Assembly: GCA_020252645.1 (NCBI GenBank)
Contig: JADCCN010000016.1
Location: 1 to 43,422, forward strand
Reading direction: 5' to 3'
DNA length: 43,422 bases
Origin: Methylobacterium sp.
Lineage (GTDB): Bacteria > Pseudomonadota > Alphaproteobacteria > Rhizobiales > Beijerinckiaceae
The notes below the pieces were generated by a model. The model was given only the letters and a program-made list of their open reading frames with translations, did not search any database and had not been told where the DNA came from. Shown in pieces: positions 1 to 43,422 of this stretch. Position 1 is the stretch's first letter. Every line of letters begins with the position of its first letter. The position numbers and the translations under genes were made by a program.

Positions 1-101
1 GGGCTGATCTTCAGCACATCCCCGATCGCGCGGATCGTTACACCACGCTCTGCAAGCAGAAGCGCACGTTCACGCAGGTCTTCTGAAAAAGGTCGCGTCA
101 T
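1..101 (-). CDS. IS630-like transposase, N-terminal part (cut by window edge)
   Basis: Read on the minus strand from an ATG at 101, the sequence translates to about 33 residues beginning MTRPFSEDLRERALLL and continuing AERGVTIRAIGDVLKIS. This resembles the N-terminal helix-turn-helix of IS630/Tc1-like transposases, which often start MTRPxSxDLRERV. A purine-rich stretch (GGGAGGGAGG) sits just upstream of the ATG. The reading frame runs off the left edge, so the catalytic DDE part is not visible. The AT-richer DNA at 120-180 could include the element's end, but no terminal inverted repeat can be confirmed with only one end present. Intact or broken status is unknown. Confidence 0.5.
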   Translation of the reverse strand, partial: MTRPFSEDLRERALLLAERGVTIRAIGDVLKIS

Positions 102-182
102 CCCTGCTGGCCTCCCTCCCCAGCAGGAACCTTGAATCAGTTTGAGCCCGTTTGGGAATCCCGATTCCATCAAATAACGTCA

Positions 183-293
183 TGCTCTAGAGCATGATGT
201 GTTCAGACGGAAGCACATCATGCTGTTATCTTATTATTATCGCATGCTTTTTTGTGAAAAACCGGATTCCACTTTTTCACAGCATGCTCTAGC
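183..293. repeat. Dispersed palindromic repeat, copy A
   Basis: The element starts and ends in CTCTAG and folds into two hairpins. The first pairs GCATGATGTG (192-201) with CACATCATGC (214-223). The second pairs TGTGAAAAA (253-261) with TTTTTCACA (273-281) around the core AACCGGATTCCACT. The same core occurs at 12813, 13121 and 43275. It is AT-richer than its surroundings. Its right-hand CTAG supplies the TAG stop codon of crtC on the minus strand. This style of intergenic repeat is common in Hyphomicrobiales genomes. Confidence 0.7.
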
Positions 294-1290
294 CCCGCCT
301 TGGCATTCGGAAAGGCAGCATCATCTGCACGGCCGGCCGGGTGAGACGGGTGAGCGACAGGCTCTCCTGCACCGTTTCCAGCCTCTGCCCCCCATGCTCC
401 ATCTCGATGAGGGATCGGGAATAGAAGGGCGTATCCTCGAGCGTTTTCAGAAGCCTCGTCCCCGGCTCGCCATGGGCGATGCGCGGCACATGCCACAGCG
501 TGCGCGGCAGCATGCGGCGCGGCGGCAGAACCTGCTCCCTCTCCACGCCGTCACGCCCGAAATCCACGCAGAAGCCGAAGGTCCGGCCATCGCGCCGTCG
601 CCCGGAATAGGCGACCAGCGCGCCGTTCTCATGCGCCGCGCGCTGCCAGCTCCAATCCATGAAGCCCTCGGGGATGGGCTCATCGCCGCGATTGTGATCG
701 AGATAGCCCGTGCCGCGCCAGGAGAGAGCGGGCCGCTCGAAATCGAGCCGCACGCTTGCGAGCGGTGCGACGGGGTGCCAGAGATGCTGGCCCTGCTCGT
801 TGAGCACGAAAGCCTGCCGGCCCCAGACCCGCGGCGTGACGGTGATCTCCCCCACGAGACGCCGGGGCAGGGGGAAGCCCCATTCCCGCACGGAGATGAC
901 GAGATCAGCCCCCTTCCAGCGCATCGAACTCGGGCCGATCACCAGACGGTCGCGGTCGCGGTGGAGGGCGGAGGCGCCGCGCTCGGTCATGGCCCAGCCG
1001 CGCTTCTCGCCATAGAGCGCGACATTCAGCGCCACATGGTTTTCGGCCGAAACCGGCTTTTGGCGCCGCGCGTAGGCGTAATAGGGCGAGAAGACGCTGC
1101 CGACGAAGCCGATGATCGTCAGCGCGTTCCGGCCATCGTCGCTGACGGCGTCGAGATACCACCAGGCATAGCCGCCGGGTGGAACGTCGAGGTCGAAGCG
1201 AGATCCGTCAGCAAGGCCTCCGCCGCGAGGCTGCCCGAAATTGTCACCATCGGCACGCCAGCCCCCGGATGCACGCTCCCGCCGGCACAA
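289..1290 (-). CDS. crtC: Carotenoid 1,2-hydratase (hydroxyneurosporene synthase)
   Basis: CrtC adds water across the terminal C1-C2 double bond of acyclic carotenoids, the first end-group step toward spheroidene or spirilloxanthin, at the inner membrane. The protein shows the family's opening block (PPGGYAWWYLDAVSDDG), then GFVGSVFSPYYAYARR, ENHVALNVALYG and MTERGAS, and later LSWRGTGYLDHNRGDEPIP and FMDWSWQRA. The start is uncertain. Homology begins about 30 residues into this call, and no in-frame ATG or GTG lies near it. The nearest candidate is a TTG at 1290. The first in-frame ATG is at 1491 and would add 67 non-conserved residues. The gene overlaps the 3' end of crtD by about 170 bases, so translational coupling is likely. 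The C-terminus ends at the CTAG of repeat copy A. Confidence 0.85.
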   Translation of the reverse strand: MCRRERASGGWRADGDNFGQPRGGGLADGSRFDLDVPPGGYAWWYLDAVSDDGRNALTIIGFVGSVFSPYYAYARRQKPVSAENHVALNVALYGEKRGWAMTERGASALHRDRDRLVIGPSSMRWKGADLVISVREWGFPLPRRLVGEITVTPRVWGRQAFVLNEQGQHLWHPVAPLASVRLDFERPALSWRGTGYLDHNRGDEPIPEGFMDWSWQRAAHENGALVAYSGRRRDGRTFGFCVDFGRDGVEREQVLPPRRMLPRTLWHVPRIAHGEPGTRLLKTLEDTPFYSRSLIEMEHGGQRLETVQESLSLTRLTRPAVQMMLPFRMPRRG

Positions 1291-2675
1291 TAGAGGCCCG
1301 GAATCCGGGTTCGCGCCGCCGGTCTCTGGAAAGAGGCCATGGCTCCGTGGGTCGCCCGGCCGTAAAGCCCCCCGCCCGATCCCGGAAACAGCCCCTCGAA
1401 ATCCTGCGGCGTCATCGTTCGCGGGGGGTGGCGGCCCGGCAGGATTCGCACGCCATGTCGGGAGAGGGCGGCCTCGATCCGGGCTTGGCATTGGCTTGGC
1501 TCCAGCTTGTCGAAGGTGAAATCATCGCCGCGGGGGGGCGCGTTGATGAGCGCGAGGAAACGCTCCTCGCTGCCGAGACGGTTGATGGGGGAATCGCGCC
1601 GGTCGAGCGCGCAGAGATAGAGCGTGGGGTCATCCGGCAGCGTCCCTTGCGCCAGTTGCCGGAATTCCCGCGCATAATCCCGCGAGAAGAAGACATTGTG
1701 CATCGGCAGGCCGGGACCGGAAATGTGCCCGGCAAAGCTGACCGTGACAGCCGAAAGCGAGCGCATGGCGCGGGCGCGCGGCGGCACGGCCTCGCGCACC
1801 GCATCGCCGAGAAGCCCGAGGCGGAAGGCATCCGTATCGGAATTCGCGATCACGGCGTCGGCCGGGAAAACCTCTCCGCTCGCGAGCAGGATGGCCGAGA
1901 CGCGCCCCTTCCGGGTTTCGATGCCGGTGACGCGCGCATCGCATCGGCACGTGCCGCCGAGACGTTCCAGCTCACGCACCATGGCTTTTGCAAGCTCTGG
2001 CAGGCCGCCATCGATCGCCCAGACGCCCTCCATCTCGGCATGGGCGATGAGCATCAAGGTCGCGGGTGAAAGGAAGGGGTTCGAGCCGCAATAGGTCGCG
2101 TAGCGCCCGAAAAGCTGGCGCAGGCGCGGATCGGGGAAATAATCCCCCAGAGCATCCCAGAGCTTCGTGAAGGGCCGGACGCGCAACATGGCCGAGACGC
2201 CGGCGATGCGCACCAGTTCCACGGGGCCTGGCCTGGCCCGGCGCATGAAGGAGAGATCCAGCGCCTCGAACATCGCGCGACTATCCGCACAGAAACGGCG
2301 GAAGCCTTCCGCAGCCTTCGGGCCGGCAAAGGCGTCAATCGCGTCGCTCGACCGATCCCGATCCGCGAAGAGATCGAGCTCAGAGCCATCCGGCCAGAAA
2401 TGGCGGGCGAGGCAGGCCAGCGGCGTGGTCTTCACCGCGGAATCGAAATCCGAGCCGATCTCCGCGAAGAGGTTCTCGAAGACCGGCTTCATGGTGAAAA
2501 CCGTCGGCCCGGCTTCCAGCGCATGCGGGCCGGAACGCTCGCTGCGCGCTTTCCCGCCGGGCTCGGGCATCGCCTCGAACACGGTCACCGCGCAGCCCCT
2601 GGCCGCCAGACGCAGCGCCGCAGCGAGCCCGCCGAAGCCGGCTCCGATCACCGCGACGGGGGGAGAGAGGCGCAT
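1119..2675 (-). CDS. crtD: Methoxyneurosporene / hydroxyneurosporene dehydrogenase
   Basis: CrtD is an FAD-dependent desaturase of the phytoene-desaturase family. It introduces the C3-C4 double bond in hydroxylated or methoxylated acyclic carotenoids. The 518-residue product opens with a dinucleotide-binding motif (VAVIGAGFGGLAAAL, about residues 8-22) followed by FEAMPEPGGKA. It ends with the family's C-terminal FAD motif (GLYCAGGSVHPGAGVPM, about residues 460-476). The last roughly 25 residues (after LASTS) do not look like CrtD and result from reading into crtC. The gene begins at an ATG at 2675, with a divergent promoter shared with crtE and a PpsR-type site at 2731-2748. crtCD form a minus-strand operon. 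Confidence 0.93.
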   Translation of the reverse strand: MRLSPPVAVIGAGFGGLAAALRLAARGCAVTVFEAMPEPGGKARSERSGPHALEAGPTVFTMKPVFENLFAEIGSDFDSAVKTTPLACLARHFWPDGSELDLFADRDRSSDAIDAFAGPKAAEGFRRFCADSRAMFEALDLSFMRRARPGPVELVRIAGVSAMLRVRPFTKLWDALGDYFPDPRLRQLFGRYATYCGSNPFLSPATLMLIAHAEMEGVWAIDGGLPELAKAMVRELERLGGTCRCDARVTGIETRKGRVSAILLASGEVFPADAVIANSDTDAFRLGLLGDAVREAVPPRARAMRSLSAVTVSFAGHISGPGLPMHNVFFSRDYAREFRQLAQGTLPDDPTLYLCALDRRDSPINRLGSEERFLALINAPPRGDDFTFDKLEPSQCQARIEAALSRHGVRILPGRHPPRTMTPQDFEGLFPGSGGGLYGRATHGAMASFQRPAARTRIPGLYCAGGSVHPGAGVPMVTISGSLAAEALLTDLASTSTFHPAAMPGGISTPSATMAGTR

Positions 2676-2730
2676 GGAATGCTCCCGGCAGCGTCAAGCG
2701 GCACTGACATAATCGCTTGACATAAAAAAC

Positions 2731-2748
2731 TGTCCAATCATCATTACA
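2731..2748. promoter_or_regulatory. PpsR/CrtJ-type operator between crtD and crtE
   Basis: TGT-CCAATCATCATT-ACA is an exact match to the TGT-N12-ACA palindrome bound by the aerobic photosynthesis repressor PpsR/CrtJ. On the minus strand, a possible crtD promoter has TTGGAC, 17 bases, GATTAT. On the plus strand, a TTGACA at 2717-2722 could serve crtE, with its -10 inside the operator. One site could therefore control both directions. The promoter calls are inference; the operator match is read directly. Confidence 0.75.
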
Positions 2749-2825
2749 CAGATTGCGATCCGCGCAAGGGACAGATGTGCCGGCCTTGCGGGTTGTGGGG
2801 ATGGTTTCGCGGGGTGGAGGGGCAG

Positions 2826-3686
2826 ATGGTCCAATTCGAGCGGTTTCTGGAGGCCGTCCTTTCGGATGCAAGGCTGGAGGGCTGCCCGCCCCGGCTGGGC
2901 GAGGCCATCCACTATGCGGTGTTTCCGGGCGGTGCCCGCATTCGCCCGCGCCTTGCCATGGCTGTCGCCAAGGCCTGCGGCGCGAAGGGCGGGCCGATCG
3001 TTGCCAGCGCCGCCGCCGCCATCGAATTCCTGCACTGCGCCTCGCTTGTGCATGATGATCTGCCCTGTTTCGATGATGCCGAAATCCGCCGGGGCAAGGC
3101 TTCGGTGCACAAGGCTTTCGGCGAGCCGCTGGCGGTGCTCGCGGGCGATGCGCTGATCGTGCTCGCCTTCGAGACGGTGGCGTGCCATGCCGTTTCGCAC
3201 CCCGCGCGGCTGGCGGCGCTCGTCTCCATTCTCGGCGGCTCGGTGGGCACGCGCGGCGGGATTGTCGCCGGGCAGGCCTGGGAGGCCGAAACTTCGATCG
3301 ATCTCGCGCGATACCATCGGGCGAAGACCGGCGCGCTTTTCGCCGGCGCGACCATGGCTGGCGCAACGGCGGCGGGCCATGCCGGAGCGCCGTGGCGGGC
3401 GCTGGGCGAGAAACTCGGCAGCGCCTTCCAGGTCGCGGATGACATTCGCGATGTGGCCGGAACAGCCGGCGAAATCGGCAAGCCCGCGGGGCAGGATGCG
3501 CTGCTGCATCGGCCGAATCTGGCGCTGGAACTCGGCGTTTCCGGAGCGATCGCAGCCCTTGATGCGATGATCGAGGACGCGGTTTCAGTGGTGCCGGAAT
3601 GTCCGGGCCAGATCGATTTGCAGGCGCAGATTCGGATCACGGCGCGGAGCTTCCTGCCGGAGAGCCTCGCCCGCCGCGCGGCTTGA
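2826..3686 (+). CDS. crtE: Geranylgeranyl diphosphate synthase
   Basis: CrtE condenses isopentenyl diphosphate with allylic diphosphates to make C20 geranylgeranyl diphosphate, the precursor of carotenoids and of the bacteriochlorophyll phytyl tail. The first aspartate-rich motif is HDDLPCFDD (Asp77, Asp78, Asp83), the bacterial DDx4D type. The second is DDIRD (205-209). FPGGARIRPRL matches the usual GGKRxRP block. I chose the ATG at 2826 (MVQFERF) because GGAGGGG lies directly upstream; an in-frame ATG at 2775 would add 17 residues with no family similarity. The product is 286 residues, normal for the family. crtF follows after 7 bases. Confidence 0.93.
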   Translation: MVQFERFLEAVLSDARLEGCPPRLGEAIHYAVFPGGARIRPRLAMAVAKACGAKGGPIVASAAAAIEFLHCASLVHDDLPCFDDAEIRRGKASVHKAFGEPLAVLAGDALIVLAFETVACHAVSHPARLAALVSILGGSVGTRGGIVAGQAWEAETSIDLARYHRAKTGALFAGATMAGATAAGHAGAPWRALGEKLGSAFQVADDIRDVAGTAGEIGKPAGQDALLHRPNLALELGVSGAIAALDAMIEDAVSVVPECPGQIDLQAQIRITARSFLPESLARRAA

Positions 3687-3693
3687 GCCTGCC

Positions 3694-4806
3694 ATGGCCG
3701 CGCTCGCCGATCGCTTCTATGCTATCCGCGATCGCGTGGCGGCCTCCCCGCGATTTCAACGCTTTGCGGCCCGTTTTCCGTTGACCCGCCCTGTCGCCAC
3801 GCGGCAGGCCTCGGCCGTTTTCGATCTCTGCGCGGGCTTCGTTTATGCGCAGATCCTGCGCGCGGCGGTGGATCTTCGGCTTCTCGAACGCCTGCGGGAG
3901 GGGGCACGAACCCCGGCCGATCTTGCGCCCGAACTCGCGCTCTCCGAGGCTTCGGCCACGCGCCTTCTCAAGGCCACAACCTCGCTGGGCCTCACGGCCG
4001 CGCGCCGGGGTGGACGCTATGGTCTTGGCATGAAGGGAGCGGCTTTGCTCGGCAATCCCGGTGCGCTCCGGATGATCGAGCACCATCATCTGCTCTACGC
4101 CGATCTCGCCGATCCCGTTCGCCTGCTGCGCGGGGAAGCGGGCCGCACGGCGCTGCAGGATTACTGGGGCTATGCGACAGCCGGGCGACCTGAAATCAAT
4201 CTGCGCGTCGAGGAATATTCGAGCCTGATGGCGGGGTCGCTGTCGCTCGTGGTGGAGGATGTGCTCGCGGCCTATCCTTTCGCGCAGCATCGCGTGATGC
4301 TGGATATCGGTGGCGGAACAGGCGGGTTCATCCGCGCCGTGGCGGCGGCCGCTCCCGACCTCGGCTTCCAGCTTTTTGATCTTCCGCCGGTCTGCGAACT
4401 TGCCGGCGAGCGATTCGCGGAAGCCGGCATCACCGACCGTGTCACCCGCATTCCCGGCAATGCGCGACTCGGGCCAATGCCGAGGGGGGCTGACCTCGCC
4501 ACGCTGATCCGCGTGTTGCACGACCATGACGATGGGGATGCGCTGGCGATCCTCAAGGGTGCTTTCGCTGCCCTTCCGCCCGGCGGAACGCTGCTGATCG
4601 CCGAGCCGATGAGTGGCCAGAAGGGCGCCGAAGCCGTGGCCGATGCCTATTTCGGCTTCTACCTGCTCGCCATGGGATCGGGTCGCACGCGCACGCCCGG
4701 GGAGATTCGGATCATGCTGGAAACGGCGGGCTTCGAGGGCGCCCGAAATCTTTCCATGCCCCGCCCCCTGCTGGCAAGCGGGCTCGTGGCGCGCAAGCCC
4801 GCCTGA
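3694..4806 (+). CDS. crtF: Hydroxyneurosporene / demethylspheroidene O-methyltransferase
   Basis: CrtF transfers a methyl group from S-adenosylmethionine to the C1 hydroxyl of acyclic carotenoids made by CrtC. The 370-residue product has an N-terminal winged-helix dimerisation region with the family stretch FVYAQILRAAVDLRLLERL (about 49-67). The SAM-binding motif LDIGGGTGGF lies at about 203-212, and RVLHDHDD and GTLLIAEPM follow in the catalytic domain. It is in operon with crtE. The last codons and stop lie inside a 17-base direct duplication (4794-4810 and 4815-4831), which leaves an extra in-frame-looking tail downstream that is not translated. Confidence 0.93.
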   Translation: MAALADRFYAIRDRVAASPRFQRFAARFPLTRPVATRQASAVFDLCAGFVYAQILRAAVDLRLLERLREGARTPADLAPELALSEASATRLLKATTSLGLTAARRGGRYGLGMKGAALLGNPGALRMIEHHHLLYADLADPVRLLRGEAGRTALQDYWGYATAGRPEINLRVEEYSSLMAGSLSLVVEDVLAAYPFAQHRVMLDIGGGTGGFIRAVAAAAPDLGFQLFDLPPVCELAGERFAEAGITDRVTRIPGNARLGPMPRGADLATLIRVLHDHDDGDALAILKGAFAALPPGGTLLIAEPMSGQKGAEAVADAYFGFYLLAMGSGRTRTPGEIRIMLETAGFEGARNLSMPRPLLASGLVARKPA

Positions 4807-4831
4807 AAAGGGAACAAGCCCGCCTGAAAAG
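4794..4831. repeat. 17-base direct duplication across the crtF stop
   Basis: CAAGCCCGCCTGAAAAG occurs twice, at 4794-4810 and 4815-4831, separated by four bases (period 21). The first copy contains the TGA stop of crtF. It looks like a recent small tandem duplication. Confidence 0.85.
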
Positions 4832-4852
4832 TGACAGAGAGCGAAAAATCCC

Positions 4853-4870
4853 TGTCAAAAGAAATTGACA
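4853..4870. promoter_or_regulatory. PpsR/CrtJ-type operator, bchC upstream site 1
   Basis: TGT-CAAAAGAAATTG-ACA is an exact TGT-N12-ACA palindrome. Its right half overlaps a perfect TTGACA -35 box at 4865-4870; TAGAGT at 4887-4892 is a possible -10 (16-base spacer). It pairs with a second identical-type site at 4903-4920. Tandem sites at the bchC promoter are the known arrangement for CrtJ in Rhodobacter capsulatus. Confidence 0.8.
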
Positions 4871-4892
4871 ACCTGAAGCGTCACTCTAGAGT
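4865..4892 (+). promoter_or_regulatory. Likely bchCXYZ promoter (sigma-70-like)
   Basis: TTGACA at 4865-4870 and TAGAGT at 4887-4892 with a 16-base spacer form a plausible housekeeping promoter. It is embedded between two PpsR/CrtJ-type operators and would be occluded by a repressor bound at both. Transcription would start roughly 40 bases before the bchC ATG at 4939. Confidence 0.5.
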
Positions 4893-4902
4893 TACAGATG
4901 GC

Positions 4903-4920
4903 TGTCATTTCAGTCTGACA
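4903..4920. promoter_or_regulatory. PpsR/CrtJ-type operator, bchC upstream site 2
   Basis: TGT-CATTTCAGTCTG-ACA is the second exact TGT-N12-ACA palindrome before bchC, 32 bases after the first, just downstream of the likely -10 box and 18 bases before the bchC start codon. Confidence 0.8.
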
Positions 4921-4938
4921 CAGAAGGTCCAGTCCACC

Positions 4939-4962
4939 ATGCAAACGCTTATGCAAACGCTT
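4939..4962 (+). repeat. 12-base tandem duplication containing the bchC start codon
   Basis: ATGCAAACGCTT is repeated exactly, 4939-4950 and 4951-4962, duplicating the start codon in frame. Ribosome entry probably uses the first ATG, since the purine-rich AGAAGG at 4922 is closer to it. Confidence 0.85.
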
Positions 4963-5883
4963 GCGGTTGTGATGGAGAAGCCCGAGCAGCTCGCGCTGCG
5001 GCGGCTCGACCTCGTCGATCCCGGCGCGGAAGACGTGGTGGTGGATATCGCCTGGAGCGGAATCAGCACCGGCACCGAGAAGCTGCTCTGGACCGGTGCC
5101 ATGCCGCCTTTCCCCGGCCTCGGCTATCCGCTGGTGCCGGGTTACGAATCGGTTGGCCGCGTCATCGAGGCGGGGCCGCAATCCGGCCGGCAGATCGGCG
5201 AGCAGGTCTTCGTGCCGGGCTCGAAAGGCTTCCGCGATGCCCGCGGCCTCTTCGGCGGGGCGGCGAGCCGCGTCGTCGTGCAGGGCAACCGCGTGAAGCC
5301 GGTGCCCGAATCCCTCGGGCGCGAAGCGGTTCTGCTCGCGCTTGCGGCGACCGCGCATCACGCGATTGCGGCGGAGGCGAGCGCGCTTCCCGATCTCATC
5401 ATCGGCCATGGCGTTCTGGGTCGGCTGATCGCACGGATCGCGGTGGCGCTTGGCGGCAAGCCGGTCGTCTGGGAAACCAGTTCCCTGCGTCTTTCGGGTG
5501 CAGAGGGATATGTGCTGCGCCACCCGGAAGAGGATCAGGACAGCCGCTACCGCACGATCTGCGATGCCAGCGGCGATGCAAGCCTGATGGATCGGCTGAT
5601 TGCCCGGCTTCTGCCCGGCGGCGAACTGGTTCTTGCCGGCTTCTACCACGCGCCGATCCAGTTTGCCTTCGCACCCGCCTTCCTGCGCGAACTCCGCCTG
5701 CGCGTCGCGGCGGAATGGCGCGAACCCGATCTCGCAGCCGTGCAGCGGCTGGTGGCGGAGGGCGCCTTGTCGCTCGATGGTCTCATCACCCATTCGGAAC
5801 CGTTCGAGAATGCGCCTTCGGCCTATCGCACCGCCTTCGGCGATGACCGGTGCCTGAAAATGATCCTCGAGTGGAGAGCCTGA
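4939..5883 (+). CDS. bchC: 3-hydroxyethyl bacteriochlorophyllide a dehydrogenase
   Basis: BchC oxidises the C3 hydroxyethyl group of the chlorin ring to acetyl, using NAD(P)+, late in bacteriochlorophyll a synthesis. The product is 314 residues with a medium-chain dehydrogenase fold. Visible blocks include DIAWSGISTGTEKLLWTG, PGLGYPLVPGYESVG and the nucleotide-binding IIGHGVLGRL. The ATG at 4939 is chosen because AGAAGG precedes it and the two operators lie upstream; an in-frame ATG at 4831 would place both operators inside the gene. The first 24 bases are a perfect 12-base tandem duplication (ATGCAAACGCTT twice), so the protein begins MQTLMQTL and a second ATG lies at 4951. bchX starts two bases after its stop. 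Confidence 0.93.
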   Translation: MQTLMQTLAVVMEKPEQLALRRLDLVDPGAEDVVVDIAWSGISTGTEKLLWTGAMPPFPGLGYPLVPGYESVGRVIEAGPQSGRQIGEQVFVPGSKGFRDARGLFGGAASRVVVQGNRVKPVPESLGREAVLLALAATAHHAIAAEASALPDLIIGHGVLGRLIARIAVALGGKPVVWETSSLRLSGAEGYVLRHPEEDQDSRYRTICDASGDASLMDRLIARLLPGGELVLAGFYHAPIQFAFAPAFLRELRLRVAAEWREPDLAAVQRLVAEGALSLDGLITHSEPFENAPSAYRTAFGDDRCLKMILEWRA

Positions 5884-5885
5884 CG

Positions 5886-6929
5886 ATGAATGTGCAATTG
5901 CGCGACAAGGCCTTGAAGGTCGAGGTTACCCGGAACGGCCAGTCCGCTGCCGGCGCGATGGCGGAGAAGCTGCGGGCGGAAGCGGCTTTGGCCGAGCCGG
6001 AGGTGCATACCGCACCGGCCACGAGCCAGACGCAGGTGATCGCGATCTATGGCAAGGGCGGCATCGGCAAGAGCTTCACGCTCGCCAATCTCAGCTACAT
6101 GATGGCCCAGCAGGGCAAGAAGGTGCTGCTGATCGGTTGCGATCCGAAATCGGATACCACCTCGCTGCTCTTCGGCGGCAAGGCCTGCCCCACCATCATC
6201 GAGACCTCCTCGAAGAAGAAGCTCGCTGGCGACGATGTGAAGATCGGCGATGTCTGCTTCGTGCGCGACGGCGTGTTCGCGATGGAGCTCGGCGGGCCGG
6301 AAGTGGGCCGCGGCTGCGGGGGACGCGGCATCATCCATGGATTCGAACTGCTCGAGAAGCTCGGCTTCCATGAATGGGGCTTCGACTACGTGCTGCTCGA
6401 CTTCCTGGGCGACGTGGTCTGCGGTGGCTTCGGCCTGCCGATCGCGCGCGACATGTGCCAGAAGGTCATCATCGTCGGCTCGAACGACCTGCAATCGCTC
6501 TATGTCGCCAACAATGTCTGCTCGGCGGTGGAATATTTCCGCAAGCTTGGCGGCAATGTGGGTGTGGCCGGCATCGTGATCAACAAGGATGACGGCACCG
6601 GCGAGGCGCAGGCTTTCGCGGATTCCGCCGGGATTCCCGTCCTCGCGGCCATTCCCGCGGATGAGGATATCCGCCGCAAGAGCGCAAAATACGAGATCAT
6701 CGGCCGCCCGGACAGCCCCTGGGGCCCGCTCTTCGAGAACCTCGCGAAGAACGTGGCGGAAGCCCCGCCGATGCGCCCGACGCCGCTCACGCCGGATGGC
6801 CTGCTTGGCCTCTTCGATGGCGATTCCGTCGGCCGCGACGTGGTGCTGGTGCCGGCCACCCTCGAGCAGATGTGCGGCAAGTCCGATCTCGTGAAGCCAA
6901 CGCTGGAGGTGATCTACGACTCCGTCTGA
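5886..6929 (+). CDS. bchX: Chlorophyllide a reductase iron protein subunit X
   Basis: BchX is the NifH-like ATPase of chlorophyllide a oxidoreductase. It delivers electrons to BchYZ for reduction of the C7-C8 bond of the B ring. The P-loop is IYGKGGIGKSFT, followed by LIGCDPKSDTT. The two 4Fe-4S ligand cysteines lie in GRGCGGRG and LGDVVCGG, as expected for a dimer-bridging cluster. The ATG at 5886 (MNVQLRDKALKVEV) gives 347 residues, usual for BchX; an upstream ATG at 5850 is inside bchC. It is co-transcribed with bchC (2-base gap). Confidence 0.96.
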   Translation: MNVQLRDKALKVEVTRNGQSAAGAMAEKLRAEAALAEPEVHTAPATSQTQVIAIYGKGGIGKSFTLANLSYMMAQQGKKVLLIGCDPKSDTTSLLFGGKACPTIIETSSKKKLAGDDVKIGDVCFVRDGVFAMELGGPEVGRGCGGRGIIHGFELLEKLGFHEWGFDYVLLDFLGDVVCGGFGLPIARDMCQKVIIVGSNDLQSLYVANNVCSAVEYFRKLGGNVGVAGIVINKDDGTGEAQAFADSAGIPVLAAIPADEDIRRKSAKYEIIGRPDSPWGPLFENLAKNVAEAPPMRPTPLTPDGLLGLFDGDSVGRDVVLVPATLEQMCGKSDLVKPTLEVIYDSV

Positions 6930-6965
6930 TCCGCTCAATCGCTTGCCTCCGCTGGGGAATTTAAG

Positions 6966-8528
6966 ATGACTGCCCGCCTTGACCCGAACATCGCTCACCC
7001 GCCCGGCGCGCCTGCCCCGGAAGCGAAGCCGGTTGGCCAGGTGACGGATCATGTCGATGGCATCGGTTGCCACACGGACAAATCCAGCCTGAAGGCCCGC
7101 GCCGCCGGGGCTGGCCTCGCCGAGACGCTTCAGCGTTACGACACCGATTATCCCGCCGGCCCGCATGAGAAGCCGCAGAGCATGTGCCCGGCTTTCGGCT
7201 CGCTGCGCGTGGGCTTGCGCATGCGCCGCACCGCCACTGTGCTTTCGGGCTCGGCCTGCTGTGTCTATGGCCTCACCTTCACCTCGCATTTCTACGGCGC
7301 GCGCCGGAGCGTGGGCTATGTGCCTTTCAATTCCGAAACGCTCGTCACCGGCAAGCTCTTCGAGGATATCCGCGACGCGGTCTTCAAGCTGGCGGACCCC
7401 AGGCTCTATGATGCGGTGGTTGTCACCAACCTCTGCGTGCCGAGCGCTTCGGGCGTGCCATTGCGGCTTCTCCCGAAGGAAATCAACGGCGTGCGCATCA
7501 TCGGCATCGATGTGCCGGGCTTCGGTGTGCCGACCCATGCCGAGGCGAAGGATATCCTTGCCGGCGCGATGCTGAATTACGCCCGCCAGGAGGCGGAGCA
7601 CGGCCCGGTGCAGGCGCCGCGCGGGGGCAAATCCGACAAGCCCGCCGTCACGCTTCTCGGCGAGATGTTCCCGGCCGATCCCGTGGGCATCGGCATGATG
7701 CTGGAGCCGATGGGCCTTGCCGCCGGCCCGGTGGTTCCCACCCGCGAATGGCGCGAACTCTATGCGGCGCTGGATTGCGCGGCGGTTGCGGCCATCCACC
7801 CGTTCTACACCGCCTCGATCCGCGAATTCGAGGTCGCGGGACGCCGCGTGGTGGGTTCTGCGCCCGTGGGCCATGACGGCACCGCCGCCTGGCTCGAGAA
7901 GATCGGCAAGGCCTGCAACGTGCCGGCCGGGCGTATCGCGGCTGCGCAGAACCTGATCCTTCCGGCCATCAAGGGCGCGCTTTCCGCAAAGCCCATCGAG
8001 GGCCGCATCACGCTTTCGGGCTATGAAGGCTCCGAACTGCTGGTCGCGCGCCTCCTCGTCGAGAGCGGCGCGGATCTGCGCTATGTCGGCACGGCTTGCC
8101 CGCGCACGGTCTGGTCGGATGACGACCGCGATTGGCTCCTCGCGCATGGCGTCGAGGTGCAATATCGCGCCTCGCTCGAGCAGGATCTCGCGGCGATGGC
8201 CGAGTTCAAGCCCGATCTCGTCATCGGCACCACGCCCGTGGTGCAGAAGGCGAAGGAACTGGCGATACCGGCTCTCTACTTCACGAACCTCATCTCCGCG
8301 CGGCCCCTCATGGGTCCGGCGGGCGCGGGCAGCCTGGCGCAGGTCATCAATGCCGCGCTTCACAACAAGGCCCGCTTCGATGCGATGAACGCGTTCTTCG
8401 ATGGCGTCGGAACCGGCCATGCCGCCGGCATCTGGCCCGCGGGCGAGCCCGTGGATGATCCCGACAAGCGCAAGCGCCTCGAGGCGCGCGCCATCAAGGC
8501 GAAGCGCATGGCCGAGGAGATCCCGTGA
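6966..8528 (+). CDS. bchY: Chlorophyllide a reductase subunit Y
   Basis: BchY, with BchZ, forms the NifDK-like catalytic heterotetramer of chlorophyllide a oxidoreductase. The 520-residue protein has conserved cysteines likely to ligate the bridging 4Fe-4S cluster, in [14 protein letters not shown] and [10 protein letters not shown]. Further blocks include [26 protein letters not shown] and [12 protein letters not shown]. The ATG at 6966 is preceded by GGGGAA. Its stop overlaps the bchZ start (TGATG), consistent with coupled, stoichiometric translation. Confidence 0.95.
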
Positions 8529-9976
8529 TGCTGATCCTCGATCACGACAGGGCAGGGGGTTATTGGGGCGCAGTCTATGTCTTCACGGCGGTGAAGGGGC
8601 TGCAGGTGATCATCGACGGCCCGGTGGGCTGCGAGAACCTCCCCGTCACCTCGGTGCTGCATTACACCGATGCGCTGCCGCCCCATGAATTGCCGATCGT
8701 CGTCACCGGCCTCGGCGAGGAGGAACTGGGCCAGCATGGCACCGAGAACGCCATGAAACAGGCCTATTCGGTGTTGGATTCCGGCCTGCCCTCGGTGGTG
8801 GTCACCGGCTCCATCGCCGAGATGATCGGCGGCGGCGTCACCCCGCAGGGCACAAGCATCCAGCGCTTCCTGCCACGCACGATCGACGAGGACCAGTGGC
8901 AGAGCGCCAACCGCGCGATGATGTGGCTGTGGAGCGAATTCGGCCCGAAGAAGGTGCCGAAACCGAAGCCGCGCGCGGAAGGCGCGAAGCCCAGGGTCAA
9001 CATCATCGGCCCGGCCTATGGCATGTTCAACATGCCGTCGGATCTGGCGGAAATCCGTCGCCTCGTCGAGGGCATCGGCGCGGAAGTGCATATGAGCTTT
9101 CCGCTCGGCACGCACCTTGCCGATATCGGCAGGCTGGCCGAGGCGGAAGTGAACATCTGCCTTTACCGCGAATTCGGCCGCATGCTCTGCGAGGCGCTCG
9201 AAAGGCCCTATCTCCAGGCGCCGATCGGCCTGCATTCCACCACGAAATTCCTGCGCTCCCTCGGTGAATTGCTGGGTCTTGACCCCGAGCCCTTCATCGC
9301 GCGGGAGAAGCACACGACCATCAAGCCGATCTGGGATCTCTGGCGCTCGGTGACGCAGGATTTCTTCGGCACGGCCTCCTTCGCGATTGTGGCGAACGAG
9401 ACCTATGCCCGCGGCGTGCGCCACTTCCTCGAAGACGAGATGGGCCTGCCCTGCACGCTCGCGGTCTCGCGCTGTGCCGGCACGAAAACGGACGCGGAGG
9501 CGATCATCCAGTCGATCCGCGAAAAGCCGCCGCTTGTCCTGTTCGGCAGCTACAACGAGCGGATGTACATGGCGGAAGCGGGCGCGCGGGGCATGTATAT
9601 TCCCGCTTCCTTCCCCGGCGCGATCATCCGGCGGCACACGGGCACACCCTTCATGGGTTATGCCGGCGCGGTCTATCTCGTGCAGGAAGTGTGCAATGCG
9701 CTCTTCGATGCGCTGTTCCACATCCTGCCGCTCGCGAGCCAGATGGATGCGGTGGAGGCAACGCCCACCCGCGAGCATCGCGAGTTGACCTGGGAGCGCG
9801 AAGCCAAGGCGCTGCTCGATCGCTTCCTCGAGCGTCAACCCGTTCTGGTGCGGATCTCTGCCGCCAAACGCCTGCGCGACAATGCGGAACGCCAGGCGCG
9901 CGCTGCCGGCCTCACAATCGTGCAGCCCGAACATCTCGATGCTGAAGCACGCGCAAAACCGGAGATGCAGACATGA
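8528..9976 (+). CDS. bchZ: Chlorophyllide a reductase subunit Z
   Basis: BchZ is the second NifK-like catalytic subunit of chlorophyllide a oxidoreductase. It opens [24 protein letters not shown] and carries the cluster-cysteine block [11 protein letters not shown] near residue 34. [17 protein letters not shown] and [16 protein letters not shown] are typical of the family. I use the ATG at 8528, which shares one base with the bchY stop; a GTG at 8525 is also in frame. The TGA stop overlaps an ATG at 9973 in the pufQ frame, so bchXYZ and puf may be read through as one superoperon. Confidence 0.95.
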
Positions 9977-10035
9977 CGGATGTGCCGATCACCTATGCGC
10001 CCTCCGACAATCGCAAGAACAAGAAGGAGCCTGCC

Positions 10036-10266
10036 ATGAGCTACGCCACCAAGCTTGATCGCCCGCAGCGTCTGAAATCGCGCGCGGATCAGGCCCGGCT
10101 TTGCCGGCGCATCACCTTCGTCACCGCCTGCATGCTGGTTCCCGTGGTGATCGGCCGCCGCCTTATGCGTGCCAAGAACACTCCCGGCCCCCGCAACCGC
10201 ACCTCCGTCTTCATGGAAGCGCGTGCGGATGCGGGAGCCATCATCCCCTGGATCTTCATGGGATGA
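10036..10266 (+). CDS. pufQ: PufQ-like regulatory/assembly protein
   Basis: PufQ is a small membrane protein encoded between bchZ and pufB. In Rhodobacter it stimulates bacteriochlorophyll formation. Here the ATG at 10036 has a strong AAGAAGGAG ribosome site and gives 76 residues, close to the usual 74. An in-frame ATG at 9973, overlapping the bchZ stop, would add 21 residues. There is a basic N-terminus, one hydrophobic segment (ITFVTACMLVPVVIG, about 26-40), and a C-terminal FMEARADAGAIIPWIF that resembles the family's EAR-x-ITPxIF ending. The hydrophobic segment is shorter than usual and followed by RR. The identification rests on position, size and the C-terminal motif. Confidence 0.72.
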   Translation: MSYATKLDRPQRLKSRADQARLCRRITFVTACMLVPVVIGRRLMRAKNTPGPRNRTSVFMEARADAGAIIPWIFMG

Positions 10267-10389
10267 GGAATTGCTGCGGAACGGGCTCCGGCCTGCTCCG
10301 AGGCATGCTGCGGACAAGGCTGCAGCTCACCGGCCGTGCGGGAGATGCACGGTAACTTCCAGCCCCGGAAAGCCGAAAGGACAACGCTC

Positions 10390-10536
10390 ATGGCTGACAA
10401 AAGAGGGTCCCTGACGGGCCTTACCGAAAATGAGGCGAAGGAATTCCATGGTTTCTTCATGCAAGGAACACTTGGATTCGCCGCCGTTTCGCTGATCGCG
10501 CATATCCTTATCTGGATGTGGCGACCGTGGTTCTAA
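10390..10536 (+). CDS. pufB: Light-harvesting 1 (LH1/B870) beta polypeptide
   Basis: This is the 48-residue membrane-spanning beta subunit of the core antenna ring around the reaction centre. It shows the diagnostic [11 protein letters not shown] stretch with the first conserved His (His20) and the bacteriochlorophyll-ligating His38 in [13 protein letters not shown]. The protein ends RPWF, lacking the short tail seen in Rhodospirillum rubrum. The ATG at 10390 follows GAAAGGA. pufA starts 42 bases after the stop. Confidence 0.96.
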
Positions 10537-10578
10537 GCATGACTCGAGTTCATTCTCGAGAAACACGGAGACAAATCC

Positions 10579-10740
10579 ATGTGGAGAGTTTGGTATATCT
10601 TTGATCCGCGGCGTACGCTGGTGGCGGTGTGCACGTTCGCCTTTCTGATGGTGATGATCAATCACTTCATCCAGTTGAGCACGCCTCGCTACAACAGCTG
10701 GCTGAACGCGCCGGTGGCCGCGAAAGCGGCCCCGAAATAA
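10579..10740 (+). CDS. pufA: Light-harvesting 1 (LH1/B870) alpha polypeptide
   Basis: This is the 53-residue alpha subunit of the core antenna. It opens MWRVWYIFDPRRTLVA, as in other LH1 alpha chains. Its single membrane helix has the bacteriochlorophyll-ligating His29 in MVMINHFIQLSTPRYNSW. Three positions are unusual: Val25 replaces the Ala of the AxxxH motif, Asn28 replaces an aliphatic residue directly before the His, and the Trp usually at His+11 is at His+12 after an extra Ser. An ACGGAG ribosome site precedes the ATG. A hairpin follows between pufA and pufL. Confidence 0.96.
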   Translation: MWRVWYIFDPRRTLVAVCTFAFLMVMINHFIQLSTPRYNSWLNAPVAAKAAPK

Positions 10741-10796
10741 CGGCACTGGTCCGGGCGGGTCCTTGTGATGGAAGACCTGAACCGGGTGACGACAAC

Positions 10797-10831
10797 GGCC
10801 GACGAGGTGTCCTTCGGGCTCCCCGTCGGCC
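10797..10831 (+). promoter_or_regulatory. Intercistronic hairpin between pufBA and pufLM
   Basis: GGCCGACG (10797-10804) pairs perfectly with CGTCGGCC (10824-10831) around a 19-base loop. No U-run follows, so it is not a classical terminator. In Rhodobacter a hairpin in this position protects pufBA mRNA from 3' decay and gives more LH1 than reaction-centre message; the same role is inferred here. Confidence 0.65.
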
Positions 10832-10888
10832 TTCCCTCAAACGCTTTCGTCCGCCCGGTTTGACGGCGCTGGGCACTGGGAGGCAGCC

Positions 10889-11734
10889 ATGGCACTGCTA
10901 AGCTTCGAACGGAAATACCGCGTGCGCGGCGGCACGCTTGTCGGCGGCGATCTCTTCGATTTCTGGGTCGGTCCGTTTTATGTCGGGTTTTTCGGCGTGA
11001 CCTCGGCCTTTTTCGCCATTCTGGGCACGACGCTCATCATCTTCGGCGCAAGCCAGGGGCCCACCTGGAACCCATGGCTGATCAGCATCAATCCGCCGGA
11101 TGTCAGCTATGGCCTTGCCTTCGCGCCGCTGGCGGAAGGCGGTCTTTGGCAGATCATCACGTTCTGCGCGATCGGTGCCTTCTGTTCCTGGGCGCTGCGC
11201 GAGGTGGAAATCTGCCGCAAGCTTGGCATGGGCTATCATGTACCCTTCGCCTTCGGCGTCGCGATCTTCGCCTATGTCACGCTGGTCGTGTTCAGGCCGA
11301 TGCTGCTTGGAGCATGGGGACACGGGTTTCCCTATGGCATCTTCAGCCATCTGCAATGGGTGTCGAACACGGGGTATCAGTATCTCCAGTTCCACTACAA
11401 CCCGGCGCATATGATCGCGATCACCTTTTTCTTCACCACCACGCTGGCGCTCGCCCTGCATGGCGGCCTCATCCTCTCGGCCACGAACCCGGCCAAGGGC
11501 GAGACCGTGAAGACGCCGGAGCATGAGAACAGCTTCTTCCGCGACACGATCGGTTATTCGATCGGCACGCTGGGCATTCATCGCCTGGGGCTTTTCCTTG
11601 CGCTGTCGTCCGGCTTCTGGAGCGCGGTCTGCATCATCATCTCGGGCCCATACTGGACCGAGAACTGGGCGGATTGGTGGAACTGGTGGCTCAACTGGCG
11701 GTTCTGGGCCGATACCGCGATTTCTCCGCGCTGA
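10889..11734 (+). CDS. pufL: Photosynthetic reaction centre L subunit
   Basis: PufL is the L chain of the type II reaction centre, with five membrane helices, binding bacteriochlorophyll, bacteriopheophytin, the secondary quinone QB and the non-haem iron. The 281-residue product has the expected ligands (own numbering includes Met): His154 (accessory BChl), His174 (special pair), and His191 and His231 (iron). Glu105 corresponds to GluL104. In the QB pocket, Glu213 equals GluL212, but Asn214 stands at the L213 position, where Rhodobacter sphaeroides has Asp. The matching change is seen in PufM. The ATG follows GGGAGG. pufM starts 52 bases downstream. Confidence 0.97.
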
Positions 11735-11786
11735 TCGGCCGGCACTTTCCCAGGACTCTGCTCCCCCAAGTGGCGAGGACTTCAAC

Positions 11787-12743
11787 ATGGCCTATTATCA
11801 AAACATCTTCACCAAGGTTCAGGTCCACGGCGAGCCCGATCTCGGCGTTCCCCTGAAGAACAGCGACTCGGAACGCGGGACGCAGACCGTGACTTCCTAC
11901 TGGCTCGGCAAGCTTGGCGATGCGCAGCTGGGACCGGTCTATCTCGGCTGGACGGGGCTCACCTCCATCTTCTGCGGCATCGTCGCAATCGAGATCATCG
12001 GCCTTAACATGTGGGCATCGGTGAACTGGGATCCGGTGCAGTTCGTGCGCAAGCTCTTCTGGCTCTCGCTCGATCCGCCGAAGCCGGAATACGGGCTCAC
12101 CATTCCGCCCTTGGCGGAGGGCGGCTGGTGGCTGATGGCGGGGTTCTTTCTCACCGCCTCCATCCTGCTGTGGTGGGTGCGCACCTACCGTCGAGCCCGG
12201 GCCCTGGGCATGGGCACGCATGTGGCCTGGGCCTTCGCGGCGGCGATCTGGCTCTATCTCGTGGTGGGCTTCATCCGTCCCATCATGATGGGCAGCTGGA
12301 GCGAGGCGGTGCCTTTCGGCGTCTTCAGCCATCTCGACTGGACCCAGAATTTCTCGATCCGCTACGGGAACCTCTTCTACAACCCCTTCCACGCGCTCTC
12401 GATTGTCTTCCTCTATGGCTCGGCACTGCTCTTCGCGATGCACGCCGCGACCATCCTGGCCGTCTCCCGCTACGGCGGCGAGCGCGAGATCGAGCAGATC
12501 ACGGATCGCGGCACGGCTTCCGAGCGCGCGGCCCTCTTCTGGAGATGGACGATGGGCTTCAACGCATCGATGGAATCGATCCATCGCTGGGCCTTCTGGT
12601 TCGCCATCCTCACCCCCATCACCGGCGGCATCGGCATCCTGCTCACCGGCACGGTGGTGGATAACTGGTACGATTGGGGCGTGAAGCACCTGATCGTTCC
12701 GGCTGATCCGAACATGTGGCCGGCGACTCCGCCGCCGGTCTAG
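11787..12743 (+). CDS. pufM: Photosynthetic reaction centre M subunit
   Basis: PufM is the M chain of the reaction centre, binding QA, half of the special pair and the iron. The 318-residue product opens [15 protein letters not shown]. It shows [14 protein letters not shown] (Asp45, the M44 position), [16 protein letters not shown] with a special-pair region His, and [21 protein letters not shown] with the QA-site Trp. The C-terminus is short and there is no pufC downstream, so the tetrahaem cytochrome is either absent or encoded elsewhere. The TAG stop is contributed by the CTAG end of dispersed repeat copy B. Confidence 0.97.
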
Positions 12744-12846
12744 GGCACGTCTCGTTTTGATGGAAACAAAGCCGTGCTCTATCTTGTTGTTTTGTCGCAT
12801 GTTGTTACGCAAAACCGGTATCCGCTTTTGCGAGAGCATGCGCTAG
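12740..12846. repeat. Dispersed palindromic repeat, copy B
   Basis: The element is bounded by CTAG at 12740-12743 and 12843-12846. The right half aligns with copy A: both read TCGCATG, a stem, the core AACCGGWWTCCRCT, the complementary stem, then AGCATGCKCTAG. In copy B the stem is CGCAAAA with TTTTGCG, where copy A has TGTGAAAAA with TTTTTCACA. The sequence changes are therefore compensated and pairing is kept. The left half pairs GCACG with CGTGC. Its first bases provide the pufM stop. Confidence 0.7.
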
Positions 12847-12933
12847 GGTCTGGCCCCAGCCTTGAGAGTTATCCGGTGTCCTCCGGATAAACGGAACCGC
12901 TCGCTCTCCTGCCATTCAGCGCCGGTTTCGTCT

Positions 12934-12973
12934 AACAGGCCACCTCGCCCCCCGAGCGTGGCCTGTTTTTTTT
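12934..12973 (+). terminator. Rho-independent terminator downstream of puf
   Basis: AACAGGCCAC (12934-12943) pairs perfectly with GTGGCCTGTT (12958-12967) around a C-rich 14-base loop, and a run of eight T follows the G at 12965. It ends plus-strand transcription from the puf operon about 190 bases after pufM. The transcribed spacer 12847-12933 has no ORF and could be a long 3' UTR or a small RNA. Confidence 0.85.
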
Positions 12974-12985
12974 CCTGGCGCGGCA

Positions 12986-13459
12986 TCAGAGCGTGACGCG
13001 AAACACGCAAGCCGCGTCGCCCTCCGCAATGCAGGCCGTTTCCCCAACGCGGATGCAGGGCCCCGGCGGCCCGCGGAACAACGTCTCGAAGGTCGCTCGC
13101 TCCAGAGCGTTTTCCGATCCAGTGGATGCCGGTTGGTCGGCGCCGATGGTCCGGCTCACGGGATTGTTCGGAAGCGTCAGTCCGAAGCCCTCGGGCATGG
13201 CTTTCCACGCCAAGAGTCCGGCGAATTTCCAGGCAAGGCGCTCAACCGCCTTCAGCAGGAACCGCAGCGCGAGGCGCTCGGGCAGGCAGGGCAACCGAAG
13301 CCGTGCAGCCCTGGGAATGCGATCCCCGGGGAGATAGCCACCTGCACGCCGGCCCGCCTCCTGTTCATCCGCCCGTCCTGTCCGCGGCGGCTTGCTGATC
13401 GCTTCACGAAATCGTGAGAATCCGACTTCGTCGTAACGGTGACAAGAAGTCAGGCTCGG
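12986..13459 (-). pseudogene. bchJ: Remnant of bchJ (V4R-domain 4-vinyl reductase-like protein)
   Basis: On the minus strand a frame is open from after a TAA (13462-13460) to a TGA at 12986. It contains the typical V4R-family series EAGRRAGGYLPGDRIPR, LPERLALRFLLKAVERLAWKFAG, then FETLFR and the cysteine-containing end ETACIAEGDAACVFRV. The N-terminal roughly 90 residues of normal BchJ are missing, and no in-frame ATG is available (a TTG lies at 13294). Between TIGADQP and TFETLFR the frame reads ASTGSENALERA, encoded by repeat copy C in place of the usual family residues. I infer a 5'-truncated, repeat-interrupted gene. The full-length V4R protein helps chlorophyllide 8-vinyl reduction or handling of intermediates. 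Confidence 0.65.
13100..13141. repeat. Dispersed palindromic repeat, copy C (inside bchJ remnant)
   Basis: CTCCAGAGCGTTTTCCGATCC leads into the core AGTGGATGCCGGTT (13121-13134), followed by GGTCGG, which can pair with CCGATCC. The core matches copies A, B (reverse orientation) and D. It is open in the bchJ frame, encoding ASTGSENALE on the minus strand. Confidence 0.65.
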
Positions 13460-13519
13460 TTATCTTCCTTTGGCAGGCGGCAAGATCCGCATGGCGAGAA
13501 TGCCGAAGGGGAGGTTTCT

Positions 13520-13969
13520 ATGCCGAAGCTCAACGTGAACGGGCGCGTGGTCGAGATTGACGCGCCGGCTGACACGCCCTTGCTCTGGGCCCTGCGCGAG
13601 CAGGCAGGCCTCACCGGCACGAAATATGGCTGCGGCATTGCCCAATGCGGGGCCTGCACCGTGCATATCGACGGCGAGGCGGTCCGCTCCTGCTCGATCA
13701 CGCTCGGCGGCATGACCGAGAACCAGAAGATCGTGACGATCGAGGGCCTCTCGCCCGACAGCTCCCACCCCATCCAGAAGGCCTGGCTGCAACTTGAAGT
13801 GCCGCAATGCGGCTATTGCCAGTCCGGCATGATCATGGCCGCTGCCGCGCTTCTGGCGAGGAAGCCCAGGCCGACCGACGCCGATATCGATGAGGCGATG
13901 ACCAATATCTGCCGCTGCGGCACCTATAATCGCGTCCGGGCGGGCATCAAGCTCGCGGCCGGTATTTGA
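13520..13969 (+). CDS. 2Fe-2S subunit of an IorA-type molybdenum hydroxylase
   Basis: This is the small electron-transfer subunit of a xanthine-dehydrogenase-family enzyme, most like IorA of isoquinoline 1-oxidoreductase and aldehyde oxidoreductases. The 149-residue product has a plant-ferredoxin-type cluster site ([17 protein letters not shown], with a later Cys in RSCS). The C-terminal 2Fe-2S domain carries CGYCQSGM and CRCGTY. It has no export signal, so it is probably carried to the periplasm bound to the Tat-exported large subunit. The ATG at 13520 follows GGGGAGG. The large subunit gene starts 12 bases downstream. The substrate cannot be read from the sequence. Confidence 0.88.
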
Positions 13970-13980
13970 GGAGAACGGAC

Positions 13981-16152
13981 ATGAACGCGCCTTTCTCGCT
14001 CTCCCGCCGCTCCATCCTCAAGGGTGCCGCCGCTTCGGCCGGGGCCTTCACGCTCGGTTTCGCCGTGCCGTTTTCCGCAGCTGAAGCTCAGGCCGGCACG
14101 CCGGAAATCAACGCCTGGGTGGTGATCCACCCGGATGATCGGATCATCGTCCGCATCGCCCGCTCCGAGATGGGGCAGGGCACGCTGACGGGCCTCGCGC
14201 AGCTCGTGGCGGAGGAACTCGAGGCCGATTGGTCGAAGGTCGGCTGGGAGTACCCGACTCCCGGCGAGAACCTGAAGCGCAATCGCGTCTGGCGGAATTT
14301 CTCCACCGGTGGGTCGCGCGGCATCCGCGAGAGCCATCAATATGTCCGCGAAGGCGGGGCAGCCGCGCGAATCATGCTGGTGCAGGCGGCAGCGAATGCC
14401 TGGAGCGTTCCGGCCTCCGAATGCCGGGCCGCGAAGAGCGTCATCACCCATATGCCCAGCGGCCGCACGGCGACCTATGGCGCGGTGGCTGCGGCGGCCG
14501 CCAAGCTCGAGCCGCCCAGGGAAGTGACGCTCAAGGACCCCAAGACCTGGACCATCATCGGCCATTCCGTGAATCGGCTCGACACGGTCGACAAGCTTAA
14601 CGGCAAGCAGGTCTATGGCGCGGATATCAGGCTGCCGGGCATGCTCAATGCCGCGATCAGGGCTTGCCCGGTTTTCGGCGGCAAGATCGCAAGCCTCGAT
14701 GCTGCGAAGATCATGGGCATGCCGGGCGTGAAGAAGGTGGTGCAGGTCAATCCGCACAGCGTCGCGGTGGTCGCCGAGACCTGGTGGCAGGCGAAGACCG
14801 CGCTCGATGCCCTGCCGATCATCTGGGATAACGGCCCCCATGCCAATGCCTCCTCGGAGACCATCGCGGCGATGCTGCATGATGGCCTTGAGGCCGAGCA
14901 GGCTTTCGAAGGCAACAAGGCGGGCGAAGCCAGGGCTGCGATTGCGGGGGCGGCGAAGAAGATCGAGGCCACCTATTCCTACCCGTTCCAGAACCATGCC
15001 TGCATGGAACCTATGAACGCGACCGCGCTCTGGACGCCTGAGAAATGCGAGGTCTGGTGCCCCACGCAGAACGGCGAATCGGCGCTCGCCGCGGCCATCG
15101 AGGCCTCCGGCCTGCCGGCAGCAAGATGCGACGTGCACAAGCTGCATCTCGGCGGCGGCTTCGGCCGGCGCGGCCGCTCGGATTTTGTCACCCAGGCGGT
15201 TCTCATCGCCAAGGAGATGCCCGGTATTCCCGTGAAGCTCCTTTGGAGTCGCGAGGAGGATATGCTTCAAGGCACCTACCACCCGATCACCATGGCGCGG
15301 ATGGTGGGCGGGCTCGACAAGGACGGGAACCTCGCTGGCCTCCACATGCGCATTTCCGGCCAGTCGATCCTCGCGGGCGTGAACCCGCAGGGCCTGCAGA
15401 ATGGCCGCGACCCGGTGGTGTTCCAGGGTCTCAATCCGGGAGGGGCGGAAGGCCCGTTCGGCTACGGCATCCCGAACCTCCTGATCGACCATGCCATGCG
15501 CAACCCGCATGTGCCGCCGGGCTTCTGGCGCGGGGTGAACCTCAACCAGAACGCCATTTATGTTGAATGCTTCATGGATGAACTCGCGCATGCGGCGGGT
15601 GTCGATCCGCTGGAATTCCGCCGCAGGCTCATGAAGAACTCGCCGAAGCATCTCGCGGTGCTGGAAGCGGCGGCGAAGGGCATCGGCTGGGGCGCGCCCT
15701 CCCGGCCGGGCACGGCGAAGGGCCTCGCGCAGATCATGGGCTTCGGCTCCTATGTGGCAGCGGCAGCCGAGGTTTCCGTGTCGAATGCGGGAGAGATCAA
15801 GGTCCATCGCATCGTTGCGGCCACCAATCCCGGCCATGTGGTGAACCCGGACCAGGTGGCGGCACAGGTCGAGGGCTCGTTCGTCTATGGCCTCTCGGCG
15901 GCGTTCCATCAGGAATGCACGGTGAAGGGCGGGCGGATCGTCGAGGAGAATTTCGACACCTATCCGGCCATGCGCATGGCCGAAATGCCGAAGGTCGAGA
16001 GCATTCTTCTCCCCTCCGGCGATTTCTGGGGCGGGGTGGGCGAACCCACCATCGCGGTGGCAGCCCCTGCGGTGATGAACGCGATCTTCGCCGCCACGGG
16101 CAAGCGCGTGCGCTCGCTGCCGCTGAAGAATGCGGATCTGCGCCGCGCATGA
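13981..16152 (+). CDS. Molybdopterin large subunit, IorB-type, Tat-exported
   Basis: This is the catalytic subunit of an IorB-like xanthine-dehydrogenase-family hydroxylase. The 723-residue product starts with a Tat signal (LSRRSILKGAAASAGAF, then AEAQ, about 6-38), so it acts in the periplasm. Molybdopterin-binding blocks include EMGQGTLTGLAQLVAEEL, LHLGGGFGRRGRSDF and FWRGVNLNQNA. The likely catalytic Glu is Glu688 in GGVGEPTI. It lacks the N-terminal FeS domain, which is the separate upstream gene. Its stop overlaps the start of soxX (ATGA). Such enzymes usually pass electrons to a c-type cytochrome; here the neighbouring cytochromes are SoxX and SoxA homologues. Confidence 0.88.
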   Translation: MNAPFSLSRRSILKGAAASAGAFTLGFAVPFSAAEAQAGTPEINAWVVIHPDDRIIVRIARSEMGQGTLTGLAQLVAEELEADWSKVGWEYPTPGENLKRNRVWRNFSTGGSRGIRESHQYVREGGAAARIMLVQAAANAWSVPASECRAAKSVITHMPSGRTATYGAVAAAAAKLEPPREVTLKDPKTWTIIGHSVNRLDTVDKLNGKQVYGADIRLPGMLNAAIRACPVFGGKIASLDAAKIMGMPGVKKVVQVNPHSVAVVAETWWQAKTALDALPIIWDNGPHANASSETIAAMLHDGLEAEQAFEGNKAGEARAAIAGAAKKIEATYSYPFQNHACMEPMNATALWTPEKCEVWCPTQNGESALAAAIEASGLPAARCDVHKLHLGGGFGRRGRSDFVTQAVLIAKEMPGIPVKLLWSREEDMLQGTYHPITMARMVGGLDKDGNLAGLHMRISGQSILAGVNPQGLQNGRDPVVFQGLNPGGAEGPFGYGIPNLLIDHAMRNPHVPPGFWRGVNLNQNAIYVECFMDELAHAAGVDPLEFRRRLMKNSPKHLAVLEAAAKGIGWGAPSRPGTAKGLAQIMGFGSYVAAAAEVSVSNAGEIKVHRIVAATNPGHVVNPDQVAAQVEGSFVYGLSAAFHQECTVKGGRIVEENFDTYPAMRMAEMPKVESILLPSGDFWGGVGEPTIAVAAPAVMNAIFAATGKRVRSLPLKNADLRRA

Positions 16153-16604
16153 GGCGTGGCGCAGGTGCCTTCGGCCTTGCGGCAATGCTGGTTCTGCCAG
16201 CGGCGGCGCAAGGGCCGGTGGCCGGCAAGGCGATGGAACATGGCGCGGTGCCGGAAGCGGCGCCGCTCGCCACGTCGCGTCCGGCGGATCCCGCCAATGG
16301 GCGGAAGATCGTGGTGGAACGGCGGCGCGGCTTCTGCCTGCTCTGCCATTCGGGACCGTTCCCGGAGGCGCGTTTCCACGGCGATCTCGCGCCGAGCCTC
16401 GCCGGCACGGGTTCGCGCTGGACGGAAGGGCAGTTGCGGGCACGCCTGATCGACAGCACGGCGATCAACGCCGAAACCATCATGCCGCCCTATTTCCGAA
16501 CCGGGGGCGGGAACCGGATCGGCCCTGTCTTTATCGGCAAACCGATCCTGACTGCGGAGGAGATCGAGGATGTCACGGCCTTTCTCACCACTCTCCGGGA
16601 TTGA
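16149..16604 (+). CDS. soxX: SoxX-like monohaem cytochrome c
   Basis: SoxX is the small haem subunit of the SoxAX complex, which oxidatively couples thiosulfate to a cysteine of SoxYZ in the periplasm. The 151-residue product has a signal peptide (MRRGAGAFGLAAMLVLPAAAQ). It has one haem site CLLCH (63-67) in GFCLLCHSGPFPE and the axial Met112 in AETIMPPYFR, ending AEEIEDVTAFLTTLR. These blocks match SoxX closely. The start overlaps the upstream Mo-hydroxylase stop, and the 3' end overlaps soxY by 35 bases, so all are one transcription unit. Confidence 0.85.
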   Translation: MRRGAGAFGLAAMLVLPAAAQGPVAGKAMEHGAVPEAAPLATSRPADPANGRKIVVERRRGFCLLCHSGPFPEARFHGDLAPSLAGTGSRWTEGQLRARLIDSTAINAETIMPPYFRTGGGNRIGPVFIGKPILTAEEIEDVTAFLTTLRD

Positions 16605-17043
16605 ACTCGACCGTCGGGCGCTGATGGGCGCGGGCGCGGCTTTCGTCACCGCGCTTGCGATTTCCCCGGTTCGCGCGAGCCCGGAAATGGCGGCGGCGAT
16701 CCGCGGGTTCACCGGCGGGGTCGAGCCGAAAACCGGCAAGGTGACGCTCGATATCGCGCCGCTGGTCGAGAACGGCAATGCCGTGGGCGTGGAGGTGAAG
16801 GTCGATCACCCCATGAAGCCCGAGAGCTTCGTGAGCGAGATCGCGCTTCTGACCGAGAAGAACCCCTCGCCGGATGTCGCGGTGTTCCACCTCACCCCGC
16901 ATTCCGGCCGCGCCCATGTGGTGACGCGCATGCGGCTCGCCACAACGCAGCATGTGACGGCGCTCGCCCGCCTTTCCGATGGCAGCTGCTGGCAGGAAAC
17001 GCGCGAGGTGATCGTCACCATCGCCGCCTGCACCGAAGATTGA
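16570..17043 (+). CDS. soxY: SoxY-like sulfur carrier subunit
   Basis: SoxY carries sulfur intermediates on a C-terminal cysteine while the Sox enzymes work on them. The 157-residue product has a Tat-like leader (DRRALMGAGAAFVTALA) and the beta-sandwich typical of SoxY. The carrier arm is unusual: the family generally ends GGCGG or similar, whereas this ends VTIAACTED. Cys154 is kept, but the glycines around it are replaced and three polar residues follow. The ATG at 16570 lies within soxX; later candidate starts would lose the twin-arginine signal. soxZ follows after 10 bases. Confidence 0.82.
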   Translation: MSRPFSPLSGIELDRRALMGAGAAFVTALAISPVRASPEMAAAIRGFTGGVEPKTGKVTLDIAPLVENGNAVGVEVKVDHPMKPESFVSEIALLTEKNPSPDVAVFHLTPHSGRAHVVTRMRLATTQHVTALARLSDGSCWQETREVIVTIAACTED

Positions 17044-17053
17044 GGAGGCGCGC

Positions 17054-17380
17054 ATGACCACCGCCATGATCCTCGTGCCGCGCACGCCCATCCGCTCCGG
17101 CGATGTGGTGATGCTCAAGGCCATGATCAGCCACCCGATGGAAACGGGCTATCGGCGCAGCGAGAAGGGCGAGGAAATTCCGCGCAACATCATCCGCCGG
17201 ATGATCTGCCGCTATGATGGCGTGGAGGTTTTCTCGGTCGACATGCATCAGGCGATTGCCGCCAACCCCTTCATGTCCTTCGGCGTGGTCGCCACCAGAT
17301 CCGGGCCGGTGGAATTCGAATGGGTGGGCGATAACGGCTTCCGCCATCGCCAGAGCGCGCAACTTAACGTGACGGGATAG
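17054..17380 (+). CDS. soxZ: SoxZ-like partner of SoxY
   Basis: SoxZ forms the SoxYZ heterodimer and helps position the carrier cysteine. The 108-residue product shows the family blocks GDVVMLKAMISHPMETGYRR, FSVDMHQAIAANPFMSF and GPVEFEWVGDNG. There is no signal peptide, as is usual, since SoxZ is exported together with SoxY. GAGGAGG precedes the ATG. Confidence 0.88.
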   Translation: MTTAMILVPRTPIRSGDVVMLKAMISHPMETGYRRSEKGEEIPRNIIRRMICRYDGVEVFSVDMHQAIAANPFMSFGVVATRSGPVEFEWVGDNGFRHRQSAQLNVTG

Positions 17381-17384
17381 GCCG

Positions 17385-18158
17385 TTGCGGGTTTTCATTC
17401 TCGCTGTTCTCTCGGCTTTCGCCGCGCATGCCGCCCTCGCGCAGGGCATTGCCCCAGAGGAAAGGCGATCCGGCTTCGAGACGATGGGACCGGAGGCGCA
17501 GGCAATGCAGCGCGACGATTTCGCGAACCCCGCGATGCTCGGCGTGGCGGCTGGGGAGGCGGCCTGGAATCGCCCGCCGGAGAATGGCAAGCCCGCCTGT
17601 TCCGGCTGCCATGGCGATATCAACGGCTCGATGCGCGGCGTGGATGCGCGCTACCCTGCGCGCAACGCGGTGAATGGCGCGGTGCTCGATCTTCCGGGGC
17701 GAATCCAGCTCTGCCGGAGCCAGCATCAGGCGCTCACGCCCGAGCCGCGCGAGAGTGCGGCCCTTCTGGCCTTACAGGCGGCGATCGCGCTGCGCTCGCG
17801 CGGGATGCCGGTCGAGGCGCCATCGGCGCGGGGGCTGTCGGATGCAGTGGCGCGGGGCGAGATGCTCTATCGCCAGCGGCTGGGGCAGCTCAACCTCTCC
17901 TGCGCGCAATGCCATGATGACCATTGGGGCCGGTCGCTCGGCGGCACGCGCATTCCGCAGGGCCATCCCACGGGCTATCCGCTCTTCCGGCTGGAATGGC
18001 AGGCTCTCGGTTCGCTGCAGCGCCGCCTGCGCAATTGCTTCACCGGGGTGCGGGCGGAGCCGTTCCCGGCGGGCGCTTCCGAATGGATCGACCTCGAGAT
18101 CTACCTGCGCGAGCGTGCCGCCGGCATGGCGAGTGATGCGCCGGCCGTGCGGCCATGA
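17385..18158 (+). CDS. soxA: SoxA-like dihaem cytochrome c
   Basis: SoxA is the catalytic haem subunit of SoxAX (L-cysteine S-thiosulfotransferase) in the periplasm. The 257-residue product starts with a TTG (MRVFILAVLSAFAAHAALAQ signal peptide). It has two haem sites, CSGCH (72-76) and CAQCH (173-177), so it is the dihaem type. The active-site cysteine ligand is Cys218 in RRLRNCFTGVRAEPF. LFRLEWQALGSLQRRL is a typical SoxA block. The residues needed for thiosulfate coupling are present. No soxB, soxCD or soxW lies in the window. Confidence 0.88.
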   Translation: MRVFILAVLSAFAAHAALAQGIAPEERRSGFETMGPEAQAMQRDDFANPAMLGVAAGEAAWNRPPENGKPACSGCHGDINGSMRGVDARYPARNAVNGAVLDLPGRIQLCRSQHQALTPEPRESAALLALQAAIALRSRGMPVEAPSARGLSDAVARGEMLYRQRLGQLNLSCAQCHDDHWGRSLGGTRIPQGHPTGYPLFRLEWQALGSLQRRLRNCFTGVRAEPFPAGASEWIDLEIYLRERAAGMASDAPAVRP

Positions 18159-18162
18159 GCGG

Positions 18163-18693
18163 TCAGCGGATGAACTGGTCGATATAGCCTTCGCCGAGGC
18201 CGTTCGTGGCGTAATGCTTCCGGCATTTGTCGATACGCGTGAACACGTCATCGAAGCCGGTGCAATTGCCGTCGGGGTCGCAATAGATCATCGCGCCATT
18301 GACCTGAAACAGCGTGATCATCTCCTCGACATGCGGATCGACCACCAGGGTGTGGGTTTCGCCCGGCGCCTCATAGACATAGGAGCCTTCGGTCGCGACC
18401 CAGTCATGTTCGAGATAGCGCCATTGGCCCTTGAGCACATAGCCATGCACGGGCTGCGGGTGGCGATGGCGCGAGAGAACACCGGCGCGGCGCACGCGCA
18501 GCAGGTTGACCCAGTAGCCGCGACTGGCCGACATGCAGAGCGGGCGGAACCAGACATTGTCATCCACCGGCACCCAGATGCGCTCATCCTGCGGGATGAC
18601 ATTCGGGACCACCAATTCGGGCGGGCTCTCCTTCGGCATGGGGTGCCGATAGGGCAGCCACTTGTCGGAATCGGGTGGAACGGGCGCGGTCAT
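18163..18693 (-). CDS. Cupin protein of the 2,4'-dihydroxyacetophenone dioxygenase family
   Basis: This 176-residue single-domain cupin matches the family named after 2,4'-dihydroxyacetophenone dioxygenase, a non-haem iron enzyme that cleaves a C-C bond of a hydroxyacetophenone. Metal-binding histidines are likely those in SRHRHPQPVHGYVLKGQWRY, with another in APGETHTLVV. The substrate is unproven: family members also include ChrR-type regulators. It is the last gene of a three-gene minus-strand unit, 17 bases after an SDR gene, and its stop lies 4 bases from that of soxA (convergent). Confidence 0.7.
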   Translation of the reverse strand: MTAPVPPDSDKWLPYRHPMPKESPPELVVPNVIPQDERIWVPVDDNVWFRPLCMSASRGYWVNLLRVRRAGVLSRHRHPQPVHGYVLKGQWRYLEHDWVATEGSYVYEAPGETHTLVVDPHVEEMITLFQVNGAMIYCDPDGNCTGFDDVFTRIDKCRKHYATNGLGEGYIDQFIR

Positions 18694-18710
18694 GGCAGGT
18701 TCCTTCGGGG

Positions 18711-19424
18711 TCAGAGGGTGAGATAGCCGCCATCGATCGGCAGGATGGCGCCGGTGATGAAGCGTGCGGCATCGGAGGCAAGAAACACCACGGCGCCCGC
18801 CAAGTCGGCCGGCTGGCCCCAGCGTTTCATCGGCGTGCGGTCGAGAATCGGGGCGGAGCGGGCAGGGTCCTCCACCAGCGGTCGGGTGAGGTCGGTCTCG
18901 ATCCAGCCCGGCGCGATGGCATTCACGCGGATGCCCTCTGCCGCCCAGGCCGCCGCGAGGCTCTTGGTGAGTTGCCCGATGCCGCCCTTCGAGGCGGAAT
19001 AGCCCGGCACGAAGGGCGAGCCCTGGAAGGTGAGCATCGAGGCCGTGTTGACGATCGTCCCGCCGGCTGTCGCGAGCAAAGGCCGCGCCTGAAGGCAGCA
19101 GCGCATCGTGCCGACGAGATTGACCTCAAGCGTTTGCCGGAAGGCCTCGATCTCGAATTCCCTGCCGCCGCGCTGGATGGTGCCCGCGCAATTGACGAGG
19201 AGATCGAGCCGCTCCAGCCCGGCAAACGCGGATGCAACGGAATCATCGCGCGTGACGTCCATGGCCCGCGTGCGGATGGCGGGATCGGGCGCGAAGGCCG
19301 CGCATTCCGCTTCCGTCAGCCCCGTTGCGACCACCGCATAACCCGCGGCGGCAAGGGCCCGGCTGATGCCCTCGCCGATGCCGCGCGTGCCGCCGGTGAC
19401 AAGGGCGACCGGTCTCGTGGCCAT
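18711..19424 (-). CDS. Short-chain dehydrogenase/reductase (3-oxoacyl reductase-like)
   Basis: This 237-residue Rossmann-fold oxidoreductase has the cofactor motif VTGGTRGIGEG (near 9-19), the structural LVNCAGT, and the catalytic Tyr-Lys pair in PGYSASKGG. It ends FITGAILPIDGGY. The ATG at 19424 is chosen as it starts MATRPVALVTGG; an upstream ATG at 19481 lies in the neighbouring gene. Substrate unknown. It is sandwiched between a second SDR (1-base gap) and the cupin. Confidence 0.85.
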   Translation of the reverse strand: MATRPVALVTGGTRGIGEGISRALAAAGYAVVATGLTEAECAAFAPDPAIRTRAMDVTRDDSVASAFAGLERLDLLVNCAGTIQRGGREFEIEAFRQTLEVNLVGTMRCCLQARPLLATAGGTIVNTASMLTFQGSPFVPGYSASKGGIGQLTKSLAAAWAAEGIRVNAIAPGWIETDLTRPLVEDPARSAPILDRTPMKRWGQPADLAGAVVFLASDAARFITGAILPIDGGYLTL

Positions 19425-19425
19425 T

Positions 19426-20178
19426 TCAATAGGTTCCGCGCCCGCCGGAAATATCGAAGACCGCGCCGGTCGAGAACGCACAATCCTCCGAGGCGAGCCA
19501 GCAGGCCATGGCGGCGATCTCGTCCACCTGCACGAAGCGGCCCATCGGGATTTTCGAGAGCATGAACTGGATGAATTCGGGCTTCATCTGGTCGAAGATC
19601 GCGGTCTTTGCAGCGGCCGGCGTGATGCAATTGACGAGGATGTTCGAGGTTGCCAATTCCTTCCCGAGGGATTTCGTGAGCGCGATCAGCCCTGCTTTCG
19701 AGGCGGAATAATGCGAGGCGTTGGGGTTGCCCTCCTTGCCGGCGATGGAGGCGATGTTGACGATTCGTCCGTAGCCGCCCTTCAGCATTTCCGGCACCAC
19801 GGCGCGGCAGACGAGATAGGGCGCGACGAGGTTCACTTCGATCACCTGCCGCCAGACCGCCGGCTCCAGCTCCCACAATTTCGCGTTGCCGCCGGTGATG
19901 CCGGCATTGTTGACGAGCACGTCGATACGCCCGTGGCGGGCCATGACCTGCGCTGTGGCCATGGCGACGGAGGCTTCTTCCGTGAGCTCCACCTGATCGG
20001 TCGTCACCGGTCCCAGCGTGCCGAGTGCGGCGGCCGCCTCGGCCAGGGCCGCCTCGTCGATGTCCCAGAGCACGGCCGTGCCGCCCGAACGCAGCAGACG
20101 CTCCGCGATGGCATGGCCGATGCCGCGCGCACCCCCGGTGATGATCGCCACGCGATTGCGCAAGTCCAGCTGGTTCAT
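19426..20178 (-). CDS. Short-chain dehydrogenase/reductase
   Basis: This 250-residue SDR has IITGGARGIGHAIAERLL near the N-terminus, VNNAGITGG, the catalytic HYSASKAG, and a C-terminus ending FSTGAVFDISGGRGTY. It is a paralogue of the following SDR but not closely so. It is the first gene of the minus-strand unit and faces the ABC binding-protein gene across a 286-base spacer. A role in the same catabolic pathway is inferred from that divergent layout only. Confidence 0.85.
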   Translation of the reverse strand: MNQLDLRNRVAIITGGARGIGHAIAERLLRSGGTAVLWDIDEAALAEAAAALGTLGPVTTDQVELTEEASVAMATAQVMARHGRIDVLVNNAGITGGNAKLWELEPAVWRQVIEVNLVAPYLVCRAVVPEMLKGGYGRIVNIASIAGKEGNPNASHYSASKAGLIALTKSLGKELATSNILVNCITPAAAKTAIFDQMKPEFIQFMLSKIPMGRFVQVDEIAAMACWLASEDCAFSTGAVFDISGGRGTY

Positions 20179-20464
20179 TCCGCTCCCCCCGAAATTTCCC
20201 GGCGATGTCATCGCTTCCCGTCCGGACAGGATAGCGCCATCGCGCGGCCGGGAACAAGGCTTCCCGGCCCCCTGAGCATGCCGAGGCAAGGCGGCTGCTC
20301 CAACATGCGAACACACAAAATGAGACGCTGGGATATGGGCGGTTTCCCTGTTGAACGGCAGCCTTTCCCCGGGGCGCGGCGGAGAACGCGCTCGGGAGGC
20401 GCGCGCAGGCGGGTGACCGGCATTGGAGCCGGCATGTGCTGCCGTGCCACAGGGAGGAACATAC
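20179..20464. other. Divergent intergenic region, SDR unit / ABC binding protein
   Basis: This 286-base spacer separates the minus-strand SDR-cupin unit from the plus-strand catabolic block. It must hold promoters for both. I see no convincing ORF, no TGT-N12-ACA site and no clear operator palindrome. GGGAGGAAC just before 20465 is the ribosome site of the binding-protein gene. Confidence 0.5.
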
Positions 20465-21730
20465 ATGCGCAAGACTTTGCTCGGAGCCGTTGCGATTGCC
20501 GCCCTCATGCTGCCGGGTGCAGCCATGGCACAGGGTGGAACGATCCGGATCGGCGTTCTCGTTGCGCTTGAGGGCGCGTTTGCGACGGGCGGGCAGGATG
20601 CTGTCCGCAACGTCGAACTGGCCCTCAGGGAAGTGAACAACACCATCGCCGGCAAGAAGGTGGAGACGGTGATCGCGCCGACCGACACCAGGCCCGACAC
20701 CGCCGTGCGCATGGCGCGCAAGCTGATCGAGCAGGACAAGGTCGACCTGATCATCGGTCCGCTTTCCGGCTCCGAAGGGATCGCGATGCGCGATTTCGCC
20801 AAAACCATCCCGGACAAGGTGGTGATCAACGGCATTTCCGGCGCGCTCGAGACCACCTGGGTCGACCCCGCACCGAATTTCTACCGCTTCAACCTCGATG
20901 GCGGGCAATGGGGATACGGCCTTGGCTCCCACGCCTTCAAGACCAGGGGCTTCAAGAAGATCGCCACCATCGTCGCGGATTACTCCTTCGGCTACACGAA
21001 CTTCATGGGTTTCGCGGTCGATTACTGCAAGGCGGGCGGTGACATCGTCCAGCGCTTCTGGCAGCCGCTGGGGCAATCGGATTTCGGCGGCATCATCGCG
21101 CAGCTTCCCGAGAATGTGGACGCGATCTATCTGGGCCTCGGCGGCACGGACGCGATCAACTTCCTCAACCAGTACCAGCAGGCCGGCGAGAAGACGCGCC
21201 TGATCGGCGGGACCATCCTCGCCGACCAGACCGTTCTCACCGCGCGCGGCCGGGCGAAGGACGCGCTGAAGGGCACGCCGGTTTCCGGCCCCTTCGCGAC
21301 CGACAACCCCGATCCGGCCTGGACTTCCTACGTGAAGCGCTATCAGGAAGCATGGCCTGCCGCCCAGCGCCTGCCGACGCCCTCGCTCTTCGGCCTCGGC
21401 TACTACACGGCGACCCTCGCGGCGATCAAGGGCCTCGAGACGGCGGGTGGCGACCTCTCGAACGGTCAGGCGAAATTCAAGGACGCCCTAAACAAGCTCC
21501 GGCTCGACAGCCCGGTGGGCAGGATCACGCTGAACGAGAACCGCCAGGCCACCGGCACGGTGTTCATCAACGAGGTCGTCGATGGGCCGGATGGCAACAT
21601 GACCACCAAGATGGTTGCGCGCACTGAAAACGTGACCCAGACCCTGGGCATGACGGCGGAGCAGTTCCGCGCCCTCGGCCTGCCGTCACGCACGGTCGTG
21701 GATTGCGCCAAGCTGCGCTCGGGCGGCTGA
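20465..21730 (+). CDS. Liv-type ABC transporter periplasmic substrate-binding protein
   Basis: This periplasmic binding protein captures a ligand for the LivHMGF-type importer encoded at 24004-27600. The 421-residue product has a signal peptide (MRKTLLGAVAIAALMLPGAAMA) and a type I periplasmic fold (IRIGVLVALEGAFATGGQDAV, LIIGPLSGSEGIAMRDF). This family binds branched-chain amino acids, amides, urea or aromatic acids; the catabolic neighbours favour an aromatic or other organic acid, but that is inference. The ATG at 20465 follows AGGGAGGAAC. A UUCG-loop terminator follows the gene, fitting higher expression of the binding protein than of the downstream genes. Confidence 0.88.
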   Translation: MRKTLLGAVAIAALMLPGAAMAQGGTIRIGVLVALEGAFATGGQDAVRNVELALREVNNTIAGKKVETVIAPTDTRPDTAVRMARKLIEQDKVDLIIGPLSGSEGIAMRDFAKTIPDKVVINGISGALETTWVDPAPNFYRFNLDGGQWGYGLGSHAFKTRGFKKIATIVADYSFGYTNFMGFAVDYCKAGGDIVQRFWQPLGQSDFGGIIAQLPENVDAIYLGLGGTDAINFLNQYQQAGEKTRLIGGTILADQTVLTARGRAKDALKGTPVSGPFATDNPDPAWTSYVKRYQEAWPAAQRLPTPSLFGLGYYTATLAAIKGLETAGGDLSNGQAKFKDALNKLRLDSPVGRITLNENRQATGTVFINEVVDGPDGNMTTKMVARTENVTQTLGMTAEQFRALGLPSRTVVDCAKLRSGG

Positions 21731-21758
21731 TCCCGCCCCTTCACCGACATCGACAACG

Positions 21759-21786
21759 CGATGGGCCCTTCGGGGTCCATCGTTTT
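21759..21786 (+). terminator. UUCG-tetraloop terminator or attenuator after the binding-protein gene
   Basis: CGATGG-GCCC (21759-21768) pairs with GGGT-CCATCG (21773-21782), a ten-pair stem with one G-U, closed by a TTCG tetraloop and followed by TTTTCTCT. This is a classic intrinsic terminator. As the next genes run in the same direction after 60 bases, it probably reduces rather than abolishes read-through. Confidence 0.82.
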
Positions 21787-21846
21787 CTCTCCTTCGCGAA
21801 GAAACCAAAGGGCGACGTCAGATCGCCCTCGCCGGGAGTGCTGCCG

Positions 21847-22902
21847 ATGACCCTGATTGGCTATCTGACGCGGACCCACTTCGCCGAGGCCGCGATCGAG
21901 GATGCCCTGCCGGAAGAGACCGGCGCCTTCTCGAGCGCCCTGTTGCTGACCGATGACGAACCCGGTGGCGAGGCCGCCCTCAACCGGGTGCGAGAGGTGC
22001 TTGGCCGCATCGTGCTCACGGTCCGGCATGTGGCGGCCGGCGCACCCTCCAGCCGGGAAACGCGCACGGCACTTTCGCACCTCAAAGAAATCGGCACTGG
22101 CACGCTCGTGGCGGTGGGGGGGGCAAAGGCCATCGGTCAGGCGCGGCTGGTCGCGGCCGAGGCCTGCCGGCAAGGCGGGCGCCTCACGGTGATCGCGGTG
22201 CCGGTCGGCGTGTTCGATCTGGGTCTTGGCCGCCATGTCCGCCCGCGCGATGGCCGTCCCGCCATCTGCCCCCGGCCGGACCGGGTGATCGTCGATCCCA
22301 CGGTGCTCGAGCATGCGCCGGTCCGCCGGATCGCCGCCTCGGCCATGGAGATCATGGTTCATGCGATCGAGGCCTATGCCAGCCCGAGCTACAACCCTCC
22401 GGCCGATGGGCTGGCGCTGGAGGCGGTGCGGCGCCTGACGCGCTGGCTGCCCGTCGTGCTGGGCGCACCGGGCCATCGCGAGGCTCTGCGCGAGGTGATG
22501 GCCGCAGCCATGACCGCCGGGCTTGCTCTGGAGAAGGCCGTGGGCGGTGTGGATGCGCTGGCCCTGCCGATCGAGCCGGAACTCGGCGCGGACTTCCTGC
22601 CCGGCGATCTCCATGCGCCGCTGCTGGCGGCGGTGGCCGATTTCAACGCGCAGGCCGTGGGGGATCGCTATGCCGCGCTCGCCACGACACTGGCGAGCCG
22701 CGAGGGGAAAGCCTCGCTCAGCATCGAAATCGGTGCGTTTGCGCGCGGGCTCGGCCTTCCCACCAGCCTGCGCGAGATCGGTGTCGATCGCGGCCGCCTC
22801 GACCGCTTCGCCGAGATGGCCGCGAATGATCCGGCCGCCCTTGCCAACCCGCGTCGCCTCACACCCGGCGATTGCCGGCGGATTCTCGAGGCTGCCTGGT
22901 AA
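21847..22902 (+). CDS. Iron-containing alcohol dehydrogenase / maleylacetate reductase-like protein
   Basis: This 351-residue protein has the two-domain fold of group III (iron) alcohol dehydrogenases, which include maleylacetate reductase. The cofactor loop is VAVGGAKAIGQARL, and the helical domain contains EIMVHAIEAYASPSYNP. The metal site looks altered. The usual Asp of DxxxH is Glu168 (before His172). The first downstream metal His position is occupied by the region GGVDALALP, and the LPH motif reads LPGDLHAP, keeping only His256. It may use another metal, or have lost redox activity. It follows the binding-protein terminator and precedes an AraC regulator. Confidence 0.72.
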   Translation: MTLIGYLTRTHFAEAAIEDALPEETGAFSSALLLTDDEPGGEAALNRVREVLGRIVLTVRHVAAGAPSSRETRTALSHLKEIGTGTLVAVGGAKAIGQARLVAAEACRQGGRLTVIAVPVGVFDLGLGRHVRPRDGRPAICPRPDRVIVDPTVLEHAPVRRIAASAMEIMVHAIEAYASPSYNPPADGLALEAVRRLTRWLPVVLGAPGHREALREVMAAAMTAGLALEKAVGGVDALALPIEPELGADFLPGDLHAPLLAAVADFNAQAVGDRYAALATTLASREGKASLSIEIGAFARGLGLPTSLREIGVDRGRLDRFAEMAANDPAALANPRRLTPGDCRRILEAAW

Positions 22903-22998
22903 GACTTCGACATCTTTCTTCGGAATGTTCGGTTGCCAGTTTGCCGGCGCCTTGTACATTCAACTCGAATCGCGGAAAAAAACTGCGGGAGGAAACGG

Positions 22999-23835
22999 AT
23001 GAGCGTTGCTCACGCTGTCGCTCATGGTGCGTTCGGGCGGGCTTGCCTCTATGAACTGGACCGCCCCATGGTGCCGCATGCCCATCGGGAAGGGCATCTG
23101 ATCTTCCACGTCCGCGGGCCGGCCGCGAAGGTCGTGATCGACGGGCAGGCCTATCCGCTGAACCCGATGGAAGCCACGGCGATCAGCCCCTGGCAGCCGC
23201 ATTACTTCCTGCCGGTCGATCGCCGCGCCCCCACGCTCACGCTGGTGCTCTACATCCGTCCCGGCTGGTTCGTGGAGGCGAGCGGGCAGGCATCCGAGAT
23301 CCTGCGCTTCGGCCGTCCCGTCGTGAGCATGGACGACCAGATCGGCCGGCTGGTCACCGAAACGGCGCGGCTTCTGGCTTCCCATCGCGGGGAGGATGGC
23401 AGTTTCGAGGATCGCCTCGGCGCGCTCACGCAGGCCGCCTTCGACCAGACCTGGCAATGGCAGGCCGGCGGGCGGGCGGGGGACCGGGCGCGCTTCGGCT
23501 TCCGCGATTTCCGCATCCGCCGGGCCATCCATCTGCTGGGCGAAACTCTGGGCGAGCCGATCGACCTTGGCACGATCTCGCGCGCGGCGGGCTTGTCTCG
23601 CCCGCATTTCTTCAAGCTCTTCCGCGAGCAGATGGGCCTGCCGCCGACCCTCTATCTCAACGCCCTGCGCATGGAACGCGCGATCGAGCGGCTGGCGCGC
23701 GGCGAGGAGACCGTGTCGGAAATCGGCCTCGATCTCGGCTTTGCGACGCCCGCGAGCTTTTCGCGTTTCTTCATCGCGAATGGCGTGGTGCCGCCCAGCG
23801 CCTACCGGCGCAGCGTCCTCGGGGCCGTCCATTGA
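22999..23835 (+). CDS. AraC-family transcriptional regulator
   Basis: This 278-residue regulator has an N-terminal cupin-like ligand-binding domain (VPHAHREGHLIFHVRG, SPWQPHYFLPVDRR) and a C-terminal AraC DNA-binding domain (about 175-275). That domain includes DLGTISRAAGLSRPHFFKLFREQMG and VSEIGLDLGFATPASFSRFF. GGGAGGAAAC precedes the ATG at 22999. It lies inside the catabolic block, between the iron-dehydrogenase gene and the permease genes, and is the best candidate for its inducer-responsive activator. No operator can be assigned with confidence. Confidence 0.88.
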   Translation: MSVAHAVAHGAFGRACLYELDRPMVPHAHREGHLIFHVRGPAAKVVIDGQAYPLNPMEATAISPWQPHYFLPVDRRAPTLTLVLYIRPGWFVEASGQASEILRFGRPVVSMDDQIGRLVTETARLLASHRGEDGSFEDRLGALTQAAFDQTWQWQAGGRAGDRARFGFRDFRIRRAIHLLGETLGEPIDLGTISRAAGLSRPHFFKLFREQMGLPPTLYLNALRMERAIERLARGEETVSEIGLDLGFATPASFSRFFIANGVVPPSAYRRSVLGAVH

Positions 23836-24003
23836 GGTTCAAGCGGCGCGTTCCGAAAGATGAGACGTTCGGGAAAGCGCTCCACGGGGCTGTTATTCTA
23901 AGCTTCGCAGGCAAGGGTGGCGAAGGGGCGCCATCCGGGTCCGGTCTGGCGCCGCAACAAGGCGAGGCCGGCCCCAGGACAGGATCTTCCGCGAGCCGCC
24001 GCG

Positions 24004-25020
24004 ATGGATGACATCATCAAGCGCAATCCGATCCGGAGCCTGATCATCGCGATCCTCATCGTGATCTTCCTCTGGCTTGTCTTCGCGCCCTGGCCGCCGG
24101 AACTGGTGGCGAAATGGGGGCGCAAGCAGATCTTCCTCAATGCCTTGCTCGGCGGCATCACGCTGGGGGCGCTCTATTTCCTGGTGGCCGCGGGTTTCAC
24201 GCTGATCTTCGGGTTGATGCGCGTGGTGAACCTCGCGCATGGCTCGCTGTTCCTGCTCGGCGGCTATCTCGGCTACGAGATCTCGATCGCGACCGGCTCC
24301 TGGTTCCTGACCTTCCCCATCGTGTTCATCGTCGTGGGCCTGCTGGGCCTGCTGATGCAGCGCTTCATCTTCTCGAAGATGGAGGGCGAGGAGCTGCGCC
24401 AGACCCTCGTGAGCATCGGCATTTCCATCGTTCTGGCCGATCTGATGCTCTGGTTCTGGGGCGGGCAATCCTATTCGATCCTGGCGCCGGCCTTCCTGCA
24501 GGGGCCGATGGAATTGCCGATCATCAACTCCATCAATGCCAATACGGGTGCCACGAACTGGCTGCGCTACCCGGCGGTGCGCATCTGGATCCTGATCGCC
24601 GCGATCGTGATCGGAATCGCGATGTGGCTGGTGCTGAACCGAACCGCCCTCGGCATGCTGATCCGCGCGGGCGTGGATGATCGCGAGATGCTCGCGGCCT
24701 CCGGCGTGCGCATCCAGCTCGTCTTCCTGGTGGTTTTCGGCTTCGGTGCGGGCCTTGCCGGTATGGCCGGCATCATCGGCGGCACCTTCCAGTCGCTCTC
24801 GCCGGGCGAGGATACGCGCTTCCTGCTTGCGAGCCTCGTGGTGGTGATCGTCGGCGGCATGGGCTCCATCGTGGGAGCGGCCATCGGCGCGATTATCATC
24901 GGCGTGACCGAGCAGATGGGCTTTGTCTATGCGCCGACCTATTCCGTGGTCTTCACCTTCCTGATCATGGCGGCGGTGCTGGCCTTCCGCCCGCAGGGCC
25001 TTCTCGGTTCGAGGCGCTGA
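24004..25020 (+). CDS. ABC transporter permease, LivH type
   Basis: This inner-membrane permease has 338 residues. It starts with a membrane anchor (SLIIAILIVIFLWLVF) and continues with the LivH core: LGGITLGALYFLVAAGFTLIFGLMRVVNLAHGSL, AGLAGMAGIIGGTF and VVVIVGGMGSIVGA. It is longer than E. coli LivH because of about 45 extra N-terminal residues that include a further membrane helix. The ATG at 24004 (MDDIIKRNP) is used because no LivH similarity lies upstream. A 168-base gap separates it from the AraC gene. livM follows after 3 bases. Confidence 0.9.
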   Translation: MDDIIKRNPIRSLIIAILIVIFLWLVFAPWPPELVAKWGRKQIFLNALLGGITLGALYFLVAAGFTLIFGLMRVVNLAHGSLFLLGGYLGYEISIATGSWFLTFPIVFIVVGLLGLLMQRFIFSKMEGEELRQTLVSIGISIVLADLMLWFWGGQSYSILAPAFLQGPMELPIINSINANTGATNWLRYPAVRIWILIAAIVIGIAMWLVLNRTALGMLIRAGVDDREMLAASGVRIQLVFLVVFGFGAGLAGMAGIIGGTFQSLSPGEDTRFLLASLVVVIVGGMGSIVGAAIGAIIIGVTEQMGFVYAPTYSVVFTFLIMAAVLAFRPQGLLGSRR

Positions 25021-25023
25021 TCC

Positions 25024-26085
25024 ATGGCCGTGACCGAACATGCTCCCCGCTTCGTGAACCGTGCCGACCAGAAATTCTGGTTCGAGCGCATTCCCGCACC
25101 CTGGTGGGCGCTGGCGGTTGTGCTCCTGTTCCTGCCGGTGGTCGCGAATAGTTTCTGGCTTTTCCAGGTGATGGGCTGGACCTTCATCCTCGGGATGATC
25201 GGGCTCAGCCTCATGTTCCTCGCCGGCTATGGCGGCATGGTGAGCCTGCTGCAGATGACCATTGCCGGGGTGGCCGGCTACATGGTCGCGATCCTCGGCT
25301 CCTCCGGCACGGTCACGGTCAGCCTCGGGCTGGCATGGTGGATCGTGATCCCCGCCGCCTTCCTGATCGCGGCCCTGTTCGCCACGGTGGCCGGCGCGCT
25401 CGCCGTGCGCACGGAGGGCATCTACACCATCATGATCACGCTGGCGATCGCGTCGGCCTTCTTCTATTTCACGCGGCAGAACTACACGATCTTCAACGGC
25501 TATTCCGGCTTCAACCTCGTGCTGCCGCCGCAGCTTTTCGGGGTGAACTGGCGCGATCCGGTGCCATTTTACTACCTCAGCCTGGCGCTGGCCGCGCTCT
25601 CCTATGGCGCGGTGGTCTATATCTCGCGTTCGCCCTTCGGGCTGGCCTTGCAGGGCGTGCGCGACAATCCCCGCCGCATGGCGGCACTCGGCTTCAATGT
25701 CACGGCGCATCGCGTCGCGGCCTATGCTCTGGCGAGCGTGTTCGCCTCGGCCGGCGGCATCCTGCTCGTCTGGCAGAATGCGCAGATCGCGCCCGGCACC
25801 ATCGGCATTTCGGCCGCGATCGACGTGCTGGTGGTGGCGGTGGTCGGCGGCATGCGGCGCCCGCTGGGGCCGTTCATCGGCGCCTTCATCTATGTGCTGC
25901 TGCAGGTCTTCTCGCCGGATATTCTCGGGTTTTTCGGCTTCTCGGCCGAGCGTTTCAAGCTGATCATCGGCCTTGGCTTCCTTGCCGTGGTCCTGTTCTC
26001 GCCCGATGGCGTGCTGGGCCTGTGGGATCGCTGGCGCGCGCGCCGGCAGCGGCGCGAGGCCGATGGCGCGGGAGGTGCGGCATGA
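25024..26085 (+). CDS. ABC transporter permease, LivM type
   Basis: This second channel subunit of the Liv-type importer has 353 residues. It shows many hydrophobic segments and the family blocks GYGGMVSLLQMTIAGVAGY, LAVRTEGIYTIMITLA, LQGVRDNPRRMAALGFN and VVAVVGGMRRPLGPFIGA. The C-terminus is basic (RWRARRQRREADG), probably cytoplasmic. The stop overlaps the first ATPase gene (ATGA). Confidence 0.9.
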   Translation: MAVTEHAPRFVNRADQKFWFERIPAPWWALAVVLLFLPVVANSFWLFQVMGWTFILGMIGLSLMFLAGYGGMVSLLQMTIAGVAGYMVAILGSSGTVTVSLGLAWWIVIPAAFLIAALFATVAGALAVRTEGIYTIMITLAIASAFFYFTRQNYTIFNGYSGFNLVLPPQLFGVNWRDPVPFYYLSLALAALSYGAVVYISRSPFGLALQGVRDNPRRMAALGFNVTAHRVAAYALASVFASAGGILLVWQNAQIAPGTIGISAAIDVLVVAVVGGMRRPLGPFIGAFIYVLLQVFSPDILGFFGFSAERFKLIIGLGFLAVVLFSPDGVLGLWDRWRARRQRREADGAGGAA

Positions 26086-26885
26086 ACGCGCCGGTGAACC
26101 CGCCGCGCCCCGTTTCGCTGGGGCAGACCAATGTCAGCGCCGGCAACGCGCTGGAACTGCGCGGCATCTCGAAGATGTTCGGCGCGCTGGCCGCGATTTC
26201 CGATGTGACGCTCTCCGTGCGCCCTGGCGAGAGGCGCGCGGTTCTCGGCTCGAACGGCGCCGGCAAGACCACGCTCTTCAACTGCATCACCGGCGATTTC
26301 CTGCCGACGACCGGGCTGATCCGCTTCTTCGGCGAGGATGTGACGGTTTTCCCCCCGCATGAGCGCATCCGGCGCGGATTGCGGCGCACCTACCAGATTT
26401 CTTCGCTCTTCACCGGTCTCTCGGTGATCGACAACGTCTATCTCGCCTGCCGGGGAGTTTCGCGGAACCGCTTCTCGCTGATCCGCCCGCGCCGGGATGA
26501 TGCCCTCGTGCATGCGGCGGAAACGCTGGTGGAGGCGGTGCATCTTTCGGCCGAGAAGAACCGGCTCGTGGGCGAACTGGCCTATGGCCAGCAGCGCCAG
26601 CTCGAGATCGCCCTCGCGCTGTCGGGCGCGCCGCGCTTCGTCCTGTTCGATGAGCCGGCGGCGGGCTTGTCCCCGGCCGAGCGTCGCGACCTCGTCTCGA
26701 TCCTTACGACCCTGCCGAGCCATATCGGCTACATCATCATCGAGCATGACATGGATGTGGCCCTGCGTGTCGTCGAGAGCGTGACGATGATGCATAATGG
26801 CCGCATCTTCAAGGAAGGCCGCCCGGAGGAGATCGAGGACGATCCCGAGGTGCAGGAACTTTATCTGGGAGGCGGCCATGAGTGA
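26082..26885 (+). CDS. ABC transporter ATP-binding protein, LivG type
   Basis: This is one of two nucleotide-binding subunits of the importer, 267 residues. It has Walker [10 protein letters not shown] (near 56), the Q-loop region [10 protein letters not shown], the signature [12 protein letters not shown] (near 166) and Walker [14 protein letters not shown] (near 185). The signature is the LivG-like variant with YGQQ. It overlaps the upstream permease by 4 bases and the next ATPase by 8 bases, so translation is coupled along the transporter genes. Confidence 0.92.
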
Positions 26886-29103
26886 GCGCGGCTCGCGCGG
26901 TGCTGGCGCGCCCGTCCTCCAGTTGCAGGGCGTGAACGTGTTCTACGGCCGCTCGCATGCCGTGCAGGGCGTGGATCTCGCGCTGCATTCCGGCGTGGTC
27001 TCGGTGGTCGGCCGCAACGGCATGGGGAAGACCACGATGTGCAAGGCCATCATGGGCCTTGTGCCGGTCTCTTCCGGCTCCATCCGCTTCATGGGCGAGG
27101 AACTGGTGGGCCGCAAGCCGGCCGAGATCGCGCGGATGGGCATCGGCTATGTGCCGCAGGGGCGGCGGCTCTGGCGCTCGCTGACGGTCGACGAACATCT
27201 CCGCCTGATGTCGCGCGGGAAGGGCGCCTGGACGCCCGAGCGCATCTATGACGTTTTCCCGCGCCTTGCCGAACGGCGGCGGAACGGCGGCGGCCAGCTT
27301 TCGGGCGGCGAGCAGCAGATGCTGGCGATCAGCCGCGCGCTGCTGATGAACCCGCGCCTGCTCATCATGGACGAGCCGACCGAGGGCCTCGCCCCGGTGA
27401 TCGTGGCGCATGTCGAGGAAACGCTGGTGCGTCTTGCGGCGGAGGGCGATGTCTCGATCCTGGTGATCGAGCAGAATATCGGCGTCGCGACTGAGATGTC
27501 CGACACCATCGCCATCATGGTCAACGGGCGCATCCACCGGGTGATCGCCTCCTCGGTGATCGCTGCGGATCGCGATCTCCAGCAGCGGCTGCTCGGTGTC
27601 GGTCGCCACAGCGGGGACGAAACGGACACGCCGGCGGGCGGGCAGCCGGCCGGCGAGGCGCGCTCCGTGCCGGCCGCGCCGCAAGGGCCGATCCGCGTCT
27701 ACATCGCCAACCCGACCCCGCCCACGCGCTGGTCGCAGGATGTTCCGGCGGCGCGGATCGAGGCGCAGGCGCGCACGATCTCGCGGCCGATTCTCGCCAC
27801 CATCGATGGCCGGCGCGTGGGCGATGTCTCGCCGCTCGCGGCGCGTGCGCCGCAGGAGCCGCATGTCATCATCGCCGGCACGCTCGACACCAAGGGCGAG
27901 GAGCTGCGCTACCTGCGCGACATCATCAAGGCCGCGGGGCTGCGCACGCGGCTCGTGGATCTCTCCACCAATGGCCGCAACCAGGGGGCCGATGTCTCGG
28001 CGCAGGAGGTTGCGCTGGCGCTTCCCACGGGTTCGGCGGGCATCGCCTCGGGGGATCGCGGCAAGGCCGTCGCCGCCATGACAGACGCTTTCCGCGCCTG
28101 GATGGCGCGTCAGCAGGGCGTGATCGGCATCATCTCGGCGGGCGGCTCCGGCGGCACGGCGATCGCCACCGCCGGCATGCAGACCCTGCCGGTGGGCGTG
28201 CCCAAGCTGATGGTCTCGACCATGGCATCCGGCAATGTCGCGGCCTATATCGGCCCGACCGACATCACCATGATGCCTTCGGTGACCGATGTTCAGGGGT
28301 TGAACCGTGTCTCGCGCGCGGTGCTCGGCAATGCGGCGCAGGCCATGGCGGCGATGGCACGGGCCTTCCACGAGCAGCAGCACGGCCCCGCGATACGCCG
28401 CGCGGCTCCGGAGAAGCCCCTCGTCGGCCTCACGATGTTCGGCGTCACCACCCCTTGCGTGCAGCAGGTGACGCGCCTCCTTGAAAAGGATTGGGAGCCG
28501 CTGGTGTTCCATGCGACCGGCGTTGGCGGCCGCTCGATGGAAAAGCTCATCGATTCCGGGCTCGTGCCGGGTGTGATCGATGTCTCCACCACCGAAATCT
28601 GCGACATGATGATGGGCGGCATGCTGCCCGCCACCGAGGATCGCTTCGGCGCGATCATCCGCACGAAAATCCCCTATGTCGGCTCGGTCGGCGCGCTCGA
28701 CATGGTGAATTTCGCAGCGCCCGAAACCGTGCCCGCGCATTATCGCCAGCGGCTCTTCTATCCCCATAATCCACAGATCACGCTGATGCGGACCACCGCA
28801 GACGAGAACCGCCGCATGGGCCGCTGGATCGGCGAGCGCCTGAACCAGATGGAAGGCCAGGTGCGCTTCCTCCTCCCCGAGGGCGGCGTTTCCGCGCTCG
28901 ATGCGCCGGGCCAGCCGTTCTGGGATCCGGCGGCCGACGCCGCGCTCTTCGATGCGCTCGCCGAAACGGTGCGCGTTACCGCCACGCGGCAGCTCATCCG
29001 CCTTCCGCTTCACATCAACGACCCCGCCTTCGCGGCGGCCCTCGCGCAGCATTTCCGCGCGCTGCATCAGGGCCGCTTCAAGGGCGCGACCGGCAGGACC
29101 TGA
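26878..29103 (+). CDS. LivF-type ABC ATPase fused to a Tm-1-like (UPF0261) domain
   Basis: This is a 741-residue two-domain protein. Residues 1 to about 241 form a complete LivF-type ATPase: Walker [10 protein letters not shown] (45-53), signature LSGGEQQ (141-147), Walker B LLIMDEP (about 161-167). A linker of about 85 residues, rich in Ala, Pro and Arg, follows. From about 327 the protein is a Tm-1-like/UPF0261 domain, with [69 protein letters not shown] and [15 protein letters not shown]. Tm-1 domains bind ATP and are of unknown bacterial function; their usual neighbour, a TIM-barrel protein, follows after 3 bases. There is no stop or frameshift between domains, so it appears to be a true fusion linking import to that unknown step. 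Confidence 0.9.
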
Positions 29104-29106
29104 GAC

Positions 29107-29961
29107 ATGCCTCGCTTTGCCCGAACCGAACTGCTCGCCCGCTACCGCGCGATGATCGCGCGCGGCGAGCCGATCATCGGCGGCGGGGCCGGCACGGGCC
29201 TTTCCGCGAAATGCGAGGAAGCCGGCGGGATCGATCTCATCGTCATCTATAATTCCGGGCGTTTCCGCATGGCCGGGCGCGGCTCGCTCTCGGGCCTGAT
29301 GCCCTATGGCGATGCCAATGCCATCGTGATGGACATGGCGAGGGAGGTGCTGCCGGTGGTGCAGAACACCCCGGTCATTGCCGGCGTCTGCGGCACGGAC
29401 CCCTTCCGCGACATGGATGTTTTCCTCGACGAGGTGCAGCGCATCGGCTTCTCGGGCGTGCAGAATTTCCCGACTGTCGGGCTGATTGACGGTGTGTTCC
29501 GGCAGAATCTCGAGGAAACCGGCATGGGCTTCGGCCTCGAGGTGGAGATGATCCGGCTCGCCTCGCGGAAGGGCCTTCTCACCACGCCTTACGTTTTCTC
29601 CGAGGCCGATGCCGCGGCCATGGCGAAGGCGGGCGCGGATATCATCGTCTGCCATCTCGGGCTCACGACCGGCGGCTCGATTGGCGCGGAAACGGCGCTG
29701 ACACTCAAGGATTGCCCCGCCATCGTCGATGCCTGGGCGGCGGCGGCTCTCGCGGTCAAACCGGATGCCATCATTCTGGCGCATGGCGGGCCGGTGGCCG
29801 AGCCGGAGGATGCCGATTTCATCATGAAGAAGACCCGCCATTGCCACGGCTTCTACGGCGCCTCCTCGATGGAGCGCCTGCCGGTGGAAGTGGCGATCCG
29901 CGAACAGACCAGGGCTTTCAAGTCAATCAGCCGCGCGGGCGGCACGCCGCAAACGGCGTAA
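29107..29961 (+). CDS. TIM-barrel protein of the 'phosphoenolpyruvate hydrolase' family
   Basis: This 284-residue protein belongs to the TIM-barrel family (PF09370) often named phosphoenolpyruvate hydrolase or signal-transduction TIM barrel. It resembles aldolases of the isocitrate-lyase/PEP-mutase superfamily in style. Conserved-looking blocks are [48 protein letters not shown] and [10 protein letters not shown]. In many genomes it is the partner of UPF0261 genes, either adjacent or fused, and that pairing is kept here. The catalysed reaction is not established, so the family name should not be read as function. Confidence 0.82.
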
Positions 29962-29990
29962 ACCGGGCAGGCCGAGGGGAGAAACGTGAC

Positions 29991-32603
29991 ATGACGGGGC
30001 AATTGATCGGAACGCTCATTCTCTGGCTCATCGTGGCGGTGATCGTGATCGCGATCCTCGTCTACCTGGTGAACTGGCTCTATCGCCGCTCCTCGAAGGA
30101 GGTGTCGTTCGTCCGAACCGGCCTCTTTGGCGAAAAGGTGGTGATCAATGGCGGCGCCTTCGTGCTGCCGATCATCCATGATGTCACGCCTGTGAACATG
30201 AACGTGCTGCGCATGGCGGTGACGCGCGCCAACCAGGATGCGCTGATCACGCGGGACAGGATGCGCGTCGATATCGATGCGGAATTCTATGTCCGCGTCC
30301 GGCCCGACAAGCCCTCGGTTTCCATCGCCGCCGCGACCCTCGGCCGGCGCACGCTGCAGCCCGACCAGCTCAATGCCCTGCTCGCAGGCAAGTTCATCTC
30401 GGCCCTGCGTTCCGTGGCCTCGGAAATGTCGATGGAGGAGATGCACGAGCAGCGCGGGCTCTATGTGCAGCGCGTGCGCGATGCCGCCGTCGACATGATG
30501 GAGCAGAACGGCCTCGTGCTGGAATCGGTCGCGATCACCGATCTCGACCAGACCGACCTGCAATATTTCAACCCCTCCAACCGCTTCGATGCCGAGGGCC
30601 TGACGCGGATCATCGGGGAGATCGAGGAAAAGCGGAAGCTGCGCAACGATATCGAGCAGGAATCGATGATCAGGATTCGTGCCCGCAATCTCGAGGCCGA
30701 GCGGCAGGCGCTGGATATCGAGCGCGAGAGCGAGACCGCGCGCCTGGAACAGCAGCGCGAGATCGAGATCCGCCGCGCCATGCAGCGCGCCGAGGTGGCG
30801 CGCGAGCGCGCGGCCCGCGATACCGAGGCCGAGCAGGCGCAGATCCTCTCCCGCGAGGAAATCGAGAAGTCGAAGATCGCCAATGATCGCGCCATCAGCG
30901 AGGCGCGCATCGCTTCCGAGCGCGAGGTGCGCCAGCGCGAGATCGAGCGCACCAAGGCGGTGGAGGCGGCGGAAATCGCGGCGCGCGAGGAAATCGAGAA
31001 GGCCCGCATCACCAACGAGAAGACCATCCAGGCCGCGCGCATCGCCTCCGATCTCGAGACGCGCCAGAAGGAAATCGAACGGACCCGCACGCTCGAAGCC
31101 GCGGAGATCGCCGCGCGTGAATCCACCGAAAAGGCCCGGATCACGCAGGAAGCGCTCGTCCATGCCGAGCGCATCGGGCGCGAGCAGGAGATCCGCAACC
31201 TCGAGATCGCGCGCAACCAGGCTTTGGACGAGGCCGAGATCGCCGCCCGCGAGGCCGTGGAAAAGGCCCGTATCGCGCAGGAAAACGCGGTGACCGCCGA
31301 GCGCATCAGCTTCGAGGAGGGGCGGCGGAAGCTGGAGATCGAGCGGAACAAGGTCGTGGAAACGGCGGAAATCTCTGCCCGCGAAGCCACCGAAGCCGCG
31401 CGCATCGCGCAGGAAAAGGCGATCGCCGCCGAGCGCATCGCCTCCGAACTCGCGACGCGCCGGCTCGAAATCCGCCGGACCGAGGAACTCGAGGCGGCGG
31501 AAATCCAGCGCCGCGATGCCGTGGAGCGCCAGCGGATCGCCGCCGAACTCAAGATCGAGGAGGAGCGCATCGCCTCCAGCAAGACGCGCGAGATCCTGCA
31601 GATCGATCAGAAGCGCGTGGTTGAACTCGCGGAGGAGGATCGCGCCATCATCGTCGCTGCCAAGAAGGCCGAGCGCACCGATGCCGACAAGGCCCTGCGG
31701 CAGGCGGAAATCGTTGCGAAGCAGGAAGTGGAGCGCACGGATGTGGCCCGCGAGCAGGCGCTGGAAGCCGCGCGCCTCGAGCGCAAGCGTGTGATCGAGC
31801 AGCTCGAGATCGCGCGGCTGCAGGCGCTTCAGGAAGCGCAGATCGCCTCGAACGAAGAGGTGGAACGCGCGCGCATCGCCTCCGATCGCGGCCTCGACGT
31901 CGCCCGCGTGGGGCGCCAGCGCGATCTGCGCAAGCTCGAGATCGAGCGCGAGCGCGATGTCGAGAATGCGGCGATGGAAAAGGCCATCACGCTCTACACC
32001 AAGTCGCTGGAAGAGAGCGCGGCCTTGGCCCAGGCGGAGATCGCCAAGGCCAAGGCCGTGGAAGCCGCCGAAATGGTCAAGACCGTTCAGGAGAGCGAGA
32101 CCGCGAAGCGTCGCAAGACCGTGGAAGTGATGATGGCCGAGAAGGCGGCCGAGGAAACCCGCATCGCCGCGGAGGCCGAGAAGGTGCGCCGCGCCGTGGA
32201 AGCGGAAGCGCAGCGCCTCCTCTACGAGGCCGAGAATGTGCTCACGGATGGGGCGCGATACGGCCTGTTCCGCCGCCGCCTGCTCGACCGGATCGAGGGC
32301 ATCGTGCGCGAGAGCGTGAAGCCCATGGAGAAGATCGACGGCATCAAGATCCTGCATGTCGATGGTCTTGGCGGGGCAGGGGGCAGCTCGGTTGCCCGCA
32401 CGCCCACCGACGAGGTGATCGAGAGCGCCCTGCGCTACCGCGTGCAGGCGCCGCTCATCGACGAGGTGCTGAAGGAGGTCGGCATCGAGGGCGGCAGCCT
32501 TGCCAAGATGGGCGGGCTGATGCGCGAGGCATCCGACATGCAGCGCGTTGCGAAGGACGCCCAGCCGCCCAAGCCGAAAGATGGCGGCGGCGAGAAGAAA
32601 TGA
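29991..32603 (+). CDS. Flotillin-like SPFH protein with long 44-residue coiled-coil repeats
   Basis: This 870-residue protein has an N-terminal membrane segment (LIGTLILWLIVAVIVIAIL, about 5-23) and an SPFH domain to roughly 200 (GLFGEKVVINGGAFVLPIIH, YVRVRPDK). A very long charged coiled-coil follows from about 205 to 750. Within it, six consecutive units of exactly 44 residues start at 285, 329, 373, 417, 461 and 505 (pattern IxxREExEKxRI...EIER). Since 44 is four hendecads, an unbroken rod is expected. The C-terminal region (about 760-870) is globular-looking and ends in a Pro/Lys/Gly tail. Flotillins are usually much shorter (about 450-650). Flotillins scaffold membrane microdomains; here it sits among Mo-hydroxylase and transport genes. 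Confidence 0.88.
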   Translation: MTGQLIGTLILWLIVAVIVIAILVYLVNWLYRRSSKEVSFVRTGLFGEKVVINGGAFVLPIIHDVTPVNMNVLRMAVTRANQDALITRDRMRVDIDAEFYVRVRPDKPSVSIAAATLGRRTLQPDQLNALLAGKFISALRSVASEMSMEEMHEQRGLYVQRVRDAAVDMMEQNGLVLESVAITDLDQTDLQYFNPSNRFDAEGLTRIIGEIEEKRKLRNDIEQESMIRIRARNLEAERQALDIERESETARLEQQREIEIRRAMQRAEVARERAARDTEAEQAQILSREEIEKSKIANDRAISEARIASEREVRQREIERTKAVEAAEIAAREEIEKARITNEKTIQAARIASDLETRQKEIERTRTLEAAEIAARESTEKARITQEALVHAERIGREQEIRNLEIARNQALDEAEIAAREAVEKARIAQENAVTAERISFEEGRRKLEIERNKVVETAEISAREATEAARIAQEKAIAAERIASELATRRLEIRRTEELEAAEIQRRDAVERQRIAAELKIEEERIASSKTREILQIDQKRVVELAEEDRAIIVAAKKAERTDADKALRQAEIVAKQEVERTDVAREQALEAARLERKRVIEQLEIARLQALQEAQIASNEEVERARIASDRGLDVARVGRQRDLRKLEIERERDVENAAMEKAITLYTKSLEESAALAQAEIAKAKAVEAAEMVKTVQESETAKRRKTVEVMMAEKAAEETRIAAEAEKVRRAVEAEAQRLLYEAENVLTDGARYGLFRRRLLDRIEGIVRESVKPMEKIDGIKILHVDGLGGAGGSSVARTPTDEVIESALRYRVQAPLIDEVLKEVGIEGGSLAKMGGLMREASDMQRVAKDAQPPKPKDGGGEKK
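30843..31634 (+). repeat. Six 132-base units encoding 44-residue coiled-coil repeats
   Basis: Units start at 30843, 30975, 31107, 31239, 31371 and 31503, each 132 bases apart with no length variation. They are diverged at DNA level but align as protein, with a recurrent I-A-A-R-E start and an E-I-E-R block late in most units. The constant length over six copies points to constraint on coiled-coil register rather than recent DNA slippage. Confidence 0.8.
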
Positions 32604-32614
32604 CGGGGTGAACC

Positions 32615-33052
32615 ATGGCGCGCGTCTATGCCTCCAGCGTGATCAACGCTTCCGCCAGCCGGGTCTGGGCCCGCGTGCGGGATTTCAACGGCCTGCCGAA
32701 CTGGCACCCGGCCATTGCCGAAAGCCGCATCGAGAATGGCGAGCCCGCCGACAAGGTGGGCTGCATCCGGGCCTTCTCGCTCCGGAACGGCGACCGGCTG
32801 CGCGAGCAGCTTCTCGGCCTGTCCGATTACGACATGTTCTGCACCTACTCGATCCTCGACAGCCCCATGCCGCTGACGAATTATGTGGCCACTCTTCGGC
32901 TCACGCCCATCACCGACCAGGACCGCACCTTCATCGAATGGTCGGCGGAATTCGATTGCGCGCCCGACAAGGTGGCCGATCTCGTCTCCGGCATCGGCGG
33001 CAACGTGTTCCAGGGCGGGTTTGACGCGCTGAAGCGGGCCTTCGGAGGCTGA
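32615..33052 (+). CDS. SRPBCC (CoxG-like / START-fold) protein 1
   Basis: This 145-residue SRPBCC-fold protein has the family's hydrophobic-pocket pattern: SASRVWARVRDFNGLPNWHPAI at the start, then GCIRAFSLRNGDRLREQLLGL and YSILDSPMPLTNYVATLRL. It is paralogous to the next gene (same spacing of RDFN, HP, REQL and LD-P-x-NYVA). CoxG, an SRPBCC protein, is needed for membrane attachment and electron coupling of CO dehydrogenase; a similar role for the Mo hydroxylase encoded just downstream is inferred. The ATG is 11 bases after the flotillin stop. Confidence 0.85.
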   Translation: MARVYASSVINASASRVWARVRDFNGLPNWHPAIAESRIENGEPADKVGCIRAFSLRNGDRLREQLLGLSDYDMFCTYSILDSPMPLTNYVATLRLTPITDQDRTFIEWSAEFDCAPDKVADLVSGIGGNVFQGGFDALKRAFGG

Positions 33053-33053
33053 G

Positions 33054-33506
33054 ATGCCGCGCGTGGTACGCAGCACGATCATCGATGTGCCGGTCGATCG
33101 CCTCTGGGCGGTGTTGCGCGATTTCAACGCGCTTGACCAGCATCACCCCATCGTGGCGACGAGCCAGATCGAGCGCGGCCACCCCGTGGACAAGGTGGGC
33201 TCGGTGCGCCGCATCACCCTGCGCGATGGCAGCGAGTGGCGCGAGCAGCTCCTGAGCCTCTCCGATCTCGAGATGAGCTACAGCTATTGCCTGCTCGACA
33301 CGCCCATCCCGCTCTTCAATTATGTCGCGCATGTCCGGCTTCTGCCCGTTACCGATGGCAATCGCAGCTTCTGGCACTGGGAAAGCCGCTTCACCACGCC
33401 GGCGGGACGCGAGGAGGAATTCGCCCGCATGGTCGGCGAGGAGGTCTATGTCGCGGGCATGGAAGCCGTGCGCCAGTTGCCGCAGCTGCTCGAAACGGGA
33501 GCCTGA
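33054..33506 (+). CDS. SRPBCC (CoxG-like / START-fold) protein 2
   Basis: This 150-residue paralogue of the preceding gene starts one base after its stop. Matching blocks are VDRLWAVLRDFNALDQHHPIV, KVGSVRRITLRDGSEWREQLLSL and CLLDTPIPLFNYVAHVRLLP. It may form a heterodimer with SRPBCC 1 or give the complex two lipophilic-ligand pockets. No ligand can be read from the sequence. It is followed after one base by the FAD subunit gene. Confidence 0.85.
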   Translation: MPRVVRSTIIDVPVDRLWAVLRDFNALDQHHPIVATSQIERGHPVDKVGSVRRITLRDGSEWREQLLSLSDLEMSYSYCLLDTPIPLFNYVAHVRLLPVTDGNRSFWHWESRFTTPAGREEEFARMVGEEVYVAGMEAVRQLPQLLETGA

Positions 33507-33507
33507 C

Positions 33508-34329
33508 ATGCCGCTTGCCCTCCGGGTTGCCCAGAGCCTTTCCGAAGCCGCCGGCATCCTCGCCGCCGATCCCGGCACGAGGCTTGTCTCGGGCGGAACG
33601 CTGGTGATGCGCGATGTCAATGAGGGGCGGCTGACGGATGGCACGCTGCTGCGCATCACCGATCCCGCCTTCCGGCAGATGCAGGTCTCCGGGAACCGGA
33701 TCGAGCTTGGCGCCGGCGTGACCATGGCGATGATCCTTGCGAACCGCGAGCTTGCCTTCCTGCATGCGCCGGCGCGCGCCGTGGGCGGCCCGGCCATCCG
33801 CAACATGGCGACGATTGGCGGCAATCTCTTCGCCGAGACGCCCTATGGCGATTTCACCGTCGCCCTGCTGTCGCTCGATGCGCAGGTGATGGTGCTCGCC
33901 GGCTATGGCGGCGCGCGCGCCATGCCGCTGGAGGAATTGCTCGCGGGTCGTACGCGGGGCGAGGCGCGTCTCGTGGCGGGCATCCAGCTCAACCGGCCGC
34001 AGAACCCGGCGGATTTCCGCTTCGCAAAGGTCAGCCGTGTGAAGCCCAAGGGCCTCTCGGTGCTCTCGATCGCGGCGCATCTGCCGGGCAGCGCCAGCCG
34101 CATCGGGCAGGCGCGCGTGGCTTATGGGGCCATGGCGCCGATGCCGATGCGCGCGCGGGGGGTCGAGCGGGCGCTCGAAGGCAAGGCGCTGGACGCGACG
34201 AGCATCGCCGCGGCCCGCGCGGCCGCGCTCGAAGGCGCAGCCCCTGCGACCGATGCGATCGCGACCGACTGGTATCGCCGCGAGGTGCTGCCGGTGCATC
34301 TCGCGCGGCTTTTCGGCGAGCGGGCCTAG
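33508..34329 (+). CDS. FAD-binding (medium) subunit of a molybdenum hydroxylase
   Basis: This is a CoxM/medium-type FAD subunit (273 residues) of a xanthine-dehydrogenase-family enzyme. It passes electrons from the FeS subunit to an acceptor. The FAD-binding blocks are LVSGGTLVMRDVNEG (about 28-42) and AIRNMATIGGNLFAETPYGDF, standing for the usual ATIGGN motif. Later, FRFAKVSRVKPKGLSVLSIA is the family's RxP-like region. The order M-S-L downstream is that of cox-type operons. The ATG is one base after the SRPBCC 2 stop. Confidence 0.9.
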   Translation: MPLALRVAQSLSEAAGILAADPGTRLVSGGTLVMRDVNEGRLTDGTLLRITDPAFRQMQVSGNRIELGAGVTMAMILANRELAFLHAPARAVGGPAIRNMATIGGNLFAETPYGDFTVALLSLDAQVMVLAGYGGARAMPLEELLAGRTRGEARLVAGIQLNRPQNPADFRFAKVSRVKPKGLSVLSIAAHLPGSASRIGQARVAYGAMAPMPMRARGVERALEGKALDATSIAAARAAALEGAAPATDAIATDWYRREVLPVHLARLFGERA

Positions 34330-34339
34330 GGAGGGCGAG

Positions 34340-34825
34340 ATGGCGAAGGTTCCCGTGCAATTCCGGCTCAACGGCTCCGATCGTGCGGCCTTTGCCGATC
34401 CGGCCGACAACCTCCTCACCGTGCTCAGGCGGGGGCTCAATGATTTCGGCCCGAAATATGGCTGCGGGCAAGGCACCTGCGGCACCTGCTCGGTGCTGAT
34501 CGACGGTGAATTGCGCCTCTGCTGCCTCACGCTCGCGGCTTCCTGCGAGGGTGCCAGCATCGAAACGGTCTCCGGCATGGCGGACGGGCCGAACCTGCAT
34601 CCCCTCCAGAACGCCTTCATGGAGCATTTTGCGGCGCAGTGCGGCTTCTGCACGCCGGGCATGCTGATGGCCGCCAAGGCGCTGCTGGACCGCAACCCCA
34701 ACCCCGGCCGCGAGGAGGTGATCGACGCCATCGCCGGCAATATCTGTCGCTGCACCGGCTACGAGCCGATCATCCAGGCGATCCTCGCCGCCGCGCGGGG
34801 ATTGCCCGCGCAAGGCCGATCCTGA
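34340..34825 (+). CDS. 2Fe-2S (small) subunit of a molybdenum hydroxylase
   Basis: This 161-residue small subunit carries two 2Fe-2S clusters: the ferredoxin-like site YGCGQGTCGTCSVLIDGELRLCC and the four-helix-domain site CGFCTPGM plus ICRCTGYE. Cys spacing is complete, so it should transfer electrons between the molybdopterin and FAD subunits. GGGAGGGCGAG precedes the ATG at 34340. It is the second such small subunit in the window; the IorA-like protein at 13520 is a different subfamily (ICRCGTYN ending). Confidence 0.93.
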   Translation: MAKVPVQFRLNGSDRAAFADPADNLLTVLRRGLNDFGPKYGCGQGTCGTCSVLIDGELRLCCLTLAASCEGASIETVSGMADGPNLHPLQNAFMEHFAAQCGFCTPGMLMAAKALLDRNPNPGREEVIDAIAGNICRCTGYEPIIQAILAAARGLPAQGRS

Positions 34826-34839
34826 AGGAGGCTGACGCC

Positions 34840-36537
34840 ATGGAATTCCGCAAGGATCTCTTCCAGAACGAGCGTGACGACAACCTCAATGTCGTGGGCA
34901 AGGGCATCCAGCGGCAGGACATGCCCGGCCATGTGACCGGACGCTCGCCCTTCTTCGACGACCATGCCTTCGAGGGGTTGCTGCATCTCAAGGTCGTGCG
35001 CTCGCCGCATCACCATGCCCGCATCCGCCGCATCGACATCTCCGCCGCCGAGCGCGCACCGGGCGTGAAGCGCATCCTCTCCGGCGCGGATGTGCCGGTG
35101 AACAGGAACACGCTGCTCTCGCTCATCAATTTCGGCAAGGATGACGAGCCGAGCCTCGCGGTGGACAAGGTGCGCTACAAGGGCGAGCCGATCGTCGCGA
35201 TCATTGCGCAGAGCGAGGCGCAGGCGCTCGCCGCGCGCGCCCTGGTGCGGGTCGAATACGACCCGCTGCCGACGGTCTTCGATGTCGAGGAGGCCTTGAA
35301 GCCCGGCGCGCCGGTGGTGAACGAGACCTATCCCGGCAACTGCTTTGAATATCACGAGAAATTCGATCACCAGAAGCTGCGTTTCGGCGATGTCGCGCGC
35401 GGTTTTTCGATGGCCGAGTTCATCGTCGAGGATCGCTACCAGATGTCGCCGATCGAGCATGCGCCGACGGAGACCAACGGCTCGATCGCGGCACCGGAGC
35501 AGAATGATCGCTTCGTCGTTCATTCCTGCGCGCAGGGGCTGTTCTTCTCGCTGGGCACCGCCGCGAAGATCGTGAACCTCGATTCGAACCGCCTGCATTT
35601 CATCGGCGGCACGGTGGGCGGCGGCTTCGGCGGCAAGGTGGATTCCCTCACCGAGCCGCTCGCAATCCTCGGCGCGATGATGACCGGGCGGCCCGTGCGC
35701 TACGTGCTCGATCGCGAGGAGGAGATGCTCTATGGCAGCCCGCGCGGCGCCGAGCGCATCTACATCAAGGATGGCATCGCGCGCGACGGGCGCATCCTCG
35801 CGCGGCATATCCGCTCCTATTTCGATGCCGGGGCCTATACGCGCCTCTCGAGCTACGCCGCGATCAAGTGCACGGCGCATCTGCCGGGGCCCTACACCAT
35901 CCCCAATGTCGCCTCCGACATCTATGTGGCCTACACCAATCGCTGCCCCTCCACGGCCATGCGCGGCTTCGGTATTACGGCGGTGGATTTCGCGCTGGAA
36001 GTCCACATGGACAAGGGCGCCGAGGCCTGCGGCATGGACCCGATGGAGTTCCGCATCCTCAATGCCTATCGCGACGGTGACATGAAGGCGCATCGGCGCG
36101 TGGCGAAGAACACCGCGCTGATCGAATGCGTGCAGGTCGCGGCGGAGAAAGCCCGCTGGCCGCTCTCGGAAGAGGCGAAGCGCCAGTCCTCGCTGGCGGG
36201 CGGCGGCGGGGCGCGTGCGGAAATCCCCGCGACACCCATCGACGAGAATGGCCGGATCGGCCGGCCGGAAACACGCAACGGCCGTTCCACGCAAACCCTT
36301 CCGGCGGGAACCATGCGCATCCCCATGACCCGGCAGCCGATCATGGAAGGCTCGACCGAAAACCGCGCCAGGCCGCCGGCCGTTCCGCAATACGAGCCCT
36401 ATCGTCCTGCGGCCGCACCACCGCCTCCGGCCTCCCAGCCGCCGCCGCCACCCGCGCCTCATCTACCTGCCGCCGGCCCGGCCTCCCAGCATGGCGCGCA
36501 TCGTTTCTCCTCGGTTTTCGGCACAAGGAGGCGATGA
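34840..36537 (+). CDS. Molybdenum hydroxylase large subunit, N-terminal half (split), with Pro-rich tail
   Basis: This 565-residue protein covers the aldehyde oxidase/xanthine dehydrogenase 'hammerhead' domain and the first molybdopterin-binding domain. Blocks include GKGIQRQDMPGHVTGRSPFFDD, VRSPHHHARI, FIGGTVGGGFGGK (about 254-266) and NRCPSTAMRGFGITAVDFALE. Instead of continuing into the second Mo-binding domain, it has a non-homologous tail of about 80 residues with a Pro/Ala-rich stretch (about 511-550), then a stop. The second half is the next gene. The active-site loop is not the CO-dehydrogenase CSFR type; it is closer to hydroxybenzoyl-CoA reductase or nicotinate dehydrogenase-like enzymes. 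GAAGGAGG precedes the ATG. Confidence 0.9.
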   Translation: MEFRKDLFQNERDDNLNVVGKGIQRQDMPGHVTGRSPFFDDHAFEGLLHLKVVRSPHHHARIRRIDISAAERAPGVKRILSGADVPVNRNTLLSLINFGKDDEPSLAVDKVRYKGEPIVAIIAQSEAQALAARALVRVEYDPLPTVFDVEEALKPGAPVVNETYPGNCFEYHEKFDHQKLRFGDVARGFSMAEFIVEDRYQMSPIEHAPTETNGSIAAPEQNDRFVVHSCAQGLFFSLGTAAKIVNLDSNRLHFIGGTVGGGFGGKVDSLTEPLAILGAMMTGRPVRYVLDREEEMLYGSPRGAERIYIKDGIARDGRILARHIRSYFDAGAYTRLSSYAAIKCTAHLPGPYTIPNVASDIYVAYTNRCPSTAMRGFGITAVDFALEVHMDKGAEACGMDPMEFRILNAYRDGDMKAHRRVAKNTALIECVQVAAEKARWPLSEEAKRQSSLAGGGGARAEIPATPIDENGRIGRPETRNGRSTQTLPAGTMRIPMTRQPIMEGSTENRARPPAVPQYEPYRPAAAPPPPASQPPPPPAPHLPAAGPASQHGAHRFSSVFGTRRR

Positions 36538-36538
36538 G

Positions 36539-37573
36539 ATGGCCCGTTTCCGTGGGCGCGGCATGGCGTCCGTCAATTACCCGATCGGCATGAATCTCGG
36601 CGGCGATCCCAGCCAGGCGCTGATCCATTCGAACCCCGATGGCAAGTTCACCGTGGCGCTCTCAGCCATCGATCTCGGCCAGGGCATGAAGCAGGTGACC
36701 CGGCAGGTGGCGGCGGAGACGCTCGGCGTGCCGATCGAGGATGTCTATGTCGACACCGCCGACAGCGATACCGGCCCGCATGACATGGGCTCCTTTGCCT
36801 CGCGCGGCACGCATCGGATGGGCAATGCGGTCATCGCCGCGGCCCGCGAGGCGAGGGGCGTGCTGCTCGATGCCGCGGCCGAGGAGCTGGAGGTGAACGC
36901 GGCCGATCTCGTGACGGACGGCAAGGGCAACATCCATGTGAAGGGCGCGCCCTCGCGCGCGATCACGGTGCGGGCCACGGCGCAGGCCGCGCAGTTCAAG
37001 CAGGGCAAGACCATTGCCGGGCGGGGCATCTTCCTCATCCCGCTCTCGTCCGTCGATCCCGAAACCGGCGAGATGAACCCCAACACGGCCTTCGCCCATG
37101 CCTGCCTCGTGGCGGATGTGGAGGTGGATGACGAGACGGGCGAGGTCACCGTGCTCGGCATGAATTCGGCCTATGAGCTCGGCCGCGTCATCAACCCGAA
37201 AATGGTGGAGCAGCAGCTCGTGGGCGGCGCCTGGATGGGGTTGAGCCATGCGCTCTATGAAACGCCCGAGCCCTATTACCCCAACCCCGATCACGGTCCG
37301 CGCGATTTCAACGAATACCTGATGCCCGGTCCGGGCGACATCGCGCCCTATTCGATCGCCATTCTCGAGCGCCCCGCGCCCGATGGCCCTTTCGGCGGCA
37401 AGGGGCCGGGTGAAATGTGCGCGAACCCCGTTCTGCCGGCCATCGCCAATGCCGTCTACAACGCGGTCGGCGTGCGCGTGAACGAGCTGCCGATCACGCC
37501 CGAGAAGATCCTGCGCGGCATCAAGGCGAATGGCGGCGCGAAGCCGCAACAGCGTCGTGGCGGAGCGCTCTGA
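36539..37573 (+). CDS. Molybdenum hydroxylase large subunit, C-terminal half (split)
   Basis: This 344-residue protein is the second molybdopterin-binding domain. It starts at RGRGMASVNYPIGMN, goes on with ALSAIDLGQGMKQVTRQVAAETLGVP and HDMGSFASRGTHRMGNAV, and holds the catalytic Glu292 in GPGEMCANP. It has its own ribosome site (AAGGAGG) and its start lies one base after the first half's stop, so two polypeptides are expected rather than a frameshift product. Both halves together contain all normal motifs of one large subunit, so an active heteromer is likely. An ATG at 36491 is also in frame but overlaps the first half. Confidence 0.9.
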   Translation: MARFRGRGMASVNYPIGMNLGGDPSQALIHSNPDGKFTVALSAIDLGQGMKQVTRQVAAETLGVPIEDVYVDTADSDTGPHDMGSFASRGTHRMGNAVIAAAREARGVLLDAAAEELEVNAADLVTDGKGNIHVKGAPSRAITVRATAQAAQFKQGKTIAGRGIFLIPLSSVDPETGEMNPNTAFAHACLVADVEVDDETGEVTVLGMNSAYELGRVINPKMVEQQLVGGAWMGLSHALYETPEPYYPNPDHGPRDFNEYLMPGPGDIAPYSIAILERPAPDGPFGGKGPGEMCANPVLPAIANAVYNAVGVRVNELPITPEKILRGIKANGGAKPQQRRGGAL

Positions 37574-37590
37574 GCCATGAGCCCTGAATC

Positions 37591-38475
37591 ATGACGATCC
37601 GCGCGCTCCCCAACGGTCTTTCGAGCCCCGAAGCCCTCTCGGAAGCCCTGCGCGCGGCCTATTACCTCGCGGATGACGGCATCGCGACCGCCGCGTTCCT
37701 CGCGCTCGCGCTTGGCAAGCCGCTGCTGCTGGAAGGCGCGCCGGGCGTCGGCAAGACCGAGGCCGCGAAGGCGCTTTCCGGCATTCTCGGGCGGCAATTG
37801 ATCCGCCTCCAGTGCTTCGAGGGGATCGATGCCAGCGCCGCACTCTATGAGTGGAACTATCCGCGCCAGATGCTCGCGATCCGGCAGGCGCGGGAAGGCG
37901 AGAGCGCCGATCTCTACCGCGACGATTTCCTGATCGAGCGGCCGATGCTCACCGCCCTGCGGCGACCGGAATCGACGGTCCTGCTCATCGACGAGATCGA
38001 CCGTTCCGACCATGAATTCGAGGCCTTCCTGCTGGAATTCCTCTCGGATTTCTCGATCTCCATCCCCGAGCGCGGAACCTTGCGCGCCGCCGAGCGTCCC
38101 GTGGTGATCCTCACCTCGAACCGCACGCGAGACCTCCATGAGGCGCTCCGGCGCCGCTGCATCTACCATTACATCGCCTACCCCGAACCCCAGCGCGAGG
38201 CGGCGATCATCATGCTGCGCTCCTCGGCCGTGGCGGAGGGAACCGCGCGGGCCGTGGTGCGCGCCGTGGGCCTGTTGCGGCAGGAGCCGCTCACCAAGCC
38301 GCCGGGCGTGGCCGAAGCCGTGGATTGGGCGGAGGCCGCGACCGCGCTTGCCCGCACGGGTGCGCCCTGGCCGGATGCCTTCCGGCGCTCCATCGGAGCG
38401 GCCTTGAAGGACGAGGAGGATCTCGCCTTCCTCCGGTCCCGGCTCGATTCCTTCATCGCGCCGGTGGCGGCATGA
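37591..38475 (+). CDS. MoxR/CoxD-type AAA+ ATPase
   Basis: This 294-residue MoxR-family ATPase has Walker A GAPGVGKTE (about 49-57), Walker B TVLLIDEIDR (about 130-139), sensor region VVILTSNRTRDLHEALRRRC, and the arginine-finger style ending of the family. In CO-dehydrogenase operons the homologue CoxD, with CoxE, helps mature the active site. Here the same gene pair follows the Mo-hydroxylase subunits, suggesting maturation or quality control of that enzyme. Its stop overlaps the VWA gene start (ATGA). Confidence 0.9.
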   Translation: MTIRALPNGLSSPEALSEALRAAYYLADDGIATAAFLALALGKPLLLEGAPGVGKTEAAKALSGILGRQLIRLQCFEGIDASAALYEWNYPRQMLAIRQAREGESADLYRDDFLIERPMLTALRRPESTVLLIDEIDRSDHEFEAFLLEFLSDFSISIPERGTLRAAERPVVILTSNRTRDLHEALRRRCIYHYIAYPEPQREAAIIMLRSSAVAEGTARAVVRAVGLLRQEPLTKPPGVAEAVDWAEAATALARTGAPWPDAFRRSIGAALKDEEDLAFLRSRLDSFIAPVAA

Positions 38476-39608
38476 GCGGGTCGGTTCTCCCTGCGGCATC
38501 ACGCCCCTTCGTGGCCTTCCCGGCCTTGCTGCGGGAGCACGGCTTCGCTGTCTCGCCTGACCAGACCATCACGTTCCTCGAGGCGGTCACCGTTCTCGGC
38601 CCCCGCTCGCTGGAGCAGGTGCGGCAGGCCGCCTGGGCCACGCTCGCGCCGCAGCCGCAGCAGCGCGAAACCTTCGATGCCCTGTTCGATTTCCATTTCC
38701 TCGGCGGTGTCGCCGAACCGGGCGAGGCAGATGATTGGCAGCCCGACGACGAGATGAACGTTCAGGAGGAGGCGGGCAGCCGCGAAATCCTCATCGGCGA
38801 GAACGTCAACGAAACGGGCCAGCAGGCGATCGAAGCCGAGGCCCTGGCGATCCGCGCGCTGCGGCCGCCGGATGCGGGCGATGTTCTCGCCCGTTTCGCA
38901 CGGGATCTGCCGGCGGCGCTTCCCCGCCGGCGCGGCTATCGGTTCCGGCGGGCACGGCGCGGGGCCTCGATCGATCTCGCCCGCAGCCTGCGTGCCGCGA
39001 TCCGCACCGATGGCGATGTGATGCGGCTCACCCGTCGCCGGCGCGCGAGCCGGCCCCGGCCGGTTCTCCTGTTGATCGACGTCTCCGGCTCGATGAAGAG
39101 CCGCACCGATGCCAATCTCGCGCTGGCGCATGTCATCGTGCAGAGCGCGCCGCGGGTCGAGGTCTTCACCTTCGGCACACGCCTCACACGGGTCACGCGG
39201 GCGCTGAAACTGCGCAACCGCGAGCAGGCGCTCGCGCAAGCCTCGGGGCTGGTGGCGGATTGGGATGGCGGCACGCGCATCGGGGATGCGCTGGCGGCGT
39301 TCCTTGCCGTGCCGCGTTTCGCCGGCTATGCGCGCGGCGCGGTGGTGGCGATCCTCTCGGACGGGCTCGAACGCGGCGACCCCGGCGCGATGATCGCCGC
39401 CGCGCGGCGGCTCGCGGCGCGCGCCTTCCGCATCGACTGGTTCTCGCCGCTGGCGGCGGACCCGGATTACCAGCCGCAGACGGAAGCCCTCGCGGCGATC
39501 CGCCCGATGCTTGCCTCGCTCTCCAACGGCAATTCCACCGCCGCGATCTGTCGGCATCTGCTCTCGCTCGGGCAGGGCGAGCCGATGCTGCGGGGGAGGG
39601 CGGCATGA
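38472..39608 (+). CDS. VWA-domain protein, CoxE type
   Basis: This 378-residue partner of the MoxR ATPase has an N-terminal helical region that includes FPALLREHGFAVSPDQTITFLEAV. The C-terminal von Willebrand A domain has a complete MIDAS motif (LLLIDVSGSMKS, Asp203-x-Ser-x-Ser) and later WDGGTRIGDALAAFL. The middle is acidic, then strongly basic (RRRGYRFRRARRGA). CoxE-type proteins work with CoxD-type ATPases as metal-dependent adaptors. Translation is coupled at both ends (4-base overlaps). Confidence 0.9.
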   Translation: MSGSVLPAASRPFVAFPALLREHGFAVSPDQTITFLEAVTVLGPRSLEQVRQAAWATLAPQPQQRETFDALFDFHFLGGVAEPGEADDWQPDDEMNVQEEAGSREILIGENVNETGQQAIEAEALAIRALRPPDAGDVLARFARDLPAALPRRRGYRFRRARRGASIDLARSLRAAIRTDGDVMRLTRRRRASRPRPVLLLIDVSGSMKSRTDANLALAHVIVQSAPRVEVFTFGTRLTRVTRALKLRNREQALAQASGLVADWDGGTRIGDALAAFLAVPRFAGYARGAVVAILSDGLERGDPGAMIAAARRLAARAFRIDWFSPLAADPDYQPQTEALAAIRPMLASLSNGNSTAAICRHLLSLGQGEPMLRGRAA

Positions 39609-40483
39609 TCGACGCCCATTTCCATATCTGGCGACAGGCCGATCTGCCCTGGCTTTCGGGGCCCATGCAGCCGCGCATCTTCGGGCCCTACGAGCCGATC
39701 CGCCGGGATTACCCGATCGAGGAATATCTGGCCGACGCCGCCGCCGCCGGCATCACCGGCGCGGTCTATGTGCAGGCGAACTGGGCGCCGGCGCGCGCGC
39801 TGGATGAGGTGCGCTTCGTGGCGGAATCGGCAAAGCGCGCGGGGTTCCCGGTCGGCATCGTCGCCTATGCCGACATGCTCGCCGAGGATATCCGCCCCCA
39901 ATGTGAAGCGTTGGCCAGGGAGCCCTCCGTGCGCGGCGTGCGGATGCAAATCCACTGGCACGAAAACCCGCTCTACCGCTTCGCATCCGGCCCCGATCTC
40001 GCCCGTGATCCGGTTCTCCAGCGCAATGTCGCGCGGCTCGCGGATCATGGCTGGAGCTTCGATCTGCAGGTCTTCGCGGGGCAGATGGCGGGCGCAGCGG
40101 AACTCGCGGCCGCCTGCCCGAAGGTCACCTTCGTGCTCCAGCATGCGGGGATGCTCGAAGACCTGTCGGAAGCGGGCATCGCCGAGTGGCGTTCGGGCAT
40201 GATGCTTCTCGCGAAGCAACCGAATGTCGTGAGCAAGCTCTCGGGCCTCGGCACCTTCCTGCGCCGGAACGAGCCGGCGCATATCGCCTTCATTGCGCGC
40301 GAGACGATTGCGATGTTCGGCGCCGGGCGCTGCCTCTTTGGCTCGAACTTCCCGATCGAGAAGCTCTGGACGACCTATGCCGAGCTGATCGCCGCCCATC
40401 GCGCGGCGGTGGCGTCGCTTTCGGAGGCCGAGCAGGCGCAGATTTTCGCGGGCGCCGCCCGCCAGACCTACAAGCTGACATAA
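39605..40483 (+). CDS. Amidohydrolase family 2 protein (PDC-lactonase/4-sulfomuconolactonase-like)
   Basis: This 292-residue TIM-barrel metal hydrolase starts with the metal-binding MIDAHFHIW. Further likely ligands or active-site residues are in MQIHWHENP, VLQHAGM and the C-terminal LFGSNFPIEKLW (a SNFP-type motif with a usual catalytic Asp replaced by Asn in this loop). The family includes lactonases such as 2-pyrone-4,6-dicarboxylate hydrolase, and decarboxylases. A role in opening a lactone or cyclic product made by the Mo hydroxylase is inferred. It overlaps the VWA gene by 4 bases. Confidence 0.85.
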   Translation: MIDAHFHIWRQADLPWLSGPMQPRIFGPYEPIRRDYPIEEYLADAAAAGITGAVYVQANWAPARALDEVRFVAESAKRAGFPVGIVAYADMLAEDIRPQCEALAREPSVRGVRMQIHWHENPLYRFASGPDLARDPVLQRNVARLADHGWSFDLQVFAGQMAGAAELAAACPKVTFVLQHAGMLEDLSEAGIAEWRSGMMLLAKQPNVVSKLSGLGTFLRRNEPAHIAFIARETIAMFGAGRCLFGSNFPIEKLWTTYAELIAAHRAAVASLSEAEQAQIFAGAARQTYKLT

Positions 40484-40499
40484 CGAGGAGGAACTCCCC

Positions 40500-41348
40500 A
40501 TGCCGCTGGAAATCAAGGTGCTCGATTATGGCGATATCGAGCTTGAATCGAGCTTCCTCGTGCTGGGTCGCGGCTGCGGCCAGCGCAAGCGCACCTATAC
40601 CTACGGCTTCCTGATCCTCGGCGGGCCCTGGCCCGTGGTGGTCGATACCGGCTATCGCCACAACCAGATCATGGAAAGCCTCGGCATGCGGGGCCTGCAA
40701 TTCCACGAGAACATGATCGAGAACCAGCTGATGAAACACGGCGTGCGCATGGGTGATGTGCGCTACGTGGCGCATACGCATCTGCATATCGACCATGCCG
40801 GCAAGGACGAGCTCTTCCCGATGAACACCACGGTGATCATCAACCGGCGCGAACTCGAATATTCCGTCTCGGGGCTGATGCATCCGCAATATCCGGCACC
40901 GGACATCAAGCACCTGATCGACCGGCTGCACACGAAGCACGCGCTCCGGCTCGAGGATCTCGAACTCACGGGCATGATCGAACTCTTCCCCGGCTGCTAT
41001 CTCGAGGCGGCGGGTGCCCATACCGAGGGCTCGATGAACATCCATGTCGATACCGCCGAGGGTCGCGCCACGATCTGCGGTGACGTGATCTATGATTTCA
41101 ACGACCAGATCGTGGACCCTTATCACGAAATCCACGCCGACGAGCCGCGTGTCACCGGCAATCACGGCACCACGAAAAGGCAGGAAAAGGCGGCCATCAA
41201 GAAGCTGCTGAACGGTTCGCGCTTCCTGCTGCCGGTGCATGACAAGCCCGCGAGGATCGAGGCGGGGCAGGTGGTGGGCCGGCTCGACATGGCCGTGCCC
41301 GGCCCGCTCACGCAGAGCGTGCCGAAGCGCAACTGGTTCCCGGTCTGA
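40500..41348 (+). CDS. Metallo-beta-lactamase-fold lactonase-like hydrolase
   Basis: This 282-residue metallo-hydrolase has the dinuclear zinc motif THLHIDHAG (His94-x-His96-x-Asp98-His99), with further ligands likely in AAGAHTEGSMNIHVDT and ICGDVIYDFNDQ. It resembles N-acyl homoserine lactonase-like proteins. Given the operon, a catabolic lactone or cyclic ester is a more likely substrate than a quorum signal, but this cannot be told from sequence. ACGAGGAGG precedes the ATG. It is 16 bases after the amidohydrolase. Confidence 0.85.
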   Translation: MPLEIKVLDYGDIELESSFLVLGRGCGQRKRTYTYGFLILGGPWPVVVDTGYRHNQIMESLGMRGLQFHENMIENQLMKHGVRMGDVRYVAHTHLHIDHAGKDELFPMNTTVIINRRELEYSVSGLMHPQYPAPDIKHLIDRLHTKHALRLEDLELTGMIELFPGCYLEAAGAHTEGSMNIHVDTAEGRATICGDVIYDFNDQIVDPYHEIHADEPRVTGNHGTTKRQEKAAIKKLLNGSRFLLPVHDKPARIEAGQVVGRLDMAVPGPLTQSVPKRNWFPV

Positions 41349-41376
41349 CGTCGCATCCTGATCTGGCGGACGAAAA

Positions 41377-41410
41377 CCGATGGTGGAGGAAAGCCGATGG
41401 TGGAGGAAAG
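41377..41410 (+). repeat. 17-base tandem duplication duplicating a ribosome-binding site
   Basis: CCGATGGTGGAGGAAAG is repeated exactly at 41377-41393 and 41394-41410, giving two GGAGG sites before the ATG at 41414. The second copy is at optimal spacing and probably serves the gene. Confidence 0.88.
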
Positions 41411-41413
41411 ACC

Positions 41414-43027
41414 ATGACGACGCATGTCGCGCTTGATCCGGCTTTTGCCGAACTCGTGGACCTCTGGGCTCCGGTCCGCCAGATCGGCACCGGCTTCCAG
41501 TTCACCGAAGGCCCGATCTGGCATCCGAAGGATCATTACCTCCTGTTCTCGGACATGCCGGGCGATGTGCGCCGCCGCTGGGACCGCGCGGGCGTCACCG
41601 AGGTGATGCGCCCGGCGAACAAATGCAACGGCATGACCTATGATGCCGACCTGAACCTCATCATCTGCGAGCATGCGACCTCGACCCTCGTGCGCGAACG
41701 CGCCGATGGCCGCCGCGAGGTGCTCGCCTCCCATTTCGATGGCCGCGAACTCAACAGCCCCAACGATGTCGTCGTGAAGAGCGACGGTGCGATCTATTTC
41801 TCCGATCCCTGGTATGGCCGCATGCCGGTCTATGGCGTGGAACGGCCGCGGCAACTCGGGTTTCAGGGCGTCTATCGCATTGCGCCCGGTGGCGGGCCGC
41901 CGCAATTGCTGGTGGAACGCATGCTGTTCGACCAGCCCAACGGGTTGTGTTTCTGCCCCGACGAGAGCAGGCTCTACGTCAACGATACGGTGCAGCACGT
42001 CATCCGCGTCTTCGATGTGAAGGCGGATGGAAGGCTGGCCAATGGCCGCATCTTCGCCTCAGGCATCGTGTCGGCCAGCGAGCCCGGCGTGCCGGATGGC
42101 ATGAAATGCGACCTTTTCGGCAATGTCTGGGTCTGCGGGCCGGGCGGCGTCTGGGTCTATGCGCCGGATGGGCGGCTCATCGGCAAGCTGCGTGTGCCTG
42201 AACTCGTCGGCAACCTCACCTGGGGCGGGCCGGATTTCCGCACCCTGTTCCTCACCGCCACGCATTCGGTCTATGCGGTCGAGACGAAGGTGGGGCCGCG
42301 CAGCGAGCCCTATATGCGGCAAGCCGCGAGCGGCCGCGCCTCCGCGCCGCAGGCCGGGGCGAGCATCGGCCGGAACGGCGCGAAGAAGGCCGCACCGGGC
42401 TATTCGCTCGATCCCTCCCGCTGTGCGCTGATCATCCAGGACATGCAGAACGATGTGGTGATGGAGGGCGGTGCCTTCGCTTCCTCCGGCTCCCCCGTCC
42501 ATTGCCGCGAGCAGAACGCCATCGGCAATGCCGCGCGCCTCGCAACGGCGGCAAGGCAGCGCGGAATTCCCGTCATCCATGTCTGGTTCGTGGTGGAGCC
42601 GGGCTGCCCCGGCGTGACGATGAACGCGCCGCTCTTCGAGGGCCTCGCCGATGCGCGCGCGCTGGTGCGAGGCAGCTGGGGCGTGGCACCCGTGCCGGGG
42701 CTCGAGGCCCAGACCGGCGATCATGTCGTCGAGAAGCAGCGCATGAGCGCCTGGGAGGGCACGCGGCTCGAAACCGTGCTGAAGGCGCTGAAGCGCGACA
42801 TCGTGATCGTCACCGGCGCATGGACCAACATGTCGATCGAGCACACATCGCGCACGGGCGCGGACAAGGGCTATTTCATGGTCGTGCCGGAGGATTGCTG
42901 CTCCACCATGAATGCCGAATGGCACACCGCCTCGGTGAACTACGCGTTGCAGAATGTCGCGGTCATCACCGATGCCGATGCCCTGATCGGCGCATGGGGC
43001 CTGAGCCCGGGGCGGGAACAGACCTGA
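41414..43027 (+). CDS. SMP-30/gluconolactonase fused to isochorismatase-like hydrolase
   Basis: This is a 537-residue two-domain protein. Residues 1 to about 295 form a six-bladed SMP-30/gluconolactonase propeller with the usual metal ligands: Glu32 in FTEGPIWHP, Asn117 in NSPNDVV, and Asp191 in YVNDTVQ. After a short Ala/Gly-rich linker, residues about 335-530 form an isochorismatase-like domain with Asp343 (IIQDMQND) and Lys441 (VVEKQRMSAW). The nucleophile position of cysteine hydrolases (TNxCxE) is Ser474 (TNMSIE), so it is not a normal cysteine amidase. It could act like the Cys-less isochorismatases or be non-catalytic. It ends the operon, downstream of a duplicated ribosome site. Confidence 0.88.
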   Translation: MTTHVALDPAFAELVDLWAPVRQIGTGFQFTEGPIWHPKDHYLLFSDMPGDVRRRWDRAGVTEVMRPANKCNGMTYDADLNLIICEHATSTLVRERADGRREVLASHFDGRELNSPNDVVVKSDGAIYFSDPWYGRMPVYGVERPRQLGFQGVYRIAPGGGPPQLLVERMLFDQPNGLCFCPDESRLYVNDTVQHVIRVFDVKADGRLANGRIFASGIVSASEPGVPDGMKCDLFGNVWVCGPGGVWVYAPDGRLIGKLRVPELVGNLTWGGPDFRTLFLTATHSVYAVETKVGPRSEPYMRQAASGRASAPQAGASIGRNGAKKAAPGYSLDPSRCALIIQDMQNDVVMEGGAFASSGSPVHCREQNAIGNAARLATAARQRGIPVIHVWFVVEPGCPGVTMNAPLFEGLADARALVRGSWGVAPVPGLEAQTGDHVVEKQRMSAWEGTRLETVLKALKRDIVIVTGAWTNMSIEHTSRTGADKGYFMVVPEDCCSTMNAEWHTASVNYALQNVAVITDADALIGAWGLSPGREQT

Positions 43028-43045
43028 GAGAAGCAGGTGGCCCGC

Positions 43046-43080
43046 GCCCGGCCATCGCAACTCTTCGGGCTTTTCTTTTC
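43046..43080 (+). terminator. Weak intrinsic terminator after the catabolic block
   Basis: GCCCG (43046-43050) can pair with CGGGC (43066-43070), followed at once by TTTTCTTTTCTCTT. The stem is only five pairs with a 15-base loop, so the call rests mainly on the T-rich tract just after the last operon gene. Confidence 0.45.
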
Positions 43081-43227
43081 TCTTCGCGGTTTTCTTTCGA
43101 TCAACGGCATATGCCTGATCGCATGAGATCGGTCTGCGGCGGCACCCGGCCCGTCCCGCTCCGCAAAGGAGGTCTTGAGCGCCTCTTCAAGAGCATTTTT
43201 TCGATCAACAACAAAAACAGAGAGTGG

Positions 43228-43299
43228 TCGATCTGATGAGTTCAGATCGATCGCTCCAGAGCATTTTCCGGTCAAGTGGATACCGGTTGAGGTCGTGTC
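43228..43299. repeat. Dispersed palindromic repeat, copy D
   Basis: A perfect hairpin, TCGATCTGA (43228-43236) with TCAGATCGA (43242-43250), is followed by CTCCAGAGCATTTTCCGGTCA and the core AGTGGATACCGGTT (43275-43288). The core and the CCAGAGC lead match copy C, and the core matches A and B in reverse. The rest of the 43081-43360 spacer holds no convincing gene. Confidence 0.65.
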
Positions 43300-43360
43300 C
43301 CAGTTCATGGTGTAGCTTCTGACCACTGACCGCTTTGGGATTGGCCCGGGCGGGTTGATG

Positions 43361-43422
43361 TCAGGCGGCCACAGCGGGCATGCTGACGAGGGGATCATCG
43401 CTCATTGTGGCCAGAGTTTCCA
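43361..43422 (-). CDS. C-terminal end of an unidentified ORF (cut by window edge)
   Basis: On the minus strand a frame enters from the right edge and ends at a TGA at 43363-43361, giving 19 residues that finish DPLVSMPAVAA. The product is not recognised. Its position beside a repeat makes a transposase tail possible, but nothing in so short a piece proves this or that it is translated. Confidence 0.2.
   Translation of the reverse strand, partial: ETLATMSDDPLVSMPAVAA

Follow-up and report, generated by a model that had tools for sequence, protein, structure and literature searches.

A conserved gene block of Methylobacterium sp. with a Liv-type importer, a long flotillin and a split molybdenum hydroxylase that carries a C-terminal tail

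The window, that is, the whole stretch of DNA analysed here, comprises 43,422 bp and is an entire contig. It holds a block of about twenty genes whose order is kept across many soil and water bacteria. All genes named in the first-pass annotation were found in place and on the plus strand, from the start of LivH at 24004 to the stop codon of an SMP-30/isochorismatase fusion at 43027. However, the start of the block at 24004 had been set too late. Upstream of LivH and in the orientation of the block lie genes for an ABC substrate-binding protein of the Liv/Urt type (20465..21730; PF13458, 199.6 bits; closest solved relative 4zpj), an Fe-containing alcohol dehydrogenase family protein (21847..22902; PF25137, 82 bits) and an AraC-type regulator (22999..23835; PF12833). 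The first and the last recur beside the block in relatives, the optional alcohol dehydrogenase gene in some only. The tight same-strand packing described before is indeed seen from LivH to the metallo-beta-lactamase-fold gene (24004-41348), where gaps do not exceed 29 bp with the starts chosen; with these starts LivM/LivG, LivG/LivF, MoxR/VWA and VWA/amidohydrolase overlap in the window. In a near relative, G117, the sequence extends further and the ORFs picked after the fusion are mostly on the opposite strand; therefore, the 3' end of the block is probably intact and not cut off by the end of the contig.

The importer has two permeases, LivH (24004..25020) and LivM (25024..26085; both PF02653), and two ATPases, LivG (26082..26885; PF00005, UrtD/LivG-like) and LivF. 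A pair of Tm-1 and TIM-barrel genes had been reported next to it; both are there, but the Tm-1-like (UPF0261) domain pair is not separate, being encoded with LivF in a single ORF (26878..29103; PF00005, PF06792 and PF23189). This ORF is open in 87 of the 87 loci that have both parts side by side, with seven loci counted twice. The PEP-hydrolase-like TIM barrel follows (29107..29961; PF09370, 433 bits; 2p10, E 1.1e-120). The Tm-1-like domain strongly matches plant and bacterial Tm-1-like proteins (3WRY, 9MPY), and the barrel the PEP-hydrolase-like 2P10, but here UPF0261 is joined to the transport ATPase LivF. The two are adjacent, without Mo genes, in six of the eight other plasmid records viewed, and the adjacency is absent in the remaining two, from Haloarcula and Thermus.

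The flotillin gene (29991..32603), already described as giant, encodes 870 amino acids with Band_7 and Flot domains (PF01145 and PF15975) and, by eye, an N-terminal membrane segment. SPFH and flotillin domains together with such a segment are known from FloT of functional membrane microdomains. Unlike FloT, the proteins of this block are 870-1155 amino acids long, have a long coiled coil with a 44-residue period and are encoded within a putative catabolic operon; the FloT equivalog model NF058507 gave 24.3 bits, below its cut-off of 700. In G038, too, the LivF-Tm-1 gene adjoins a long flotillin gene, and there is no Mo2 ortholog.

The Mo hydroxylase has the complete domain set of the xanthine oxidase family: an FAD subunit (33508..34329; PF00941 and PF03450), a 2x[2Fe-2S] subunit (34340..34825; PF01799 and PF00111) and a large subunit that, as the first-pass annotation had recognised, is split into two genes, giving four subunits in all. 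Mo1 (34840..36537) carries the hammerhead and MoCoBD_1 domains (PF01315 and PF02738), Mo2 (36539..37573) carries MoCoBD_2 (PF20256, 204 bits), and no fused copy was found in 108 loci, doubles included. The best solved matches of Mo1 and Mo2 are 3hrd_A (E 8e-59) and 3hrd_B (E 3e-47), the identically split halves of nicotinate dehydrogenase NdhFSLM from Eubacterium barkeri (PDB 3HRD), an enzyme that also has FAD and FeS subunits. Among solved structures, the top scores of both halves were those with 4-hydroxybenzoyl-CoA reductase and nicotinate dehydrogenase; aldehyde oxidoreductases scored lower. GPGEMC of Mo2 aligns with GVGEPA of NdhM, and G and E are conserved over 85 rows. The Glu of this GxGE motif of MoCoBD_2 is catalytic in the family; its position and that of Tyr13 of NdhM are both aligned in Mo2. 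Lys343 of Mo1, invariant in 27 rows, aligns to an Arg in NdhL. Typical partners in the nicotinate pathway are 6-hydroxynicotinate reductase and enamidase; neither is represented by any protein family identified here.

Models of the CO dehydrogenase large subunit gave 158.9 (Mo1) and 138.4 bits (Mo2) with NF040766 (cut-off 950) and 151.1 and 103.4 bits with TIGR02416 (cut-off 991), where a half is unlikely to reach a full-length cut-off. These scores of the halves lie below their best ones with the HcrA and PucD models and, summed, come to at most 297. In place of AYRCSFR, the Cu-binding loop of CO dehydrogenase, Mo1 has AMRGFG, with a conservation of at least 90% for A373-G378 over 27 rows. 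With the nearest split being that of NdhL/NdhM, the enzyme is not a CO dehydrogenase.

Two SRPBCC genes precede the FAD subunit gene, SRP1 (32615..33052; PF10604, 98 bits) and, in the full block only, SRP2 (33054..33506; PF10604, 63 bits). The label CoxG-like given to them before found no family-level support: at E 0.001 they match Polyketide_cyc2 (PF10604), with a weak PF03364 match for SRP1, and not COXG (PF06240); the single COXG match of the genome falls on a different contig. The model of SRP1 (pLDDT 94) has 7tmu and XoxI as closest folds. The family assignments of the MoxR-type AAA+ ATPase, CoxD-like by position (37591..38475; PF00004/PF07728), and the CoxE-type VWA protein (38472..39608; PF05762, 164 bits) were correct. 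A MoxR/VWA_CoxE pair and small SRPBCC proteins beside a Mo hydroxylase resemble the CoxD/CoxE/CoxG set of Oligotropha, but the enzyme is a different one here and the SRPBCC proteins are of a different family. CoxD and CoxE are reported to act in CO dehydrogenase maturation (PMC4240915) and CoxG-like proteins in membrane anchoring, as suggested for a CoxG homologue of another Mo hydroxylase (PMC11962113). Since coxG mutants still used CO (PMC4240915) and a CoxG-like protein of Sulfolobus was dispensable for electron transfer (PMC11962113), an electron-transfer role of the SRPBCC proteins is not implied. The genome has two XdhC genes, both on other contigs, and no XdhC-type match within the block. 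The Mo hydroxylase with the suggested CoxG-type anchor acts on an N-heterocycle; its cluster includes PEP-utilising proteins and is not known to contain flotillin or Liv-Tm-1 genes.

The three hydrolase genes expected at the end of the block are all present, but not all encode standard enzymes. The Amidohydrolase_2 family protein (39605..40483; PF04909, 155 bits; 4dlf, E 2.3e-16) is nearest to the curated model of L-fucono-1,5-lactonase, NF052480 (107.6 bits, below the cut-off of 400). Its motif GSNFPIEK is conserved in 105 rows; the beta-8 Asp motif of COG3618 amidohydrolases reads GSDWP. The metallo-beta-lactamase-fold, lactonase-like protein (40500..41348; PF00753) is nearest to 4-pyridoxolactonase (3aj3, E 7e-8), and the SMP-30 domain of the fusion (41414..43027; PF08450, 181 bits, and PF00857, 155 bits) to gluconolactonases. 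In its isochorismatase-fold domain a Ser occupies the position of the nucleophilic Cys in 89/89 rows, doubles included. The Cys is present in 3kl2, and its absence here sets the domain apart from isochorismatase-fold cysteine hydrolases such as RutB and biuret hydrolase.

A comparison of gene neighbourhoods, proposed in the first-pass annotation, revealed that homologous blocks retain flotillin, SRPBCC and hydrolase genes together and in order in many genera. Among the best 80 of 496 named matches, order and strand are kept in all 80 loci for the genes that each holds. Where the locus has room, flotillin is present in 64/64, SRP1 in 67/67, MoxR in 78/78, amidohydrolase in 75/77 and SMP-30 in 74/74. 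The block is an evolutionary unit. Modules of simpler make-up are seen in Nonomuraea, in a haloarchaeon and in a second family from the same order. MoxR, VWA and amidohydrolase are present in each of eight modules that lack importer and flotillin, and an SRPBCC gene in seven of these, minimal modules having at most one. Elsewhere, other hydrolase families (cyclase, M19 dipeptidase) follow the Mo core. No description of this gene set was found in the part of the open PMC literature that was searched.

A new finding of this analysis is a tail at the C terminus of Mo1 (residues 451-565, codons 36190..36534). It is Pro/Ala-rich, predicted to be disordered (mostly pLDDT < 50) and capped by RFSSVFGTRRR; 3hrd_A has 425 residues and hence no long tail. 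The tail is present in 80 of 80 flotillin loci versus 0 of 10 flotillin-less ones (distinct loci with more than 8 kb upstream), and the terminal RRR in all 91 distinct tails. By eye, the motif is absent from the ORF ends shown beside other flotillins. The tail may dock to the scaffold, and its link to flotillin gives the idea of a membrane-scaffolded pathway, put forward before, a new and specific argument, if one from a single evolutionary event. Tail, flotillin, importer, LivF-Tm-1 fusion and several other genes enter at one branch. The tail was probably gained once, and because it came with several other genes, flotillin is not singled out as its partner.

We tentatively read the block, at somewhat less than an even chance, as one catabolic unit of an importer, a membrane-recruited Ndh-type Mo hydroxylase and ring-opening hydrolases. 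In favour of this reading are the family assignments, the kept order and strand, the match to the Ndh halves, the MoxR, VWA and hydrolase genes of the simpler modules, the co-occurrence of tail and flotillin, and the neighbourhood of LivF-Tm-1 and flotillin in G038. As to the substrate, our first guess is an N-heteroaromatic acid and our second a lactol or aldehyde. A polar molecule of small size, probably an anion, would enter by way of the substrate-binding protein and LivHMGF, and Tm-1, on the importer ATPase, and the TIM barrel could act on it at the membrane in an ATP-linked reaction. The four-subunit hydroxylase, its Mo site matured by MoxR and VWA if these act like CoxD and CoxE, would oxidise it, most likely at the carbon beside the ring nitrogen, and its electrons would reach the respiratory chain by way of FeS and FAD. 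Docking of the tail peptide to the flotillin scaffold would keep the enzyme on the membrane, close to both the importer and the quinone pool, perhaps with help from the SRPBCC proteins, and the amidohydrolase, metallo-beta-lactamase-fold and SMP-30 enzymes would hydrolyse the resulting lactam or lactone. By analogy to encapsulins, in which cargo is loaded by a short terminal peptide, it is conceivable, if unlikely, that the Liv-Tm-1 importer lies in a catabolic membrane compartment walled by a tall cage or raft of the long flotillin, which recruits the hydroxylase as cargo by the C-terminal docking peptide of the latter, RFSSxxGxRRR, at the end of a Pro/Ala-rich linker.

Points against the catabolic unit are the occurrence of Tm-1 and TIM barrel without Mo genes in six of eight plasmid records, the lack of the tail motif beside other flotillins and the missing Cys of the isochorismatase-fold domain. 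The hydrolases fit a sugar or lactone route equally well. Their lactonase-type relatives, the Fe-containing alcohol and aldehyde dehydrogenases upstream and SDR-FAH-SDR genes downstream in Yoonia, and the xylose-isomerase-like TIM barrel and Fe-containing alcohol dehydrogenase near the G112 module could point to an aldehyde or lactol dehydrogenase, which would convert an imported sugar-like compound or hydroxy-aldehyde to a lactone opened by the three hydrolases. The lower scores of both halves with aldehyde oxidoreductases and the optional nature of the two dehydrogenases speak against this route, to which we give a minor but appreciable chance. Oxidation of CO or another gas by an aerobic CO dehydrogenase or a similar enzyme, as MoxR, VWA_CoxE and SRPBCC genes next to a Mo hydroxylase might suggest, is highly improbable in view of the Ndh-like split, the low model scores, the AMRGFG motif and SRPBCC proteins other than COXG; moreover, a gas has no use for importer and hydrolases.

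AAA+/VWA pairs also occur in stress and anti-phage systems, but that MoxR, VWA and flotillin form such a system within a catabolic locus is hardly credible: the minimal modules, too, have MoxR and VWA after the Mo core, and among six proteins scanned with PADLOC only MoxR gave matches (7 families, best 26 bits), with none for VWA, flotillin, Tm-1, TIM barrel and the metallo-beta-lactamase-fold protein. Compatible with the catabolic unit, and a possibility of some weight if still doubtful, is that the tail binds anionic lipids by its F/RRR end, or LivF-Tm-1, and that flotillin organises the importer only. The invariant RRR, the flotillin beside LivF-Tm-1 in G038 and the entry of tail, flotillin, importer and fusion at a single branch are in line with this. 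A lipid-only anchor need not arise together with importer and flotillin genes, but with a single event this point carries no definite weight.

If the tail docks to flotillin, as in the catabolic unit proposed here, bacterial flotillins would have a concrete, genetically testable job, the placing of one named enzyme complex beside an importer. This would also offer a way into the chemistry of Tm-1/UPF0261, which in this block is joined to a transport ATPase, and into a pathway carried by many Bradyrhizobium and Bosea genomes.

The window is a complete contig of 43,422 bases from a genome of 3.05 Mb. Among named genomes, Rhabdaerophilum sp. SD176 and MAGs with the labels Beijerinckiaceae or Methylobacterium are its closest relatives, which places it in the sphere of the Rhizobiales. 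The gene block that the first-pass annotation had placed at 24004-43027 was borne out by family matches together with ORF reading, with every gene on the plus strand. With the gene starts that we chose, no gap between LivH and the MBL gene exceeds 29 bp, and overlaps occur in four gene pairs. LivF and a Tm-1-like (UPF0261) protein share a single ORF, and the large subunit of the Mo hydroxylase is encoded by two genes, Mo1 and Mo2. A substrate-binding protein, an Fe-ADH and an AraC regulator are encoded immediately upstream (20465-23835). The window also carries photosynthesis genes at 2775-12743 (polyprenyl synthetase, O-methyltransferase, bchC/X/Y/Z-type and two reaction-centre (Photo_RC) genes) and a second Mo hydroxylase of the two-subunit type (13439-16152), which we take to be of the isoquinoline-oxidoreductase type. 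This is followed by SoxY-, SoxZ- and SoxA/TsdA-like genes up to 18158 and, on the minus strand and thus opposite to the block, by a ChrR-type cupin and an SDR gene (18163-19481).

Judged from sequence comparison, the composition of the block is more than chance. Within the family, 16 of 149 genomes, its own included, have a Mo2 ortholog with 67-100% identity, and the next group reached only 37%; matches at E 1e-60 or better were present in 8 of 385 genomes of the class sample and 16 of 398 genomes of the phylum sample, again counting its own. The named genomes gave 496 hits, of which the best 80 were compared; this set includes Bosea, Bradyrhizobium, Phreatobacter, Xanthobacter and Aquabacter, is biased toward close relatives and contains several short contigs. 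Gene order and strand were kept in 80/80 of its loci for the genes that each locus holds; flotillin, SRPBCC and hydrolase genes thus stay together in homologous blocks, an outcome that favours the first-pass reading. Gene presence was judged by tblastn, and ORF picking sometimes favoured antisense ORFs. Counted among these best 80 of 496 hits only in loci with enough flank, presence was complete for the TIM barrel (64/64), flotillin (64/64), SRP1 (67/67), SRP2 (68/68), FAD (68/68), FeS (70/70), Mo1 (73/73), MoxR (78/78), VWA (77/77), MBL (75/75), SMP-30 (74/74) and the isochorismatase domain (73/73); the amidohydrolase was found in 75/77, and for LivF and Tm1 the count is 0/0. In a locus set that also included locus L227, the LivF-Tm1 fusion is open in 87/87 loci and the SMP-30/isochorismatase fusion in 94/95, and Mo1 and Mo2 are fused in 0/108, which rules out a frameshift as cause of the split large subunit; seven loci, present as named and unnamed entries, are counted twice in these figures and in the Ser, motif-conservation and first tail counts.

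As read from gene content, the loci across relatives show nested modules. The bare Mo core (FAD, FeS, Mo1, Mo2), without these helpers, is found in genome G434 and, as two copies, in genome G342. The haloarchaeon Salinigranum rubrum has the core on a plasmid (locus L144, 15328-20434; Mo2 60% identical), with genes for a cyclase-family protein and an SRPBCC protein alongside, and in Nonomuraea the core is joined by MoxR, VWA and amidohydrolase, then a YCII gene. The core with MoxR, VWA and amidohydrolase plus AraC and SRP1 occurs in Sinorhizobium BG8, whose Mo1 appears frame-broken, in genome G112 and in five genomes from a second family within the order; around the G112 module lie an Fe-ADH, a hydantoinase-B gene, a xylose-isomerase-like gene and, by eye, also an ALDH. 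The full block further has the importer, LivF-Tm1, TIM barrel, flotillin, SRP2, SMP-30/isochorismatase and usually MBL, which is absent from the Shinella and G306 blocks; the Yoonia block has an extra ALDH, plus SDR-FAH-SDR downstream. In a tree of 37 of the 39 chosen rows (G461 and L094 were lost, no Mo2 being extracted), a branch with 100/100 support separates the full block from the minimal modules, which fall outside it under a midpoint root; rows G434 and L092 covered 42-43% of the columns.

Mo1 of the full block extends 80-174 residues past the aligned core, with a linker of 45% Pro plus Ala and a terminal motif that reads RFSSVFGTRRR in the window. Of the distinct tails, 91/91 end in RRR, and positions -11 to -8 are occupied by R, F, S and S in 93-97%. 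When distinct loci with an upstream stretch of more than 8 kb were counted and doubles removed, the tail was present in 80/80 flotillin-bearing and absent from 10/10 flotillin-free loci; 18 more distinct loci with less upstream sequence comprised 11 with tail, 2 without and 5 that could not be assigned. The AlphaFold model of Mo1, mediocre as a whole (mean pLDDT 69) and low at residues 1-34 too, has pLDDT mostly <50 from residue 451 onward. The variable, predicted-disordered linker with its fixed end resembles a docking peptide. Since the tail entered at one branch together with flotillin, importer fusion and other genes, the data single out none of these as its partner. Genome G038 has LivF-Tm1 adjoining a long flotillin and no Mo2 ortholog; therefore, the flotillin may belong primarily to the importer. 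By eye, the tail motif was not found at the ORF ends printed around other flotillins, and this argues against a general flotillin code. The flotillin coil (30700-32300) has a 44-residue (4 x 11) period, and the orthologs range from 870 to 1155 aa. Shorter flotillins of 552-572 aa adjoin ABC-transporter genes at loci L228, L229 and L230; L228 and L229 have an Fe-ADH nearby, to which L228 adds genes for a symporter and an MBL protein and, by eye, an ALDH.

The closest solved structure is the nicotinate dehydrogenase NdhFSLM of Eubacterium barkeri (3HRD), both halves of whose large subunit match those of the block: chain A for Mo1 (E 8e-59) and chain B for Mo2 (E 3e-47). The next-best solved relative of both halves is 4-hydroxybenzoyl-CoA reductase. 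In the alignment, the positions of the catalytic Glu and of NdhM Tyr13 are conserved. Mo1 Lys343 aligns with an NdhL Arg, at what we assume to be the position of the substrate-binding Arg880 of xanthine dehydrogenase, and is invariant across 27 rows, archaeon included. The Cu-binding motif of CODH (AYRCSFR) was not found in Mo1, which reads AMRGFG at that place. This makes an anionic N-heteroaromatic compound a reasonable guess at the substrate and nothing firmer. CO oxidation is unlikely: CODH-model scores, the absent Cu motif, the likeness to nicotinate dehydrogenase and the non-COXG SRPBCC proteins led us to reject membership in the CO dehydrogenases. A serious rival to hydroxylation of an N-heteroaromatic ring is that the Mo enzyme converts a lactol or aldehyde into a lactone, because three lactonase-type proteins come after it. 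The closest relatives of the MBL and SMP-30 proteins are lactonases, and the MBL protein retains the HxHxDH motif. The amidohydrolase reads GSNFP at a site that we take to be GSDWP in the family consensus. The isochorismatase-fold domain is strongly conserved, yet has Ser at the Cys position of 3kl2 and is therefore unlikely to be a normal thiol amidase; the aligned RutB and biuret hydrolase chains have Ser there too, presumably as engineered trapping mutants. A Phaeobacter plasmid (locus L149, 9202-13062) carries a further split Mo pair (36% to Mo2), which adjoins genes for a tripartite transporter, a semialdehyde dehydrogenase and an IlvD/Edd-type dehydratase, surroundings which hint that some split Mo enzymes work in sugar-acid pathways.

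The SRPBCC proteins, initially described as CoxG-like, belong to Polyketide_cyc2 and not to COXG. Among the best 50 of 1426 fold matches, the SRP1 model comes closest to 7tmu and XoxI, both of unknown function, and then to plant abscisic acid receptors; these are generic ligand-binding relatives, and CoxG was absent from them. SRP1 and SRP2 may serve in anchoring or in ligand binding. According to two papers (PMC4240915, PMC11962113), proteins of the CoxG type can serve as membrane anchors for enzymes but were dispensable for CO use or quinone reduction. The MoxR and VWA_CoxE proteins of the block are similar to CoxD and CoxE of CODH, which a passage in PMC4240915 assigns to metal-site maturation. 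Eight Tm-1 gene contexts in plasmid records gave no hint of a substrate. In six of the eight (L189, L190, L191, L193, L194, L196) a Tm-1-like gene and a PEP-hydrolase-like gene make up a portable pair, with Vibrio, Sinorhizobium, Serratia, Bosea and Bradyrhizobium as hosts; a TetR gene precedes it in three records, and a Bosea vestrisii plasmid has the row Tm1-PEPh-SRPBCC. A defence system is unlikely and was rejected on a PADLOC scan of six proteins, among which MoxR alone had matches (7 families, best 26 bits).

The components of the block are of known kinds. A literature search of open PMC papers revealed neither their combination nor the LivF-Tm1 fusion or the flotillin-linked tail, and the block was not named in those searched on gene sets, N-heterocycle Mo hydroxylases, 3-hydroxypyridine dehydrogenase, MadB/MadC and flotillin cages. 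For UPF0261, the leading match was a paper about the evolution of this family. Anatomy and conservation are what we observe, and each chemical step of the proposed pathway is what we infer. In the likeliest scheme, the importer would take the substrate into the cell, after which Tm-1 and its TIM-barrel partner would carry out an ATP-linked step. Mo hydroxylation would then take place at the membrane, with electrons passing from the Mo hydroxylase to quinone, and the ring would be opened by hydrolysis in the last step.
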